DNA of 64,000 nt from Stieleria maiorica (GTDB taxonomy: Bacteria > Planctomycetota > Planctomycetia > Pirellulales > Pirellulaceae): positions 5,392,402 to 5,456,401 of the forward strand of contig NZ_CP036264.1 in the NCBI RefSeq assembly GCF_008035925.1. The letters run 5' to 3'. Made by a program: the position numbers and the translations under genes. A model generated the notes under the pieces. The model did no database searches. It was not told the origin of the DNA and saw nothing but the letters and a program-made list of their open reading frames with translations. Positions 1-64,000 of this stretch are shown here, in pieces; the stretch's first letter is position 1, and every line of letters starts with the position of its first letter.

Positions 1-1529
1 GTCCCGGTGTCGTCGCGGCGGCGAGTGAAAAACGGCTCAAACAGATGATCCATCACCTCCTGGTCCATCCCGCAGCCGTCGTCTTGCACTTCGACCACCG
101 CTTCCTTGATCCCGCTGAACGGATCGGTTTCCCAGCGCACATAGACGTCGACTTTTCCATCGGTGTCCACCGACTCCAACGCGTTGGAAACCAGGTTCAA
201 CACGACCTGCTGGATTTCCTGTGAATTGCAGTACGCCGTGACGCCCTCGTCGGCGTGCGTCTGAATCGTCTTGCAGCGGTACTCGCCGACCTTGCCCACC
301 ATCGACACCACGCGTGAGACGAGTTCGCCGAGGTCTTCCTGGTCGCGACTGCGGTCACTCAGCCGGCTGAAATTCAGCAGCCGCTCGGTAATCCCCTTGC
401 AGCGAAACGCCTCCGATTGAATCAAGCCCAGATTGGTCTGCAACTCTTGCAGGAAATCTTGGTCGAAACGTTCCTTTTCCTCTGCCGGCAATTCTTCCAA
501 CGTCTCCTCGAGTGCCTCGGCGCCCCAGGCGATCGCGCCGAGAGGATTGTTGATTTCATGAGCCACACCGGCGGCCAGAAAGCCGACGCTGGCAAGCTGT
601 TCGTTTTGAATCACTTCTCTCGTTCGATCGCGAACCTCTTGCTCGGCTCGCTGCTTCGCCGACATCTCATTGGCGACGGCCCGGTTGAAGCGGTCGGTGA
701 TGTCGTTGACCGTGTCGGCCATCAACCCGATCTCGTCGTTCGTCCCCAACAGGATTTTGTGCTGGTGATGCCCGCTGGCAATCAACTGGGACCCGCGAAA
801 CAGGGTCCGGAACGGCACGACGATCAAGGTCCAAAACTGCCACGCGATAAAGATGATCAGAAATGCCGACAGCGCGGTGTAGACCCGAAATCCGTTGCGA
901 TTGGCCCGCTGCTCGGAGTGGACGCTATCGCGAAATTCTTTCATGTTGGTTTGGATTTCGCCGAAGTAGGAACTGGTCTGGGCGACCAGGCGGTCGATCC
1001 CCTCCCTGATTTCAGCGTGCTGAGATTCGCTCGAGGAAAACGATCCGTTGAGCAATTTTCGCGTGGACCATTTGTCGTTCACCTCGGTGAGTAACGCATC
1101 GATTTTTCGCAGACTGTCCCCCTGCCGGCCTCGATCCAGCAACAACCGCGATTCGGCATGGTCACCACCACGTGCCAAGACCGTCGACATGTAGGGGTCC
1201 AAGTGTCGACGAAAGGCCATCAAACGCGAATGGATGTTGCCTTCTTCCCAGCTGAGCGCCGACTCATCAATCCCCTCGAACCCGATCATCTGGTTAGATG
1301 CGATCCGGTCCTTCAGCTTGTCGAAATTCACATAGGACTGGCTCAACAACACCGCCAACTGATTGAGCTCGTGGGCATGCTCGATTTCATCGGCCAGCTG
1401 ACTGATCTCGGCCGCCAAATAGCGGTCACGCGTCAGTTGCGACCAGCTGTTAAAAACCAGCAGACCGATCACGAATGCCAGCCCCGATAGGCCGGCGACC
1501 ATCTTGGTACGGATTTTCCACTTTCGCAT
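1..1529 (-). CDS. Sensor histidine kinase, C-terminus cut by window edge
   Basis: The reverse strand reads open from ATG at 1529 to the window edge, about 509 residues with no stop. A first membrane segment lies at about residues 10-30 and a second near 210-230, so residues 30-210 form a periplasmic sensor region with no domain I recognise. A HAMP-like linker and coiled coil follow. The H-box reads GVAHEINNPLGAI with the phospho-acceptor His at residue 324. The ATPase part shows an N-box (VVLNLVSNALE, near 446) and a G1 box (DDGCGM, near 481), and the visible end, FEPFFTRRRDDTG, runs into G2. It should autophosphorylate and pass phosphate to a response regulator, which would lie to the left of the window. 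The fold and strand are certain; the signal sensed is unknown. Confidence 0.93.
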   Translation of the reverse strand, partial: MRKWKIRTKMVAGLSGLAFVIGLLVFNSWSQLTRDRYLAAEISQLADEIEHAHELNQLAVLLSQSYVNFDKLKDRIASNQMIGFEGIDESALSWEEGNIHSRLMAFRRHLDPYMSTVLARGGDHAESRLLLDRGRQGDSLRKIDALLTEVNDKWSTRKLLNGSFSSSESQHAEIREGIDRLVAQTSSYFGEIQTNMKEFRDSVHSEQRANRNGFRVYTALSAFLIIFIAWQFWTLIVVPFRTLFRGSQLIASGHHQHKILLGTNDEIGLMADTVNDITDRFNRAVANEMSAKQRAEQEVRDRTREVIQNEQLASVGFLAAGVAHEINNPLGAIAWGAEALEETLEELPAEEKERFDQDFLQELQTNLGLIQSEAFRCKGITERLLNFSRLSDRSRDQEDLGELVSRVVSMVGKVGEYRCKTIQTHADEGVTAYCNSQEIQQVVLNLVSNALESVDTDGKVDVYVRWETDPFSGIKEAVVEVQDDGCGMDQEVMDHLFEPFFTRRRDDTG

Positions 1530-2143
1530 CGCTGCCGGTGCCTTCCCTTGCACGAACCAGAGCCAACTGTCCACCGTGAAACTCGGCTGTCATCGACAAT
1601 ACGGCCGGCACCGCCAAGCGGCAAGACCAACCCAGAGTAATTCACCCCGATGGCAAGAACCGATCCACCGGGAAGGAGTATTCTGAAAGCCACACATGGG
1701 CTCCTCCGCCGGACGCAGTGATTCATTACCGATTCATTACCAGGGCTCCCTTCTCCCCGGCTTTGCGGGGGAGAAGGGCCGGGGATGAGGGGGCCGCAAC
1801 ACGATCGGCCCAAAAGTTGCGCCAAGAATAGCCTGCAAACCGAGGTAGCTTAAACCGACGTGTCCAGCATTCGCCCCAACTCCCGCCAACCATTTGCAAT
1901 CGGATCGGTTCCCGCCGACACTCAATCGAGACGCCTCGCCGTTCGCACGATCTCCGCTCGCCACTGCCCCAGCGAACCTTTTGGACGCTCCACGCGTCCT
2001 CTCCCGCATGAAGATTTACCTTGCTTTTTACTTGACCAGTAAGGATACTTCTCCTGTCGGGTCGCGCTAACGCGGTGCGACGGACTACTTCCGAACGCTT
2101 CCGGCACCACTCTTGTTGGCGCAAGGGTCGGAGGCGTCAAACC
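1530..2143. other. Gene-free stretch upstream of the kinase
   Basis: I see no convincing gene here. The open frames on both strands have irregular composition and overlap one another. The stretch holds a hairpin repeat at 1742-1796 and a small stem at 2062-2082 (GTCGC paired with GCGAC). The kinase promoter should lie just right of 1529. Confidence 0.5.
1742..1796. repeat. Palindromic intergenic hairpin repeat
   Basis: The arms CTTCTCCCC and GGGGAGAAG are perfectly complementary around a short loop, followed by a G-rich tail. This resembles the dispersed 'lots of G and C, ends in GAAGGG' hairpins found between planctomycete genes. Only one clear copy is in this window. It could also end transcription, but no U-tract follows. 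Confidence 0.5.
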
Positions 2144-2166
2144 ATGTTTTTAAAGGAGGTGATCAA

Positions 2167-2208
2167 GTGGATTATTGCTGTACTAGCCAACGGGGAAGCA
2201 ACCCGTAG
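2167..2208 (+). CDS. Possible 13-residue peptide MDYCCTSQRGSNP
   Basis: GTG at 2167 sits 7 bases after AGGAGG of an unusually long Shine-Dalgarno sequence, an ideal spacing. The frame closes at TAG 2206-2208, before the hairpins begin. The peptide has adjacent cysteines and no membrane segment. I do not recognise the family. It could be a leader peptide, a small secreted or modified peptide, or a chance frame. An overlapping 40-residue frame from ATG 2144 (to 2266) competes, but has no SD of its own. Confidence 0.3.
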   Translation: MDYCCTSQRGSNP

Positions 2209-2280
2209 ACCAAGTCGGCGGGCTGACGCATATGGGTCAGCTTCCCCACTCGAGATCATCTTTTGATCGCGAGATACAGA

Positions 2281-2326
2281 CCCGTTCGTCGAGATTTTAC
2301 CTTGGTCTCGGCGATCGGGTTTTTTT
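2281..2326 (+). terminator. Strong intrinsic terminator
   Basis: A 14-pair stem with one mismatch and one G-U pair (CCCGTTCGTCGAGA against TCTCGGCGATCGGG) encloses an 11-base loop and is followed directly by seven T. It ends the small transcript described at 2144-2327. Confidence 0.75.
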
Positions 2327-2410
2327 GTGCGCCTCTGGCGGTTCCGTGCAGGGCGAGAAAGAAAAGCCCCCGCCCGTATGCAGCAGGGTCAAGCGGGTTT
2401 GGGATGAAAC

Positions 2411-2456
2411 TCTCCTGCCAGGGAGGGTCGAGCGTAGCGAGGGGAGGGTTCCGGCG
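2411..2456. repeat. Dispersed repeat (GGGAGGGTCGAGCG type), copy 1
   Basis: The core CAGGGAGGGTCGAGCG, then AGCGAGG..AGGGT, recurs near 35608-35652 with few changes. A related degenerate form lies in reverse orientation near 23200-23240. It is intergenic with no coding potential. The rest of 2328-2837 shows nothing else I can name. Confidence 0.5.
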
Positions 2457-2837
2457 ATCAATGATTCATCATTGCCCGCAACCTCGCTGCCGCCTCGCTT
2501 TAACATCGCGTCGGTAACAATGATCAACCAATCAAAGCAAGCCTTCGGGCACGAGTTAGAGGATCTGATACTTTACTTTGCGGTATCGACCTGATTGTAC
2601 ACGCCCCCCGAAGAGGTCGCCGCCGCTGTCATCGATCACCCGCCGGGAGCCGCGATCGCGATCCCCTCGGTCTCTGGACGTGTCACACGACCGTGACAAC
2701 GCCTGACATTGCCGACAGGGTGCCGGGCCGATACACTGCCGGCTCACCGATTGAGCCGCGATTTCAGTGGATCCGCCGCTCACCGTCCGCACGTCCTGCC
2801 GCGGCACGTCCACTGAACGGCTCAACCAAGCCCCCAA

Positions 2838-2880
2838 ACCCGCGCCCATAGCTCAGCTGGATAGAGCATCGGACTTCTAA
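2838..2880 (+). repeat. Left attachment site (tRNA-Arg 5' half)
   Basis: This 43-bp sequence is identical to 19633-19675. It starts four bases before the tRNA and ends at the last base of the anticodon loop, after which the two sites diverge. It retains the 5' half of the original tRNA gene (2842-2880) with its native upstream sequence, so a truncated tRNA transcript could still be made. The anticodon stem-loop is the likely recombinase core. Confidence 0.9.
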
Positions 2881-3185
2881 GGCTTTCGGGTGAACCGCGA
2901 AAAAATCAGTTTTCACCGTGTTTTACGCGGTAAATCGAGATTCTCTAACCAGCGGCAAGCAGTCAAAAACAGCGGTTTTCAGCCCTTGCGGGTATACCGG
3001 GTATACCGAAAAAAACGGCAGCCAGGATCGCTCCCAACCGTTCACATTGATGGTCTCGGCGTTAGGCACTGGTCTTAAAAATGAGGCAGGTTCGTGGAAA
3101 CACGCTAATCGCTGTGTTGTTTTTAGTAAAAAGTTTGTCTCATTTGGCGGCGAACCCTTCTGCCCCGCAAAATCACTAGTCAGGT
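2881..3185. other. Left arm of the element, non-coding
   Basis: No supported gene lies here. The stretch is relatively AT-rich and holds the paired GGTATACC motifs at 2991-3007. It should contain the promoter for the gene at 3186. The short frames in it are not convincing. Confidence 0.5.
2991..3007. promoter_or_regulatory. Paired GGTATACC motifs, left end
   Basis: GGTATACCGGGTATACC holds two copies of the perfect palindrome GGTATACC spaced 9 bp apart. The same 17-mer occurs at 19448-19464, and two further copies lie at 19599-19619. Their presence only near the two ends suggests arm-type binding sites for the recombinase or its directionality factor. Confidence 0.6.
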
Positions 3186-4106
3186 ATGAACAAAAAACAG
3201 AATTCGCCGGCGACTGTGACAATCCAGGATCTCGAAGATTTCGCAACGTCGTCTTCTGACTTCGCGTTCGAAATGCAGGTCAGGAAGCTAATGCAAGTCA
3301 GACAAAAATTTCCGCGGCATGGAGGAACGTACCGCGACCCCCACACCGACCTTCCACGTCAATTTGACTTACAGTCCGAACATGTCGTGTCCAATGACTT
3401 CCATTGGTCGCGTTTTCTTCATGCCGTCGAATGCAAGAACCTGACTGAATGCGGACCAATTTTGATCTCTCGTTCAAAATGCACGCGGCAAGAGTCTGGG
3501 CATTGGTTTTTGCATACAAAATTTCCCAAATCACCACAATGGACTCGCGGGCCTGAACGTCAATACTGCCTCGCTTCCGATGAGCATCTGTTTACGGCCA
3601 AGTTTGGAGGCTTGTACTCTCGCTACCGCGAGGGGGAGATGGTCGGAAAGTCGATTGACCACATTGTAAATAGTGGCAGCAGGATCAAAGGAGGAGACAA
3701 AGACATTTACAGTAGGTGGTCGCAGGCAGTGGCATCCGCAACATCACTGATTGATGTTGCAAGAGAGGTGTTGCCCCTCAACAAACAGGCGTTCATGCGA
3801 ACTGCGATCGTACCCGTTTTGGTTGTTCCCAACGACCGACTATTCGTGGTTGACTACGACGAAGAAGGCAGAAAAACGGGGCCTGTTCGCGCGGTCAGCT
3901 GGACGCCTTTCTACATTGACTATCACCCGCCAAATCTCCCAAAGAGCATCGAAAACTTCCGTTTCAGTTTCCTTGAAATCATCACAGTAGACGGTCTGGC
4001 GGAAGTGATGCATGCCCTGAATACGGGAGCATTTCCAGGCTTCGACGTTCTTTTAGACAGTGAAGTTTGCGACGACGAAATGAGGCTGCAATGTGAGAAC
4101 TGGTGA
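3186..4106 (+). CDS. PD-(D/E)XK nuclease-like cargo protein
   Basis: A 306-residue protein. The N-terminal 90 residues resemble a restriction-endonuclease-like core: a helix with FEMQV (E29), then D61 in the segment RQFDLQ, then VECKN with E82 and K84, matching D-x20-E-x-K. The rest, with a cysteine- and aromatic-rich middle, is unfamiliar. I see no membrane segment or signal. It is one of only two plus-strand genes in the element, sits at the left end away from the operon, and looks more AT-rich than its neighbours. That is the usual setting of a separately acquired cargo gene, often anti-phage or anti-plasmid defence. The nuclease assignment rests on motif order only. It could instead be an orphan restriction enzyme. 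Confidence 0.65.
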   Translation: MNKKQNSPATVTIQDLEDFATSSSDFAFEMQVRKLMQVRQKFPRHGGTYRDPHTDLPRQFDLQSEHVVSNDFHWSRFLHAVECKNLTECGPILISRSKCTRQESGHWFLHTKFPKSPQWTRGPERQYCLASDEHLFTAKFGGLYSRYREGEMVGKSIDHIVNSGSRIKGGDKDIYSRWSQAVASATSLIDVAREVLPLNKQAFMRTAIVPVLVVPNDRLFVVDYDEEGRKTGPVRAVSWTPFYIDYHPPNLPKSIENFRFSFLEIITVDGLAEVMHALNTGAFPGFDVLLDSEVCDDEMRLQCENW

Positions 4107-4224
4107 CGCCACACGCAGTTCTTTGGACCATCTTGGGTGACACGTCCAGCGTCCCAGCGGCAAAATCATTCGGTCAATTCCAGAACGGACGCCCGGCACT
4201 GCGGGCAATCCTCAAATCATGAGT

Positions 4225-4240
4225 GCCGGCAATTGCCGGC
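4225..4240. terminator. Perfect 16-bp palindrome between convergent genes
   Basis: GCCGGCAATTGCCGGC lies between the convergent genes 3186-4106 and 4253-4474. It could end transcription on both strands, though no T-tract follows. It might instead be a protein-binding site. Confidence 0.4.
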
Positions 4241-4252
4241 GGTCGCGGTCAA

Positions 4253-4474
4253 TTAGCCCGCCATCGCTTCCAATTGCTCCGGCCAGATCCGCTCGGGCAC
4301 GATCGCCCAATTCCGCCACGTCGGGCCGTCTGCAATCTCGCTGTGCCGCTCCCGTTCGTCGGGGCTGATCTCGGGCGACGATTGGAGCAAAGCGACTAGG
4401 ACGCTCACGACGGCGTTCTCCCGCTGGGTGCTCGCCTGGACCCGGTAGCCCGATGATGTCTTGGTGATTTTCAT
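4253..4474 (-). CDS. Small hypothetical protein
   Basis: A 73-residue soluble protein starting MKITKTSSGYRV, with a tryptophan-rich end (PTWRNWAIVPERIWPEQ). I recognise no domain. It is the last gene of the element's minus-strand series before the cargo gene. The start at 4474 is preceded by an AAGGCG segment, a weak ribosome site. It follows the 140-residue gene after 126 bp. Confidence 0.5.
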   Translation of the reverse strand: MKITKTSSGYRVQASTQRENAVVSVLVALLQSSPEISPDERERHSEIADGPTWRNWAIVPERIWPEQLEAMAG

Positions 4475-4600
4475 TGATTCGCCTTTTGATCGATTTTGTA
4501 TTGCATGCGATACATCAGAAAACCGGCAGCCGGCCGCATCGCGGCAACGATGCGACCAGACCGCCAGCGGGTGCCACTGTTCGCAGCAGCGGCGATTTCA

Positions 4601-5023
4601 TCACGCCAGCACGGCGCCACGGTCCATTGCCAACCAGACCATCAGATCCCGGCATCCGGCGATAACGTCGCGCACCGATGCCTCTGGGGCCGTCAGGCTT
4701 CGCAGACGGGTCAGCGTCGGCTTGTCGATCGCTTTCCGGTTGAACAGCTTTAGCGGGATCTCAGCGGCCTCGGGGCAGGTGTGGGGCTTTCCGCTGGTTC
4801 GTGCCCATGACAAGCGGAGTAAACTTGCCAGCAACGCTTGGGCCAGTGGGCGGGCATCGATCGGTTGCAGGCTTTCGAGCACCCCGACAACGGCGTCAAG
4901 GTGCTGCAATCGATCCATCAGCGTCATGGGTGCCAGCGTCGGAGCGGTCGCCGCTTTGGCTTCCTGATAGCGTTGTTGACGTTGCAGTCGCAGGGCGGTC
5001 AGGGAATGAAGTTGGGTAGTCAT
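4601..5023 (-). CDS. Hypothetical helical protein
   Basis: A 140-residue protein, mostly predicted helix and rich in Leu, Ala and Arg (RLQRQQRYQEAK near the N-terminus). There is no signal peptide or membrane segment, and I recognise no family. AAAGG lies shortly before ATG 5023. It sits between the HTH gene at 5078 and the small gene at 4253 on the same strand, so is probably cotranscribed with them. Confidence 0.5.
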   Translation of the reverse strand: MTTQLHSLTALRLQRQQRYQEAKAATAPTLAPMTLMDRLQHLDAVVGVLESLQPIDARPLAQALLASLLRLSWARTSGKPHTCPEAAEIPLKLFNRKAIDKPTLTRLRSLTAPEASVRDVIAGCRDLMVWLAMDRGAVLA

Positions 5024-5077
5024 GTTTCGGCCTTTGAATGTTTTGGATTTGTTTGGGACAAGATGCCGGCGGAGTGC

Positions 5078-5650
5078 TCAGCCGGCGACAGCAAGACGTC
5101 GCCGTTGACGTCGGGCATGACGTACCGCTCGAGTGCGGAAACGCTCTAAGATCCGGTCGGCCGGCTCCATCCCGCCGGTAGCCGCTGTGCCGGCGATGAA
5201 GTAGCCACGCTGGCCACGTTGCTCGATCACTCCCGCGGTCACAAGTTCATCAAGGTGCCGATCAATCGCCGGTTCATGCCAAGACACGTTGGCGAGTAGG
5301 TCTTGCTTCGTCGTTCCCGGTCGCATGGCGATGGTGTCGACAATCCGCCGGCATCGTCGTCGGTCGTCGTCACTCGGGGCGTGACGCTTCGCCAGGATTG
5401 CTTTGCATCGATCGGCAATCTGTTGTGGCGTCGGATCGGTGAACGGGACGCCAATGTTGATCTCGACAGGGGGCAGATACCGAGAGGGGCTTTCGCGGGC
5501 GATGACGGCCACGTCTGATTCACGGATCACGGGATAGCGAAAGCCGGGAACGGTGTGGCGGGTGATGACGCCACGGTCGGCCAACTTGCGGACGTGATCG
5601 GCATGAACGCCAGCACGACGGGCAGCCTCGGACATAGAAACGAAAGTCAT
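5078..5650 (-). CDS. MerR/excisionase-like DNA-binding protein with winged-helix C-terminus
   Basis: The start is placed at ATG 5650, because AAGGAGAG lies 8 bases before it; the longer frame from 5725 would translate a structured RNA region. The 190-residue product begins with a MerR-type helix-turn-helix (MSEAARRAGVHADHVRKLAD, about residues 6-25). It then has a second segment like a winged helix (KQDLLANVSWHEPAIDRHL, about 115-155) and a very basic tail (RHARRQRRR). It is probably a transcriptional regulator or accessory recombination protein of the element. Directly upstream is a large hairpin cluster (5665-5803) that would form its 5' leader. Confidence 0.65.
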   Translation of the reverse strand: MTFVSMSEAARRAGVHADHVRKLADRGVITRHTVPGFRYPVIRESDVAVIARESPSRYLPPVEINIGVPFTDPTPQQIADRCKAILAKRHAPSDDDRRRCRRIVDTIAMRPGTTKQDLLANVSWHEPAIDRHLDELVTAGVIEQRGQRGYFIAGTAATGGMEPADRILERFRTRAVRHARRQRRRLAVAG

Positions 5651-5664
5651 AATTGACTCTCCTT

Positions 5665-5803
5665 GCGGACAAGTGATGTCCGCGCACGACGACGCCTCAG
5701 ATCCTGGTTCAAACCGGGCTATCACCCCCGGTCGGGTCCGTCGCTATCTGGCCTGTGCCAGGTCATAGCTTGGGAGTGCTCCCCCAAAATCTGAGGCGTC
5801 GTC
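5665..5803. other. Multi-branched inverted-repeat structure between divergent genes
   Basis: A perfect 15-bp inverted repeat (GACGACGCCTCAGAT at 5688-5702, its complement at 5789-5803) encloses four smaller hairpins: 5703-5718 (CCTGG/CCGGG), 5724-5737 (ACCC/GGGT, weak), 5743-5769 (GCTAT and CTGGC against GCCAG and ATAGC) and 5770-5787 (TTGGG/CCCAA). A further perfect 6-bp stem (GCGGAC/GTCCGC, 5665-5683) abuts the ribosome site of the 5650 gene. It may be a structured 5' leader of that gene, a replication or transfer origin, or an unrecognised RNA. Confidence 0.55.
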
Positions 5804-5931
5804 ATTTCTCAATTGTTTTCAGAAAGGTGATAGTTTTGCTTCGTCGCCGCTGCCATTCACAAGACAGGGCCAAGTCGAATCGGTTTGAAGTCCGATCCAA
5901 CAGCACCGAAAAGCCTACCCCAACCCCCGCG

Positions 5932-5947
5932 TCAATGTCAACATTGA
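5932..5947. promoter_or_regulatory. Operator-like inverted repeat upstream of the nuclease gene
   Basis: TCAATGT and ACATTGA form perfect 7-bp arms with a 2-bp spacer, 67 bp before the ATG at 6014. The size and position suit a dimeric repressor operator. The binding protein is unknown; the divergent MerR-like regulator is a candidate. The rest of 5804-6013 shows no gene. Confidence 0.45.
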
Positions 5948-6013
5948 ATCGACTTTCCCCGCTCCGGCGGTAGAATCGGTCATCACCATGCCAGCAACAT
6001 CAGGGGCACCGCT

Positions 6014-6652
6014 ATGCGTTCCATCGTCACGTTTTTCGCCATCGCCGTCATCGGGTGCAGCCCGTCAGATCCACCGCCAACGTCCACAGCTACGGCGTCG
6101 GTGTCCGTGGAACAAACGGTCGGGAATGTGGCGGTCCAATCGCAGTCCCGCGGCAGCGTCCAGGTTTCCGCCGGTTCGGCCGATGTGTCGATCGATGTCG
6201 ACGGTGTGACCATCCGCAAGTTCTCCGGCCGCGTCGTCGGCGTGACCGATGGCGATACGCTCGACGTCCTACGCAGCGACAACAGCACGGTCAGGGTGCG
6301 ATTCAACGGCGTCGACGCCCCAGAACGCGGGCAGCCGTTCGGAGACAACGCCAAACGCTATGTGTCGGATACGTTCCACCGCTCGCCAGACGTGACGATC
6401 ATCGACTTGGGCCAGGATCGCTACGGTCGGACGATCGGCGAAGTGATCGCCGGCGGTCGTCGCCTCGGTGTCGATCTTGTCGCCGCGGGGCTTGCTTGGC
6501 ATTACGTCAAGTATTCGCCCGACGATACTGAACTGGCCGACGCGGAACGGACAGCACGGGAAGCGAAACGGGGCTTGTGGTCCGATCCCCGGCACGTCGC
6601 CCCGTGGGAGTGGCGGAAACTGTCCAAGGATGAACGGGATCAGTTGCGTTAA
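6014..6652 (+). CDS. Thermonuclease (staphylococcal nuclease) family lipoprotein
   Basis: A 212-residue protein. A lipoprotein signal ends in IAVIGC (Cys15), so the product should be anchored outside the inner membrane. The catalytic fold spans about residues 70-195. Residues equivalent to staphylococcal nuclease are present: DGDT with D81 and T82, R96 in VRVRFNGVDAPE, D101, E104, and R139 in DRYGRT. It should cleave DNA or RNA with calcium. AGGGG precedes ATG 6014. It is divergent from the operon to its left and its 3' end overlaps the convergent gene at 6649 by four bases. A surface nuclease on a mobile element could destroy incoming DNA, scavenge nucleotides or limit superinfection; which is unknown. 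Confidence 0.88.
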   Translation: MRSIVTFFAIAVIGCSPSDPPPTSTATASVSVEQTVGNVAVQSQSRGSVQVSAGSADVSIDVDGVTIRKFSGRVVGVTDGDTLDVLRSDNSTVRVRFNGVDAPERGQPFGDNAKRYVSDTFHRSPDVTIIDLGQDRYGRTIGEVIAGGRRLGVDLVAAGLAWHYVKYSPDDTELADAERTAREAKRGLWSDPRHVAPWEWRKLSKDERDQLR

Positions 6653-7080
6653 CTGCCCCCGCAATTCAGCCACGCCGGAACATCACACGCATCGTCATCG
6701 ATCCGCCCCGCCAGTTCGAACACCGCGTCAGCTTCCGATTCGTTGCCTGTGGCGGTCACTTTGAGACGTTGCCAACGCACTTGGCTCCGGCGCGTACACA
6801 CTCGCTCGCCGGCTTGCATCCGTCGCGTTATCGCGGCGATCTCTCGCGGTGTCGGCAGAAACTCAATCGCAGCGCTGCACCCATCATAGTAAAGTGCCGG
6901 CGGTAATCCGATGATTGAACACGCCTCGGCAACATCGACGCCACGTGCGACCAGTGCGGCTACTTCGCCTTGCATCTCCGCCATCGTCACCGATGGGATG
7001 CGATGCTTTAGCCGTATGCGTTCCCTCTGTAGCCAGTCCATGTCCCAACTGTACCGCCGACAGGTCGATGCGGGAAGCAT
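6649..7080 (-). CDS. Hypothetical protein, coupled downstream of tail gene
   Basis: ATG at 7080 overlaps the stop of the previous gene as TGATG, favouring this start over longer or shorter options (GTG-type at 7122, ATG at 7041). The 143-residue product is soluble, with a helical segment VTMAEMQGEVAALVARGVDVAEAC and a short Cys-containing tail. I recognise no family. Its place two genes after the tape measure protein suggests a tail-associated or assembly role, by position only. Confidence 0.5.
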   Translation of the reverse strand: MLPASTCRRYSWDMDWLQRERIRLKHRIPSVTMAEMQGEVAALVARGVDVAEACSIIGLPPALYYDGCSAAIEFLPTPREIAAITRRMQAGERVCTRRSQVRWQRLKVTATGNESEADAVFELAGRIDDDACDVPAWLNCGGS

Positions 7081-7325
7081 CAAACGGCAACCGTGTCGTC
7101 CTGGTCCTCGATCGTAGACCACAACGCCGCCAGTGCCCGCATGTCACGCTGTAGAACGCGAAGCGTCTCAATAACCTCGCCGGTCTTGATGATGAATCGC
7201 ACCCGCTCGGGGCTCATCGGGTACTGCATCGCGTCTTTACGTTGCTGGATGTGGCCTTCAATGATCCTGCCGTACAGGTCGGCGTTTTGTTCCAGTAACT
7301 CCGCTCGGGTCTTGTCATCATCCAT
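7080..7325 (-). CDS. Small hypothetical protein, coupled to tape measure gene
   Basis: An 81-residue charged helical protein (MDDDKTRAELLEQNADLYGR..). ATG 7325 overlaps the tape measure stop as TGATG, and its own stop overlaps the next start in the same way, so the three genes are translationally coupled. GTG 7328 is an alternative start. The small acidic helical product could be a tail chaperone or assembly factor, but I see no defining motif. Confidence 0.55.
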   Translation of the reverse strand: MDDDKTRAELLEQNADLYGRIIEGHIQQRKDAMQYPMSPERVRFIIKTGEVIETLRVLQRDMRALAALWSTIEDQDDTVAV

Positions 7326-9847
7326 CACGCTAACCTCGCTGCAATCGGATCTCGGGTGTTTCGGACGATCTCACCGATACCGGTGGCGATGTCCGAGAGT
7401 GCTTTGTCGCCCTTGGCATCGCGCGGCGTCTTGGCCCCTGGGTCGCCGGATGCCCCAAACTGGAACAGCGATTGACCGGCAAACGCATCGGCGATGCCGC
7501 GCGACATTGAGCCAGCAAGATCCCCGATCATCGCCCCGCCACTCTGGACAGTGCCGAGCGGATCGTCTGCAAACTTCTGCACGCCATCGACGGTTGCCGC
7601 CCCCAGATCCGAAAGCCCGAAACCGGGACCGCCACCGCCCTTTTGCTTGATGCTGGCATCGATCGATTGCAGTAGGCCGACTTGCTTTTCAGATGCCTTG
7701 GCCGTTCGGTCCATGGGTCCGCTCGATCCCATGCCGAGCAACAGTGAACCCATCGCCGAGAACGTTGCTGGGCCGCCGGTCGTGTCCCCGGCCGATGATG
7801 TGCCGCCAAGTGCCGCAGCAGCCCTCCCGCTGGCGTCGGTGGCGTTCTTGGTCGCCTCGGTCGCGACCATCTTTTTCAATCCGTCCAGCAGTGACCCCAC
7901 CCCCTCGCCGGCATCTCGCAACATGCCCTTGCCGATCTCCTTGCTGGCCTGGGTGTTGACGTTGGCACGCATCGCGTCAAGTCGCTGTTGACGGTCGGAT
8001 AGTTCCTTCGCTCCGGCTCGGGTGTTCGCTTCGCGGTCGCCCTGCCCCTTGGTCTCAAGTTGCTTCCCGAAATCGATGATGCCAGCGATGCGGGCCTCCA
8101 TCGCTTTTTTAGCGCCGCCAAAATTCGATTCAAACGCGCTGCCTTGTTCGCCAATCGTCGCGACACCCGATAGCTCGCCAACTTTCTTTGTGATCGTATT
8201 GAACACCGCGTCATAGTATTTTTGATATCCTTCCAGCAGCGATCCCAGAAACTCGCCCAACGATTGAAACATCACACCGACTTGCTCGGTCACTCCGGCG
8301 GACACGTTGACGATGAATGTTGAAACGCGGGTCCATGCGTCCCTGATCTCCGATGTCAGGTCCAGCCAAGTCAACTCCATCGCGTTGACTGCCAGATCCC
8401 AAGCCGCGGCATAATCGCCGGCTTCGATCGCAGCCTTGATGCCTTCGACACTCAGGCCGACCGATTCAACCAATGCCTCAAAGCGGCCAGACAGCCAGTC
8501 AATGGCTTTACCGCCCATCTCCGTCTGCGTCAGAATCACATAACCCAAACCACCGATACCGGCCGTGACGAGTGCGACAGGCGACGTCAGCAAGCCTACG
8601 GTGGTCGCCAGTCCGCCGACCGCCATACTCGCCACGCTTGCCGCTGTTCCCGCCGCAAGCAGTCCGCCACCGATGCCGACCAGTGCGGCAGATCCGGCAG
8701 CCAAGGAGATAACAAGGCCCTGATTCTGGTCGATGAACTGGGAGACAGCCGACAGGCCGGTGGTCGCCTGATCGGTGAACCTTTGGAGCGGTTCCTCCAA
8801 TGCATCACCGATCGCCAATTGCACGCCATCAGCGGCCGACATGATCTTTCGGAAACTGCCCCCGATGCCGGCGTCCATTTCCTTTGCCGCTTTGCTCGCC
8901 GCACCGCCGGCACCTTGCAATGCCGACAACAGATTCTTAGTCTCCGCCGCGGCGTTGCCGATCGCACTGGCCCCGGTGATGCCCAACAGGCCGAAAGCCT
9001 CGTTGAACTTGGCCGACCGTGCTGCTGTTCCCAACCCGTTGGTCGCTTGGGCCACTTCGGCCAACGTATCGACCAGTGGGCGAGCGTTCCCGGCTGCATC
9101 GACGAACGACACGCCAAAGATGCCTTTCAATTTCTCCGCTTCGGCACCGGTCAGGGTGAGCAATCGCCGCAGTGCGGTGCCCGCGTTGCTGCCCTGGATG
9201 CCAACGTTGCCGAGCGTCCCTAAGATCGCCGCTGTTTCTTCGATCGACATACCAAAGTCAGCAGCAACCGTGCCGGCGTAGCTCAGCGATTCCGAGAGGG
9301 TTTCGACGCTGTTGAATGACTTGTTCGCTGCAACGGTCAGCACGTCGGCCACACGGGTAGCATCGTTCGCCCCAAGCCCGAACTGTCTGATCGATGCCGC
9401 CATGGTCGACGCGGCCATCGAAGCATCGGTGCCCGTCGCTCTGGCCAAGTCGAGCACCGCCCCGGTCATCGAATCGATTTGCGTAGGATTGAAACCAGCC
9501 CGCCCCAGTTCGGTCATCAGGTTGGCCACGTCGATGGCGGCAAACGATGTGGTCGCCCCCAAGTTCTTGGCCGTGTCGGTTAGCTTGGCCAAGTCGCTTT
9601 GGCTCGCCTGGGCGACAGCTCCGACAGCACGCATCGCGTCGTCAAAATCGGCAAAGCTCTTTACGGCGATTGCCATGGGTGCTGCCGTCGCCGCACCGAT
9701 CCCAGCGGCAATGCGGCCGAACCCCTGCATCTTCCCGCCAAGACGATCTAGGTCGCGCTGCACCATGCGGGCACCGCGTTTCAGGCCGGATGCGTCCAGG
9801 CCAATAATCACACTTCCGCGACCGGCGATAACACTTCGAAAACTCAT
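7325..9847 (-). CDS. Phage tail tape measure protein, TP901 family
   Basis: An 840-residue protein. Residues about 60-330 match the TP901-type tape measure core: ATTSFAAIDVANLMTELGRAG, then a Thr- and Ala-rich helical region with NVGIQGSNAGTALRRLL. Hydrophobic segments near 375-440 and long Ala/Gly helices follow, as usual for these proteins. In phages it sets tail length, and it is threaded through the tail tube and released on infection. No tube, sheath, baseplate, portal or capsid gene accompanies it here, which is unusual. A terminator-like hairpin at 9948-9990 lies upstream, so it may have its own promoter in 9848-9947. It could be a prophage remnant or a factor acting on another phage's tail. 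Confidence 0.85.
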   Translation of the reverse strand: MSFRSVIAGRGSVIIGLDASGLKRGARMVQRDLDRLGGKMQGFGRIAAGIGAATAAPMAIAVKSFADFDDAMRAVGAVAQASQSDLAKLTDTAKNLGATTSFAAIDVANLMTELGRAGFNPTQIDSMTGAVLDLARATGTDASMAASTMAASIRQFGLGANDATRVADVLTVAANKSFNSVETLSESLSYAGTVAADFGMSIEETAAILGTLGNVGIQGSNAGTALRRLLTLTGAEAEKLKGIFGVSFVDAAGNARPLVDTLAEVAQATNGLGTAARSAKFNEAFGLLGITGASAIGNAAAETKNLLSALQGAGGAASKAAKEMDAGIGGSFRKIMSAADGVQLAIGDALEEPLQRFTDQATTGLSAVSQFIDQNQGLVISLAAGSAALVGIGGGLLAAGTAASVASMAVGGLATTVGLLTSPVALVTAGIGGLGYVILTQTEMGGKAIDWLSGRFEALVESVGLSVEGIKAAIEAGDYAAAWDLAVNAMELTWLDLTSEIRDAWTRVSTFIVNVSAGVTEQVGVMFQSLGEFLGSLLEGYQKYYDAVFNTITKKVGELSGVATIGEQGSAFESNFGGAKKAMEARIAGIIDFGKQLETKGQGDREANTRAGAKELSDRQQRLDAMRANVNTQASKEIGKGMLRDAGEGVGSLLDGLKKMVATEATKNATDASGRAAAALGGTSSAGDTTGGPATFSAMGSLLLGMGSSGPMDRTAKASEKQVGLLQSIDASIKQKGGGGPGFGLSDLGAATVDGVQKFADDPLGTVQSGGAMIGDLAGSMSRGIADAFAGQSLFQFGASGDPGAKTPRDAKGDKALSDIATGIGEIVRNTRDPIAARLA

Positions 9848-9947
9848 AGCTCAATCCGTTTGTGATGAACCCGGCAGCGGGCAAACGTCCCACGACAAAA
9901 CGTGCCCGCTGGCCGGGGCACGTCCCCGGCAACGCACCGGGGCAGTT

Positions 9948-9990
9948 TGAAAAATGCTGCACGCTGGGCCGTTCCCTCCCAACGTGCAGC
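9948..9990 (-). terminator. Intrinsic terminator upstream of the tape measure gene
   Basis: On the minus strand, GCTGCACG..TGGG pairs with CCCA..CGTGCAGC (9956-9990) and is followed by ATTTTTC. A second perfect 9-bp stem (ACGACGTAG/CTACGTCGT, 9992-10025) touches the stop of the preceding gene. Together they should stop or attenuate transcription coming from 10025. Confidence 0.65.
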
Positions 9991-10024
9991 GACGACGTAG
10001 TGAAAATTCAAAAAAGCTACGTCG

Positions 10025-10678
10025 TTAGGCTTCGATCATCTGCCGACGCAGTTGATCGGCTTTCCGCTGTGATTCCGCCGCCAGTTCGGCCGCAAGCAAC
10101 GACTCGGCACGATAGAACGCAACACGTTCTTTTGCCCCCTTGGTGTCGTACCCGTTCGCGTTATTGACTTCGATCATCCTCTCCAACTTGGTGGCTTTTT
10201 CGCCTGCGGCTTGGCCCCACTGGCTCGCTACAGTCGCTTGGGCATCCCAAGCCTTGCATTCGGCTCGTTGATCCAGCGGAGCGGTATTCACCAATTCGTT
10301 CTCGATCGATTGCACTGACGTCGCGCTGCCGCGTTTCAGTTCGCGAATGTTCTTTTTCAGTAGATCGATCGTCGATTGATTTGCCCGGCTTGTCGTTTCG
10401 AGTTCGATGTTTGCCGCGGTGATCGACGTTAGGATCTCGTGACGCTTTTTCGAATCGGCCGCGGTGACGCTGCCGGACGACAGTTTCGCGTCCAGGTCAC
10501 GCATCATTTGCTGTAGCGGAGCACACTTGTCGGAGTGAGCATCGGCCGCGGCATCGATGGCGGCTTCCAGATCCCTGATCGACGCTCGCCATTCGGCGAT
10601 ACGCTCGCTGTTGGCTTTCGTCTGTGCAATCTTCGCCTTGAGTGCTTCGCGGCGGGTTTCGGTGGTGCTTTCGGTCAT
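10025..10678 (-). CDS. Coiled-coil hypothetical protein
   Basis: The product is almost entirely helical and charged, with heptad-like segments (LKAKIAQTKANSERIAEWRA, IDLLKKNIRELKRG). ATG 10678 overlaps the stop of the upstream gene as ATGA; an ATG at 10690 with AGAGGCG before it is an alternative, giving 221 residues. There is no signal or membrane segment. Size and position just before the tape measure gene resemble structural or scaffold proteins of tailed phages, but I cannot assign a family. Confidence 0.55.
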   Translation of the reverse strand: MTESTTETRREALKAKIAQTKANSERIAEWRASIRDLEAAIDAAADAHSDKCAPLQQMMRDLDAKLSSGSVTAADSKKRHEILTSITAANIELETTSRANQSTIDLLKKNIRELKRGSATSVQSIENELVNTAPLDQRAECKAWDAQATVASQWGQAAGEKATKLERMIEVNNANGYDTKGAKERVAFYRAESLLAAELAAESQRKADQLRRQMIEA

Positions 10679-11379
10679 TGTTGCTGACATTGAATCGCCT
10701 CTTTGTATCTGCGGAAGTTGTAGGTTGGTCGAGTGGTCTTGTTGATGTCGAAAATTGACATGTAGGACAATGATTCCGGCTCGGTGCTCAGTGCCGATTC
10801 AGCTAGGTCATAGTCAAAGTCACACGTTGCCCCTTCGCCAAAGCAGTAATAGCCGGGGAAACGGAAACCGATTTGTCTGGCCCGGTGGACGGCATGAACG
10901 CACGCACGAACGAAGTCTGCGTCGTGACTCTTGACCGCTTCGCGGTGGTCGTCGGCAGCTTCGTCGGCGATGTGGCACCGCACGCTATACGTGGCGATCG
11001 CGTCGGCAAACTGACACAGCTTGTCGGTCGGTTCCGACAGGTCGACTCCGCCGCGGCAAGCGATGTGGGCGAGCTCGTGAACCATCACAGCGTCGGCGTA
11101 TTCGGTCGCAAACTTCTCCGCGTCCATCCCGCACGCTTCGGCCTCAGCGACTTGCTCAGCGAACACGGCGTCATGCAAGACAACCGCGGGGCGTCGGCCT
11201 TCCCATTTGCCCATCGATTCAAGCAACGGCTTGTGCGTCACGTCCAGGGCCGCTGCCGTCCACGCTACGGCATGGGGGACCGTATGCTTTGGCTCCACTC
11301 CGTCGCCCGTGCGGATGATGTAGATCGGCGTGCCGAGAATGTGACTCGCCAACAGGTGCAGACGATCAAGATTGAACAT
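10675..11379 (-). CDS. Putative zinc metallopeptidase-like protein (HELAH)
   Basis: The start is set at ATG 11379, where the product begins MFNLDRLHLL; the longer frame to 11562 runs through the upstream gene in another frame. The 234-residue protein contains VMVHELAHIACRGG (H101, E102, H105), the HExxH zinc-peptidase signature, followed by a helix with D and C residues that might supply a third ligand. It is soluble. It could be an ImmA/IrrE-like repressor-cleaving peptidase or a protein of unknown use; no HTH domain accompanies it. It overlaps the upstream gene by 14 bases and is coupled to the coiled-coil gene by ATGA. Confidence 0.55.
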   Translation of the reverse strand: MFNLDRLHLLASHILGTPIYIIRTGDGVEPKHTVPHAVAWTAAALDVTHKPLLESMGKWEGRRPAVVLHDAVFAEQVAEAEACGMDAEKFATEYADAVMVHELAHIACRGGVDLSEPTDKLCQFADAIATYSVRCHIADEAADDHREAVKSHDADFVRACVHAVHRARQIGFRFPGYYCFGEGATCDFDYDLAESALSTEPESLSYMSIFDINKTTRPTYNFRRYKEAIQCQQQ

Positions 11380-11590
11380 CGGCCTTGGCCTCCGTTCGCT
11401 TGCGTCGGTACCACCATCGGCCTTGGGCATCCTGCCGCCACTTTTCGAACCCGTCTCGGTCGTCTGGTTCGACGGCGTGGATCTCGTTTGACGGCTTCCG
11501 GTATTCGTAGGATGGGAAATCATCCTGTTGTGGTGGCGGTGGCTCTTTGTCTTGCCGATCACCGCGAATCAGCTTTCCGAAAAATGACAT
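11366..11590 (-). CDS. Small hypothetical protein
   Basis: A 74-residue hydrophilic protein starting MSFFGKLIRGDRQDKEPPPPQQ, with a proline-rich linker and a Trp/Arg-rich end (KWRQDAQGRWWYRRKRTEAK). I recognise no family. Its stop lies inside the start of the HELAH gene and it follows the zinc-ribbon gene by three bases, so it belongs to the same operon. Confidence 0.5.
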   Translation of the reverse strand: MSFFGKLIRGDRQDKEPPPPQQDDFPSYEYRKPSNEIHAVEPDDRDGFEKWRQDAQGRWWYRRKRTEAKADVQS

Positions 11591-11593
11591 TCT

Positions 11594-11887
11594 CTAACCT
11601 CCTTGGCTTGTTGGTCGAATCTTACAGAACGGCTTTTCCACCGTGCCAGAATCAGGCAGGGTCTCAAGGATTAACCAATCGGTCTCGTCTGTTTTTTCGG
11701 CGATGATCCTGAACCGCCGGCTACAGCTTCGGCATGTGTACCTTCGTTCGATGCTGTCATCGCCTTGCAGGGTCGACCTAACATTGATCGGCCTGTCGGC
11801 TTCGCAGTAGGGGCATCGGATGCGAGGTGCGTACAGAAACGGAACATCGGACCACGGGACAGGGGCCGCCGGTTGTGTGTCGCTCAT
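11594..11887 (-). CDS. Zinc-ribbon protein
   Basis: A 97-residue protein with two CxxC pairs (CPYC near residue 25 and CRSC near 52) separated by a short beta-rich segment ending YTCRSCSRRFRI, a classical zinc ribbon as in transcription factors and phage DNA-binding proteins. It probably binds nucleic acid or another protein. The upstream sequence GGATTGAATCAATG resembles that before the tape measure gene, hinting at a shared translation-start context in the element. Confidence 0.6.
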   Translation of the reverse strand: MSDTQPAAPVPWSDVPFLYAPRIRCPYCEADRPINVRSTLQGDDSIERRYTCRSCSRRFRIIAEKTDETDWLILETLPDSGTVEKPFCKIRPTSQGG

Positions 11888-11923
11888 TGATTCAATCCGT
11901 TGGTTTGCGTCTCGGTCAGCCGA

Positions 11924-12205
11924 TTATTCCGTGATGTGCTTCCACAGCATCTCGTCCCGTGCTGCCTCGGATCGCCACGGGCCAAACGCAAACAGCCACC
12001 TCATGATGTGGGCGTAGTTGTATCGTCCGGGGCTGCCCGGCATCCCTTTTTGAACCCATGAATGAACCGTGGATCTCTCAACGTCAAACGCGCGTGCCAC
12101 GTCGGCTTGGGTCTTCAAAATGAGTCCAGGATCATCGGGGCCAGTGATGCGAATGTCTCGGCCGGTCTGTTGTTGTTTTGTCATCAGTTCAACTCGTGAA
12201 TGCAT
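11924..12205 (-). CDS. Small helix-turn-helix protein
   Basis: A 93-residue protein (86 if ATG 12184 is used) with a helix-turn-helix at about 32-55 (TQADVARAFDVERSTVHSWV). This resembles Nu1-type terminase small subunits and MerR-like regulators, where the first helix-turn-helix precedes a WVQKG turn. No large terminase subunit is present, so a regulatory role is more likely. The gap of about 170 bp upstream (12206-12374) has no gene but contains a run of eight G. Confidence 0.55.
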   Translation of the reverse strand: MHSRVELMTKQQQTGRDIRITGPDDPGLILKTQADVARAFDVERSTVHSWVQKGMPGSPGRYNYAHIMRWLFAFGPWRSEAARDEMLWKHITE

Positions 12206-12374
12206 AAAAGTTCTGAAGTGGGGAAAGCCAGGCCTCCTCTTTCTTCTCTCCGGAAGAACCTACAACCCGGCAGGGGGGGGCATGGCAGGGTGCCGGGGGT
12301 CGCCTGGGGGCTGTGCGGCCTGCTGACGTCGTGGTGATTCGATCGCCGGCGGTTGCGAGCGGGCGTTGTGTGTG

Positions 12375-12929
12375 TCAGTTCAGCTTGACCGCAACGATTC
12401 GCCGGTCCCGCCGGATGACAGAACAAGAGAAGCACCCATCACCGAAACCGGTCAGCGATACCGCACCGAATGCCACAACGCCTCCAATGCTGGTCCCCAT
12501 CGCAATACAGCATTCATCCAGCAGTTCATCGTTGTCGTTGTCGTAGGTGACTGCATCGAACAGACCGAAACGGCCGGTATCAACTCCGACTTGAAACGGC
12601 ATCAATTCCCATTTGTCAGCGTCGGACGGTTTGAAACTCTCGTGGCAGACCGTCAATGTGTTCTCGTCAAACCCGGCGTCGACCATTGCGGACCACACGC
12701 CTCGGGATACTGCCATCAGTCCGCCACAACTCCCGATGTCGTAACATGGATCGGTGGCAACTAAGACGCCAGTTCGGACGCTGAACATTCCCAGATAGGT
12801 CCGCTCGGGCTTTGCGATTGCTGATTCCATCTCTCGATTCTCCATTGCGGCAGATTGATTGAAGCCCGCACCGCTGCCGCCGGCGGTTTGGGGTTTGGTG
12901 ATTCGATAGGGTGCTGGTCGCTCGGTCAT
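12375..12929 (-). CDS. Hypothetical protein, DUF4241-like
   Basis: ATG 12929 overlaps the ERCC4 gene's stop as ATGA, which fixes the start; the product is 184 residues. It carries LVATDPCYD near the middle and QVGVDTGRFGLFDA further on, a pattern I associate with DUF4241-like phage and bacterial proteins of unknown function. Paired cysteines (ECC, FSCS) occur near the C-terminus. It follows the nuclease gene directly, so may act with the replication module. Confidence 0.5.
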   Translation of the reverse strand: MTERPAPYRITKPQTAGGSGAGFNQSAAMENREMESAIAKPERTYLGMFSVRTGVLVATDPCYDIGSCGGLMAVSRGVWSAMVDAGFDENTLTVCHESFKPSDADKWELMPFQVGVDTGRFGLFDAVTYDNDNDELLDECCIAMGTSIGGVVAFGAVSLTGFGDGCFSCSVIRRDRRIVAVKLN

Positions 12930-13429
12930 TCGGTCGCCTCGGTCACAAGCCCCGCGGTCAACGCTCTCAGTTCGCGGTAGCGATGAACCGCAGCACGTCG
13001 CAGCATTGACGCGACCAGTTGCCCCGCCCGCTTTGGTGTGCCGGCCAGGATGCAGGGCAAACCTTTGACTTGCCAACTGACGAGCGACGCGCCGGCCTGC
13101 TTCGGCGTGATCTTGCTTCGCCAATCGCCCCGCTCGATGTCGGACCAATCGGCCTCCACGACAAGGGCACGCACGGGGTAGGCCCGCAGACGATCAATCT
13201 CCCGTTCGAAACGCTCACGCTCTCGGCCAACGCACGCCAGCAAGTCGGGGAGTGACTTGCGTTCGATGGCGATAACCGATTCCAAGCCCTTCACGCTGTA
13301 GTCGCCGGTCGGGAGGGTCGCCGGCTCGGTTCGCAGACCCGGCAGCACCAACGGCATTTGTTCCCTGGTATCGATGATTGCCGTGATCGCGGACGCGGGC
13401 AGTTCGGCGGGGAGTGGGTGGCGACTCAT
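12926..13429 (-). CDS. ERCC4-type (XPF-like) structure-specific nuclease
   Basis: A 167-residue single-domain protein. The active-site pattern is present: IIDTREQ (D20, E23), LPTGDYSVKG (D43) and IAIERKSLPDLL with E56-R57-K58, followed by a basic helix RERERFEREIDRL. These nucleases cut branched or flap DNA at replication or recombination intermediates. It is coupled by ATGA overlap to the primase-helicase upstream and to the next gene downstream, so it probably processes replicating element DNA. The assignment is strong; the exact substrate is not known. Confidence 0.88.
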   Translation of the reverse strand: MSRHPLPAELPASAITAIIDTREQMPLVLPGLRTEPATLPTGDYSVKGLESVIAIERKSLPDLLACVGRERERFEREIDRLRAYPVRALVVEADWSDIERGDWRSKITPKQAGASLVSWQVKGLPCILAGTPKRAGQLVASMLRRAAVHRYRELRALTAGLVTEATE

Positions 13430-16284
13430 TGGGCCGCCCCCTCACGCATCGGCTTGACGTGACCGCATCCCGGCGTCTGACAATCCCAATTCCGCCATCC
13501 GTCAACCGGTTCTGCCGGCGTCATTGCCCCGCCGCACTTAGGACAAGGCACTTTTCGATGTGGTGGCGATGGTGGCGATGTAGGACATGATTCCGGCCCA
13601 TCTCTATACGCGGGCGTGTGTGTGTCGTGTGCGTGTTGTGTTGCAACACAACACGTCTCGCGTATAGGTGGGGGAAAACCATGTCCACCATGACCCCCAT
13701 GACCACCACTTTCACCCACAACATCGCCGGTTTCGCTTTCTTCAACCTGGGAACCATGACCACCATGACCACCAATTGATGCCGGCTTGGCAAACCACCG
13801 ATTTTGCTTGGCGTGTCCCTGCTCCTGGGCGATTCGATACCCGTTGCACACTCGGCCGCGATACTTCCGCATCGCGTAGCCCAACCGCGAAACGTCCGGC
13901 CGGCCGCCCTTCATGCCCACTTCCGCGACCACTTCACGCATGGCCGGGAATCGGCCGGCATTCTCGGCATCATTCAACCGGTCGATGATCTCTCGGCACG
14001 TCATCCCGTCGCCGGTGTCATCGATTTCGAGTAGCCCGCCGATCAACCCCGCGACAATCGCCGCTGAATCGTCGTCGGCCTGGGCAGTTTCGATGGTGTC
14101 CATCGGATCGGAACAGCCGGCCCAAACGACAGCACCGCGGATGACGTCAGACCACGTTTCGAAAGATCCGAATTGCCCGCCATCTTGCTTGGGGCATCCC
14201 GCGACGAAGTAGGCCCGCAGGATGGTCAGGGCAGCCGTCACAAGCTCGCCACGGTGCTCCCGCGTCCATCCGAGTAGATCGTTGTGCCGGAAGTCTGTAC
14301 GCAGTTCTGGGCGTTCCTCGGGACTGTCCAGGCGGATTGGCACAACACGCCGGGCGACGTCAGACCGAAACCGTAGATTGTTCCCGGTTGCAGTCCAGAC
14401 GGCTCGGGCCGGTAGATCGATGGTCCGCGATGAACCTAGCTCCCGATCCTTCCATCGCTCCGCGGTCAGCACGGCATCAAGGGACGCCCCGCCAATCGGT
14501 CGATCGATGTTGTCGAGCAATACCGCCGGCGAACCCTCCATGATGACCGCCGTGATTCGCTTTCGCATTTCGTCGTCGTCGGACGCATACGCAGTTCTGG
14601 CAGCCGAGTGACCGTAGGCGATGATTGACGCAGCATCGACCAGCAGCGACTTGCCAGCCCCGCGAATGTTGGCCGTCACCGCAAACATCGGAACGTGCCC
14701 CGTAACGCATGGCCGACCGATCATAGACAGCAGCATTGCCAACCATGCGGCCTTGTCGGCGGCGTCGGTGAACGGGAAGTCTGCGACCACTTCGAACAGC
14801 TTTTCAGTCGCCGCTACCGCATCCGATTGACTCGGTTCATCGGGGATCGGTTCAAACTTCATCGATGGCCGGAACAGCAGGCCAGACGCATCCCAGCCCG
14901 GCTTTTGCAAGACGCTGCCATCGGGCCGGATTGTCGGGGCCGTGACGATCGCTTCCAAGTGCCGAACATAGCCGCCATAGTCGCCGGCAGTGTGGATGCC
15001 ATCGATCAACCACTTGGGAGGCGGGACAGCTTGCTTTTCAATGTCGCCGTCCTTTTCCTTCTCGACGATCAATTGACACGCATCGGCGATTCGCAGCGAC
15101 AGTTGGGAAGTTGGCAGCACCCGTAGCCGCGGCGTCCCTTGTGCGATCTTGACTTGACCGCCCTTGGCCGTCGCGTCGGCCTTCGATTCGGTCACAACAT
15201 CGACCAGCACGCCGCCACGCTGGTACAGCTTACGGGTTTCGCGTTTCGCCTCGGGCAGCCAGGGGCTTTTCCATCCCAGTTGGCCAAGGTGCCCGATAAC
15301 ACGGTCGACGTGCCACGCATAACGCAGCGTCAAAATTTCCTCGGGCCGGCTATCCTTTCCGAAAATCTCCCCGTCCCTGGGTTGCCACTCGGTCGCCGCT
15401 GCGATCGCATCACGCACCGCCTGTTCTCCGTGTCGTCGAATCACGTCGCGCACGTCTTCGCCCTTCGATGCGACGATCTCGCCAGGCAGTCGAGCGACTT
15501 TGACCGATGCCGCAACCCCGGCCAAGTTGCCGCCGGTTCGTTGTGCCCCGTTCTGCCCTGGTTGGTCCAGATCGGCAACAGTTACGACGTGAACGCCTTG
15601 AAAGAGTCGGGCATACTTCGGTGCCATGAATGACGACGGCAGCCCGCACGCATCGAACCCCAGCCCGACCAGTGCGGCAGCATCCTTGACGCCTTCGACA
15701 AGGTGCCAAGTTTCGCCGGCCTTGGGCAGCCGACCGGGGAGGAATAACCCTTGGCTCCCGTCGCCACGTTTGAAGAATCCTTTATCGGTGGGCGTCAGAT
15801 CAAAGTGGCTATGAATCTCGCCGCTTTCGTTATAGACCGGCACCCGTGCAACCGGCTTTTGATTGCGTCCCCGCTTGTCGACCTTGGGGCCGAATTGGCG
15901 GAACGCATCCAACGGCATTCGCTTTGCTTTGGCTACCGCTTCGATGATGTCAACGATGGGTTTCGCTCCCGTCGCTTCGCTGGCAGATAGCCCAAGGTAG
16001 TCCGCTACTGCTTTCGCTGCCGATCCTTGTGAGTCGTGACCGCCGAACACTCGCACCGTGTCGATAATGTCGCCGGTCCCAGCGTCAAGGCAGTGGTGGC
16101 AGCGAACCTTGCCGTGCTGGTTTACCCCATCATCGCGGCGGTCTGCGTGAAGGCTACCGTGATCGCACAACGGACAGTTGATGTCCTTTTTGGCGGTTCC
16201 AATCTCTCGGTCAATCGATGTCAACGCGACGATGATTTCCACGCAGCGACCGGCCGCGGTTTGCTTGATCGTCTCAAAACTCAC
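13426..16284 (-). CDS. Primase-helicase replication protein
   Basis: A 952-residue fusion. An N-terminal zinc motif (C37, C40, C62, C65 with a histidine) is followed by a Toprim-like region (WHLVEGVKDAAAL, near 195, and VADLDQPGQ, near 237), so it should make primers. A helicase region shows Walker A (NIRGAGKS, K near 543), Walker B (VLLDNID, near 589) and a following WTATGNN sensor, as in superfamily 3 or DnaB-unlike phage helicases. The C-terminus has Gly-His repeats (GGHGGHG, near 835-870) and a second zinc ribbon (CPKC..CQTPGC). It is the probable replication initiator and helicase of the element, coupled to the ERCC4 nuclease. Confidence 0.85.
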   Translation of the reverse strand: MSFETIKQTAAGRCVEIIVALTSIDREIGTAKKDINCPLCDHGSLHADRRDDGVNQHGKVRCHHCLDAGTGDIIDTVRVFGGHDSQGSAAKAVADYLGLSASEATGAKPIVDIIEAVAKAKRMPLDAFRQFGPKVDKRGRNQKPVARVPVYNESGEIHSHFDLTPTDKGFFKRGDGSQGLFLPGRLPKAGETWHLVEGVKDAAALVGLGFDACGLPSSFMAPKYARLFQGVHVVTVADLDQPGQNGAQRTGGNLAGVAASVKVARLPGEIVASKGEDVRDVIRRHGEQAVRDAIAAATEWQPRDGEIFGKDSRPEEILTLRYAWHVDRVIGHLGQLGWKSPWLPEAKRETRKLYQRGGVLVDVVTESKADATAKGGQVKIAQGTPRLRVLPTSQLSLRIADACQLIVEKEKDGDIEKQAVPPPKWLIDGIHTAGDYGGYVRHLEAIVTAPTIRPDGSVLQKPGWDASGLLFRPSMKFEPIPDEPSQSDAVAATEKLFEVVADFPFTDAADKAAWLAMLLSMIGRPCVTGHVPMFAVTANIRGAGKSLLVDAASIIAYGHSAARTAYASDDDEMRKRITAVIMEGSPAVLLDNIDRPIGGASLDAVLTAERWKDRELGSSRTIDLPARAVWTATGNNLRFRSDVARRVVPIRLDSPEERPELRTDFRHNDLLGWTREHRGELVTAALTILRAYFVAGCPKQDGGQFGSFETWSDVIRGAVVWAGCSDPMDTIETAQADDDSAAIVAGLIGGLLEIDDTGDGMTCREIIDRLNDAENAGRFPAMREVVAEVGMKGGRPDVSRLGYAMRKYRGRVCNGYRIAQEQGHAKQNRWFAKPASIGGHGGHGSQVEESETGDVVGESGGHGGHGGHGFPPPIRETCCVATQHAHDTHTPAYRDGPESCPTSPPSPPHRKVPCPKCGGAMTPAEPVDGWRNWDCQTPGCGHVKPMREGAAQ

Positions 16285-16604
16285 GATGCGTCCCTCGCAA
16301 TAGATGGCACGTCCAGTGCAAACTTTGGGTCATGTGGGTCAGTGCCAGCCGGCACGAATCCGATAAACTCGGGATTGTCGACAAGACTCCCGATCGAACA
16401 GTCGTTGGGGTCGATGGGGATGACCGCATCGCCTTGATAGATACGCTCGGTGATGTGTCCGCCGGTGTCCCGGTAGACCTCGTATTCACGCACCGCAGCG
16501 CAGAACATCGCTTTTGACGTGTAGATTTCGTCCAGTGCGTTGCACCGCCAAATTACGTCCCAATCGCCGGCGATGATGTTGATGATCTCGCGTTGAATCT
16601 CCAT
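16281..16604 (-). CDS. Hypothetical acidic protein
   Basis: A 107-residue soluble protein (MEIQREIINIIAGDWDVIWR..). ATG 16604 overlaps the stop of the upstream gene as TGATG; GTG 16607 is an alternative. Its own stop overlaps the start of the primase-helicase gene by four bases, so it is strictly coupled to replication. I recognise no domain. Confidence 0.55.
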   Translation of the reverse strand: MEIQREIINIIAGDWDVIWRCNALDEIYTSKAMFCAAVREYEVYRDTGGHITERIYQGDAVIPIDPNDCSIGSLVDNPEFIGFVPAGTDPHDPKFALDVPSIARDAS

Positions 16605-16978
16605 CACTTAGCCCCTCCCTTGACTTCCGCTTCGGCCATCGATTGCAGGCAGCCGTCAACCGCGTCGACGTATTCCAGTGCCGCGTCAACGTGCCATTTG
16701 ACGACCACCAAAAGATGATCGCGTAGTTCATCTGGCATTTCGGTTTCTAAAACCTGGGTGCAGAGTGACCGCAGTGAAAACAGAAAAGAACCGCGACACT
16801 CAACAACCGGCTTGACCGGCTCGGTCTGTTCCAGTTCGTCCAGCCGATCATCGACGTCATGGTCCAGGCTTGCGAGAAACAACTTGCCATGCGGCTTGGG
16901 GCAACAGTAGCCGCTAGGGGTGCGGATAAAGTCTTCGCCGCAATAGCATTTCTTGGGGATCGGTTTTGGTTCGTTCAT
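16604..16978 (-). CDS. Hypothetical protein with N-terminal cysteine cluster
   Basis: A 124-residue protein. The first 26 residues contain KKCYCGEDF and GYCCPKPHGK, which could bind one zinc ion; the remainder is helical and acidic (HVDAALEYVDAVDGC). I recognise no family. It is followed at once by the coupled gene 16281-16604 and lies three bases after the preceding gene. Confidence 0.55.
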   Translation of the reverse strand: MNEPKPIPKKCYCGEDFIRTPSGYCCPKPHGKLFLASLDHDVDDRLDELEQTEPVKPVVECRGSFLFSLRSLCTQVLETEMPDELRDHLLVVVKWHVDAALEYVDAVDGCLQSMAEAEVKGGAK

Positions 16979-16981
16979 CGT

Positions 16982-17272
16982 TCAGACCCCCAACGCTTCG
17001 CAGATGCGATCAAGGGCAACCCGATAGTGCTCGGTGTCCGCCAATTCCCGCCGGTGACATTCCCAGCCGACCAGACGCGATAGACTCGCCTTGACCAGTG
17101 AATACCGGTCCCAAATGTCACGATCGCCGCGGTAGCTTCGGGCTCGTTGTTCGAGTGCCAATAGCCGCGGCTCGGCCTTGACCATCGCGTCCCAAGTTGC
17201 CGGGATCGGTGCCGGCGGGACGATCGCCCGCTTTGGGAATTGGCTTGAATGATTCAATCCATCGCGTAACAT
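16982..17272 (-). CDS. Hypothetical protein
   Basis: AAAGGAG lies 9 bases before ATG 17272, so this start is chosen over the longer open frame to 17437. The 96-residue product is helical with several Trp and Arg residues (RDIWDRYSLVKASLSRLVGWECHRRELADTEHYR). It has no known domain. It is part of the operon that leads into the replication genes. Confidence 0.6.
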   Translation of the reverse strand: MLRDGLNHSSQFPKRAIVPPAPIPATWDAMVKAEPRLLALEQRARSYRGDRDIWDRYSLVKASLSRLVGWECHRRELADTEHYRVALDRICEALGV

Positions 17273-17402
17273 GGGAGTGACTCCTTTGTGTCGCTGGTCG
17301 CCGTCGCCAAAACTTTGACCAGTTGCCGCCCGCCGAATGTCCGTTTCGGTGTGGCGGTTTTTTTTGGGGCCGCCGGCGCTCCGTTGCCGGTGGCAAGGAT
17401 CG

Positions 17403-17651
17403 CTAGACCCACTGCTTGGGCATGGGGGCGGATGCACGTTTACGCTTCGGCTGGGGTTTGGCCGACTCTTCCCGGTTGGCGATGAATCGACGTAGCGCGT
17501 CGTCGGAGACCAGCCACTTGCGACGTTTGGTTCCCCTGCCCATCGGCGTACCCTGGATCTCGCCTTCGACGATCATCTGCCGCACCGATTCGCGATGCGT
17601 CCGCAAGATCTCCGCCGCTTCGTCCAATGTGTGAAGCTTGATCTCAGACAT
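17403..17651 (-). CDS. Excisionase-like HTH protein
   Basis: An 82-residue basic protein with a MerR/excisionase-family helix-turn-helix (TLDEAAEILRTHRESVRQMI, residues 8-27), a wing (GTPMGRGTKRRKWLVSDDALRRFI) and a Lys/Arg/Pro tail. GGAGAG precedes ATG 17651. Small size, basic charge and proximity to the recombinase suggest an excisionase (directionality factor) or repressor. Immediately upstream lie three 10-bp-phased repeats (17740-17778) that could be its binding site. Confidence 0.75.
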   Translation of the reverse strand: MSEIKLHTLDEAAEILRTHRESVRQMIVEGEIQGTPMGRGTKRRKWLVSDDALRRFIANREESAKPQPKRKRASAPMPKQWV

Positions 17652-17739
17652 AAAAAAACTCTCCGTGTGTTGCGGTTGATTACCGTTGACACACGAAGAG
17701 TAAAGGCGATTTTCAGCAGTTCAATTCAGGTGTAGGCCA

Positions 17740-17778
17740 GATGTCCTACGATGTCCGGCGATGTCCTAATCCGGACAT
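17740..17778. promoter_or_regulatory. Three phased GATGTCC repeats plus inverted copy
   Basis: GATGTCC begins at 17740, 17750 and 17760, exactly one helical turn apart, and an inverted GGACAT lies at 17773-17778. They sit between the HTH gene ending at 17779 and the excisionase-like gene starting at 17651. This suits cooperative binding of a regulator or iterons of a replication origin. Confidence 0.6.
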
Positions 17779-18240
17779 TCAATTGTCTTCCTCCGGGTCT
17801 TCTGCCATGGTCTTTTTGTTCTTCACAGCCCACTGCTTGACGCTTTCGACCGTGCAGGGCGATGACGGGAAACTTTTGTCTTTTCGCCAGCGACCTATCG
17901 TTCTTGTCTCGACACCAAAGCAACGCGCCCACGTCAGATCCTGGAACGTCTTACCCACTGGCGGCGACTCGGGGCCGTCGCTGGATTCTTCTGCAATGCC
18001 ATCCGTTGCCCCGGCTTTTGCCTCGGCTGCGGATGCGGCTTCCCATTCGGCAAGCTCCCAACGCTCCATGTGTCTAAGCTTGTCAACGGAAATACCGGTT
18101 TCGCGCCACAGTTTGATAAGTCGGCGTTTGAAGTCGATCGCTTCGGCCTCCATCTCCCGCAGCTTTCGGTTGTGCTCACGCATCCACTCGTTGGTTTCTT
18201 CGACATCTCGCCAAAATGCGGCTTCTTCTGATTCGTTCAT
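17779..18240 (-). CDS. HTH-containing hypothetical protein next to integrase
   Basis: ATG 18240 overlaps the integrase stop as ATGA, so the product has 153 residues. The N-terminal half is a charged helix (EEAAFWRDVEETNEWMREHNRK). The C-terminal third reads as a helix-turn-helix (LTWARCFGVETRTIGRWRKD, then CTVESVKQWAV). It may regulate the recombinase or act with it. Its stop abuts the phased operator repeats. Confidence 0.6.
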   Translation of the reverse strand: MNESEEAAFWRDVEETNEWMREHNRKLREMEAEAIDFKRRLIKLWRETGISVDKLRHMERWELAEWEAASAAEAKAGATDGIAEESSDGPESPPVGKTFQDLTWARCFGVETRTIGRWRKDKSFPSSPCTVESVKQWAVKNKKTMAEDPEEDN

Positions 18241-19418
18241 TTTGCACCCCGCTTTGCCTTGGTGCCGTTCTTCGTCGGCGTCGGCTTCCCATCTTGGAAC
18301 CACTTACGCATCTGTTGACAGACTTTCTTGACCCGTTCGTCGGGAACGCCCTCCCGGTATTCGCCGGCCATCGTTCCTTCGACGTGACCCATGATGTAAT
18401 CGATCGCCGCCTGATCGGTGCCGCCCTCCGTTTCCAGCGTATGACGTAGTGCGTAGTGCCCAACGGCTTTACGGTAGACGCCGGCGGCCTCAGCGGCCTT
18501 TTTGAACGCTTGCTGAATCGGCGAGGTGTTCTCGCCGTCGACGTACCACGGTTTACGGTGCGTCGTCATGAAAACCAGATCATCCCATTCCGGTTTGCGA
18601 GCTGCCGGTCTGATCTCCATTGCGGCCCTGATCGCCGTCATTGTCTCGGGCCATAACCACGCCGATCGCTCAATGCCAGTTTTCTCTCGCAGCCCCCTCA
18701 GCCAGTGACGCTTGAAGTCGATGTCGGAGACACGCAGTCGACCGCAATCAGCTGGCCCATAGCCGGCGTTGATTCCCAAGTAAATCATTGCTCGCAGCTG
18801 GACAGGTGCCGCATCAATCAGTTTGTGAATCTCCGCCGCGGTGAATCGCTTGGTGTTCTGATTCCGCTTGTGGAGTCGTTGACGCTTCTTTGAGACACGT
18901 TTGAAGTTTGGCCCGGTGTTGATCCGGGTCGGCACTGCTTCGATGTCGTAAGCGAACTTGAAGACGATCGACACGTCCCTGATTCGGGTGTTGATCGTTG
19001 CCGGGGACCAATCCGGGCTGAACTTCGATCGCATGAATTGGAAATCCGCCGGCCCTAGGGTCTCCAACCGCCGCCCCTTGCCGAAGACCGCAGCGATGTA
19101 TTTGCAAACCCGGTGATAGTCCTTCAGAGTCCGCTTGGCCAAGTCGCCCTGATCACACTTGGCTTGCTGGGCGTCCATGAACGTATTGCAGAGCCATCCC
19201 ACGGTTCCGGGGCCGCTGGGCGTCGTCGGTGTCGCTCCGGCCAGGATCGCATCGATTGACGCGCGGTATTTGGCCAGCGCGGCGTCAGGATCGCTCCAAA
19301 CGCCGAAGTAGTAGACTTTGCCCTTGATCTTCTTGGACCATTGACCGCAGGGGTTCGCCGTCAATGGAAAATCAGGATGGGGCTTGCCCGGCCTGGTTGC
19401 GCCTGATTTCACGCTCAT
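18237..19418 (-). CDS. int: Tyrosine recombinase (integrase) of the element
   Basis: ATG 19418 is preceded by GGGAGG at 7 bases, so it is preferred over ATG 19472, whose extra N-terminus would simply translate the GGTATACC repeats. The 393-residue product starts with an arm-binding region (DFPLTANPCGQWSKKIKGKVYYFG), then a core-binding domain, then the catalytic domain: K246 (REKTG), YALRHT with R325, GH with H345, and nucleophile Y354 (AGEYREG). In the usual box I arginine position the sequence is NAGYGPADCGRL, with Gly at 221. It catalyses integration and excision at the tRNA-Arg site. The gene lies at the right end, 215 bp from the tRNA. Confidence 0.93.
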   Translation of the reverse strand: MSVKSGATRPGKPHPDFPLTANPCGQWSKKIKGKVYYFGVWSDPDAALAKYRASIDAILAGATPTTPSGPGTVGWLCNTFMDAQQAKCDQGDLAKRTLKDYHRVCKYIAAVFGKGRRLETLGPADFQFMRSKFSPDWSPATINTRIRDVSIVFKFAYDIEAVPTRINTGPNFKRVSKKRQRLHKRNQNTKRFTAAEIHKLIDAAPVQLRAMIYLGINAGYGPADCGRLRVSDIDFKRHWLRGLREKTGIERSAWLWPETMTAIRAAMEIRPAARKPEWDDLVFMTTHRKPWYVDGENTSPIQQAFKKAAEAAGVYRKAVGHYALRHTLETEGGTDQAAIDYIMGHVEGTMAGEYREGVPDERVKKVCQQMRKWFQDGKPTPTKNGTKAKRGAK

Positions 19419-19447
19419 CGCTGAACCTCCCATCGACGGGAGGTTTC

Positions 19448-19464
19448 GGTATACCGGGTATACC
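19448..19464. promoter_or_regulatory. Paired GGTATACC motifs upstream of integrase
   Basis: This 17-bp sequence is identical to 2991-3007 and lies just upstream of the integrase ribosome site. Binding here could couple site occupancy to integrase expression. Confidence 0.6.
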
Positions 19465-19598
19465 CGTGACATTGCCGGCAGAGTGCCGAACAGATAGACT
19501 TTCGTCTCATCGCTTGAACCTCAATTTCAAGTGGTGATGGGCTTCGCCGGTCCCACAACCGGCGGAGTCCCCTTAATCTAGCAGTTTTCGCCGTCTCG

Positions 19599-19619
19599 GG
19601 TATACCGGTCGGGTATACC
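19599..19619. promoter_or_regulatory. Second GGTATACC pair, next to attR
   Basis: GGTATACC occurs at 19599-19606 and 19612-19619 (13 bp apart), 17 to 38 bp before the tRNA. The TATACC of the second copy also lies where a -10 element for the tRNA could be. Confidence 0.55.
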
Positions 19620-19632
19620 AAGCGAAAAACAC

Positions 19633-19675
19633 ACCCGCGCCCATAGCTCAGCTGGATAGAGCATCGGACTTCTAA
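19633..19675 (+). repeat. Right attachment site (inside tRNA-Arg)
   Basis: This sequence is identical over 43 bp to 2838-2880. The repeat covers the tRNA 5' half, so the element supplies the 5' end and upstream region of the present tRNA gene while the chromosome supplies the 3' half. Confidence 0.9.
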
Positions 19676-19710
19676 TCCGACGGTCGGAGGTTCGAATCCT
19701 CCTGGGCGTG
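19637..19710 (+). tRNA. tRNA-Arg (anticodon TCT)
   Basis: A full 74-base cloverleaf: acceptor GCGCCCA with TGGGCGT (one G-U pair at the end), D stem GCTC/GAGC, anticodon stem TCGGA/TCCGA with loop CTTCTAA, T stem GGAGG/CCTCC with TTCGAAT, and discriminator G. No CCA is encoded. It reads AGA codons. Its 5' half was brought in by the integrated element; its native 5' half remains at 2842-2880. Confidence 0.97.
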
Positions 19711-19838
19711 CTGCGGAAAAAGCGGCAACAGCCGAGTTGCGTCCTGTAAATCACGGCGTTTTCTATTTTCCTCGGCTTGATTCGGATGAAACGAATCGAC
19801 TACCTGGGTCACACTTGCTCCATTCAGTAGAGGTACTG

Positions 19839-20222
19839 ATGATGCCCCGATTACTTTTGACACTTACAGTCTTAAGTGCTGCGCTCGGCCTTTCGCCGAC
19901 CGTTTCCGCGCAGGCCCCTGAAGGTCTGTCGGCAATCAATCGGAAGCTCGATGCGATACTTTCGAAGTTGGAAGATTTTGAAAGGCGCATGCAAGCTTTG
20001 GAAGCCCGGTCTCGAATTGGTGAGGCGATTGGAGTGGTAACGCCAGCTGCGGAGCCTGCGGGCCACCGTGTTCGCATTCCCTATTTTTCCGCCCCAGACC
20101 AGGGAATGATGATCGATATGTTGGAGCGTAAAGCACGGTACCAACTTCGCCCCAAATGGAACGCCCCTTTTCACGAACATCCCCCAGAACGAATCGTGGA
20201 ACCCAAGATTTTTGGGTTTTGA
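19839..20222 (+). CDS. Small secreted coiled-coil protein
   Basis: ATG 19839 follows AGAGG by five bases. The 128-residue product has a signal peptide (MMPRLLLTLTVLSAALG.. cleaved near VSA-QAP), then a coiled-coil segment (INRKLDAILSKLEDFERRMQALEAR) and a short C-terminus ending KIFGF. I recognise no family. It lies downstream of the tRNA, outside the element, and is probably a periplasmic or surface protein. Confidence 0.65.
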   Translation: MMPRLLLTLTVLSAALGLSPTVSAQAPEGLSAINRKLDAILSKLEDFERRMQALEARSRIGEAIGVVTPAAEPAGHRVRIPYFSAPDQGMMIDMLERKARYQLRPKWNAPFHEHPPERIVEPKIFGF

Positions 20223-20272
20223 CATTCACCAATGTCGTTGGGCCGCTGCGTGCCCAGTGTCATTACTCAATG

Positions 20273-20356
20273 CATTGCCTCCTCGGGGACACATTGCCTC
20301 CTCGGGGACACGGCACTCGGGTTTGCTTGCAAGCCGTACACTGGTGCCGTGGCCCC
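20273..20356. repeat. Palindromic repeat cluster 1 (GTGCCGTGTCCCC family)
   Basis: Two tandem copies of CATTGCCTCCTCGGGGACA lie at 20273-20310. GGGGACACGGCAC and GTGCCGTGGCCCC (20305-20317 and 20343-20355) then form a hairpin around a GCTTGCAAGC palindrome. It belongs to the same family as clusters at 21777, 22102, 40576, 56328 and 58014. Confidence 0.7.
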
Positions 20357-20366
20357 GGGCGAGCTG

Positions 20367-21701
20367 TCATGGTAGTTCGAAAATGACCGCCGAGTGGACT
20401 CGGTTGGCCGATCCGCTCGCGCCGTCGACGTTTTCACGAATGCCGTACAGGTACTCAACGCCGAGGCGCACGCGTTCGAGTGGCTGCCAGATCAAATTGG
20501 CGGCCAGGTAAGTGGTGCGGTGGACGGCGTCGGCAGCCTGCAACGGCGTGTTGTCCAGACTGTTTTCCGCGTAGGTGAAATTGGAGGCCAAACGGTCGCT
20601 CCACTCCTGTGTCAATCCCACCATCCAACCGAACAGCCCCAGCATTTCTCCCGTCGAAGCGGATGTCGGCGCCGCGTCCGGCAACCCGCGATAACTGCCG
20701 ATGCCTTCGCCGAACACGATCTGTGAGTAAACGGTATTTCGTTCGCTCATTAAAACGACACCAGTGAAGTTGATTCCCCAGGCATTGGCGGTCACGACCT
20801 TTTTACCGGTCGGCTGAAATCCGACGACACGGTAGAGATTTGCCATCTGGAAACGTCCCCATTCACGCTCGAAACGCAACCGGGCCACAAAGTCGGGCGA
20901 CGGAGAACGTGCCTCACCGGTAAGCCCGACCGGTGTCTCGATGATGAACTGTGTGTCTTCGATTGCCAAAGCGAACGTAAGATCGTCCGAGAAAATCGGT
21001 CGCGTCCAGCGAGCCTGGACTTGCCTGCGATTGACACTCGACACCGAGCCCTCGAAATCGATCGTCGCCGGTGCCGCCGCAACGTCCGTGAATGTCGTCC
21101 ATGTTTTGCCGACGACAATCGGACCGACTTCCCCGTACGCGTGTCGCAGCCGGATCAATTCACTGTCGGTGCCGAAGAAGTCGCCTTCCACAAAGACCCG
21201 GATATCGCGCCCTTCCGTCGTCCATCGCGTGTCCAGACTCAGCCGCGTCTGTTTGGCATGAAAACGAGCATTCGTTCGCTCGGGCGCCGACACAGGGATG
21301 CTGGTCGTCACAAACGTGTCGGTGGAATCAATCGGATCGAAGTCATAGATGAAGTCCGCTTTGACATAGCCACCGATCTTGAGTGCTACATCTTGTCCAG
21401 AAACGATCAGGCCCCCTTCAAAATCGGGCGCCGAATAGAGGTCCAACCCGACGTCGAATCGTCGCCCCTCGGAAATCCGACGTCCCACAAAGCGATCGAG
21501 GTTCATCAAACGTGATCCGAACCCGCCCCCGCTTTCCGATGGCCCTCCCACAGACGCGACCAGTGTGGCGTCCGTTGATTCCAGCAAGGCCCGCAAATCA
21601 GATCCGGTGCCCTGACCGCGCGCGACAACAGCAAACACTGAAAAAAGGAGCATCGCCCCTAGCTTTGCTATCACTCCAATCAAACCGCGCATCAGCCTCA
21701 C
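20367..21701 (-). CDS. DcaP-like outer membrane porin
   Basis: A 444-residue protein with an N-terminal signal (ends near VVARGQG). Residues about 105-130 contain KIGGYVKADFIYDFDPIDSTD, the characteristic DcaP-type first strand. Many alternating aromatic-ended beta strands follow, and the C-terminus closes with a hydrophobic strand (RVHSAVIFELP). It should form a trimeric outer-membrane channel for small negatively charged or aromatic solutes. Repeat clusters surround it and no operon partner is seen. ATG at 21692 is an alternative start. Confidence 0.8.
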   Translation of the reverse strand: MRLMRGLIGVIAKLGAMLLFSVFAVVARGQGTGSDLRALLESTDATLVASVGGPSESGGGFGSRLMNLDRFVGRRISEGRRFDVGLDLYSAPDFEGGLIVSGQDVALKIGGYVKADFIYDFDPIDSTDTFVTTSIPVSAPERTNARFHAKQTRLSLDTRWTTEGRDIRVFVEGDFFGTDSELIRLRHAYGEVGPIVVGKTWTTFTDVAAAPATIDFEGSVSSVNRRQVQARWTRPIFSDDLTFALAIEDTQFIIETPVGLTGEARSPSPDFVARLRFEREWGRFQMANLYRVVGFQPTGKKVVTANAWGINFTGVVLMSERNTVYSQIVFGEGIGSYRGLPDAAPTSASTGEMLGLFGWMVGLTQEWSDRLASNFTYAENSLDNTPLQAADAVHRTTYLAANLIWQPLERVRLGVEYLYGIRENVDGASGSANRVHSAVIFELP

Positions 21702-21776
21702 TCGCCACCCGAAATTGCACCCTTTTGCGGACGGTACGCAATCCGAGCCCCCATCAGCAATGTCAAGATCGTCGCG

Positions 21777-21977
21777 TCACAAGCCGCCACGGGGACATCA
21801 CAAGCCACCACGGGGACATGGCACCCGGATTCGCTAGCACGATGTGGGCAGGTGCCGTGTCCCCGAGTAAACCCGAGTAAATCGAGACGGGGACACGGCA
21901 CCGAGCTAATGCTTGCATCAAATGGACAGTGCCGTGTCCCCAGGCTCGCCAGGCGTGTCCCCAGGCTCGCCAGGCGT
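21777..21977. repeat. Palindromic repeat cluster 2
   Basis: Several GGGGACATGGCAC and GTGCCGTGTCCCC arms occur in opposite orientations, plus tandem copies of CCCCAGGCTCGCCAGGCGT. It lies between the porin and the esterase, in a 570-bp gene-free stretch. Confidence 0.7.
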
Positions 21978-21983
21978 ATTTGT

Positions 21984-22074
21984 GGGTCAAAAAAATAGGC
22001 TGGTCAAAAAATGGGTCACATGGCTGTAATCAGACCAACACGAGGCAACCATTTTTTGACCACTCCATTTTTGC
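21984..22074. repeat. GGTCAAAAAATGG inverted repeat, copy A
   Basis: TGGTCAAAAAATGG and its complement CCATTTTTTGACCA bound a core of about 40 bp, with an extra GGTCAAAAAAAT outside. Copy B lies at about 23057-23155, on the other side of the esterase. It could be a miniature mobile element. Confidence 0.55.
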
Positions 22075-22101
22075 CCCTCTTCCCGGACGAAGATGGAAGC
22101 T

Positions 22102-22238
22102 CGGGGTCATGGCACATCACATTGCAAGCATACTGTCAACTGGTGCCATGTCCCCGAACAAGCTTTTGTCCCCGAACAAGCTTTTGCTTGCATGGTGTAA
22201 ACTGGTGCCGTGTCCCCGGGCGAGCTTGTCGCTGGGCG
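22102..22238. repeat. Palindromic repeat cluster 3
   Basis: The cluster has GTGCCATGTCCCC and GTGCCGTGTCCCC arms and a tandem CCCCGAACAAGCTTTTG. The stretch ACTGGTGCCGTGTCCCCGGG and its right flank match cluster 1, showing that a longer unit is repeated. It lies just before the esterase start. Confidence 0.65.
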
Positions 22239-22272
22239 AGCGTTTCTTTCCCCTTTGATTTTGGAACTGACG

Positions 22273-23022
22273 ATGAAGCTGGTGTTCACCTCGATTGCCC
22301 TGCTGTGCCTCGCGTTTTCGTTTGATAGCCCAAGCCTTGCTGATGAGGCTGATGCGCCGACTCCGGGCAAACAGATCGAACAGACTCTCCAGACCATTGA
22401 CGGCGGCAGTATTTCCTACCTGCTCTATCTGCCCAAGGATTACAACGCCGACTCGAAAACGCCGCTGCTCCTGTTCCTTCACGGTCGCGGCGAAAGCTAC
22501 GGACCACTGAGCCTGGTCGCGAAATGGGGACCGCCGCGGTTTGCCGCCCGTGGTGACGATCTGCCCTACATCCTGGTGTCCCCGCAATGCCCCGGCGACG
22601 ATTCCTGGAAAAACCCCACTCAACAGAAGCGACTGGTCGAGTTACTTGACCACATCGTCTCCACACTCAGCATCGATGAGAACCACGTCGCCCTGACCGG
22701 GTTGAGCATGGGCGGCTATGGGACTTGGCGACTGGCAGCCGACCACCCGGAACGATTCTCCGCCGCCGTCCCGGTGTGCGGCGGGGGTGATCCTGCCGAT
22801 GCATCGAAACTCAAGGACCTGCCGATTTGGATCTTCCACGGAGACCAAGACCGAGCGGTTCCGTTCCAGCGTTCCGTTGAAATGTTTGACGCAATCAAGC
22901 AAGCCGGCGGCGAAAAAGTTCGGTTCACCACCCTCGAACACATCGGACACAATTGCTGGTCGGCAACCTACGCGACGCCCGAACTGTTTGATTGGATTAG
23001 CAAGCAGGAACGCGGTAAGTAA
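22273..23022 (+). CDS. Secreted alpha/beta hydrolase (esterase)
   Basis: ATG 22273 gives a clear signal peptide (MKLVFTSIALLCLAFSF..); the longer frame from 22210 runs into a repeat. The 249-residue product shows the hydrolase fold: oxyanion-loop LFLHGRGES, nucleophile GLSMGG (S145), acid in HGDQDRAVP (D191 or D193) and IGHNCW (H226). It resembles feruloyl-esterase or PHB-depolymerase-like esterases that cut ester links on polysaccharides. It stands alone, between repeat clusters, with no operon partner. Confidence 0.85.
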   Translation: MKLVFTSIALLCLAFSFDSPSLADEADAPTPGKQIEQTLQTIDGGSISYLLYLPKDYNADSKTPLLLFLHGRGESYGPLSLVAKWGPPRFAARGDDLPYILVSPQCPGDDSWKNPTQQKRLVELLDHIVSTLSIDENHVALTGLSMGGYGTWRLAADHPERFSAAVPVCGGGDPADASKLKDLPIWIFHGDQDRAVPFQRSVEMFDAIKQAGGEKVRFTTLEHIGHNCWSATYATPELFDWISKQERGK

Positions 23023-23056
23023 GGGTGCCAGGGGAGACAAGGGGGCAAGAAACCTG

Positions 23057-23155
23057 GTGGTCAAAAAAATCGATGGTTAAAAAACTTGGCATGCAGAGGC
23101 ATGTCGTATCACGCGCCGGTGATTCAATGTTTTGACCAACCCATTTTTTGACCAA
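23057..23155. repeat. GGTCAAAAAATGG inverted repeat, copy B
   Basis: A degenerate inverted pair with GGTGGTCAAAAAAAT on the left and CCCATTTTTTGACCAAAT on the right, and a GCATGC-rich core. The reverse complement resembles copy A at 21984. The esterase lies between the two copies. Confidence 0.5.
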
Positions 23156-23290
23156 ATTCGAGCATTGGTTCCCCTACACGTCCAATACCCACCGATCCCC
23201 CTTCCCACGCTTCGCTCGACGTTCGCCGCGAGGGAGGGATCCCAATCATGCTGTCGACAGCGTTACATTTCGATGGCCTCGTCTTGAACT

Positions 23291-25096
23291 TCACTGACGA
23301 TCGACGTAGACGTAGTACGCACCACAAATCTCGTTCGCTTTGTCGTCTAAAAACGTGGCCGTCAGTTCGATCGGCCCCGATTCCAAGTCGACCTCGGTGG
23401 CAAAGAACGAGTTCGATTCATCGGGCTGAAGCGTTGTTGTGACGTCTCCGATCCGGACCGTGGCCGACGCGATCGGCAACGATTCGCCCTTGATGAACGT
23501 TCCATCGACAACGGGCGTTTCCGGCACGGATGTCTGCAACGAGAGCCCGGATTCACGTGGCCAACGCCGAAGTTCCAGCCGATACGTTCCGGCACGATCG
23601 ACGTGCAGATGCCAGGTCCCATTTTTGAGATCGGCGCGGCGGATTTGGCGTTGTTGATCCACAAACACATCCAGCCATTCACACGCCGTCAACAGCATCG
23701 GATTCTCCGCGTCGCTGCCGATGATGACTCGTTGCGGCGTCATGACATCGTCTTTCACTCCATCCCACCACGTCTGTAGGTGTCGGCGCATTTTAGCGAC
23801 GACGAGCTGGTGGGCCGCAGCGACATTGCGGTCCTGGTGCGGGTCCGCTTCGATATCGTATAGCTCTTGGTTTTCCAACAATCGCCACTGATTCCACAGC
23901 ACCCCGGCGCCGTCGCGATGCGGGATCGCCGGACTTTCTTTCGTGTACTTGACTCGAAAGCCGGGCATGCGGCTGTAGTTAATCACCAACATGCGTTCGT
24001 CCAGCTTATCACGCTCACCTCTTAAAATCGGCGCCAGACTTTCTCCGTCCAACCGAGTCGACGGGGGCGCGACGTCGGCCAGATCGGCGAGCGTCGGCAG
24101 TAGGTCCTGGACGTGGGTCAGTTCATCGATCTCGCGAGCCGGCCCGATCGATCCGGCGGGCCAGCGGATGAAGCAGGGCACACGGTGGCCGCCTTCCCAA
24201 AGCTGCGTTTTCTTGCCACGCATGCCGGCGTTGAAGTAGTCCGGTCCCATCGTGCTGCCGTTGTCGGTCAAGAACACCACGATCGTGTTCTCAAACAGCT
24301 GTTCTTGCTGCAGACGTTGATCCAACTTTCCAACGTTTTCATCAATGTTGGCTCCCATCGCCAGAAAGCTGACCAGATCCGCCTGCTTCTGCTGGTTCAG
24401 GTGTTTGACGATCTCCGGGTTGTCCCCAATCGCCTTGCGCAGTGGCTCACGATACTTTTCGGGCACGAACCAAGGCCAATGCGCCGCGTTGAGGGCGATG
24501 TAGGCGAAGAAGGGACGGTCATCGTCTCCGGCGATCCAATCGACGGCCTCGTCAAAGAAGACATCGGTACAATAGCCTTCGTATCGCTGTCGCTTCGTAT
24601 TGTGAATGTAGGTGTCGTCGAAGTAATCGTTGTCCCAGAAATCAGGCACACTGTTGATGTGCGACGATGGAAACCACAACGCCTCTTCGAAACCGCGGTC
24701 TTCCGGGCGAAACGGATAGTTATCGCCCAAATGCCATTTGCCGAAGATGCCGGTGCGATACCCGGCGTCTTGAAACACGTTGGCGATCGTCTTCAAGTCG
24801 GCCTTCAGCAAGGTGCGACCGCTGCTGACGTTACTCGCTCCGTTGCGAAACGCATCCAGCCCGGTCATCAATTGCCCACGCGTCGGCGTGCACATGGGCG
24901 CCACGTGGAAGTCGGTCAGCCGCACAGCCTGGCCGGCCAGACGATCGATGTTCGGCGTCTCGGTCAGCGGGTTGCCGTGACAAGAAAACTCGCCATACCC
25001 CTGGTCGTCCGTCATGATGACGATCACGTTGGGGCGATCGGCAGAAACGAGTGGGACACTAAAGACGAGGACAACTGCAGCGAGAAGAAATCGCAT
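23291..25096 (-). CDS. Secreted sulfatase with C-terminal beta domain
   Basis: A 601-residue product starting MRFLLAAVVLVFSVPLVSA (signal peptide). IVIMTDDQGYGEFSCHGN supplies the first metal ligands, and VAPMCTPTRGQLMTG carries C69 in the C-x-P-x-R motif that is converted to formylglycine. GKWHLGDNY and TDNGS follow. About 130 extra residues at the C-terminus (from about 470) look like a beta-sandwich, perhaps substrate binding. Family S1; the substrate is probably a sulfated polysaccharide but cannot be read from sequence. ATG 25099 is an alternative start. The gap to 25378 holds nothing clear. Confidence 0.9.
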   Translation of the reverse strand: MRFLLAAVVLVFSVPLVSADRPNVIVIMTDDQGYGEFSCHGNPLTETPNIDRLAGQAVRLTDFHVAPMCTPTRGQLMTGLDAFRNGASNVSSGRTLLKADLKTIANVFQDAGYRTGIFGKWHLGDNYPFRPEDRGFEEALWFPSSHINSVPDFWDNDYFDDTYIHNTKRQRYEGYCTDVFFDEAVDWIAGDDDRPFFAYIALNAAHWPWFVPEKYREPLRKAIGDNPEIVKHLNQQKQADLVSFLAMGANIDENVGKLDQRLQQEQLFENTIVVFLTDNGSTMGPDYFNAGMRGKKTQLWEGGHRVPCFIRWPAGSIGPAREIDELTHVQDLLPTLADLADVAPPSTRLDGESLAPILRGERDKLDERMLVINYSRMPGFRVKYTKESPAIPHRDGAGVLWNQWRLLENQELYDIEADPHQDRNVAAAHQLVVAKMRRHLQTWWDGVKDDVMTPQRVIIGSDAENPMLLTACEWLDVFVDQQRQIRRADLKNGTWHLHVDRAGTYRLELRRWPRESGLSLQTSVPETPVVDGTFIKGESLPIASATVRIGDVTTTLQPDESNSFFATEVDLESGPIELTATFLDDKANEICGAYYVYVDRQ

Positions 25097-25378
25097 CATC
25101 GGGTAGGCAAATCGTGGGGGCGGGCGAGGAACAATTGCCAAGTTTAGTCGGCAGGTCAGCCCAATGGAGCAAACCGATCTGCTGTAAACAAGCCGTGTCC
25201 TCGGAATACCTGTCCCGAGAATACCTATCTCCTTCGATCAACTTGCCCACAAACAACCGGCTGGCCGGTTGTTGCTCTTACGACAAGCGACGTTCAGCCC
25301 CCAGAAACGGCCGACATCAAATCGGCCCGAAGGCGGAGTGATTGCCCAACTTCCATTTTCTGCTCTCGACGCGCAGCA

Positions 25379-26314
25379 TTAGCCCCGACGTCGTCGCGGA
25401 ACCGTGCAGCAGCCCGCGACGGCGGCAAAGATCAGCATGGATGACGGTTCAGGTACAGCGTTGAATTGCGCATTGCTGATCGACACGTTGTCGAAATAAA
25501 TTCCGTTCCCCGAGTTTCCGGGCACCGCGGTTCCTGCAGCACGAAACATGAGTGAATCCACGGCCCGTGGGCCCACGATCCCTCCCGGAAACGCTTCGTA
25601 ATACGACTCCCACGTTGTGCCTGAATGCACCAAAGTCCCATCAATGAGAATGTTGACGATGTCATTGCCCACACCGCCGATTCCGATCCCATCGACGAAT
25701 TCGATGTACATTTCAACGGTGTGCCAGTCGGAATAGCTGAGACCGGTGGCCAACGTCGTCTGATTGAACCCGCCACCCAGTGTGTCGAAGAAGTTTAAAG
25801 CGAAACCGCCTGCCGCCGAGCCATCGATTCCGATGTAGGAGAGACGGTGAGTGCTTTGCGACGCAGCAGGAGAAAGCGACAAGAACAAGCCTGATTGTGC
25901 CCCGTCGGTGGCCGACTTGAAATCCCATGCGGCATGGAAGTACTTGCTACCCGCGGTGGCCGATGAAAGCGGCGGGTTGTTCGGCGAGGTGTGATCGGTC
26001 CCATAGTCGTTGTAAAGACCAGCGCCGGTTTCACCTGCCGCGGATGCGGATCGATGGGAAAACGGTTGGTTGCTAAATGAGCCTGTGCCGGCGTTGGACA
26101 TCCGCCAGACTTGGTTGCCGGTCCCATCGTCGACAACCGCTTGGTCGAAGACTCCGGCCGAATTGCCGAAGGAATCTCCGACCGTCCATCCACCCTGTCC
26201 ATTCACGCTCGTGTTGGGAGTGAACGAATCAAAGGTGACAATGCCGGCTTCGGCAATGGTTGACATCAATGCCATGCCAACCATGATCGCGAGAGAAAGT
26301 AACGTGAGCTTCAT
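25379..26314 (-). CDS. PEP-CTERM sorted surface protein
   Basis: ATG 26314 is preceded by GGAGA and begins a signal peptide (MKLTLLSLAIMVGMALMSTIAEA); the longer frame to 26524 is proline-rich and unlikely. The 311-residue body is Gly-, Ser- and Thr-rich, with a lectin/glucanase-like beta-sandwich style (TFDSFTPNTSVNGQGGWTVGD). The C-terminus is VPEPSSMLIFAAVAG followed by CCTVPRRRRG: the PEP motif, membrane anchor and basic tail of exosortase substrates. Exosortase itself is not in the window. Confidence 0.85.
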   Translation of the reverse strand: MKLTLLSLAIMVGMALMSTIAEAGIVTFDSFTPNTSVNGQGGWTVGDSFGNSAGVFDQAVVDDGTGNQVWRMSNAGTGSFSNQPFSHRSASAAGETGAGLYNDYGTDHTSPNNPPLSSATAGSKYFHAAWDFKSATDGAQSGLFLSLSPAASQSTHRLSYIGIDGSAAGGFALNFFDTLGGGFNQTTLATGLSYSDWHTVEMYIEFVDGIGIGGVGNDIVNILIDGTLVHSGTTWESYYEAFPGGIVGPRAVDSLMFRAAGTAVPGNSGNGIYFDNVSISNAQFNAVPEPSSMLIFAAVAGCCTVPRRRRG

Positions 26315-27024
26315 CTGAGAGTCTCCGGTGCAGAGAGGTGGGGAAAGGGGAAAGGCAGGATCACACGACCGGGGCGTCGTGGTGGTTCGTTCAGGCGGGA
26401 TCGCTGGGAGTCCGGGATCGCTGGGAGTCGCTGGGCACGGCGGAGAAGCACGCTGAAGTTGCCGGTCCACAATCTTCCGGCCCCACTCCACTGGGAGAAA
26501 CGTTGCAGCCACAGGAAGGGCCATTCAACACCCCCTCCACAGAGCCACTTAGAATCTAGTCATCGGCTGCAGCCGGTGCAAGCATTTGAGCGATGTTTTT
26601 TGTACATCACACCGCCAACCGGCCGTGCGTCAGGGCGTCCGAGTGTCCTCGTCGATGATGACCACGGGTCTCGTCAAAGAATTGCCGGGAATACAGAACG
26701 AATTCCACAAAAATCCGCGGGCTCCAGACTGACACTACGTCCCGGCTACGGCCTTCTAACCTCCATTGGAAACAGCCGCGTAGCGCGTTTCGGATGGGCC
26801 GGAATCCGACGATGGAAGCACAAGTCGCTTTCGTCCTCCTCAATCGCCTCCTTATGGAGATCTGCCAGCCTTCTTGGGTTGAATCACGTGAGTTGTTGTT
26901 TTGCCATCAGACCTTCGGTAACCACGACAAGCCCGCAGCTTCAAAGACGGGTGTACTGAGTTGATGACGCAACGCGAATAGCTACAGTAGTCGCCGGGGC
27001 CGACAAACCTTTGATTCAACAGCG
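26315..27024. other. Intergenic region with no recognised gene
   Basis: Frames here have no coding character. CACGTGAG occurs twice (near 26885 and 27036), the second next to the start of the synthase gene, and may be a chance palindrome. No strong promoter stands out. The stretch should contain the promoter of the downstream operon. Confidence 0.4.
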
Positions 27025-27039
27025 TTGTTTGGCAATCAC

Positions 27040-28761
27040 GTGAGCAACTCAGCGTACAAGCCGGCCGGTGAAACTGAATTTGGTCTCAGTTCTAAATCGC
27101 CTTTGGTGGAGGATTCGCGGGCCGCTTCCTCGGTCTCAGTCTCCCTTCAAGACATCTCGTCGGCCAGCTTTGACGAGCGAGTCTACATCTCCAGCGCTCC
27201 GTACCTGGTCGACGTCTTATCAAAGCGTGAACAGCGAACGTTGCTCGTTTTGATCGCCGGTTGGTTGCTGGGCGTTGGTTTCTTCTATTTCTGGTGGTGC
27301 GATGAAAACCATGTCACCGGTGCGTTCAAGTTCGCGCTCAACACGTTGTTGGTCACTTGGACTGCGGTGATTCCCGCCTATCTGTTGTTCTTTGTTGTCC
27401 AGATGAAGCGTGTCAATCCAAGGATTGCGATCCCGGAAACCTGGCGGGTCGCGATGGTGACCACACGCGCTCCTTCGGAGCCATTCGAAGTGGTTCAGGA
27501 GACATTGCTGGCGATGTTGAATCAATCGTATCCGCACGACACTTGGCTGGCTGACGAAGACCCAAGCGACGACATCTTACAGTGGTGTGCGGACCGTGGT
27601 ATTCGAGTTTCGACGCGACGAGGCTCGCCCGAGTACCATCAGCAAACGTGGCCAAGACGGACCAAATGCAAAGAGGGTAATCTGGCGTATTTCTATGACC
27701 ACTTCGGTTACGAGAACTACGACTTCGTTGCACAGTTGGATGCGGACCATGTGCCCGAGCAAGGTTATTTGGAAGCGGTGCTACGGCCCTTCGTTGACGA
27801 TTCGGTGGGATATGTTTCGGCTCCGAGTATCTGTGATAAGAACGCCGCATCCAGTTGGTCCGCTCGGGGGCGACTGTACGCCGAAGCCATCATGCATGGG
27901 CCGTTGCAGGCCGGATACTCAAACGGTTTTGCACCGCTGTGTATCGGTTCCCATTACGCAGTACGCACGGCAGCCCTCCGCGAGATCGGTGGCCTGGGAC
28001 CGGAACTGGCCGAGGACCACAGTACAACACTGATGATGAACGGACACGGTTGGCGAGGGATCCATGCGCTCGATGCGATCGCTCACGGGGAGGGACCGCC
28101 TACGTTTGCCGACTGTGTGACGCAAGAGTTTCAGTGGTCGCGCAGTTTGATGGTCCTGCTGTTGACGCTATTGCCCAAGTACTGGAGTCGACTACCGTGG
28201 AAATTACGCACCCAATTCCTCTTCAGCGAACTTTGGTACCCGTTGTTCTCCCTCTCGATTCCCGTGGGCTTGTTGCTCCCCGTTTGGGCGATCGTTTCCG
28301 GTGAGCCGTGGGTCGAGGTCAGCTATCTGGACTTTGTCGTCCACACTCTGCCGCTGTGCCTGTTGTTGCTTGGGATTCAGTCGCATCTCAAACGACACGG
28401 GGTCCTGCGTCCGATCCATAGTCCGCTGCTGAGCTGGGAAGCCGCGCTGTTCCAAATTGTGCGGTGGCCTTGGTCGTTTTACGGCTCCGTGATGGGCGCC
28501 TACATGTCGGTGCGTCGCCAAGTCGTTGAGTTCCGCGTGACGCCCAAAGGCGGCTCAAAACCGGTCTCACTTCCATGGCGAGTGCTCAGCCCATACATCG
28601 CGGTACTGATCGCAACATTTGTCCCCACCATGTTGATTTCCGAGGCCGGCCGCGCCTCCGGCTACTATTTCTTCATCATCCTGACGCAGGTGTTTTACGC
28701 CATAGCGTTGTTTTCCTTGGTCTTGATTCATCGCCATGAAGTCTCAAATGAAAAACGATAA
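27040..28761 (+). CDS. Membrane glycosyltransferase family 2 (cellulose synthase-like)
   Basis: The start is uncertain: GTG 27040 is used; TTG 27025 adds five residues (numbers here count from TTG). Two membrane helices (about 73-95 and 105-128) precede the GT2 domain. It shows DED (177-179), the UDP-sugar/metal motif QLDADH (D239, D241), catalytic ED (330-331) and QEFQWSR (367-373), equivalent to QxxRW of processive synthases. Several C-terminal helices (about 395-570) form the polymer channel. It should polymerise and export a polysaccharide across the inner membrane. It overlaps the GH26-like gene by 26 bp, and an acyltransferase follows, so this is probably an exopolysaccharide synthesis operon. 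Confidence 0.88.
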   Translation: MSNSAYKPAGETEFGLSSKSPLVEDSRAASSVSVSLQDISSASFDERVYISSAPYLVDVLSKREQRTLLVLIAGWLLGVGFFYFWWCDENHVTGAFKFALNTLLVTWTAVIPAYLLFFVVQMKRVNPRIAIPETWRVAMVTTRAPSEPFEVVQETLLAMLNQSYPHDTWLADEDPSDDILQWCADRGIRVSTRRGSPEYHQQTWPRRTKCKEGNLAYFYDHFGYENYDFVAQLDADHVPEQGYLEAVLRPFVDDSVGYVSAPSICDKNAASSWSARGRLYAEAIMHGPLQAGYSNGFAPLCIGSHYAVRTAALREIGGLGPELAEDHSTTLMMNGHGWRGIHALDAIAHGEGPPTFADCVTQEFQWSRSLMVLLLTLLPKYWSRLPWKLRTQFLFSELWYPLFSLSIPVGLLLPVWAIVSGEPWVEVSYLDFVVHTLPLCLLLLGIQSHLKRHGVLRPIHSPLLSWEAALFQIVRWPWSFYGSVMGAYMSVRRQVVEFRVTPKGGSKPVSLPWRVLSPYIAVLIATFVPTMLISEAGRASGYYFFIILTQVFYAIALFSLVLIHRHEVSNEKR

Positions 28762-29857
28762 CCGACTCGCGATGCAGTTCGTCAGTCTGGTCGCTCTGGC
28801 GGTACTGCCGGTTTCGATGATTGCCGTCAACGGTGCACGAGCCTTCTACGGGATCCTCGCCGAACCGCGGGGTGAAGTCGGCGCCGGCGGGGATTCCGCG
28901 GCGCAATCTGGTGGGGTGGGCGCGATTGCATTGAACTTGAACAAGTCGACCGACGGCGGCCCCGTCGTCCCCGCAAACTCTCAGCCACTTCCCGATGGAG
29001 ATGATTCGTTGATTTTCGGCGTTTACGACCCGGACGGGGAATTTGATCGCGACCACTCGTTGCGTTTACGACACGTTTATGTCTCTTGGGCAGACTTTGA
29101 TCCCGGCGAGTTGCGTCAGTCACTCGTTGCGAAGGAGAGCCGTGGATTCCGAATTCTGCTGACGATCGAACCATGGCCGATTGCAGGCCGTGGCGATGAT
29201 TTGCTCGCTTCGATACTTTCTGGCAGCTACGACCAAACGCTCAAGGATCTCGCAGGGGTCTTGAACAGTCTGAAGGGACCGGTCTTCGTGTCGTGGGGAC
29301 ACGAAATGGACCAGGATCTGACCGAGCGGTACCCCTGGTCGGGAACGGATCCCGATCAATTTGTTGGTGCCTATCGCCATGTCATCGATCAATTCCGCCG
29401 ACAGGTGAAAACGGAGTTGCGTTTTGTTTGGGCGGGCGTTCTGAAGGAAGGCAGTTTGAGCTATTGGCCGGGTACAGATTACGCGGATTACGTTGGCATG
29501 CCCGTGTACAGCTATCCGAGATGGGATCAGAAGACGTATGGATACATTCGAGACTTTCGCACGACGTTTCAGGAAAAGGCAAAGGTCGTGGAGGAACTCG
29601 ACGTCCCATTGTTGATCACCGAATTGGGAGTCAGCGGCAGTTCCGACTTCGAATCCTTTTGGCTGCACCAAGCATTCATGGGGTTGGGCGATCACGAACA
29701 GCTGAAGGGGATCGTGTTCTTTTACGCCAAGGACATCGAGGGCGCGTGGGGCAGCGAGCTCGCCACGCCAGATTGGAGAGTTCATCCCGATTCGATCCGA
29801 GGATTGGTGGAATGGGAACTTCGCCAAGCTGCGTCGCAGGAAGCAAACGGTCCGTAA
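28736..29857 (+). CDS. GH26-like glycoside hydrolase
   Basis: A 373-residue protein with an N-terminal membrane anchor or signal (LAMQFVSLVALAVLPVSMIAV). The TIM-barrel part shows VSWGHEMDQ (E190, proton donor), then RYPWSGTDPDQFVGAYRHV as in GH26, and ITELGVSG (E296, nucleophile). It may trim or release the polymer made by the upstream synthase, as endoglucanases do in cellulose operons. It overlaps the synthase gene by 26 bp. Assignment to GH26 is by motif pattern; GH5-like proteins are the main alternative. ATG 28748 is a second possible start. Confidence 0.78.
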   Translation: MKSQMKNDNRLAMQFVSLVALAVLPVSMIAVNGARAFYGILAEPRGEVGAGGDSAAQSGGVGAIALNLNKSTDGGPVVPANSQPLPDGDDSLIFGVYDPDGEFDRDHSLRLRHVYVSWADFDPGELRQSLVAKESRGFRILLTIEPWPIAGRGDDLLASILSGSYDQTLKDLAGVLNSLKGPVFVSWGHEMDQDLTERYPWSGTDPDQFVGAYRHVIDQFRRQVKTELRFVWAGVLKEGSLSYWPGTDYADYVGMPVYSYPRWDQKTYGYIRDFRTTFQEKAKVVEELDVPLLITELGVSGSSDFESFWLHQAFMGLGDHEQLKGIVFFYAKDIEGAWGSELATPDWRVHPDSIRGLVEWELRQAASQEANGP

Positions 29858-29935
29858 TACAAATCGTTTCGACGATCAAGCTTTGCCGAATCGACGATCG
29901 CCTTCCCCACCGCCCAACAAATCGAAACAAGACGC

Positions 29936-31726
29936 ATGGTCAGATTGATGAGGCTGCTGTCGGCGTGTTTCTTGATCCTTTCGGTCGCCGCAGGGGTGTG
30001 CGCCACTCGGGCGGCCCCGGTTTCTGAAGCCCCACTGAAACAGTTCGCCATCCGGCCGACAGAGCGACTCGGAACGTTCTTGCCTAAGACGACGCTGAAC
30101 GTCGAACGCGATGGTGAGATACGGACGGTACGTTGCGAGTGCCAAGTCGACAACGCGTGGGTGAATCTAGAGTTCCGCCTATTGGAAACAAAAACCGGAC
30201 GTTCCATCCCCTTCGACGTAAACATCTCCTACTATCACGGAACCGATGGAACCGAGCGTTGGGAAACGGGAAACAAGGTCGCGACCCGATTCATCGAGAT
30301 TTCCGAGCGTGGCCAGTATCTGGTCTTCGTCAAGGGAACAACGGGGAAAGGTGACGATCCCAACTCCGACACGTACCATTCCGGTCTGTCCGTCGATGTC
30401 ACGATTTATGACGGTCCACAGAAATTTCGTGCATGGTTGTTGATTCTGGCCGGTTCATCAGTGCTAGGGACATCCATGCTTCTTTGGACGCTCACGCATC
30501 GTCGATCGCGGTCGAACAACGCCGATGAATTCCCCTTGAACGTGCCGTCGGAACCATCGCCGCCAGGACGATTGATCATGCTGGACGGATTGCGCGGCGC
30601 AGCAGCCTTGGGCGTCGTCTGCTGTCACTTCTTCGTTCCAGAAATGTCTTCTATTGCAACGAAGTTGAACTCGATTTTCCCCGATCCGATTCCGACGTTG
30701 GCGCGACACGGTGACTTGGGAGTCGAGGTCTTTTTCGTCCTCAGCGGTTTTGTCATCGCATACTCAATCGGCAATCGACGAATGTCGGGGCGTTACATTG
30801 CAAATTTCGCTCTCCGTCGCTCGATCCGTCTGGACCCACCCTACTTGGCGGCGATCGCCCTTTCGGTGCTGTTGTGGGCGGCGTATCTGCCCGGCGGCTT
30901 GGGGGAGTGTTACCAGCAAAGCCACGGGTGGAAAGGCATTGTCGCCAATTCGCTCTATTTACAAAACATCCTGGGCTTTCCCAGCATCATCGGGGTGGCC
31001 TGGACGCTCTGCCTGGAGATTCAATTCTACCTGGCATACATCGGGCTATTCAGTTTAGCGCAGTTCGTGTCACGTCATTTGCGGATTAAAAGGCTACCCG
31101 ACCACTGCGATGTTGATGTCTCTCAAGTGGCTTTGTTGATCGCGTTTCTGCCGCTCACGTTGGCTTCAATCTATTGCTGGAATAACAGCCTGTCAGATTT
31201 CAGCTTTTTTGGATCGTGGCATCGATTCTTTGTCGGCGTCATGTGTTACTGGGCGTTCGCTCAACGGATCAATTCAGTTGCTTTCGTCGCCTATGCATTC
31301 GTACTCGCCACACTTGCAATTTACTCATCTGATCTTCGAGGTGGCACCGCCACAACGACAGCGATCCTCATATACACCGCGGGGCGAACCGGTCACTTGT
31401 CGTCGGCGCTCTCGGCATCATGGCTTCAATACCTCGGCCGCATCTCCTACAGCCTGTATCTGGTGCACATTTTAATCGGAGTTTCCTTGGTCAACATGCT
31501 GTGGAGTCCGACCCAGTCCACGACCATGACTTTGTGCATGTTTTTGATAGGATTGGCCGCGAGCATCGCGGGCGCCGAATTGATGTATCGATTGTTCGAG
31601 CGACCGAGCGTACGATTGAGTCGAAAACTGAAATGGAGAACAGCCGATCAATCAGCGTCGCCCGTTACTTTCCAAGTCGGCTCGTCCGCGGTGCCGACGA
31701 CGACCGAGTTACCGATCGGTCAATGA
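29936..31726 (+). CDS. Acyltransferase 3 family protein with secreted N-terminal domain
   Basis: A 596-residue fusion. A signal peptide (to about residue 27) leads to a beta-rich extracytoplasmic domain of about 140 residues, then a membrane segment (about 170-188). The Acyltransferase_3 domain starts at LDGLRGAAALGVVCCHF (near 223) and continues through GVEVFFVLSGFVI, with about ten membrane helices. Such proteins acetylate or otherwise acylate sugars on the outer face. It is 78 bp after the GH26-like gene and probably decorates the same polysaccharide. The extracytoplasmic domain is not one I recognise; it could bind the glycan. Confidence 0.85.
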   Translation: MVRLMRLLSACFLILSVAAGVCATRAAPVSEAPLKQFAIRPTERLGTFLPKTTLNVERDGEIRTVRCECQVDNAWVNLEFRLLETKTGRSIPFDVNISYYHGTDGTERWETGNKVATRFIEISERGQYLVFVKGTTGKGDDPNSDTYHSGLSVDVTIYDGPQKFRAWLLILAGSSVLGTSMLLWTLTHRRSRSNNADEFPLNVPSEPSPPGRLIMLDGLRGAAALGVVCCHFFVPEMSSIATKLNSIFPDPIPTLARHGDLGVEVFFVLSGFVIAYSIGNRRMSGRYIANFALRRSIRLDPPYLAAIALSVLLWAAYLPGGLGECYQQSHGWKGIVANSLYLQNILGFPSIIGVAWTLCLEIQFYLAYIGLFSLAQFVSRHLRIKRLPDHCDVDVSQVALLIAFLPLTLASIYCWNNSLSDFSFFGSWHRFFVGVMCYWAFAQRINSVAFVAYAFVLATLAIYSSDLRGGTATTTAILIYTAGRTGHLSSALSASWLQYLGRISYSLYLVHILIGVSLVNMLWSPTQSTTMTLCMFLIGLAASIAGAELMYRLFERPSVRLSRKLKWRTADQSASPVTFQVGSSAVPTTTELPIGQ

Positions 31727-31751
31727 TCCACGACCATCATTTCACGAATTG

Positions 31752-34076
31752 CTACCGCATGGAATTGTTGCCATCATCGTTTTCGCACGGCGCGACGTCG
31801 ATGGTTTGATCCATCGTCGGCATGGTGCCGACACCGCTTAGTGAAGCGTTCAGCGAAGCGTTCAGTGAAGCGTTCAGCGGCGCGTTCAGTTGCGAGTTCA
31901 ACGGGCCGCTGATCGATTGGTCTTTGGTGCCTCGATCGTGGCGGCCCCACCAGCGGTCGCCGTCTTCGATCGTCCATTTCCCGGCCTCCGGGCAGTGCGA
32001 GATTTGCAGCCCCAGGTCACGAGCGGTTTGCGGGCGTCTGGCGCGTGACTTTTCCAGACAACTCATGATCGCATCTTCCAGTTGCGCCGACACGTCGATC
32101 TTGGCCCGCCGGGACGGCGGCACCGGGGATTCTTCGATGTGTTTTTGACACAACTGCGCGATACTGGCTGCCTCAAAGACCGGCGACCCTGTCAGCAGAA
32201 AATACCCGATCGCTCCGACGGCGTAGATGTCCGTGCTGGAATCGATGGTCATCGGTGCCTGGATCGATTCGGGCGACATGTACAGCGGGGTGCCCGTCAA
32301 CATTCCGTCCTCGGATCGTTCACCGCGATTGTTCGCGCCTCCGGCGTTTTGCGCGAGATCTTTGACCAAGCCGAAATCGAGCACTTTCACCATGTCTGGT
32401 TCACAGCCCCGCCGATTCAACATCACGTTGGCAGGTTTGACGTCGCGGTGGACCAGGCCGTTGGAGTGGGCTTCGAACAGAGAGCCACAGATCTGCAACA
32501 AGATATGAATGACTCTCGATTCGGGCTGCGGGCCGTATTGGTTGACCAACTGCTGCAGATCGATCCCGTCCAGATACTCCATGGCGTAGTAGAACACGCC
32601 TTCGGGCGTTCGTCCGTAGTCGTAGATCGCGATGGTATTGGGATGGTTCAGCTGGCACGTGATTTGGACTTCGCGTTCGAAGCGTGCGATCGACGCTTCG
32701 TTGACCTTGTCGGCATGCAGCAACTTAATCGCGGTCGGGCGCCGCAGCATCGAATGGCGTCCCTTGTAGACGATGCCCATGCCTCCTTCGCCTAGCTTTT
32801 GTTCCAACGTGTACTGTCCGAGCTGCTGTGCCTCGATCACTGCTTCCCGCGCCTGACGCTGCAACCGGGCAACGATGATGGTGAACACAAAGATCGCGAT
32901 GGCGCTGGCGATCAACAACGTGTAAACGGCAAAAAACGCGCGTTGCAGAATCACGAGCGGCCGAAACGCCTGGGCGGCATCCACTTCCATCGCGACTCCG
33001 ATTTCGTACTTCGGCAACCACGTCCACGCGCCGATCACGGAGACACCTCGGTAATCACGATAGCCGTCGACGTCCACACCGGATTGACCACCGATTGCCG
33101 CGGCGGCCAGTTTGGTCAGCGGCAACTGGGATCGACGGACGCTGGGACGAAAGCCCCGTGTCATGTCATCACCAGGGTCGCGGACGAGCAACTGCAACAT
33201 CGATCGCGATCCCTCCTGGTCGGGCAGCAATCCCAGCAGGATCAATTCTTCATCGAATCGGCTGTTGGAGATCATCACGCCTTTGGAATCAAACGCATAC
33301 GATTCGCCCGACTCGCCGACCCGCCCCATCTGCAGAATTTCGGTGAATTCGCGTTCGGGAGGGATTTGCAACGCCAGCGCTCCGACGACTTGAAACGAGG
33401 CGTCACGGACCGGGGCGCACACATACATCGTCGGCAGCCCGACGCGGGACTTGCCGTCACTTCCTTTGATCATCACCACGCTCGGAAACGGCGCCGAAAC
33501 GAAAGTCTCGCCCTGCAGTGCTCGGTCCAGAAAACGGTCGTATTCGGCGATTTCCGACTGACCGATCAGCGCCCCATGGGACGACGACAGGATCCGCTTT
33601 GATTTGTCTGCCAGCACGAATCCGACATAGTCGTGCGCCGCGATGGCGGGCCCGAGTTCTTCGGCAAGCTGCCCGTGAAGGTCGGCCTCGTCAGCGGCGG
33701 GGGAATCGGCCTGGCCGGCGGGGGGCTCCAGCAACTCGTAGACGACCTGCCGCACCCGGCTGTCGTTGGCCAGCGACTCGGCCGTCGACTCCTGGACCGC
33801 GAACCACTTGCGGAGCATCTCCGTTTCCAGTTCGACCAGCGTTTGAAGCCCCGAGCTGACGTTCCCTTTGATCGTCGTTTCGATGGCGTTGCGAACGAAA
33901 AAACCGACGATCGACAACAGCACCACGGCGACGATCGGCCAGGCCCAAATCTGCTTGGTCAAAAACAATCGAGTACGCGTGATCGTGTCCGAGACGCTCT
34001 GGGTGGCCCAGGTCATGTGGGCGTGGGCCTGCGGGACGTCACGTCTGGAGCGGCGGAATAGTTTAAACGGGTACAT
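31752..34076 (-). CDS. Transmembrane Ser/Thr protein kinase with Cache sensor
   Basis: ATG 34076 is used; TTG 34085 would add three residues. The product has 774 residues. A helix near 45-67 and another near 372-395 flank a double-Cache-type periplasmic sensor. The cytoplasmic kinase domain shows the G-loop GEGGMGIVYKG (near 428), AIKLL, HRDVKPANVML (near 543), DFGLVKD (near 566) and SPE. The C-terminus has near-perfect SLNA repeats from a 12-bp DNA repeat. A bacterial Hanks-type kinase answering a small extracellular ligand is likely. The ligand and targets are unknown, and the gene stands alone. Confidence 0.9.
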   Translation of the reverse strand: MYPFKLFRRSRRDVPQAHAHMTWATQSVSDTITRTRLFLTKQIWAWPIVAVVLLSIVGFFVRNAIETTIKGNVSSGLQTLVELETEMLRKWFAVQESTAESLANDSRVRQVVYELLEPPAGQADSPAADEADLHGQLAEELGPAIAAHDYVGFVLADKSKRILSSSHGALIGQSEIAEYDRFLDRALQGETFVSAPFPSVVMIKGSDGKSRVGLPTMYVCAPVRDASFQVVGALALQIPPEREFTEILQMGRVGESGESYAFDSKGVMISNSRFDEELILLGLLPDQEGSRSMLQLLVRDPGDDMTRGFRPSVRRSQLPLTKLAAAAIGGQSGVDVDGYRDYRGVSVIGAWTWLPKYEIGVAMEVDAAQAFRPLVILQRAFFAVYTLLIASAIAIFVFTIIVARLQRQAREAVIEAQQLGQYTLEQKLGEGGMGIVYKGRHSMLRRPTAIKLLHADKVNEASIARFEREVQITCQLNHPNTIAIYDYGRTPEGVFYYAMEYLDGIDLQQLVNQYGPQPESRVIHILLQICGSLFEAHSNGLVHRDVKPANVMLNRRGCEPDMVKVLDFGLVKDLAQNAGGANNRGERSEDGMLTGTPLYMSPESIQAPMTIDSSTDIYAVGAIGYFLLTGSPVFEAASIAQLCQKHIEESPVPPSRRAKIDVSAQLEDAIMSCLEKSRARRPQTARDLGLQISHCPEAGKWTIEDGDRWWGRHDRGTKDQSISGPLNSQLNAPLNASLNASLNASLSGVGTMPTMDQTIDVAPCENDDGNNSMR
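31841..31900. repeat. Five 12-bp tandem repeats within the kinase gene
   Basis: Units of GTGAAGCGTTCA or GCGAAGCGTTCA (two diverged) lie at 31841-31900 and encode the SLNA repeats near the kinase C-terminus. Such in-frame repeats can change in number by slippage. Confidence 0.7.
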
Positions 34077-34184
34077 GGCGACCAACAGAAGCGGCGTTCA
34101 GGCAGAGTTATTGCCGGGGGGGTTTTTAGTATAATTGCCGGTTTCGATGGATTCATTTGCTCCCGCCTCCAAGGATTTCAACCG

Positions 34185-35555
34185 ATGTCAGCTCATCGCA
34201 AAACAACACGCCGTCAGATCCTCCAAGGCATGGCCGTCGTGGGGGCCGCAAGCGTCCTGCCATCGTTTTCCAACCGTGCACTCGGGCTGGAATCCGCCAA
34301 CGATCGACCGGTCTTCGCAACCATCGGGCTTCGCAATCAAGGCTGGACGATCACGCAAAAGTCCTTCAAGTTTGCCGACTTTGCCGCACTCGCCGACGTC
34401 GACGCCAACGTACTGGGCGATAACGTTGAAAAAGTGAAAAAGGCCCAAGGCAAGGCGCCCGATGCCTACAAGGACTATCGCGAAATCCTGGATCGCAAGG
34501 ACATCGACGCGGTCATGATCGCCACGCCGGACCACTGGCACACCAAGATCGCAGTCGAAGCGATGTACGCGGGAAAAGACGTCTACTGTGAGAAACCGCT
34601 GACGTTGACCATCGACGAAGGCAAACTGATCGAAAAGGTCGTCAAGGAAACCGGCAAGGTGTTCCAGGTCGGCACGATGCAGCGAACGGAATCCGCACAG
34701 CGATTCCTGCAAGCGGTCGCATTGGTCAACCATGGACGGATCGGAACGGTCAAAAAGGTCACCTGCGGTATCAACGGCATGATCGCCTCGCCGGTCATCC
34801 CCGTCGCGCCGGTCCCCGAAGAACTCGATTGGGACTTCTGGCTCGGACCGGCCCCCAAAGTTCCCTACCGCGCACTACCGGAACTTCGCGAAGGCTACGG
34901 CGGAGGCGTGCCGCTGTACAGCAACGCGCACTACTCGTTCCGAAACTGGCACGAGTATTCCGGCGGAAAACTGACCGACTGGGGAGCCCACCACGTCGAT
35001 ATCGCTTGCTGGGCACTCGGGGCAAGCGACACGGGTCCCAGCAAAGTGACCCCGGTCGAGTACACATTGCCGGTCGAATACAAGGACGGTCACCCCACCG
35101 TTGACGACCAATACAACGCGGCGACCAAGTTCCGCATCCGCGTCGACATGCCCAATGATGTCGAGATGATCATCACCAGCGAAGGCGACAACGGAATTCT
35201 TTTCGAAGGCACCGATGGCCGGTTCTTCGTCAACCGCGGAAAGATCGTCGGACGCCCCGTCGAGGATCTCGAGAAAAACCCGCTACCCGATGGAGCGGTC
35301 GAGGAAGTCTACGGCGGACCGGTCAGCGAAAACCACACCGCCAACTTCATCGATGCCATGAGGTCGCGAAAGCAACCGATCTCCGATGTCTGGACTCACA
35401 ACCGGATGCTGGAGATTTGTCACTTGTCGAACATCGCAATGCGACTCGGACGCGAACTCAACTGGGACGCGGACAAACGAGAAGTCGTCGGCGATGACCA
35501 GGCCAACAGCTTCCTGAGTCGACCGATCCGAAAGGGTTTCGAGATCAACATGTGA
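34185..35555 (+). CDS. Gfo/Idh/MocA family oxidoreductase, Tat-secreted
   Basis: A 456-residue protein. The N-terminus reads TTRRQILQGMAVVGAASVLPS, a twin-arginine signal. The nucleotide-binding fold follows with Asp in LADVDAN, and YCEKPLTLTIDEGK carries the EKP motif. Its C-terminal beta domain is about 280 residues long. It should oxidise or reduce a sugar or sugar-derived substrate with NAD(P), as is common for expanded planctomycete families. No partner gene is adjacent; the kinase on the left is divergent and the next gene convergent. Confidence 0.9.
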   Translation: MSAHRKTTRRQILQGMAVVGAASVLPSFSNRALGLESANDRPVFATIGLRNQGWTITQKSFKFADFAALADVDANVLGDNVEKVKKAQGKAPDAYKDYREILDRKDIDAVMIATPDHWHTKIAVEAMYAGKDVYCEKPLTLTIDEGKLIEKVVKETGKVFQVGTMQRTESAQRFLQAVALVNHGRIGTVKKVTCGINGMIASPVIPVAPVPEELDWDFWLGPAPKVPYRALPELREGYGGGVPLYSNAHYSFRNWHEYSGGKLTDWGAHHVDIACWALGASDTGPSKVTPVEYTLPVEYKDGHPTVDDQYNAATKFRIRVDMPNDVEMIITSEGDNGILFEGTDGRFFVNRGKIVGRPVEDLEKNPLPDGAVEEVYGGPVSENHTANFIDAMRSRKQPISDVWTHNRMLEICHLSNIAMRLGRELNWDADKREVVGDDQANSFLSRPIRKGFEINM

Positions 35556-35604
35556 TCCCGCGACTCGGGTCAATCAAAGGCCTACGAATCAACTGAAGAC
35601 GAAA

Positions 35605-35652
35605 CCTTTGCTGGCAGGGAGGGTCGAGCGCGGCGAGGGAAGGGTCGACGGC
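35605..35652. repeat. Dispersed repeat (GGGAGGGTCGAGCG type), copy 2
   Basis: The CAGGGAGGGTCGAGCG core and CGGCGAGGGAAGGGT match the copy at 2411-2456. It lies between convergent genes and might act as a terminator. Confidence 0.5.
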
Positions 35653-35680
35653 CGGTCAAGCTTTGGCCGCGAACACGTTT

Positions 35681-36373
35681 TCAGGGATCAATCACCTTCG
35701 TGTCGATGGCGTGCTGCACCAGTTCGCCGATGGAGCCGAAGCCGGGACCGACCTGAACCACTTGCGTCATCATCGCTTTGGTCTCGGCCACCGTCAGTCG
35801 ACGCCCCCGCGTGTCTCCCCAAATCAGTCTCGCCTCGCGGCAGGGCTGACAAAGCATGTGCAACTGGTCTTCCTCTCTGATGAAGACCACTTCACCCAAC
35901 TTGCCACAGCACGCGCAAGCGTCTTCGAACGTTTGCGACTTGTCGAGCGCCTCAAAGTACTGCCAAGACAAGAAGTCTTTGGCCTCCAGGATGTGGTTCA
36001 AATAGTTGCGAGACGGCCGCAACCCGTCGGCGATCTTGTCGCTCTGAGCTTGGTAGCTGATGCACTGGATGGCTTGATCGTCGCAGTGGACCGTGACTTC
36101 GATGCGCCCGTAGTGATCGGGATAACGTTCGGACTGGTCCAAACGATCCAGATGATCGTCGACGATCTCGTACAAAATACCTTCGACTTCGCCTCCAGCG
36201 TCCTCGTTGATGTTGGCAAATCCGATCCCGGCCGGCAATGACTCTCTTAGCGCCAGCTTGTTGAACAACATCCGATACCCCGGTAACACGGCGCGGCGGG
36301 CGGTCGTGAACGAGACACCCTTTTTCTCCATGATGGCCGGGTTGCAGTTCGATCCGTATGCGAAGTACTTCAT
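35681..36373 (-). CDS. Gamma-glutamylcyclotransferase-like protein with zinc knuckle
   Basis: The product has 230 residues from ATG 36373 (TTG 36379 is an alternative). MKYFAYGSN, then a beta barrel, and the catalytic Glu in LDQSERYPDHY (E82) are those of the GGCT/AIG2 fold, which forms pyroglutamate or cleaves gamma-glutamyl amines. Residues about 150-180 add C153, C155, C156 and LCQPC (C175, C178), a zinc-knuckle-like insert, and the C-terminus continues for 50 residues (VQVGPGFGSIGELVQHAIDT). The combination is unusual to me. Substrate unknown. Confidence 0.75.
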   Translation of the reverse strand: MKYFAYGSNCNPAIMEKKGVSFTTARRAVLPGYRMLFNKLALRESLPAGIGFANINEDAGGEVEGILYEIVDDHLDRLDQSERYPDHYGRIEVTVHCDDQAIQCISYQAQSDKIADGLRPSRNYLNHILEAKDFLSWQYFEALDKSQTFEDACACCGKLGEVVFIREEDQLHMLCQPCREARLIWGDTRGRRLTVAETKAMMTQVVQVGPGFGSIGELVQHAIDTKVIDP

Positions 36374-36502
36374 ATCCAAGAGGCCTGCGTTGGAACAACA
36401 GTGAGCGTTTCAGCAGCGATTCAGTTTAACGTGAATCGCTGACCGAAACTGTCCCCCCGAATTCCCAACCGGCGTCTACCAGCTGCTCAAACGACAGAGC
36501 GG

Positions 36503-37753
36503 CTATTGGTTCAACTGTTCCTGGATCGTTTCGCTCGAGGCGCGCGTTCCCAGTGCCCCCCACAATCCGAACGGACTGGGGGATCCCGGCGGCAGCCCGC
36601 CCGCTCCGCCCGGCGTTCCATCGACCACCTGGGCGCTCCGGCTGTTGCCGGCTTCGATCGAATCGGTGATAAAGATCACCGCGCCATCGGCCATCAAAAT
36701 GTGGCATCCGCCTTGGTGGCGGCTGCCGGGCGGGTAAATCCCTTCGCTGGAGACTCCGTTCCAGCCACATTGCTCGCGGTTGGGTGGCAAGATGGTGTTC
36801 ATGCTGGACCAAAAGGGCATGCCATGCGCCCACGCGAACCCCCGTTTGGCCTGCACCCCGCCGGACAACGACGCCGTCGGTGACCAGAACCGCGGCCGAT
36901 CCGGATCCTTCCATTGTTCACACTGCACGGCCCCGTCTACGTCCCAGGGCCGCAAACCGCTCGCCAACACCGACCCCAAATGAGCGCGGATATCACGATC
37001 GCCAAGGTCCGTGCAGATTTCCCCCATCGCGATCGTGTTGGACAAACCGTCCAAAATATCGCGAAACTTCGTGGCGATTTTGCGTGGCACGAAAACACCA
37101 CGCTGGCTGGCCATCGACTGCCGCGACCGCCCCGTGGTCACGATCCCCTCTGGATTGCGGGGACCGTTGTTACTGAAGCGACTCGAATCACCGATGCACG
37201 CCGCGTAGTTGGTGCGGCCACGGGCGGGCAGGCCCACGCCAGGGTCGCTGGGACAGCGTAGCGTCGGTAACTCGGTCAACCATGGCTCATACGGTTCGGT
37301 CGCATGACCATTGGCCCCGCCGAGTCCCTTGTCCGGCCGCGGTCCCATCGCCTGGTAGATGCCCACCGGTGTGCCCGTCGGATTCTCGCTTTGATAGGGA
37401 TTGCTGATCAAATCCCAAATCGCTTGTTGCTCCACGAACGGGGTCAGCCCGACCATCATGCTTAGAAATAAATTGTTGTGTCCCGTCGGCGGTCGCAATT
37501 CCTGATCCGCAGTCGTGTTGGTCCCATTGCTAGTCGTTCCACCGAGATGCGTTGGGATTTGTTTGTAGGCCGAGTGATAGTTGTGCAGCGCCAGACCAAT
37601 CTGTTTGAAGTTGTTGCCGCAACTCATTCGGCGTGCCGCTTCACGCGCCGCTTGGACAGCCGGCAGCAACAGCCCGACCAAAATGCCGATGATCGCGATC
37701 ACAACAAGGAGCTCCACAAGCGTGAAGCCATCGCGAGAAGTTGACTTTCTCAT
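36503..37753 (-). CDS. DUF1559 protein with pseudopilin N-terminus
   Basis: A 416-residue planctomycete protein. The first 30 residues, [34 protein letters not shown], carry the prepilin cleavage/methylation motif (G, then F, with E at +5). The DUF1559 body follows with C44 and GLALHNYH and many conserved Trp/Gly residues, ending in a VDG turn ([20 protein letters not shown]). It should be processed by prepilin peptidase and assembled in the cell envelope; the role of the family is not known. The small lipoprotein gene at 37871 precedes it. Confidence 0.92.
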
Positions 37754-37870
37754 CAGAGTACCTTCGAAAGAATAGAAAAAGACGACACAACGTCAAAACA
37801 AGGACTCACCAAGACGCGATCACCTTTGCGACTCGTCGACGCGGCGGAATCGGTCCGATCCGACCGGCGG

Positions 37871-38065
37871 CTACTCCGCCAAGTCGAGCTCTTCATCCAT
37901 CTCTTCGAGACCGTCGACGTTCAGCTCCGGATTTTCGTCGAGAAACTGCGACAACTCATCTAGGTCGGCGACCGGTCTCGCCGACCCTGACCCCGAACCA
38001 CAGCCAAGAATAGTCACCAAGGAAAGCACGATCCCAAGCGGAAACCGCAACCGTAAATGAAGCAT
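37871..38065 (-). CDS. Small acidic lipoprotein
   Basis: A 64-residue product from ATG 38065. MLHLRLRFPLGIVLSLVTILGCG carries a lipobox ending in LGC; the mature part is strongly acidic (DEELDLAE). It is 117 bp upstream of the DUF1559 gene on the same strand, a pairing often seen in planctomycetes. It is probably anchored in the periplasm next to the DUF1559 protein, with no known function. Confidence 0.65.
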   Translation of the reverse strand: MLHLRLRFPLGIVLSLVTILGCGSGSGSARPVADLDELSQFLDENPELNVDGLEEMDEELDLAE

Positions 38066-38393
38066 CAACGTGGTCCTGTCGGAAAAGGCAATGGGAGGAC
38101 ACCAATCGGGTTGTCTATAGAACCACTCAACGCTTCAATCGGATCGCACCGCAGGGGAATCATCCAGCCGCCCCTGTGTTGGATGAGGCGATCAGGGCGA
38201 GCGGCAAGTACATCAGCCGCCGACACAGACTGCCAGACCCGACGCGTCCTGGGACGAATTTGCCCCTAATCTGCCTGTATGAGACAATTCAACTGAGTTT
38301 TCCGTTTTGGGGCGCCCTGTTGGGAACCGCCCACGACCTAGTTCTTATGACCGGGGGCCAAGCGACAGAGTGAGCAGTTAGACCTACGAATGC
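38066..38393. other. Intergenic region
   Basis: It lies between divergent genes (lipoprotein leftward, coiled-coil protein rightward). Short frames show no coding character and no repeat is evident. Promoters for both sides should lie here. Confidence 0.4.
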
Positions 38394-39212
38394 ATGGGGA
38401 TGCCGATGTCAGATTTTTTGACGCAACAGCAAGTGGATGTCACGTTCAATGCGTGGTGGACCGAATACGGGCGAACGCCCCAAAACATCAATCGCGCCCT
38501 GCAAAAGACGATTACACAGATCAACGGTGAACCGGTCCGCCGGCCAAGCGGTCCATTCCCGCCGGGCTACATTCCCCCGCCGATGCGGAAGAAAAGCAAA
38601 ACAAACACCGCATCAAAGCCCCCTTCGGAGAATGACCCGAATCATCTCAAACGACTCGCACAGCAGAACGCCGCCGCCGGACGTGCCGCCGCGAAAAAGG
38701 AGCTGAGAAAAACGGAGATGGAAGCGTCTCGATTGCAGAAACGGTACGCCGAAATGAAACGCATCCTCAAGGAACGCAACTTGACCATTCCCGGCCACGT
38801 CGCTGATGCACTGTTGTTCATGCCGTGCTACCGAAACCCGGCCGACCGACAGCGGCACGAAGACAGAATCCTTAAACGATATAAGAACGATATCGACAAC
38901 GCGAATCGAAGCTCGCACCAATGGCGGTACCAGCAGGAAACCGAACGTCTGCATCGTGAACGACGGCGCAAGATGCTCGCGGAGATCGAATGGATGAGCA
39001 AGAACACGATCGGCGCCGGGATTTATGGGCTCCAGCGCGAAGCCGGCCGCAGCCATGACGACGCGATGGCTCGGGCCAAAGAGACGCAACAGATCTTTGA
39101 CATGGCCGGCAGCGGCGTCGCCGACCCGGCGGCCGCACGCGAGTCGAATTCCACCCGGCACAACACCCGGTCGCATCGCAGCGACAAACAGATGGTCGGA
39201 CCGAATCGTTAG
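38394..39212 (+). CDS. Hypothetical basic coiled-coil protein
   Basis: A 272-residue hydrophilic protein. A Pro-rich stretch near 57-63 (PPGYIPPPMRKK) precedes a long charged helical region (LRKTEMEASRLQKRYAEMKR; RSSHQWRYQQETERLHRERR). The C-terminus is low-complexity, with Asn, Ser and His. There is no signal peptide. I recognise no family. The reading frame is chosen over antisense frames at 38613 and 38872 because its charged helical composition is protein-like. ATG 38406 is an alternative start. Confidence 0.55.
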   Translation: MGMPMSDFLTQQQVDVTFNAWWTEYGRTPQNINRALQKTITQINGEPVRRPSGPFPPGYIPPPMRKKSKTNTASKPPSENDPNHLKRLAQQNAAAGRAAAKKELRKTEMEASRLQKRYAEMKRILKERNLTIPGHVADALLFMPCYRNPADRQRHEDRILKRYKNDIDNANRSSHQWRYQQETERLHRERRRKMLAEIEWMSKNTIGAGIYGLQREAGRSHDDAMARAKETQQIFDMAGSGVADPAAARESNSTRHNTRSHRSDKQMVGPNR

Positions 39213-39303
39213 GACGGGGAGATTCACTGTCACATTTTGATCGGGGATTCGCTTGGATCGGCAAGCCCATGAATCGGGTGGCCCTTTCACTCCAACGATC
39301 AAA

Positions 39304-40545
39304 ATGGAATCGACAATGACCCTGTCCAAGAAAACGCTCTTGCTTTGTTTGGCCGCCGTCCTCGCCTGGCTGCCAACCGCCCGCGCCGCTGAACGGATTG
39401 ACACGACCAAGCAGTCCAGTGCCAGTAAACCCGTTGCGGACACCGCCCAGATTGACACGATCGAGTCGTCGGTGCAGTGGAGCATCGATCCGCGAACCGG
39501 CGAAGTGACAACGGGAAGTCGCAGCACGGGGTCGGGAGGAACGTCGACCGGCACGTCTGACGACGAAATTGCGACGCCCGTCATCTTGCCCTACGACTTT
39601 TTCGACGCCGAAGACAACGGCATGTCGAGCTTGAATTCCTACTTTTTGTCCCAGCTCAGCATGGGTGTCTACAGCGATGCGCTCAGCGGAACGGCGTTTC
39701 GCCAAGATTTGATCGATCGGTTTACTCCGCAAGGGATCCCGGCCGACGGGATCGACGTGATCATGGATGCCATTTCGGGATCGGAGGCCGCCGCCTTTCG
39801 AATCGGCAACGCGACCGTCATCGCCTTTCGAGGCACCAGTGCCGAAGGAACGCTGACTCCCGAACGCGACGCGGAAGTCGATTTGCTCGATGTCCCGATC
39901 AAAGTCAAACTGAATGACAAAGAATGCCGCGTGCACCAGGGGTTCTGGGAAAGCGCCGATGCGGTTTTTGACTGGGTCGCTGGTCACGCCAGGAGCGCCC
40001 ACAATGCCGGACGCAAGGTGTTCTTGACCGGCCACAGTCTCGGTGCGGCTCGTGCCACCGTCTGCGCGGCACGCTTGCACTATGACGAAAACATCCCCGT
40101 CCAAAGCCTACAGACCTTTGGTTCCCCCAAAGTCGGCGACGTCCAATTCCGATCGATCTTGGGTGACGTCGGCCCTGACGGGATCAAGTTGGCCGAAGTG
40201 ACCGAGCGATTCGTCGTGCTCGGCGACCCGGCAACCACCTTTCCCGACAAAGAGGCAATCTGGGAAAACTGGAAAACCCCGACGATCATCTACTACGAGC
40301 ACGTCGGCAACACCCACAACATCAATCCGCTGACCGGTACCAACAGTGCCCACTACGAGATTCTCTTTGACAGTGGAGAGATCTTCTTTGTTCCGACGGC
40401 CTCGCAATGGATCGGGTTCCTCAGCGGTGCGGGCGACAACGAGCACATGCTCTACGACGACGCCTTGCTGCACGAAGTGATCAATGACCCGATGTACATC
40501 GAGATCAAAGATCTCCTGATCGAGTACGAATCGGTCGAACAATGA
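39304..40545 (+). CDS. Secreted class 3 lipase
   Basis: ATG 39304 (or 39316) begins a signal peptide (MTLSKKTLLLCLAAVLAWLPTARA); the frame from 39253 is longer but less likely. The 413-residue product has a Ser/Thr/Gly-rich linker and then the class 3 lipase domain, with VIAFRGTS oxyanion region, FLTGHSLGAARA (S245, nucleophile) and TFGSPKVGD. It should hydrolyse acylglycerols or other esters outside the cytoplasm. The C-terminal 80 residues include ENWKTPTIIYYEHVGNTHNI, with a candidate His. Confidence 0.88.
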   Translation: MESTMTLSKKTLLLCLAAVLAWLPTARAAERIDTTKQSSASKPVADTAQIDTIESSVQWSIDPRTGEVTTGSRSTGSGGTSTGTSDDEIATPVILPYDFFDAEDNGMSSLNSYFLSQLSMGVYSDALSGTAFRQDLIDRFTPQGIPADGIDVIMDAISGSEAAAFRIGNATVIAFRGTSAEGTLTPERDAEVDLLDVPIKVKLNDKECRVHQGFWESADAVFDWVAGHARSAHNAGRKVFLTGHSLGAARATVCAARLHYDENIPVQSLQTFGSPKVGDVQFRSILGDVGPDGIKLAEVTERFVVLGDPATTFPDKEAIWENWKTPTIIYYEHVGNTHNINPLTGTNSAHYEILFDSGEIFFVPTASQWIGFLSGAGDNEHMLYDDALLHEVINDPMYIEIKDLLIEYESVEQ

Positions 40546-40575
40546 CCCGCCAAAAACGCGGGCAGCCCCCCAGCC

Positions 40576-40906
40576 CACCAATCTCCCACCCGGGGACGGA
40601 ACTTCCCACCCGGGGACGGCACTTCCCACCCGGGGACATGGCACTCACGGATCCAAATTCTCCTCTCCGGGGACATGGCACATCCTGACCCGACGGCGCG
40701 GCCTTGGAAATGCTAGCACTGCAATCCGCACGCGACGAGTGGTGCCGTGTCCCCGCCGGGATCTGCTGCAATCCGCACGCGACGAGTGGTGCCGTGTCCC
40801 CGCCGGGATCTGTCCCCGCCGGGATCTACTTGGTGCCGTGTCCCCGCCGGGATCTGTCCCCGCCGGGATCTACTTGGTGCCGTGTCCCCGGTGGGGGCGG
40901 GATGCG
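40576..40906. repeat. Palindromic repeat cluster 4, with long tandem units
   Basis: Three tandem units of the type CCCACCCGGGGACGGCACTT come first. Then two copies of a unit of about 45 bp containing GCAATCCGCACGCGACGAGT occur, followed by two copies with TGTCCCCGCCGGGATCTACT, each ending in GTGCCGTGTCCCC. It is the largest cluster of the family in the window and lies in the 400-bp gap after the lipase. Confidence 0.75.
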
Positions 40907-40946
40907 GGGGTGAGGTTCGCGCGATGGACGACTTGCGGCCGGGGAC

Positions 40947-41855
40947 TCAGGCGTTTCGGCGGCGGGCGTTGCGGAGGACCGCCGGAAGATATCGTTGTGC
41001 CAAGCCGGCGAAGATCATCCCACCGCCGACGAGCGTCCACCACTGCGGCGGATCATAGGAAGGGTGGTGGCGCCAGGCGATGTAAACCCAAATCGGAACC
41101 AGCACGGGTTCGATCAAGATCAACATCGACGCCTCGGCACTGGCGACCCGACGTAGTCCACGCGCAAACAAGATGTACGGAATCGACATTTGAATCACGC
41201 CGAATGCTCCCAATGCCAAATACGCAGACGCCTGGATCGTTTGGTGGGTCGACCAAGCCCAGGGAAACAACAAGATCACGGCCGCGGCATGGTTGAGCGT
41301 GATCAACCACGCCGAATCGACATCGCTCATCGATCGCATAGAAAGTACCACGCCGGCAAACGTGATCCCGGAAAGAATGGCCAGCAACGTCGCCCACAGG
41401 TGGCCTCCGTCGCGCAGTTCCATGACAACGATCAACGCCACACCGGCAATACAAAACAGAAACATCCGCACATCAGCGATGCCAACGCGATCCTTCAAGA
41501 TCGTCACGGCACCGAGCATCACCCAGGCAGGAGAAAGGTACTGCAACCAAATCACGCTGGCCGCCGACACATAGACCATCGCCGACATGAACGACCAAAC
41601 CATCAGGGCGAAACAGATCGTCATCGGGATCATCGCCCAGCGAAACTCCACGCGGCGCACCAGCGGCGCTAAAATGATCAGCGCAAAGAAACTGCGGAAA
41701 AACGCCAGCAGCGCCCCCCGAGACTCTTCCGGCCAGCCGTCAAACCACGGCGCCTTGGCAAAAAAGCCGCTCATACTCCACATCACCGCCGCAAGTACGA
41801 TCAGCCCCCTGCCTTGCCACGCGTCTCCAGAACGCAAATCGCGTTCGGCACTCAC
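40947..41855 (-). CDS. EamA/DMT-family transporter
   Basis: A 302-residue membrane protein with ten predicted helices in two repeats, the first beginning LIVLAAVMWSMSGFFAKAP and the second LLAILSGITFAGVVLSMRS. This matches drug/metabolite transporters. GTG 41855 overlaps the stop of the upstream antiporter gene by four bases (GTGA), so the two are cotranscribed. It probably exports or imports a small organic metabolite that cannot be named from sequence. Confidence 0.87.
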   Translation of the reverse strand: MSAERDLRSGDAWQGRGLIVLAAVMWSMSGFFAKAPWFDGWPEESRGALLAFFRSFFALIILAPLVRRVEFRWAMIPMTICFALMVWSFMSAMVYVSAASVIWLQYLSPAWVMLGAVTILKDRVGIADVRMFLFCIAGVALIVVMELRDGGHLWATLLAILSGITFAGVVLSMRSMSDVDSAWLITLNHAAAVILLFPWAWSTHQTIQASAYLALGAFGVIQMSIPYILFARGLRRVASAEASMLILIEPVLVPIWVYIAWRHHPSYDPPQWWTLVGGGMIFAGLAQRYLPAVLRNARRRNA

Positions 41856-43744
41856 CCAATTGCCTCACCGGCGGCGATCCGCCGCCCGAGGATCGCGACC
41901 ACTGCGGCCAGCAGTCCCACTTGGATTAGTAGCAACCATCCCCAACCGATGCCCCAGCCGATCGGCAGCGTTCCGGCCACCATCGCGATCAAGCCCGCCG
42001 TGACGGCATAGGGCATTTGCGTCAGCACGTGTTCCATGTGGTCGCAGCCGCAAGCTTGTGACGACAAGATCGTGGTGTCCGAGATCGGCGAACAGTGGTC
42101 TCCGAACACCGCCCCGGAAAGCACACTTGCGATCGTCGCCAACATCAACGGGTGCGTCAAGACATCCGGCGATGATGCCACGTCGCCTGGAAGCGCCGCC
42201 ACCAGCGGAGCGGTCAACGTCAACGTCATCGGCATCAGCAGCCCCATCGTCCCAAAACTCGTGCCGGTGGAAAACGAGAGCGCTGCGGCCAACAAGAACA
42301 CGATGGTTGGCAACAACCGAACGACCAGCGGCACCGAACCGGAAGCCGCTGAATCCGCGTCCCCCGTCGACGACACGCTCGCGCCAGACAAGATCGTCTC
42401 GGCGACAAACTGCCCGGTGTACAACCGGTGGTCTTGAAACTCGAATTGTTCGCCGGTTTGGCCCTCGACCGACTTGCCGCCTGTCAGGCGCGAGAGCGCC
42501 GACGCGGTCCACAGGATCACGATCGCCGGAAGAACGATCTTCATGCCGCCCCAGCTCGCTTCACGAATTTGTTGCAGCGTCAACAGCCGCCGCGCCAGAC
42601 AGATCAACGCGATGGTCGCCAGTCCGGTCAATGCGCCGTACTGCAGTGCCAAACTTGAATCGGCGGCGCCCAGGATGTCGCGTAAACGTGGGGCCTCGCC
42701 CAACGAATCGCTCTCTCCCGATTGCAGCGACGCGATGCCCGTCGCATAAAGCAGCCCGATCACGACCGCCAAAGTCGCCGCAATCGGCACGACGGCAACC
42801 AACCACGACGTTTCCGCGGCCGGTTCCGTCAACGGATCCGCGCTCGCCCCCTCGTGAGACGATCGCCCATCGGATCCAGCCTCTATTGTCTCGTGTTCGG
42901 CCCGCAACATCGGCCCAAAATCCCGCCGGGTCAGCGCCAACATCGGCACCATCACCAGGGCAAGAATCGCATAAAAACGATACGGGATGCTGGCGATAAA
43001 CAACTCCATCGCCCGCGAAACCTCTGCCCCTTCGATGTCACCGAGCCCTTCGGCGATGTAGTCGATTTCGACCGCAATCCAAGTCGACAACAACGCCAAG
43101 CTGGCCATCGGAGCAGCGGTCGAATCGACGATGTAGGCCAGTTTTTGACGCGAGATTTTCAGCCGATCGCAAAGCGGTCGCAACGTCCCGCCGAGCAGCA
43201 CGGTGTTGGAATAGTCGTCAAAGAAAACCACCATCCCCAACAACCATGTCGTCAATTGCCCGCCGCGCCGTGTCTTGGCGATCGGAGTGATCAACTTGAT
43301 CAGGCCCAGCATTCCGCCGCTGCGGCTGATCACACCGATCATCGCCCCCATCAGCAGCGTAAAGGCAAATATCCTCAGTTTTCCCGGGTCGGCCAGCGTC
43401 GGCCACAGATGAACCTCGCAAAAATCCACCACCGCCGCGATCGGATCGCCGCCTGTCGTAATCAGTGTGCCGCAAAAAATCCCCACCAGCAATGACAATG
43501 CGGCCCGCTTGGTGACCATCGCCAAGACGATCGCGACCAGCGGTGGTAACAGGCTGAGCCAGCCGTAAGGATGATCATTCAAGGGACTGGCAGAATCAAA
43601 ATCGGCGTGAAGCAGGGCAGGTCGAAAGCCGGTCCAGCGGATCGGATTTCCCGACAATGTACCCGCCGGTCGACTCTGGGCAATTGCACTTTGGCCGGAT
43701 CGCGTCGCGTCGATGTAGCGGATCGCGTCAGGCGTCACGGTCAC
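41852..43744 (-). CDS. NhaC-type Na+/H+ antiporter
   Basis: A 630-residue product. The first 60 residues look unlike a membrane protein, so the true start may be internal; GTG 43744 is the longest option. From about residue 62 it has many helices, including LVGIFCGTLI, FFDDYSNTVLLGG and SDTTILSSQACGCDHMEHV, typical of the NhaC/YheL superfamily. It should exchange sodium for protons, and is coupled to the EamA transporter by overlapping stop and start. A soluble loop (about 280-320) sits between the halves. Confidence 0.83.
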   Translation of the reverse strand: MTVTPDAIRYIDATRSGQSAIAQSRPAGTLSGNPIRWTGFRPALLHADFDSASPLNDHPYGWLSLLPPLVAIVLAMVTKRAALSLLVGIFCGTLITTGGDPIAAVVDFCEVHLWPTLADPGKLRIFAFTLLMGAMIGVISRSGGMLGLIKLITPIAKTRRGGQLTTWLLGMVVFFDDYSNTVLLGGTLRPLCDRLKISRQKLAYIVDSTAAPMASLALLSTWIAVEIDYIAEGLGDIEGAEVSRAMELFIASIPYRFYAILALVMVPMLALTRRDFGPMLRAEHETIEAGSDGRSSHEGASADPLTEPAAETSWLVAVVPIAATLAVVIGLLYATGIASLQSGESDSLGEAPRLRDILGAADSSLALQYGALTGLATIALICLARRLLTLQQIREASWGGMKIVLPAIVILWTASALSRLTGGKSVEGQTGEQFEFQDHRLYTGQFVAETILSGASVSSTGDADSAASGSVPLVVRLLPTIVFLLAAALSFSTGTSFGTMGLLMPMTLTLTAPLVAALPGDVASSPDVLTHPLMLATIASVLSGAVFGDHCSPISDTTILSSQACGCDHMEHVLTQMPYAVTAGLIAMVAGTLPIGWGIGWGWLLLIQVGLLAAVVAILGRRIAAGEAIG

Positions 43745-44050
43745 ATCAGCACAGCCATCTGGCGACGATACGTCCGGTTTGATCCCGAAAGAGAGTGCAA
43801 ACTGCCAATCTTCCCCGCCCCGACCGAAGTTCGATCTGAGCCGGACGAGAGGTTCTGCGCGGCGGATTTTCTGCGAAGATCTCGGCTCTCGCTGTCGCAG
43901 ATCTGTTAAACTGGACGTCCCTCAGTTTCCCCGCAAATCACATTCAATCGCGTGATCGCTTGCGTCTCATGCCGCAGACGCCGGCTTGCCCAGACCTGCC
44001 TACTGTCCGACGCAACAAAACGAATGCCGAACGAAAAAGTGGATCGACGC
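43745..44050. other. Intergenic region between divergent genes
   Basis: I see no gene or repeat. It should contain the promoters for the antiporter operon (leftward) and the cytochrome operon (rightward). The start of the latter is uncertain, so ATG 44024 or 43952 would shorten this gap. Confidence 0.4.
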
Positions 44051-46495
44051 ATGGCGAACCGATTCTCGCTCCTTCCCGTCAGAAATCGCACCGTCTCGGT
44101 TTGTTGCTCCGGCTTGCTCGTTTGGTTTGTGGCACTTTTCTGCGAAAACATCCGCGCCGACGAGACCGCGACGACGCCCAAGGACGCGACCGGCGAGTCG
44201 CTTGAGCATGCGGCCGCCCCGGCGTTGGAGTTGTTTTTAACCGAGTACTGTTTGGACTGTCACAGCGAGGATGCTCCGGAGGCAGACTTGGACCTTTCGC
44301 TTTTGCCCGACCACAGCCTGGAATCGCATGATGAAATCTGGGAACGTGTGCTCGGCGAGTTGATGTCACGGCGGATGCCACCGCCGGACGCCTACCGCCC
44401 CTCGGAACAGGACTATCAAAAAGCGAGCAACCGACTGGTCCAAGCGTTAGCGGCCGTCGCGGCAAAACATCCCAAGCCGGGTCGCACGGATACGTTCCGG
44501 CGATTGAACCGGTTTGAATATCAGAATGCGATCCGAGATCTGCTGGCGCTCGACGTCGACGCCGAAGCGATGTTGCCGGCCGATGAATCCAGCCATGGGT
44601 TCGACAACGTCACGGTCGCAGACCTGCCGCCGACGTTGGTCTCGCGTTACATCAACGCGGCACGAACCATCAGCCGACTTGCGATCGCCCAGCCATCGGA
44701 TCAATTGGAAGGGCACACGTACCGCATGCCCGCCGATGTGACTCAAGAGCAACACGTGGTCGGATTGCCGCCGGGAACCCGCGGCGGCATGTTGATTCAC
44801 CACACCTTCCCACGCTCCGGTGTCTACGAAGTGCAAGTCCACTTGGCACGCGATCGCAACGAGCATGTCGAAGGTTTGAACGGTAAGTACCAAATGGAGT
44901 TTCTGTTGGATCGGGATCGCGTCGCCGATTTCGAACTCGTCCCGCCGAAGGCCAAGAGTCGCTACTTTTTCGATGACAGCCGGTTGAAGGCACGGATCGA
45001 TGTGACCGCCGGCCCTCACGACTTCGGTGTCACCTTCGTTAAAAACAAGTCGTCGCTGATCGAAACCAAACGCCAACCATTGAATGTGCATTTCAATTCG
45101 CACCGGCATCCGCGACAGACCCCCGCGGTGTTTCAAGTGTCGATCACCGGTCCGTACGTCGATGCCGATACGTCAGCCGCGACGCAAACCGCCCCGGACA
45201 CGCCCAGCCGACGTCGCGTGTTTACCTGCTATCCGTCGACGTCCGCGCAGAACGAATCTTGTGCCGAACAAATCCTCTCGCGTCTGGCCCGACTTGCCTA
45301 TCGACGCGCCGTCGACCACACGGACATCGCCCCGCTGATGGAGTTCTATCGCGATGGCGAGGCCGCAGGTGGATTCGAGGCAGGGATCGAACGGGCGCTG
45401 GCGTCGCTGTTGGTCAGCCCCAGGTTCCTGTTCCGCATCGAACGAGACCCCGAAGGCCTGGACGCCGGCGAAGTCTATCCGATCAGCGACATCGAACTGG
45501 CATCACGGTTGTCGTTCTTCCTGTGGAGCAGCCTACCCGACGACGAATTGCTGACGGTCGTCGAACAAGGCAAGCTGCGGGATCCCGAAATCTTGCGCCA
45601 GCAGATGCTGCGGATGCTCAGCGACCGCCGTGCCGAAGCGCTGGTGACCAACTTCGCCAACCAGTGGCTGCATCTGCGAAACCTGGAAAGCAAAACGCCC
45701 GACGCCCGACTGTATCCCGACTTCGACGACAACCTCCGCCAAGCGATGCGGCGTGAAACGGAATTGCTGTTCCAAAGCGTGGTCGACGAAGACCGCAGCG
45801 TTCTGGACTTGTTGCGAGCCGATTACACGTACCTGAACGAACGCTTGGCCAAACATTACGGCATCCCGCATGTTTATGGCAGCCGGTTTCGTCGCGTCAA
45901 CCTTTCCAGTGATGACCATCGTGGCGGATTGTTACGGCACGGAAGCATCTTGACGGTGACCTCCTATGCGACGCGAACCTCGCCCGTGATCCGCGGCAAC
46001 TGGGTCCTGGAAAATTTGCTCGCCACGCCAACTCCGCCGCCACCGCCGAACGTTCCGTCGCTGGAAGAGGAGGTGATCGGGGCGGACCTTCCGATCCGCC
46101 AGCGGCTCGCCAAACACCGCTCCAACGCCGCCTGCGCCAGCTGTCACGTGATCATCGACCCGATCGGATTTTCGTTGGAAAACTATGATGCGGTCGGACG
46201 ATGGCGAGACACCGAATTCGGTGTTCCGGTTGATGCCGAGGGCGCGTTGCCCAGCGGCGACAGTTTCCATGGCGTGACGGGATTAGAGGCCGCCGTATTG
46301 CAGCGGCCCGAATTGTTCGCCACGGCGATGACCGAAAAACTGATCACCTATGCGCTCGGTCGCGGCGTCACTACCTCCGACGGCCCCGCGATTCGCGAAA
46401 TCGTGCGTCGTGCTGGACAAGATCAATATCGTTTTTCTGCGTTGATTTGGGAAATCATCAACAGCCCGGCTTTTCAAATGAGGACCTTCCGGTGA
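44051..46495 (+). CDS. Planctomycete DUF1592/DUF1588-type cytochrome protein
   Basis: ATG 44051 is chosen, giving 814 residues; ATG 44024 is possible. The N-terminus has a membrane/signal segment (LLVWFVALFCENIRA). A heme-binding CLDCH motif lies near 60 (DUF1587-type). Domains of the DUF1592/DUF1588/DUF1585 series follow, with FRRLNRFEYQNAIRDLL, LLVSPRFLFRIE, LASRLSFFLWSSLPDD and NLLATPTPPPPPNVP. A second heme motif, CASCH, lies near 700, and the end reads IREIVRRAG.. NSPAFQMRTFR. This is a periplasmic electron-transfer protein of unknown pathway. Its stop overlaps the DUF1552 start. Confidence 0.93.
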   Translation: MANRFSLLPVRNRTVSVCCSGLLVWFVALFCENIRADETATTPKDATGESLEHAAAPALELFLTEYCLDCHSEDAPEADLDLSLLPDHSLESHDEIWERVLGELMSRRMPPPDAYRPSEQDYQKASNRLVQALAAVAAKHPKPGRTDTFRRLNRFEYQNAIRDLLALDVDAEAMLPADESSHGFDNVTVADLPPTLVSRYINAARTISRLAIAQPSDQLEGHTYRMPADVTQEQHVVGLPPGTRGGMLIHHTFPRSGVYEVQVHLARDRNEHVEGLNGKYQMEFLLDRDRVADFELVPPKAKSRYFFDDSRLKARIDVTAGPHDFGVTFVKNKSSLIETKRQPLNVHFNSHRHPRQTPAVFQVSITGPYVDADTSAATQTAPDTPSRRRVFTCYPSTSAQNESCAEQILSRLARLAYRRAVDHTDIAPLMEFYRDGEAAGGFEAGIERALASLLVSPRFLFRIERDPEGLDAGEVYPISDIELASRLSFFLWSSLPDDELLTVVEQGKLRDPEILRQQMLRMLSDRRAEALVTNFANQWLHLRNLESKTPDARLYPDFDDNLRQAMRRETELLFQSVVDEDRSVLDLLRADYTYLNERLAKHYGIPHVYGSRFRRVNLSSDDHRGGLLRHGSILTVTSYATRTSPVIRGNWVLENLLATPTPPPPPNVPSLEEEVIGADLPIRQRLAKHRSNAACASCHVIIDPIGFSLENYDAVGRWRDTEFGVPVDAEGALPSGDSFHGVTGLEAAVLQRPELFATAMTEKLITYALGRGVTTSDGPAIREIVRRAGQDQYRFSALIWEIINSPAFQMRTFR

Positions 46496-47838
46496 ATCTG
46501 ATTCGAAAGAAAGCTCTCTCACGTCGAACGGTGCTACGCGGCCTCGGCGGCGCCGTCGCGCTACCGCTGCTCGATGCGATGGTACCGGCAGCAACCGCAT
46601 CGGAATCCACCGCCGCGGCGCCGGTTCGACGGCTCGGTTATGTCTTCATGCCGATGGGCTGTGACCTGTCGCGATGGAAACCGCCCGGCGAAACCACGCT
46701 GGGTGAATTGCCGCCGATCCTGCAGTCGCTCGAGCCCGTGCGCCGACAAGTCACGGTGATCAGCAACTTGGAGCTTGCTAACGCTTACCCGGGTTCGCAC
46801 GCAACGTCCAATTCCGCGTTCTTGAGCGCCGCCAAGGCGAAGCACACCGAAGGCACCGATTACTACTTGGGCACGACCGCCGATCAACTCGCGGCCAAGC
46901 AGATCGGTCAATCGACGCAGCTGCCTTCGATGGAATTGTCGATGGATCTGATGCAAACTGTCGGCCAGTGCGACAACGGCTATGCCTGCGTTTACCAAAA
47001 CAACCTGTCCTGGTCATCACCCACGACACCGCTGCCGTCCGAAGCACATCCGCGGATCGTGTTCGAGAGCATGTTCGGGGCGGGCGGAACGGCAGCCCAG
47101 CGGCGGGCCGAACGCAATCAAAAGGCGAGTCTGTTGGATTGGATGTCCGAGGACATCGCGCGGCTGAATCGCGAAGTCGGTCCGTCGGATCGCGTCAGGA
47201 TCAGCCAATACTTGGATTCGGTGCGCGAAGTCGAGCGGCGGATTCAACAATCCGAAGCCGCTGCGAAGGACAACGAGTTGCCGGACCTGGATCGGCCGAT
47301 GGGCGTCCCTGCCTCCTACGCCGACCACGCACGACTGATGTTCGACTTGCAGGTTTTAGCATTGCAAGCCGACATCACACGCGTGATCACATTCCAGTTG
47401 GCCCGGGAAACGAGCAACCGTAGTTATCCCGAATTGGGCGTTCCCGAATCGCATCACCCGCTGTCGCACCACGGCAACGACGAACAGAAGATCGCAAAAA
47501 TGGCAAAGATCAATGCGTTTCATGTCTCGCTGTTCGCGTACTTCCTGGAAAAACTTCAGCAAACGTCCGACGGAAACGGGTCGCTGTTGGATCATTCCCT
47601 GTTGCTTTACGGCAGCGGCATGGGCAACCCGAACGTCCACGACCACTCGGACCTGCCGATCATCGTCGCCGGTGGTGCCGCCGGTGGCATGCAGGGAGGG
47701 AGGCACATTCAATACGACCGCCCCACCCCGCTGGCCAATTTACACCTGACGTTGCTGGATAAGGTCGGCGTCAAACTCGACAAATTCGCCGACAGCGAAG
47801 GCCCCGTCGACGAACTCTTCGAACCGCTTTCGGTGTAA
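46492..47838 (+). CDS. DUF1552 protein, Tat-secreted
   Basis: GTG 46492 overlaps the cytochrome stop as GTGA and gives 448 residues; the frame from 46447 is longer. LSRRTVLRGLGGAVALPLLDAM is a twin-arginine signal. The body is the DUF1552 fold related to alkaline-phosphatase-like and DUF1501 proteins (GYVFMPMGCDLSRW; ESHHPLSHHGND; LLYGSGMGNPNVHDHSDLP). It pairs invariably with the DUF1592 cytochrome in planctomycetes and is probably its periplasmic partner. Confidence 0.93.
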   Translation: MNLIRKKALSRRTVLRGLGGAVALPLLDAMVPAATASESTAAAPVRRLGYVFMPMGCDLSRWKPPGETTLGELPPILQSLEPVRRQVTVISNLELANAYPGSHATSNSAFLSAAKAKHTEGTDYYLGTTADQLAAKQIGQSTQLPSMELSMDLMQTVGQCDNGYACVYQNNLSWSSPTTPLPSEAHPRIVFESMFGAGGTAAQRRAERNQKASLLDWMSEDIARLNREVGPSDRVRISQYLDSVREVERRIQQSEAAAKDNELPDLDRPMGVPASYADHARLMFDLQVLALQADITRVITFQLARETSNRSYPELGVPESHHPLSHHGNDEQKIAKMAKINAFHVSLFAYFLEKLQQTSDGNGSLLDHSLLLYGSGMGNPNVHDHSDLPIIVAGGAAGGMQGGRHIQYDRPTPLANLHLTLLDKVGVKLDKFADSEGPVDELFEPLSV

Positions 47839-47843
47839 TCACG

Positions 47844-49451
47844 GTGAAACGGATGGTGAATCAGTTTCTTGTTCGCTTGCGTCACAACGTCGCTACGCTC
47901 ACCAAAGCGTGGACGACGCGGAAGATCCATCCGCCAACCGCTTTCGCGCATCAACGGAGCATTCTTACTGTCACGCTTTGCTGGATCCTACTGAGCGGTG
48001 CATCGCTCCACGCCGCCGACTCTTCGCTGGCCGATGCGGCGGAACATCAAGACCACGCGAGGGTCGTCAGCTTACTCAAAGGAGCTGACGACGGATCGAT
48101 CGACGTCGATGCACCACAAGTCGACGGAATGACGGCACTGCACTGGGCCACCTATTTCGATGATGCCGACATGTGCAAGACGCTCGTCGATGCGGGGGCA
48201 CGCGCGGATTGCGAAAACCGCTACGGCGTCACTCCGCTATCGCTCGCCTGCACCAACGGAAACACCGAGATCGTGCGATTGCTGCTCGAAAACGGCGCCG
48301 ACGCCAACGCGACGCTCAATGGTGGTGAGACAGCCCTCATGACAGCATCCCGGACCGGACGTGTCGGCCCGGTCCGCGCGTTGCTTGAGCACGGCGCCGA
48401 TGTCGACGCGAAAGAACGCAACGATCAGACCGCACTGATGTGGGCGGCCCACGAAGGCCACCTTGATGTCGTCGATTTGTTGCTCGACGCGGGCGCAGAT
48501 TTTGACACGCCCTTGCGATCGGGTTACACGCCGATGACCTTTGCCGTTCGCCAAGGACACACTTCCGTCGTGAAACGGTTTCTCGATGCCGGTGTGGATG
48601 TCAATTCGGTGATGATGCCCGCCAACAGTTCCGGCAAGAACGTTCAAAAGCGGACCTCACCGCTGATCCTGGCGATCGAAAACGGCCACTTTGAACTCGC
48701 CGTCGAATTGCTGAAGGCCGGTGCAGATCCGAACGATCAGCGGACCGGGTTTTCACCGCTGTTCACGATGTCATGGGTTCGCAAACCGCCGCTGGGGGAC
48801 AATGCCGACGGAGACCCGCCGCCGATCGGATCGGGATCGATGACCAGTTTGCAATTCGTCCGGGCGCTCGTCGAACACGGGGCCGACGTCAACGCGAGGA
48901 AAGAACGCAGTGGCGGTCGCGGCAAGTTCGGCAAGAAAGGGGCGACGGCTTTCTTCGCCGCGGCCGGAACCGCCGATGTCGCCCTGATGCAAACGCTATT
49001 GGACTTGGGCGCCGATCCGACGCTTGCCGCCGACAACGGTTGGACACCGTTGATGATCGCGGCGGGAATCGGCTCGGGAACCGAAGGCGACTCGGCGGGC
49101 TCGGAACCGGAATGCCTGGCAGCGGTTTCCTTCCTGATCGACTTGGGGGCCGAAGTCAACGCCGTCGACGAAAACGGCGAAACGGCCATGCACGGTGCCG
49201 CCTATAAAATGATGCCGTCGGTCGTTAATCGTCTCGCTGCCAGCGGCGCCGACATCAACGTCTGGAGCAAGGTGACCAAACAGGGCCGGATGCCGTTGTG
49301 GATCGCCATGGGCCATCGCGGCGGAGGAAATTTTAAACCCTCCTACGAAACCGCTGATGCCATCCGCGCCTTGATGATCGCCGAAGGCATCACCCCGCCG
49401 CCACCGCCCAAACGGAAGCTCGAAAAAGGCTATCGACAAGACGGGAATTAG
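47844..49451 (+). CDS. Secreted ankyrin-repeat protein
   Basis: A 535-residue protein (GTG 47844) with a membrane or signal segment near 40-58 (SILTVTLCWILLSGASLHAA). At least seven ankyrin repeats run from about 65 to 330, for example MTALHWATYFDDADMCKTL and QTALMWAAHEGHLDVVDLLL. A second group follows (GWTPLMIAAGI; GETAMHGAAYK). It starts five bases after the DUF1552 stop, so the three genes form one operon. Ankyrin repeats bind proteins, perhaps the neighbouring cytochrome and DUF1552 proteins. Confidence 0.92.
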   Translation: MKRMVNQFLVRLRHNVATLTKAWTTRKIHPPTAFAHQRSILTVTLCWILLSGASLHAADSSLADAAEHQDHARVVSLLKGADDGSIDVDAPQVDGMTALHWATYFDDADMCKTLVDAGARADCENRYGVTPLSLACTNGNTEIVRLLLENGADANATLNGGETALMTASRTGRVGPVRALLEHGADVDAKERNDQTALMWAAHEGHLDVVDLLLDAGADFDTPLRSGYTPMTFAVRQGHTSVVKRFLDAGVDVNSVMMPANSSGKNVQKRTSPLILAIENGHFELAVELLKAGADPNDQRTGFSPLFTMSWVRKPPLGDNADGDPPPIGSGSMTSLQFVRALVEHGADVNARKERSGGRGKFGKKGATAFFAAAGTADVALMQTLLDLGADPTLAADNGWTPLMIAAGIGSGTEGDSAGSEPECLAAVSFLIDLGAEVNAVDENGETAMHGAAYKMMPSVVNRLAASGADINVWSKVTKQGRMPLWIAMGHRGGGNFKPSYETADAIRALMIAEGITPPPPPKRKLEKGYRQDGN

Positions 49452-49685
49452 TTGCCGACGAGAAATTGGCAAAACGATGGGGGCAAAACAATGTCGTAGC
49501 GACTCCGCCGCTCGGAGGTCGTTCGATTCGCCAGAGCAAGTCAATTCCCGAGGAGGCCCCACCTTCTGGCGAAGGTAGCTACGATTGAACGACCATGGCC
49601 GGCAATTGGAGTGCATCGTTGTGCTGTCCAATTGACCTGTTCCTTCAATCAACCTTCTGTCCCCAACCACTCCCACGCAACATCC
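49452..49685. repeat. Intergenic region with dispersed GTAGCTAC repeat
   Basis: TTCTGGCGAAGGTAGCTAC (49564-49582) is the reverse complement of GTAGCTACCTTCGCCAGAA, nearly the same as the units at 53583-53652. Nothing else is recognised before the tandem repeats at 49686. Confidence 0.5.
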
Positions 49686-49814
49686 CATCGTTCTGCCCCC
49701 CATCGTTCTGCCCCCCCATCGTCTTGCCCCCATCGTCTTGCCCCCATCGTCTTGCCCCCATCGTCTTGCCCCCATCGTCTTGCCCCCATCGTCTTGCCCC
49801 CATCGTCTTGCCCC
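49686..49814. repeat. 14-bp tandem repeat array before a sulfatase gene
   Basis: CATCGTCTTGCCCC repeats with starts at 49717, 49731, 49745, 49759, 49773, 49787 and 49801, after two diverged CATCGTTCTG units at 49686 and 49701. It ends 20 bp before ATG 49834. The repeat number could vary by slippage and alter the promoter or 5' leader. Confidence 0.9.
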
Positions 49815-49833
49815 TCCCCACCGCCCGCCTCTC

Positions 49834-51279
49834 ATGCTCGCGCAAAAACAAACCCTCTCCGTCGCACTGGTCACCCTCCTCGTTGCCCAACTAGCCAACT
49901 CCAAGTCACTCGCTGCCGAGACATCGGAGCGGCCGCACATCATCTTGGTGATGGCCGATGACCACGGCTATGGCGACACCGGATTCACCGGACATCCCTT
50001 CGTCCAAACGCCGCACCTGGACGCGATGTCCAAGGCGGGCGTCGTATTCAACCGCTTTTACGCCAGTGCGCCGGTCTGTTCACCGACCCGCGCCAGTGTG
50101 ATGACCGGTCGCCATCCGTTTCGCACCAACGTTCCCAATCACGGCCACTACATGCGGCCCGACGAAGTGACGATCGCCGAGGCGCTCGGCGGCGCCGGCT
50201 ATGTCACCGGCCATTTTGGCAAATGGCACATCGGATCGGTTCAACCGGACAGCCCGACCAGTCCCGGCGGGGCAGGATTCGACGAGTGGCTCTCCGGATT
50301 GAACTTCTTCGACAACGATCCCTACCTCAGCCGCAACGGAAACTACGAACACATCGAAGGCCCCGGAACCGTGATCACGATGGAAGCGACCATCGAGTTC
50401 CTGACGAAACACCACGCTGGCGATCGCCCGATGTTCGCCGTCACCTGGTTTCCTTCTCCCCACGATCCCCAACAGGAATTGCCACAGAACGTTCCCGATG
50501 CCGCGACACTTTACAACGACCAAAGTACGAAGAAACCGGGTTACTTTCGCGAGATCACGCTGTTGGATCAACAAGTCGGACGACTTCGTCAATCCTTGCG
50601 CGACCTTGGCATCGCCGAAAACACGCTGCTGTTCTACTGCAGCGACAACGGCGGGTTGATCGTCGAATCGTCCGGCGGTCGCAACAAAAAGGGCAGTATT
50701 TATGAAGGCGGATTGCGGGTTCCCGCGATTCTGGAATGGCCGGCGCGATTCGGTCATCAGTCGATCGACACGCCTGCGTTTGCCGCCGACCTGTACCCGA
50801 CGCTGGTCCCCATCGCCGGCGCCAAAGTTCCGCATCAACCGCGACTGGACGGCGTTGACCTTGCCGACGTGTTGGCCGGCAAGCAAACCACGCGACCGCC
50901 GATGGGATTCTGGCACGGACACACCCAAGGGCAAAGCACGTACAGCGACCGGATCATCCGCGCGCTACTCGAAGCCAAACAATCCGGACGCCCCAACCCG
51001 TTCCCCGAGCGAGTTTTAAAGAACGTCCAAGAGTTTCCGACCTTCGGCGACGAAGGGATGCGAGGCCACGCGGCATGGAACGCTTGGCCGTGGAAGCTGC
51101 ACCGAATTCAAAACGACAACCAAATCAAGTTGGAACTCTACAACTTGGAAACTGACCCCATGGAGCAAACAAATCTGGTCAAAAAACACCCCGATCGCGC
51201 CGCCCAAATGAAAACGCAGCTCGAGGCCTGGCAGCGGTCGGTCTTGGACAGCTGGTCGGGGAAGGACTATGTGCGTTGA
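49834..51279 (+). CDS. Secreted sulfatase
   Basis: ATG 49834 gives a signal peptide (LSVALVTLLVAQLANSKSLA); the frame from 49738 would translate the tandem repeat array. The 481-residue product shows ILVMADDHGYGDTGFTGHP, then VCSPTRASVMTGR with C82 as the formylglycine cysteine, GKWHIG and CSDNGG. It belongs to family S1. Another sulfatase follows after 86 bp, so they may be cotranscribed. Substrate unknown. Confidence 0.92.
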   Translation: MLAQKQTLSVALVTLLVAQLANSKSLAAETSERPHIILVMADDHGYGDTGFTGHPFVQTPHLDAMSKAGVVFNRFYASAPVCSPTRASVMTGRHPFRTNVPNHGHYMRPDEVTIAEALGGAGYVTGHFGKWHIGSVQPDSPTSPGGAGFDEWLSGLNFFDNDPYLSRNGNYEHIEGPGTVITMEATIEFLTKHHAGDRPMFAVTWFPSPHDPQQELPQNVPDAATLYNDQSTKKPGYFREITLLDQQVGRLRQSLRDLGIAENTLLFYCSDNGGLIVESSGGRNKKGSIYEGGLRVPAILEWPARFGHQSIDTPAFAADLYPTLVPIAGAKVPHQPRLDGVDLADVLAGKQTTRPPMGFWHGHTQGQSTYSDRIIRALLEAKQSGRPNPFPERVLKNVQEFPTFGDEGMRGHAAWNAWPWKLHRIQNDNQIKLELYNLETDPMEQTNLVKKHPDRAAQMKTQLEAWQRSVLDSWSGKDYVR

Positions 51280-51365
51280 TTGTTGTTTCCAGAGATAATG
51301 CAGGCCGTATGTGCCTCGCCTCACGCCCCGTTTGATCGCCAACCAAGACCATTTGAAATCCTCCC

Positions 51366-52931
51366 ATGAAAGCAGCGTCTTTAAGTATTCCCAACGCTCT
51401 GGTGAGCGCAGCTACCTCAAAGCCTCGCTACCTCACCCGTTGGTCGGTACTGACACTGGTATTTCTCACCGCGACCCTTTGCCGTGCCGATGACCGCCCC
51501 AGCTTCATTCTGCTGATGGGAGACGATCACGGATGGAGTGAGACCGGCTACAACGGACATCCCTATCTGCAGACTCCGGTGTTGGATGAAATGGCCCGCA
51601 GCGGTTTGCGGCTGGATCATTTCTATTCCGGGCATCCTTCGTGTTCACCGACCCGCGGCAGTGTGCTGACCGGACGCCACCCCAACCGCTACGGAACCTT
51701 CTCGCCGGGCTGGTCGATCCGTCCAAAAGAAATCACGATCGCGCATTTGCTGTCCGAGGCCGGTTACCGATGCGGTCATTTCGGAAAGTGGCACCTCGGT
51801 CCGGTCAAATCAGACTCACCAACCAACCCGCGTGCGATGGGCTTCGACGAATACGTCTCCCACGACAACTTCTATGAAATGAACCCGCCCTTCTCGCGCA
51901 ACGGTGACCCGCCGCAAACGATTCGAGGCGAAGGGTCCGAAGTCACGATCGACGAAACCATCAAGTTTATCGACCGCGCTCGAGCCGACGAGACACCGTT
52001 CTTGGCGGTCGTTTGGTTCGGGTCGCCCCACGAACCCTACAGCGGCTTGGACAAGGATCTCGCGCTCTATGATGACCTGCCGCAAACGCTCGCCGAACGC
52101 ACGGTGCGATTGACGTCGATGGAAACCGGGAAACAGACGACGCGGCCACTGCGAGACGTATTGCGCGAGCGTTATGCCGAAATCACCGCAATGGATCGGT
52201 CGATCGGAACATTGCGTGACTATCTGGCTGACAAAGGCCTGAGAGACAACACCCTGATCTGGTACTGCGGTGACAACGGCAGCCCGCGAAGCAGCGGACG
52301 TGTGACGACTCCGTTCCGCGGCGAAAAAGGGTTGATGTACGAAGGCGGCATCCGGGTTCCCGGGTTGATCGAATGGCCGGCGCGGATCGCGACCAGTCGG
52401 GTCAGCGAGGTAAATTCCGTCACCAGTGACATGCTTCCGACGCTCTGTGAACTGGCCGGCGTCCAGACACCCGACCGGCCGCTGGATGGGATCAGCATCG
52501 TCCCGGTGATCGATGGCAAAATGACGCAACGTCCCAAACCGATTTGTTTTTGGAGTTATCCGACGAAACGAGTCACCGCGGCGCAAGCGAAGCCCAAGCC
52601 TTACATCGATCCGGCATTTCAAGAAGGCACAACGCCGCTCGTCAAGGAGATGGCCGGAAAACTGACACGCAGCTTCAACAACTATCATCAGCCGGAAATC
52701 ACGGACGAAGACTACGCCGGACCTCGCGTGATCCTGGACAACCGTTTCAAGCTGGTCGTCGATGCAAGCGCGAAAGATCCGACGAACGTGGAACTGTTCG
52801 ACCTGCATGCCGATCGCGAAGAAGCAACGAACTTGGCCCAGTCCAACGCCGAAGTAACTGAGCGACTCAGTCGACAATTGCGCACCTGGCAAACCTCCGT
52901 GCTCAACAGCCTGCAAGAAGCAGATTATTAA
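51366..52931 (+). CDS. Secreted sulfatase
   Basis: A 521-residue protein with an N-terminal signal segment (WSVLTLVFLTATLCRA). ILLMGDDHGWSETGYNGHP and PSCSPTRGSVLTGR (C93) are the sulfatase ligands and formylglycine site; GKWHLGPVK, CGDNGSPR and LIEWPARI follow. Family S1, related to its upstream neighbour. The two genes probably act on the same class of sulfated glycan, by inference from proximity. Confidence 0.93.
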   Translation: MKAASLSIPNALVSAATSKPRYLTRWSVLTLVFLTATLCRADDRPSFILLMGDDHGWSETGYNGHPYLQTPVLDEMARSGLRLDHFYSGHPSCSPTRGSVLTGRHPNRYGTFSPGWSIRPKEITIAHLLSEAGYRCGHFGKWHLGPVKSDSPTNPRAMGFDEYVSHDNFYEMNPPFSRNGDPPQTIRGEGSEVTIDETIKFIDRARADETPFLAVVWFGSPHEPYSGLDKDLALYDDLPQTLAERTVRLTSMETGKQTTRPLRDVLRERYAEITAMDRSIGTLRDYLADKGLRDNTLIWYCGDNGSPRSSGRVTTPFRGEKGLMYEGGIRVPGLIEWPARIATSRVSEVNSVTSDMLPTLCELAGVQTPDRPLDGISIVPVIDGKMTQRPKPICFWSYPTKRVTAAQAKPKPYIDPAFQEGTTPLVKEMAGKLTRSFNNYHQPEITDEDYAGPRVILDNRFKLVVDASAKDPTNVELFDLHADREEATNLAQSNAEVTERLSRQLRTWQTSVLNSLQEADY

Positions 52932-53244
52932 CCCGGGACAGGCATCCAGCCTGTCATTTCCGCCAAGGAGGAACAAATGCCAGCGGGAAGCGTCAGCGAG
53001 CGGCCCACGCTAAAACCACACCACCATTGGCCACTCGCTTACGCGTCGTGCTGTCATCAGCAGCGGACGCCCCGAGGCCAGAAACCTGCACGACCGACAC
53101 GGCGTTCCCAATCGGCACGAGCCATCTGTTCGCTACCGTTTCGCTTTTGCTCCACCGCCGCGGTCGATGCTGCCGAAATGGATCAAACCAAGGTCGGGAC
53201 TTTTTGCCGTGAATGGATGCTGAGCCAATTTCGGAGATCCATCC
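52932..53244. other. Intergenic region with terminator-like hairpin
   Basis: GACAGGC and GCCTGTC form a perfect 7-bp stem with a 5-base loop at 52937-52955, just after the sulfatase stop, and probably end its transcript although few T follow. I see nothing else in this stretch. Confidence 0.5.
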
Positions 53245-53577
53245 GTGCGTTATTTGCTTCCCGCGTTTCTTGTCGTTCTGTCCGGTTGCAGTTCATCGGG
53301 GCCATTGAGTTGGTTTCGGCGAACCCCGGTCGTCTATCACCGTTCCCCCTGCTCTCACTGCGCGCCGTCTTCGGCCACGCCGATCGGATCGGCGGTTTCC
53401 TCCGAGCCGATGGTGCTGGAGGGTGCAACGGTCCAGGACGGGATCATTTATGACAGGATGCTCGACGAGACCGTCATCGAAAGCCGGCTTGATCCACCGA
53501 TGAGCGTGCCTTCGACCGACAGTTCCGCGCCCGCCGTGGAGTCGCTGCCGACACCGACGCCCGATCCGGAAACTTGA
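53245..53577 (+). CDS. Small lipoprotein
   Basis: A 110-residue product from GTG 53245. MRYLLPAFLVVLSGCSSSG carries a lipobox (LSGC). The rest is proline- and serine-rich, with a CSHC pair, and ends in a PTPTPDPET tail. It is an envelope protein with no family I recognise. It does not clearly belong to either neighbouring operon. Confidence 0.6.
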   Translation: MRYLLPAFLVVLSGCSSSGPLSWFRRTPVVYHRSPCSHCAPSSATPIGSAVSSEPMVLEGATVQDGIIYDRMLDETVIESRLDPPMSVPSTDSSAPAVESLPTPTPDPET

Positions 53578-53582
53578 TAACG

Positions 53583-53652
53583 CACTGCAGTAGCTACCCT
53601 CGCCAGAGCGTGGAGAACACTGCAGTAGCTACGCTCGCCAGAGCGTGGAGAA
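53583..53652. repeat. Two 35-bp direct repeats with GTAGCTAC core
   Basis: The units 53583-53617 and 53618-53652 differ at one base and contain GCAGTAGCTAC, TCGCCAGAGCGTGG. The same core occurs inverted at 49564-49582. They lie between the lipoprotein and the amidohydrolase. Confidence 0.8.
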
Positions 53653-53733
53653 CGACACCTTGCGTCGTATCCGGTTAGAATCTCTTCTTCCGCATCCCAT
53701 CCGCGTTAAGAGTCCCACCGGAGTGATCTCGCC

Positions 53734-54687
53734 ATGCCGTCCTCCCTTTCCTCGCGTCGACGATTCCTTGGGATCGCCGCGTCCGTCGCATCTTCCGCCG
53801 TGCACATCGGCAATCCATCGATCCTTCCCGCCGCCGATGCAAACGTGCAGCAGCCTCGTTTGCTGGATTGCCACCTGCACATCAATCATTTTGAGCGGAC
53901 GATTGAAGACACGATCCGGCATATGGATGCGACGGGGACGGACAAGGCGTTCGTGTTGCCGTTGGAAACGGGCGAAGGCGGGGTGTTATTGCGCACCGAG
54001 ACCGTTTTGCACGCGTATCATCAATACCGCGATCGGATCATCCCGTTCTGCCAAACCGACATTCGCAGCGACGACGTGATCGCGCGTCTGCGTGCGTACC
54101 ATTTACTCGGGTGCCGGGGGATCGGTGAGCAAAAGGAGCATCTTCCGCTGAACGATCCGCGTGTGGAACGTGTCATCGCATTTTGCAACGACGTCCACTG
54201 GCCGATCACCATTCATTTCCAGGACGGTCCCGGTGGATACAACCAAGGTTTGGCAGACCACCTGGAAACCTACCTGAAACGGTACAAGAACGTCCGCATC
54301 ATCGGGCACGCACAAACGTGGTGGGCCAACATCAGTGCCGAAGTGCCACCGGCCGACAAGACGCTGTATCCGAAAGGCCCCGTCAAACCCGGCGGATTGC
54401 TCGATCGATTGCTGTCCGACTATCCCAACCTGTATGCCGACATGTCGGCCGGCAGCGGGTTCGGTGCATTGTCGCGTGACAAAGACTTCACGGCCGGGTT
54501 TATCGAGCGACACTCCAAACAAATGCTCTTCGGCAGCGATTGTCCCTGCTACGACGGCCATGGCGCCCATTTCAAGAACCTTTGTTACAGCCGGCAGTTG
54601 CAAGCGTTCTTGGAGGAGTTGGTGACGGACCCGGATACGCTGCAGGACATCTTTTACAACAACGCGATGCGCGCGCTGGAGGGGTAG
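53734..54687 (+). CDS. Tat-secreted amidohydrolase-family protein
   Basis: A 317-residue protein. SSRRRFLGIAASVASSAVH is a twin-arginine signal. LLDCHLHINHF supplies the first two histidine ligands, IIGHAQTWW another, and MLFGSDCPCYD the terminal Asp of the metal site, as in amidohydrolase-2 (decarboxylase-like) enzymes. It probably hydrolyses or decarboxylates a small organic substrate in the periplasm; the substrate is unknown. The convergent sulfatase at 54715 lies 27 bp away. Confidence 0.87.
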   Translation: MPSSLSSRRRFLGIAASVASSAVHIGNPSILPAADANVQQPRLLDCHLHINHFERTIEDTIRHMDATGTDKAFVLPLETGEGGVLLRTETVLHAYHQYRDRIIPFCQTDIRSDDVIARLRAYHLLGCRGIGEQKEHLPLNDPRVERVIAFCNDVHWPITIHFQDGPGGYNQGLADHLETYLKRYKNVRIIGHAQTWWANISAEVPPADKTLYPKGPVKPGGLLDRLLSDYPNLYADMSAGSGFGALSRDKDFTAGFIERHSKQMLFGSDCPCYDGHGAHFKNLCYSRQLQAFLEELVTDPDTLQDIFYNNAMRALEG

Positions 54688-54714
54688 TGCGACGCGGGAT
54701 AAAAGGTCCTTCTG

Positions 54715-56307
54715 TCAAGGCGCTGCCGGGTAGCGCCGAACACTGACATCGTTGGGTTTTTGCGGCCCTGGCGTACTGCGTCCGCCGCGGATGATGGCTT
54801 CCAACAAGGCCTGCATCTGTTCGAGACGTTCCGGTTGGTCTGCGGCACGGTTCTTGGACTCCCCAAGGTCGACCGCCAGATCGTACAGCTGCACCGGCTG
54901 GCTTTGATCGCCGCCTTTGCCCCAGCCGCCCGAACCGGGTGCGGCGATGTATTTCCAGCTGCCACGCCGCAGACTTGGGACGCCGCGGATCGAACAACTG
55001 ATCGCCGATTCGCGAACTGGTCGGTCCTCGCCTCGCAACAGCGACATCAAACTAAAGCTGTCTTCACCGGCATCGTCGGGCAACGCCACCGCCATCAGGT
55101 CAGCCATCGTTGCCAATAGATCGGCTTGATGAACCAGTTGATCGCATCGGCTATTCGGCTCGACGACGCCTGGCCAGCGGACGATCATGGGGACGCGATG
55201 GCCACCTTCCCACGCGTCCGCTTTGTAGCCTCGTAGGGGGCCGCTTGGATAGTGACCCTGCTTTTCCAGAGCGTCGACGCCGATGTACGGTGCACAGCCG
55301 TTGTCGCTTGTAAACACCACCAGCGTGTTGTCTGCTTTGCCGCTCTGCTCGATCGCGTCGAGCACTTGGGCGACGACCGCATCGGTTTCCATGACAAAGT
55401 CCGCGTAAAGCCCCAGGCCGCTTTTGCCTTTCCAGGACTCATTGACCGACAAGGGTGTGTGGGGGGACGTGAGTGGCATGTAGAGCAAGAAGGGCTTGGC
55501 GTCCGCAGCGGCGTCGCGAATGTAGCGTGAAGCCCGATCGGCCAATGCGGGCAGAATCGGTTCCAGCGTCCACCCGGCGAGGGCGGGCCCCTGGTTGCTG
55601 GCCTGATTCTTCCGCAGCAGCTCGACCGGCAAGAATTCGGAGGGGATACCAACGGTTCGATCGCTTTCGATGAAGCAGTAAGGCGGCCAGTTGGGGACGT
55701 CGGTGCCGAAGTAGACGTCAAAACCGCGCGTGGTGGGTCCGCCGCCGATCGGATTTTCGAAGACCTCGCGCCAGATGGCTCGATGGGCGTCGGTCGCGAC
55801 AGCGCGTCCTTTGGGACGTTCTTTGAATTGCTTGGCAACGTCGGCCGGAATCGGCCAATCCCATCCCAAGTGCCATTTGCCGATGCATGCGGTTTGGTAG
55901 CCCTGTTGCTGCGCGAGCGAACCGATGGTCAGGCGGTCGGGGGCGATCAACGGTGCTCCCCACAGCCCGACGATTCCCGCTTGCAGACGCGAGCGCCAGT
56001 GATAGCGGCCGGTCAGCAGGGTGTAGCGTGATGGAGAGCAGACACCGGACGAGGAATGGGCGTCGGTGAACATCACTCCCTGTTCGGCCAACCGATCGAT
56101 CGCGGGCGTCGCAATTCTTCCCCGCTCGGGGTTGTAGCACTGCACATCACCGTAACCCAGGTCGTCCGCATAGATCACCACGATGTTGGGACGTTCTGCG
56201 TTGATCGGACGCTCCGCCGCCGCTGCCCCCGCCACCATCAACAGCAGCAACGGCGCAACGCCCCCGACACTCCCCCAACCCCAAAACCCATCAATCAACA
56301 ATCTCAT
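54715..56307 (-). CDS. Secreted sulfatase
   Basis: A 530-residue product from ATG 56307, which GGGAGGA precedes. The signal segment is APLLLLMVAGAAAA. IYADDLGYGDVQCYNP and GVCSPSRYTLLTGRY (C90) mark the S1 active site; GKWHLGWDWP and TSDNGCAPY follow. The product resembles arylsulfatase A. Its 5' end lies next to repeat cluster 5, so the promoter is near 56310-56330. Confidence 0.93.
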   Translation of the reverse strand: MRLLIDGFWGWGSVGGVAPLLLLMVAGAAAAERPINAERPNIVVIYADDLGYGDVQCYNPERGRIATPAIDRLAEQGVMFTDAHSSSGVCSPSRYTLLTGRYHWRSRLQAGIVGLWGAPLIAPDRLTIGSLAQQQGYQTACIGKWHLGWDWPIPADVAKQFKERPKGRAVATDAHRAIWREVFENPIGGGPTTRGFDVYFGTDVPNWPPYCFIESDRTVGIPSEFLPVELLRKNQASNQGPALAGWTLEPILPALADRASRYIRDAAADAKPFLLYMPLTSPHTPLSVNESWKGKSGLGLYADFVMETDAVVAQVLDAIEQSGKADNTLVVFTSDNGCAPYIGVDALEKQGHYPSGPLRGYKADAWEGGHRVPMIVRWPGVVEPNSRCDQLVHQADLLATMADLMAVALPDDAGEDSFSLMSLLRGEDRPVRESAISCSIRGVPSLRRGSWKYIAAPGSGGWGKGGDQSQPVQLYDLAVDLGESKNRAADQPERLEQMQALLEAIIRGGRSTPGPQKPNDVSVRRYPAAP

Positions 56308-56327
56308 CGCTCCTCCCATTCACTCCC

Positions 56328-56452
56328 CCACCGGGGACATGGCACTCCAGTCCTCGCCACACGGGGACATGGCATGATCGGTTATGCCATGTCCCCAAGC
56401 CGTCTATGTCCCCAAGCCGTCTGGGTACAGAGCCGCCTGGGGACAGGGCATG
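56328..56452. repeat. Palindromic repeat cluster 5, left of transposase
   Basis: GGGGACATGGCAC, GGGGACATGGCAT and ATGCCATGTCCCC arms alternate in orientation, with tandem CCCCAAGCCGTCT. It lies about 210 bp before the REP-associated transposase at 56663. Nothing else is recognised in 56308-56662. Confidence 0.7.
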
Positions 56453-56662
56453 TTTCCACCAGTGCAATGATATCAAAACACCGCCAGTAATCGTATCTAG
56501 ATCTTCGATTCCTCTTCTAAAGATGCTTGACTTCCCGCATGATGTCCGGTGCAATGAGGGTTCGTGGAGTCGCAAGAAACGACTCGTTTTGGCTGCGATA
56601 TTTGAAGACAATCTTCTAGTCGCAGCGACAGCTAAAACGAGTCTCTTTGTTAGGAGGATGCG

Positions 56663-57766
56663 ATGACACGCTCTAATCGCGGTGACAAGATTGACCCTCG
56701 CGAGGTTCAAATCGTCCACACCATCAGCCGCACCACACGGGCTTGCTACTTAATGGGCTGCGTCCCCGGTTCGGACGAGAACTACGACCACCGCAAGGAA
56801 TGGGTCGACGAACTCATTCAGCGATTTGCGGCCCAATTTGCCATCGACGTGCTGTCATTCTCGGTTCTTTCCACTCACCATCACCAACTGCTCCGTTCTC
56901 GCCCCGATATTGTCCAGACCTGGGACGATACCGAAGTGGCCCGACGTTGGTTGATGATCTGTCCGAAGCGTAAAGACAAGGCCGGCAATGCCCTCCCACC
57001 CTCGGAGCCTGAATTGGACACGATCCGCAATTGTCCGATTCGGGTTGAAGAATTGCGACTGCGACTCAGTGACATCTCGTGGTGGATGCGACTGCTGAAC
57101 CAACGCATCGCACAGCGAGCCAATCGTGAAGACGATGCCGGTGGGCGTTTCTTCGAAGATCGTTTCAAGGGGATTCCCGTGATCGATGAGGAATCGGTGT
57201 TGGCCTGTGCCGTCTATGTGGATCTGAATTGGATTCGAGCTTGTATGGCCGAGACGCTGGAACTGAGCGAACACACATCTGCACAACGCCGGATCGCGGC
57301 CGTTGACTCGGAGCAACAGGTAACGGAGCCTGATGATTCTGCAGCAGAATCAGGCAATGACGCATCGACACGGTGTCATCAATCGCTGCCAGACTCGTTT
57401 CTAGCCCCTGTCGATCTTTGCGAAGCTAACAATCCTCCTGGTCCACAACCGAGTGATAGCGGTGCGCGATGTAGCGATAAGGGGTTCTTGTCAATGAGCC
57501 GCCTAGAGTACTTGGAACTCCTCGACTGGTCGGCACGGCAGATTCGCGACGGGAAACGCGGGCGAACACCTGATGACCTTCCCCCGATATTGATTCGTCT
57601 CGGTCTCTCGCCGACGGTCTGGCTGAAATTGATAGCAGACTTCGACGATCTGTTCACCACCATGGCCGGGCTACCTGAACACATTGATCAGCAGCGTGGC
57701 AAACAAACCGGCCGCCCGTTCCACGTTCGCAAGCAGACCCGCGAACTGTTTGCCCAAGCGGCTTAG
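56663..57766 (+). CDS. REP-associated tyrosine transposase-like protein
   Basis: AGGAGG precedes ATG 56663. The 367-residue protein contains VLSTHHHQLLRSRPDI (H72-x-H74, the HUH metal site of Y1 transposases). Later it has FFEDRFKGIPVIDEESVLACAVYVDLNWIR, the YxxxNPxR-like segment in which Y185 is a candidate nucleophile. The last 170 residues are a divergent tail not typical of IS200. RAYT proteins are domesticated transposases that act on REP palindromes; two palindromic clusters flank this gene. Activity is inferred. Confidence 0.85.
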   Translation: MTRSNRGDKIDPREVQIVHTISRTTRACYLMGCVPGSDENYDHRKEWVDELIQRFAAQFAIDVLSFSVLSTHHHQLLRSRPDIVQTWDDTEVARRWLMICPKRKDKAGNALPPSEPELDTIRNCPIRVEELRLRLSDISWWMRLLNQRIAQRANREDDAGGRFFEDRFKGIPVIDEESVLACAVYVDLNWIRACMAETLELSEHTSAQRRIAAVDSEQQVTEPDDSAAESGNDASTRCHQSLPDSFLAPVDLCEANNPPGPQPSDSGARCSDKGFLSMSRLEYLELLDWSARQIRDGKRGRTPDDLPPILIRLGLSPTVWLKLIADFDDLFTTMAGLPEHIDQQRGKQTGRPFHVRKQTRELFAQAA

Positions 57767-58013
57767 CCCGACTGATCTTCTAGTTGACTGCTCCCTCTTA
57801 AAGACGCATTTCACGATGCACGTCTCCAGCTCGCGGCGTAGATCACCTTGGTCCGTGCACGAACTCACCGGTCACCGTGGATTCCAAGCACCCCGTCATG
57901 AATCAAGCGGCTGAGGATCGCCCCCGAAAAGTCGGTCGCGTCCCACCGTAAAACAGCCCCAATTCGTATCGATACTGCATCTGCCCGTCGCTCGGCGTCG
58001 TCCTCCAGGTTGA
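57767..58013. other. Gap after the transposase
   Basis: I see no coding character. The stretch leads into repeat cluster 6. Confidence 0.4.
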
Positions 58014-58115
58014 AGTGCCATGTCCCTCTGGTCACCCTGTCCCTCTGGTCACCCACAAGTCTCAAAGTACCGTGTCCCCGATGCGGTTGGCGATGACATG
58101 CCATGTCCCCGGGGG
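58014..58115. repeat. Palindromic repeat cluster 6, right of transposase
   Basis: GTGCCATGTCCCTCTGGTCA, a tandem CTGTCCCTCTGGTCACC, TACCGTGTCCCC and ATGCCATGTCCCCG occur. With cluster 5 it flanks the transposase gene. Confidence 0.65.
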
Positions 58116-58206
58116 AGTGGTTTTGGGGGTGGGTTCGGCAGGGGGGCGTGGTTCGTGATAGGATGGATGGACGTTTGTTTGTGCCACCGCCGGGGGAGTC
58201 TCTGTC

Positions 58207-59616
58207 ATGATGCGATTCGATTCGGGCCATCGGTTTGCCAATTGTACCGGTCTTCAACGCAGAAGTTTCCTCTGTGCCGGTGCCGCCGGGATCGCCGGAC
58301 TAAGTCTTCCCGAACTCCTTGCCGCGGACGCTCGATCGGACAATGGGTCGTCACGCAAGTCGATCATCGTCGTGCACCTCGATGGTGGTCCGCCTCAAAT
58401 GGACCTGATCGACCCCAAGCCGGACGCCCCGGCGGAACTGCGAAGCCCGTTCGCGCCGATCCCCACCAAGGTACCCGGAATCGGTCTGACCGAATTGATG
58501 CCTCGATCTGCATCGATCGCAGACAAACTGGTTTTTCTACGGTCCCTGATCGGGGCCGATGGCAAACACCATGCATTCCAATGCCAAAGCGGATACAAGG
58601 AAACCGTCCTGCAATCCATCGGCGGTCGGCCGGCACTCGGTTGCGTGGTCAATCACTTGATGGGCTCCCCACAAGATCGGGTGCCGAATTTCGTCGACCT
58701 GATGCAGGGCCGACCGCTGGTTCGCAATAGCGCCCGCCCCGGTTTCCTGGGCCCAAGTGTCAAACCCTTTCGGCCGGACATCTCGGATCGATTCCACCGC
58801 GAGCTGGAAGAAGGGATGAAGGGCGAATTGGCCAGACTGGGCGACGGGCACAAGACGGAACTCAAATTGATCGAATCTCTACCGGTCGACCGCATCGACG
58901 ATCGCCTGGCACTACTGAAACGCCTGGATCAGTTCAATCGCTCGCTGGACGATTCGGGAGAGATGGACGCGATGGATCATTTCACAAGGCAGGCCTACAC
59001 CATTTTGACGTCCGGCGAGTTCGCCGGCGCAATGGACTTGGACCAAGAGGATCCACGGGTGATCGAGCACTACACTCCAAAACAAACCGCCGATGGAACC
59101 CGGTCCTACACCAGCGAAGGCCCCGAGGCGGCACTGAAGTTTCTGCTGGCGCGACGTCTTGTGGAAGCCGGCGTGCGTGTGGTCAGCATTTCACTGAGTG
59201 ACTTTGACACTCACGCGGACAACAACAAACGGATGCAACAGCTCGGCCCGCTGTTCGACTTTGCATTCCACGCCTTGGTGACCGATCTGGAATCGCGAGG
59301 CATGTTGAATGATGTCACCGTCTTGGCCTGGGGCGAGTTTGGACGAACGCCAAAGATCAACGACAAGGGCGGCAGAGATCACTGGCCACGGTTGTCGATG
59401 GGGATGATGGCCGGCGGCGGCATGCCGGGCGGCATCCTCCTGGGACAAACCGACAAGGTGGCCGGCGAAGCAACGGATCGTCCGGTCGACTATGCCGACG
59501 TCGTCGCAACTCTCTACCATCAGCTGGGCATCGATCCAGGACAGATGATTCACGATCGATCCGGTCGTCCCCATGTGTTGATGGATCACGGTGAAGTGAT
59601 CCATGAGTTGGTTTAG
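58207..59616 (+). CDS. DUF1501 protein, Tat-type N-terminus
   Basis: A 469-residue protein (ATG 58207 or 58210). LQRRSFLCAGAAGIAGLSLPELLAA is a twin-arginine-like signal. The DUF1501 body shows VVHLDGGPPQMDLIDPKPD, GKHHAFQCQSGY, LARRLVEAGVRVVSISLSDFDTH and VLAWGEFGRTPKINDKGGRDHWP. The family is found widely in planctomycetes, next to DUF1549/DUF1553 or cytochrome genes. Here none is adjacent, which is unusual. It is probably a periplasmic enzyme of the alkaline phosphatase superfamily. Confidence 0.92.
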   Translation: MMRFDSGHRFANCTGLQRRSFLCAGAAGIAGLSLPELLAADARSDNGSSRKSIIVVHLDGGPPQMDLIDPKPDAPAELRSPFAPIPTKVPGIGLTELMPRSASIADKLVFLRSLIGADGKHHAFQCQSGYKETVLQSIGGRPALGCVVNHLMGSPQDRVPNFVDLMQGRPLVRNSARPGFLGPSVKPFRPDISDRFHRELEEGMKGELARLGDGHKTELKLIESLPVDRIDDRLALLKRLDQFNRSLDDSGEMDAMDHFTRQAYTILTSGEFAGAMDLDQEDPRVIEHYTPKQTADGTRSYTSEGPEAALKFLLARRLVEAGVRVVSISLSDFDTHADNNKRMQQLGPLFDFAFHALVTDLESRGMLNDVTVLAWGEFGRTPKINDKGGRDHWPRLSMGMMAGGGMPGGILLGQTDKVAGEATDRPVDYADVVATLYHQLGIDPGQMIHDRSGRPHVLMDHGEVIHELV

Positions 59617-59742
59617 AAACCATCAACATCAGGTAGGCTCGGCTTCTCGGCACGCGATTGCAGCGTCGACAGGCTGGATGCCAATCCCACTGCCCCATCA
59701 CTCCCTCCTTGCTTTTCACGACTAGCCCCTGGTTCTTGTGGC

Positions 59743-62421
59743 ATGCGTTTTGTCTTCGTCGTTTTACTTGGTCTGCTCGTTTTCACTCCCAAGGCAAAGT
59801 CGGCCGATGAGATTCGCGCCGACCTTTTGATCGTCGGTGGCACCGAATCGGGTTGGGCATCCGCCATCCAAGCGGCGCGTTTGGGCGTCCCCAGAATTGT
59901 AATTGTGCATGACGGCCGCTGGCTGGGCGGCCAATTCACCGAACAAGCACTCGCCTGTGTCGACGAGAACAAGGGCGTCGGCAAAGTCGGCTGGGGCGTG
60001 GACTGGCACCCGATGAAGCGTTCTTTTCACCGCTTCGGCCTGTTCAAAGAATTAATGGATCGCATCGAAGCCTTCAACACCGAAAAATACGGCTCCCCGA
60101 TGCCGGGCAGGCCCCACCACGGGCCGTCGACCTTTCGGCCGGCAGAAGCAGAAGCGATTTTTCGCGAGATGCTTAATCCCTACCTCGCCAACGGGCAAGT
60201 CACCCTGATCACCGATCGCTATCCAGTCCGCGCCGACGTCGACCGATCGGCGTCGATCCCCGAATTGACAGGGCTTTGGTTCGCGCCGGTCGACAGCACC
60301 GTCGCGGACCTACACGTGCAAGCGAAACTCACCATCGACGCGTCGGACTGGGGAGATGCGATCCAGGTCTCCGGAGCCGCGTTTGAATATGGTCCGGACC
60401 CACCGTCGCGCTACGGCGAACCCAGTGCCCCAGAAAACGCGCCACCGAACGAGATGAACCCGATCACCTGGGCGATGATCGTTGCAGAATCAAACGATGA
60501 AACACCGATCGAGAAGCCGAAACGATTTGACGATCGAAACTACCCCCGCGCGACCCGATTCAGCTTGGATACCTATCGCGACTTGGATTGGGACGTCGAC
60601 AACATCCACCTGGGCGCGATCAAACATTGGCCCGACGCTAAAGAGACCTCCAATCGGCAATTGACGGTCTATTCTGTTCGCCGAATCGTTGAGGGCCGAA
60701 CCAGTCGTGACGGCAAAACGGCCATCCTGCTGAATTACATGAATGGCCAAGATTACCCGCTGGAACGGTTGCCGGCCCATGTCGCAGCAGCACTCGATGC
60801 TACCGAACCCGGCGCGTCGACCAAGAACATTGTGATCCTGTCGCGACCACAGCGTGAGATCATTTTTCGCGATGCCAAGCAGCATGCCCTCGGCGTGTTG
60901 TACCACCTGCAAAACTTCGTCCATGATCGAGCGGCCGATAAAACAAACTCCTTCCGTCGGTTTCATTTGAGTGACGAGTTCGGCACACCGGACCACCTGC
61001 CACCTAAGCCTTACATCCGCGAATCATTGCGTCTGAAAGCGATGTACATGATGCGCGAGCAAGACGGGCGCAATCGTGACGGAGCGACAAAGAACAAGGC
61101 GACGGAACGTTATGCAGCAGTGATGTATCCCGATGGGCTGTTTGCATGGCAGTTCCACTACGATTTTCACCGCACGGGGCGCACTTATTTGGTCAGCGAA
61201 AACATCGATGCCAACGCGAAACACAATCGCAGCGAAAACAAAGGACCATGGATCGATTACCACAAACCACTGCGGCACACGAATTTCTTAAGTGACCGCA
61301 GCGTGTTCCCGCTGCGAAGTCTCGTTCCCGAACAATTCAACGGCCTGCTCGGCGCCCAAGGCAACGTCGGTTTCAGCAGCATCGTCAGCGCCGCGATCCG
61401 ATTGCATGACCAGCGGATTCACGTCGGACAAGCCGCCGGAGCGACCGCGGCGGTGGCCTTGCGTTCTGGCGTCACCCCGCGTCAAATCCCCTACGACCGC
61501 GAACTCTTGGAGTCCGTCCGCCACGCATTGTGCGGCGAAGTTGAGTCGTCGACTGCGATCCTGCTGTGGCCCTTCCGCGATTTGGAGCCCAGCCATCCGG
61601 CATTTGTGGCAATCAATCGTTTGGCCGCGTTGAGATTGCTTCCGCTGGGACTTCGCGATGTTGACTTTCGGCCCGACGATCCGGCCAGCCCGGAATGGAT
61701 TGCCAAGGTCGTCGCCCGAAGTGACCAAACGCAGGGGCCGGCACAGTGGACCGGGGGCAGTCGCGGTGAGTTTTGTCGCTGGTGGTGGCCTCGCGTCGAA
61801 CAACAAGGCTGGGAATCTTGGCAAATCCAAGATCACTCCACCGACGACGCGGATGGCGATGGGATTCCGGATCGCGACGACGCGCTGCTGTTCACGCCCA
61901 ACACACCGATTCGGTTTGAAATTGAACGACGCGAGTTGCCGCCCGATCGAGATGGCGTTCCCCAACCGATCGACGATCTTGATCGCGCCATTGATTTCTG
62001 CGGCCCGAACGTCCGCCAAGCTGCAGGGTTCGTCGCCGACCGCGGGCAAGTTTTTCAGCGTGAACGTGGTTTCGGATGGACGCAAGACCATCAACAAAAC
62101 CATCGCTCGCGAAATCGGATCGAAGGCCCGGGCGACACGTTCCTGTTTACCCGCTCCAGAGCACGCTGGGAATGTCTGCTGCCCAACGGAAATTACCGCC
62201 TCACCGTCTGTGTCGGCGATTCCGCACACGACCAGTCGTCGCAATCGGTTTCTTTCGAAGGACAGCCGTTGATCGACCAACACGACACCGCCGAGGGCGA
62301 ATTCATCGAGGCAACCGGCGAGGTCGCGGTCCAGGACGGCGTATTGACGATGGACATCGGCTCCGGCATCGAGGGCTGCAATACCTGCGTTAACTGGCTG
62401 CAGATCCAAGGTCCTCTCTAG
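59743..62421 (+). CDS. Secreted FAD-dependent oxidoreductase
   Basis: An 892-residue protein with a signal peptide (MRFVFVVLLGLLVFTPKAKSA). The Rossmann motif ADLLIVGGTESGWASAIQAARLG (about 27-48) binds FAD, and WLGGQFTEQ and GNVGFSSIVSAAIRLHDQRIHVGQAAGATAA are also typical. This is the FAD-dependent family (PF12831-like) seen with planctomycete polysaccharide genes. The C-terminus has DADGDGIPDRDDALLF, a calcium-binding-like repeat, then a carbohydrate-binding-like beta domain. Substrate unknown. The next gene, a sulfatase, follows in the same direction. Confidence 0.85.
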   Translation: MRFVFVVLLGLLVFTPKAKSADEIRADLLIVGGTESGWASAIQAARLGVPRIVIVHDGRWLGGQFTEQALACVDENKGVGKVGWGVDWHPMKRSFHRFGLFKELMDRIEAFNTEKYGSPMPGRPHHGPSTFRPAEAEAIFREMLNPYLANGQVTLITDRYPVRADVDRSASIPELTGLWFAPVDSTVADLHVQAKLTIDASDWGDAIQVSGAAFEYGPDPPSRYGEPSAPENAPPNEMNPITWAMIVAESNDETPIEKPKRFDDRNYPRATRFSLDTYRDLDWDVDNIHLGAIKHWPDAKETSNRQLTVYSVRRIVEGRTSRDGKTAILLNYMNGQDYPLERLPAHVAAALDATEPGASTKNIVILSRPQREIIFRDAKQHALGVLYHLQNFVHDRAADKTNSFRRFHLSDEFGTPDHLPPKPYIRESLRLKAMYMMREQDGRNRDGATKNKATERYAAVMYPDGLFAWQFHYDFHRTGRTYLVSENIDANAKHNRSENKGPWIDYHKPLRHTNFLSDRSVFPLRSLVPEQFNGLLGAQGNVGFSSIVSAAIRLHDQRIHVGQAAGATAAVALRSGVTPRQIPYDRELLESVRHALCGEVESSTAILLWPFRDLEPSHPAFVAINRLAALRLLPLGLRDVDFRPDDPASPEWIAKVVARSDQTQGPAQWTGGSRGEFCRWWWPRVEQQGWESWQIQDHSTDDADGDGIPDRDDALLFTPNTPIRFEIERRELPPDRDGVPQPIDDLDRAIDFCGPNVRQAAGFVADRGQVFQRERGFGWTQDHQQNHRSRNRIEGPGDTFLFTRSRARWECLLPNGNYRLTVCVGDSAHDQSSQSVSFEGQPLIDQHDTAEGEFIEATGEVAVQDGVLTMDIGSGIEGCNTCVNWLQIQGPL

Positions 62422-62482
62422 TTCAGGCTACAATCTGTCACCTGCGACTCCCACCCATTCTCTCTCCGAAACACGTTCAGCC

Positions 62483-64000
62483 ATGAAAACGATCTTCACC
62501 TTGCTTTTCGCCGTGGCCACCTTTGTCGTCGTATCACCACCCTCCTACGCCGCCGATCAACCAAACATCATGGTTTTCTTGGTTGACGACATGGGAATGA
62601 TGGACACGTCCGTCCCCTTTTTGACCGATGACGCGGGCAACCCCAAACGCTACCCGCTGAACGACTACTACCGCACCCCTGGCATGGAGCGATTGGCGGC
62701 CCAAGGCGTCCGATTCAACCAGTTCTATGCGATGAGCGTGTGTTCGCCGACGCGGGTGAGCATCATGACGGGCCAGAACGCGGCCCGACACCGAACCACC
62801 AACTGGATCAATCCGCGACAGGACAACCGCGGAACAAACGGCGCGCCGGATTGGAATTGGACGGGACTGAAAGAAGGCGATGTGACCCTGCCGGGCCTGT
62901 TGAGAGGACAGGGCTACACGACGATCCACGTCGGCAAGGGGCACTTTGGGCCGACCGGTTATGAAGGTGCCGAGCCCTTGAACCTGGGCTTTGATGTCAA
63001 CGTTGCCGGAGCCGCATTTGGAGCCCCCGGCAGCTACTACGCGGAAAAGAACTACGGGGCGGCGACCAAGCGTGCCCACCATGCCGTTCCGGGTTTGGAA
63101 CAGTATCACGGCAGTGACACGTTTTTAACCGAGGCGCTGACCATCGAGGCCAAGAAACGTGTGACCGAGACGGTGCAAGCGGACAAGCCGTTCTACCTGT
63201 ACTTTTCCCACTACGCCGTCCACGCCCCGTTTGATTCCGATCCGCGTTTCGCCGACCACTACAAGGACTCCGGCAAACCCGCCAATGCTCAAGCGTTTGC
63301 CACGTTGATCGAAGGGATGGACAAATCGCTCGGTGACATGTTGGACCATTTCGAAGAACTGGGAGTCGCGGAAAACACACTGATCTTTTTCCTGGGAGAC
63401 AACGGCAGCGATGCGCCGCTGGGACATCAGCATGCCGTCGCCTGTGCCGAACCGCTGCGTGGCAAGAAAGGCGCCCACTACGACGGCGGAATGCGAGTGC
63501 CACTGATCGCCGCTTGGGCCAAACGCAATCCCGACAACGTGCATCAGCAAACACTGAAGATCCGTGCCGGCGCGATCCAGCATCAAGTCGCATCGGTCGA
63601 AGACTTGTTCCCCACGTTGATGCAATTCACTGCCACAAAAGTGCCGCAAAACCACGTCGTCGATGGCTCTCCCCTGCAAGCGCTGTTGACCGGGGAACCC
63701 GATGCGAAGCGTCCACAACAGTTTTTGATGCACTATCCACACGGACCGCACCGCAGCAACTACTTCACCGTTTGGCGCGACGGCGATTGGAAAGTCATCT
63801 ATCACGCGTTGCCGGAAACCAAGACAAGCGGCGGACACATTCAGTTCGCCGACGGTAACTATGAATTATTTAATTTGGCCGATGATCCGTTCGAATCCAC
63901 CAATCTGGCGAAGTCCCGGCCGGAGGTGCTGAAGCAAATGATGCAGGGAATGATCGCCGCGCTCCAACAGCATGACGCGGTGTACCCGATCGACGATTCC
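62483..64000 (+). CDS. Secreted sulfatase, C-terminus cut by window edge
   Basis: ATG 62483 starts a signal peptide (MKTIFTLLFAVATFVVVSPPSYAA). 506 residues are visible with no stop. IMVFLVDDMGMMDTSVPF, AMSVCSPTRVSIMTGQ (C87), GKGHFGPTGY and LGDNGS are present; the usual GKWH is changed to GKGH, so one active-site residue differs. It is otherwise a normal S1 sulfatase and lies 61 bp after the FAD oxidoreductase, so possibly cotranscribed with it. Confidence 0.9.
   Translation, partial: MKTIFTLLFAVATFVVVSPPSYAADQPNIMVFLVDDMGMMDTSVPFLTDDAGNPKRYPLNDYYRTPGMERLAAQGVRFNQFYAMSVCSPTRVSIMTGQNAARHRTTNWINPRQDNRGTNGAPDWNWTGLKEGDVTLPGLLRGQGYTTIHVGKGHFGPTGYEGAEPLNLGFDVNVAGAAFGAPGSYYAEKNYGAATKRAHHAVPGLEQYHGSDTFLTEALTIEAKKRVTETVQADKPFYLYFSHYAVHAPFDSDPRFADHYKDSGKPANAQAFATLIEGMDKSLGDMLDHFEELGVAENTLIFFLGDNGSDAPLGHQHAVACAEPLRGKKGAHYDGGMRVPLIAAWAKRNPDNVHQQTLKIRAGAIQHQVASVEDLFPTLMQFTATKVPQNHVVDGSPLQALLTGEPDAKRPQQFLMHYPHGPHRSNYFTVWRDGDWKVIYHALPETKTSGGHIQFADGNYELFNLADDPFESTNLAKSRPEVLKQMMQGMIAALQQHDAVYPIDDS

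Follow-up and report, generated by a model that had tools for sequence, protein, structure and literature searches.

We analysed a 64,000-nucleotide window of the Stieleria maiorica genome, in which a phage-like element of 16.8 kb was inserted within a tRNA-Arg gene. Repeat comparison within the window gave a perfect 43-bp repeat, 2838-2880 and 19633-19675 (offset 16,795), which extends from four bases 5' of the tRNA to tRNA position 39 at the end of the anticodon loop. ARAGORN placed the sole tRNA of the window, an intact tRNA-Arg(TCT) with its anticodon at position 35, at 19637-19711 on the plus strand, and across the whole window it found no complete replacement tRNA inside the element. The left repeat copy (attL, 2838-2880, plus strand) ran on into non-tRNA sequence; it consists of the four bases that precede the tRNA-Arg(TCT) gene, followed by its displaced 5' half. 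The right copy (attR, 19633-19675, plus strand) is the 5' half supplied by the element. The locus has the layout of a tRNA island, with an intact tRNA at one end and the cognate displaced fragment in the same orientation at the other. At gathering scores, Rfam detected nothing besides tRNA-Arg(TCT) in 2400-20000. The first-pass annotation had described exact repeats of this extent and an intact tRNA at the right end only, and both descriptions were borne out. The case that it had named against itself, a second complete tRNA-Arg(TCT) on the left, did not occur in the window; a second, divergent copy was located 3.7 Mb away, within an array of tRNA genes.

The integrase gene adjoined the intact tRNA on its left. 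Among the 20 open reading frames scanned in Pfam and the 20 scanned in PHROGs, tape measure and replication-type genes were recognised, all on the minus strand. A phage tail tape measure protein was encoded at 7325-9847 (PF10145 3.5e-44, TIGR01760 7.2e-63, and PHROG tail families), and a primase/polymerase-like protein of 952 aa at 13426-16284 (PHROG 19930 8.9e-35 and 849 2.6e-8, with no Pfam match at 0.01). An excisionase-type HTH protein was found at 17403-17651 (HTH_17 4.1e-9, TIGR01764 5e-7, phrog_66 7.9e-7). The tyrosine integrase (int, 18237-19418) matched phrog_1 at 5.5e-26 and PF00589 at 1.2e-12, scoring 48.4 bits against the Pfam cut-off of 27.1. Its open frame reaches 19472; we took 19418 as the more likely start, as it follows a GGGAGG site and is where the genes of relatives begin. 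Small-terminase PHROG matches were weak (0.0003 and 0.0065) and fell on small HTH proteins. The window element is a phage-related integrative element.

To compare the same locus in related genomes, as the first-pass annotation had proposed, we examined the congener G197, where the element was absent. The order there was the left-flank kinase gene, the conserved promoter-like block, a single intact tRNA-Arg(TCT) and then the right-flank genes. Identity to the window was 82% for the kinase gene, 78-88% for the four longest matches among the right-flank genes and 64-75% for shorter partial matches, while the window frame next to the right of the tRNA (20370-21776) was unmatched in G197. Moreover, Rhodopirellula sp. 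JC639 (G164) carried an element of 16,746 bp between the same flanks, with a 91% identical integrase. A scan of genome contigs gave matches only in this strain and in one Phycisphaerae MAG. The order at the empty site supports the view that the promoter region and tRNA 5' half originally belonged to the left flank and did not come from the right, and that the copy now joined to the right half belongs to the element, as had been claimed. The intact gene would then be a chimera of an element 5' half and a native 3' half. The repeat and the empty site exclude the window element from the conventional class that restores the 3' half. The further claim that the tRNA now needs element-derived upstream sequence is qualified. 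The element copy is in place and would probably supply the promoter, but dependence on it need not be absolute, given the divergent second tRNA-Arg(TCT).

To place this integrase, a set of 62 integrases including that of the window was compared. A tRNA adjoined int in 50, and its 5' end faced int in 42 of these. The carried half was confirmed by repeats in 13 cases, of which 11 were 5' and two 3'. With both ends in view, the duplicated part lay within tRNA positions -5 to 41 in all 11 5'-type cases and comprised 32 to 75 in both 3'-type cases, and the choice of half switched between close relatives. Outside the family, all four examined were 5'-type, a sample that took the best match in each of four genomes and left out three further places above 190 bits in these genomes and all weaker ones. 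Viral contigs scanned with the single window integrase gave no matches; a scan with the integrase alignment found 27. A complete tRNA was 5'-facing in 6/27 and 3'-facing in 1/27. Only a half-tRNA was present beside int in others (5' half 4/27, 3' half 2/27), as expected of attP, and 14 had neither. Judged by these layouts, members of the planctomycete clade target many tRNAs, most often by the 5' half and sometimes by the 3' half.

The canonical active site of tyrosine recombinases consists of Arg I, Lys, His/Lys, Arg, His/Trp and Tyr, and Arg I is generally thought necessary for catalysis. This set was not found in the 62 aligned integrases. The Arg I column, located by alignment with XerA, held Gly in 61 and Glu in one, and the second-His column held Tyr in 58, with two gaps, one Asn and one Leu. 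Lys was present in 62/62, and the Arg, His and Tyr columns were each occupied as expected in 59/62, with three gaps each. Judged by titles and opening abstracts, none of the matches listed in our literature searches concerned tyrosine integrases without Arg I, 5'-half specialist integrase clades or integrase antisense RNAs of the layout described below.

A putative leader frame of 31 codons (19415-19510, minus strand) overlaps the int start by ATGA, a layout present in all three of the window, G164 and L142. On the plus strand, two hairpins were predicted at 19507-19570; the first carries in its loop the complement of the leader-frame Shine-Dalgarno site. Fold z was -5.98 for 19507-19636 and -1.61 for the later part, 19545-19640, alone; a second fold run on the hairpins gave -5.5. 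They probably represent an antisense RNA to int and may in addition serve as the leader at the 5' end of the tRNA transcript. Across the integrases compared, the leader fold had z < -2 in 46/59, and TANANT stood opposite the first ten int codons in 42/61, compared with 10/620 later windows, on either strand. This signal could be partly due to a recurrent Ser-Thr/Ser-Asn peptide at the int N-terminus; the dipeptides SV, SL, NV, IV, FN and FT were also found at the site. TAGACT in distant elements was considered as a tRNA promoter and rejected, since it falls within codons of int and 3'-type elements have the box as well.

Probable integrase arm sites, which carry no strand assignment, were found at three places. 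A tandem GGGTATACC pair at the left end (2990-3007) belongs to an inverted copy, 96% complementary, of 19444-19466, and the same comparison gave a GGTATACC/GGGTATACC pair by int (19448-19464). A direct GGGTATACC pair by the core (19598-19619) was read from the sequence. Pairs similar to the last were noticed by eye in relatives. Taken together, the upstream block of the element looks like an int control region, with an antisense -10 box at the int start, hairpins and arm sites.

This block has a counterpart at the left end. The native promoter-like block that was displaced from tRNA-Arg(TCT) (2706-2737, plus strand) comprises TTGCCG (2709-2714), 17 nt and TACACT (2732-2737), and fits ACATTGCCGNCNGNGNGCCNNNNNGATANACT. 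The element-borne block (19469-19500, plus strand), with TTGCCG (19472-19477), 17 nt and TAGACT (19495-19500), matched this pattern with no mismatch, and the two agreed at 27/34 core positions. The regions upstream of the two repeat copies were 74% identical over 77 nt ungapped. Their local score was 97, whereas about 1000 random pairs taken between 21 and 63 kb of the window reached 66 at most; in a smaller control of 300 draws in the first 25 kb, 97 was reached once, perhaps by drawing the pair itself. By this measure the two blocks of the window are homologous. Such likeness was confined to the window and L118_G104 among the 10 elements that were compared, and the G164 sister element scored 29 against the native region, within the random range, with a core of 23/34. 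Stranded host promoters driving a left-end element gene were also considered as a rule and rejected, the first chosen frame reading rightward in 5/11 elements.

In an alignment of six native upstream regions, from the uninterrupted tRNA genes of G197, G185 and G179 and three displaced native regions, the native block fell in the most conserved 30-nt stretch. Its pattern matched nine times in 14 genus genomes and the reversed pattern not at all; six of the matches precede a native tRNA-Arg(TCT) gene or its displaced half, two lie in elements and one in G148. Since sigma-70 consensus scans found a promoter at neither the native nor the element block, the reading of the block as a promoter for the tRNA rests on this conservation. 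In the congener G148, a whole 175-nt element arm stood before the tRNA (z 15-21 against three elements), and an integrase was looked for beside this tRNA and not found. We inferred that G148 is an apparent case of promoter donation by an element.

The direction of transfer might also be the reverse, the same integration having involved a block that the element captured from the host tRNA-Arg(TCT) gene. The block occurs at the native locus in 6 of the 14 genus genomes, while element-type copies within the genus, where the pattern was searched, were confined to the window, a G127 element and G148. The six natives also agree rather better mutually (27-34/34) than with element copies (21-30/34), which fits vertical descent. 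On the other hand, the antisense -10 and anti-Shine-Dalgarno hairpin recur at many tRNAs throughout the integrase clade, so this layout appears old in elements, and the complete arm in G148 also speaks against capture. In G127, moreover, the region upstream of its own tRNA-Arg(TCT) is nearest to the G164 element (25/34) and poor with the six natives (19-23/34), and it retains a CAT and a hairpin resembling an element int start. We regard capture as less likely than not.

The block might instead control the integrase only, the tRNA being transcribed from a nearer promoter or by read-through from elsewhere. In many relatives a hairpin with a good T-run, read from the sequence, separates the block from the tRNA and should stop the antisense transcript, so continuation of that transcript into the tRNA cannot hold as a general explanation. 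A loose count (at least four T's anywhere beyond nt 40) gave 35/59, with the window and L142 included. The same hairpins and antisense -10 also occur in the 3'-type elements L084 and L086, where the tRNA is read the opposite way. However, the T-run is weak in the window, G164 and L142, and the same block precedes the uninterrupted tRNA genes of G197, G185 and G179; when their upstream regions are aligned with the three displaced native ones, conservation peaks at this block. Control of int only seems about as improbable as capture. That no integration took place, and that the half gene at the left end survives from a tandem duplication or rearrangement, is hardly credible, in view of the empty site in G197, the G164 element at the same place, the boundary integrase with its nearby excisionase-type gene, and the same layout at many tRNAs.

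The best overall explanation, to which we assign a probability of roughly 0.7, is integration by the 5' half, with an antisense-derived block that brings a working tRNA promoter and persists after the element decays. An attP with the tRNA-Arg 5' half would have been recombined by the tyrosine integrase into the anticodon-loop region of the host gene. The host promoter block and 5' half would be left stranded at the left end, and the native 3' half would receive the 5' half of the element, preceded by about 170 bp of the element's DNA. On the tRNA strand, the int control region would offer a promoter-like block, an anti-Shine-Dalgarno hairpin, a terminator-like hairpin and paired arm sites. The block may have first evolved for an antisense RNA against int. 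In the group of the window, where the T-run of the terminator-like hairpin appears weak, the transcript would read into the tRNA and the element would bring a working promoter. Where elements decayed, the block may have remained as the host tRNA promoter. A wider proposal is more tentative, and we would put it somewhat below even odds: that such elements are vehicles of tRNA promoter replacement, whose int-guarding antisense promoter drives the host tRNA and stays after loss, the 'native' tRNA-Arg(TCT) promoter of the genus being a fossil of an earlier element.

The integrase clade often replaces the promoter side of a tRNA gene, and in one relative, G148, the replacement appears to have survived the loss of the element. 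Elements of this kind may exchange the beginning of a host tRNA gene for their own. This makes testable the handover of transcription of an essential gene to mobile DNA, and also what allows a single integrase lineage to use 5' halves in some elements and 3' halves in others.

CopA and RNAI, antisense RNAs of plasmids and phages, are short and structured and meet their targets through loops. The proposed int antisense RNA resembles them in these respects; unlike them, its target would be an integrase leader and its promoter would lie inside or beside the first int codons. Bacterial tRNA genes that take in elements are said in a review to keep their original promoter with very few exceptions (PMC8371274). 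Islands with a displaced 5' fragment are of a known but rare kind, at 159 of 3919 mapped islands in Islander (PMC4383910). Like the window, these have an intact tDNA, a displaced 5' fragment in the same orientation and an integrase inside. In contrast to those islands as described there, one clade here mostly does so at many tRNAs and switches halves, and the window element bears an upstream block that is homologous to that of the native promoter. The archaeal pTN3-like integrases also use the tRNA 5' half as attB and part the restored tRNA from its original promoter, but pTN3 breaks its integrase gene on integrating, and expression of the tRNA is attributed to the integrase promoter (PMC8371274, PMC5495485). 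The window differs from this suicidal type, since the att site is not inside int (18237-19418, frame to 19472; core 19633-19675), the integrase gene is whole and the block points away from it. In the tRNA-dependent lysogeny of mycobacteriophages, the element likewise makes good a broken tRNA function, using a complete phage tRNA gene, whereas the window element restores half a gene in place (PMC10865867). What is new here is the 5'-facing integrase clade with half switching, the homologous upstream block and the apparent promoter donation in G148.

The 43-bp repeats that bound the element (2838-19675) were perfect, at exactly the coordinates of the first-pass annotation, and ended at tRNA position 39. 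ARAGORN found one tRNA in the window, tRNA-Arg(TCT) at 19637-19711, so an intact copy is present at the right end only, as had been noted; the left repeat copy is the tRNA 5' half followed by different sequence. In G197, a congeneric genome, the kinase gene of the left flank (82%), an intact tRNA and genes of the right flank (the four longest at 78-88%) followed in order without the element. The claim that the element supplies the tRNA 5' half was not refuted by this empty site. Genomes G179 and G185 showed the window's left flank, an intact tRNA and the same promoter block, and their right sides had no match to the window (the contig of G185 is just 8.9 kb). Rhodopirellula sp. JC639 (G164) carried a 16,746-bp element between the same flanks, with an integrase 91% identical to that of the window and different left-end ORFs, and G172 carried a 54-kb insert at the site. 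A weak integrase match (26%) was seen in G185 (locus L079, 2850-3263) on the 3' side of tRNA-Arg(TCT). This tRNA gene may be an integration hot spot on both sides.

The first-pass annotation also held that the tRNA now depends on element-derived upstream sequence. The chimeric gene is the only native-type copy in the host genome (a single contig of 9,894,293 bp), but the tRNAs named by ARAGORN at 69 places included one further Arg(TCT) gene, divergent in sequence and part of a 34-tRNA cluster near 9.135-9.142 Mb (L182, G000:C1:9135000-9143500). The dependence may thus not be absolute, as the chimeric gene is perhaps not the sole source of Arg(TCT) tRNA.

Family matches in the element included a tyrosine recombinase (int) on the reverse strand (open frame 18237-19472, preferred start 19418; Pfam and PHROG), an excisionase-type HTH protein (17403-17651), a primase/polymerase-like protein (13426-16284), an ERCC4 nuclease (12926-13429), a staphylococcal-type nuclease (6014-6652) and a tail tape measure protein (7325-9847). 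Scanning 20 ORFs in Pfam and 20 in PHROGs turned up no capsid, portal or large terminase, and we therefore class the element as phage-related; it may be a satellite or a prophage in reduced form. Base composition gave no clear element boundary in the window, its one exception being a lower-GC kilobase at 3001-4000. A 306-aa frame at 3186-4106 had no family match and reads away from the stranded host promoter; in 5 of 11 elements the first chosen left-end ORF had this orientation.

A family search with the integrase gave matches in 112 of 199 genomes. The 60 regions fetched comprised every other listed match scoring 208 bits or more; with the window's own and that of G164 they made 62 integrases. 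Fifty of them had a complete tRNA no more than 1400 nt from the start of int, with its 5' end toward int in 42 (5'-type) and its 3' end in 8 (3'-type); in the other 12 none was found within this distance, and 4 of these reach the end of their contig in less than 500 nt. The second att copy was in view for 13 of the 50. All 11 repeats of the 5'-type fell inside tRNA positions -5 to 41 (merely 16-38 in L121), and both 3'-type repeats spanned positions 32-75. The two types overlap in the anticodon-loop region only, the place at which the exchange must happen. On the integrase tree the label changed at least 5 times over the 50 labelled rows, and one strongly supported trio (bootstrap not settled) joined an Arg 3'-type, a Met 5'-type and a Lys 3'-type. 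In another family of the same class, the best match from each of four genomes was 5'-type (4/4). By eye and outside these counts, L124 (G162:C133) showed a tRNA-Arg-like 5' half beside int that departed past the anticodon loop; the 1400 nt searched on that genome contig held no complete tRNA.

Among 27 viral contigs, which may include near-copies (L231 and L232), a complete tRNA stood upstream of int in 7 (six 5'-type, one 3'-type) and a half-tRNA only in 6 (four 5', two 3', with up to 5 mismatches allowed). At the 5'-half-only sites the tRNA match ran to the anticodon loop and then diverged, which is what is expected of an attP. Neither form was found upstream of int in the other 14, of which 7 had less than 60 nt upstream and 2 had a tRNA about 0.9 kb past the other int end.

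The integrases were aligned with solved recombinases to place the catalytic columns. At the Arg I column 61 of the 62 had Gly and the remaining one Glu; at the second-His column 58 had Tyr, one Asn and one Leu, with 2 gaps. All 62 carried R262 and K264, and 59 the nucleophile Tyr (gaps in the other 3). The residues concerned in the window integrase (18237-19418) are G239, R262, K264 and Y340. The invariant Arg that stands two positions ahead of the catalytic Lys might make up for these changes. Because exact att repeats surround 13 members, we suggest that these integrases work, or did so recently.

The sequence lying some 130 nt upstream of the left half resembled that lying some 165 nt upstream of the intact tRNA. 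When six native upstream regions were aligned (3 displaced, 3 at intact genes), a 30-nt stretch round GACATTGCCG...GATAAACT was the most conserved, with 73% invariant columns compared with 25% overall. This stretch contains the promoter-like block, which reads TTGCCG-17 nt-TACACT before the left half in the window; the element copy has TAGACT in place of TACACT. With up to 2 mismatches the block occurred 9 times in 14 genus genomes, and a reversed control pattern 0 times. Six occurrences were native tRNA-Arg(TCT) upstream sites; the others were in the window element, in a G127 element inserted in tRNA-Arg(CCT), and before tRNA-Arg(TCT) of G148. At this G127 site the native upstream region was not similar to that of the element (score 25), and the block therefore travels with the element. 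In G164 the two regions were likewise not alike (score 29, inside the random range; core 23/34), and native/element similarity was found in just 2 of 10 elements compared, which speaks against such likeness as a general rule.

The 175 nt preceding tRNA-Arg(TCT) in G148 matched three element arms over the whole length (z 15.3-20.6 in one comparison direction and 17.5-22.6 in the other, compared with 0.7-6.6 against native regions). The 19.9 kb around this tRNA held no relative of the 62 integrases or of any ORF of at least 90 aa from the window, G164 and G127 elements. The simplest reading would be that the element has gone and left its arm and promoter block behind. On this contig (G148:C31, L075) the arm precedes position 9691, and a further copy of the tRNA 3' half, with 5 mismatches, is found at 13022, 3.3 kb downstream. 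Upstream of the displaced tRNA-Leu half in L118_G104 (G104:C40, near 473 in the orientation used) the sequence itself resembled the element arm (score 120; highest random score 76), as would follow from serial integration.

The 62 relatives were read for this region. Of the 61 in which a simple rule found the int start, 42 had a TANANT hexamer on the strand opposite int codons 1-10; among 620 later windows, taken on either strand, it occurred in 10. Beyond it came a hairpin over the Shine-Dalgarno site and then a terminator-like hairpin directed away from int. In 46 of 59 this leader stretch folded better than 60 shuffles (z < -2); of the 44 with the hexamer, to which three window-clade members were assigned by hand, 39 did so. 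The native leader also folded well (z -4.55). The same layout was found in 3'-types (L084, L086). Because this layout is widespread in elements, donation to the host is the likelier course, and in the window's genus group the block may have arisen first either in the element or in the host. The layout suggests an antisense RNA that would restrain the translation of int. In the window clade the block precedes a leader frame of 31-34 codons overlapping int by ATGA (3/3; 31 codons at 19415-19510 in the window). The transcript from the block would run on into the tRNA; the T-run past the second hairpin is weak in this clade, but good T-runs in relatives count against read-through as a general rule. 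Paired direct repeats adjoining the core look like putative integrase arm sites.

Islander lists 3760 islands with 3' fragments and 159 with 5' fragments (PMC4383910), and an archaeal review states that bacterial tRNAs keep their promoter with very few exceptions and that pTN3-like integrases use 5' halves, which is uncommon among bacteria (PMC8371274). The 5'-half kind is therefore known and rare; added here are a clade that prefers it, switching between halves, a homologous promoter block and the G148 relic.
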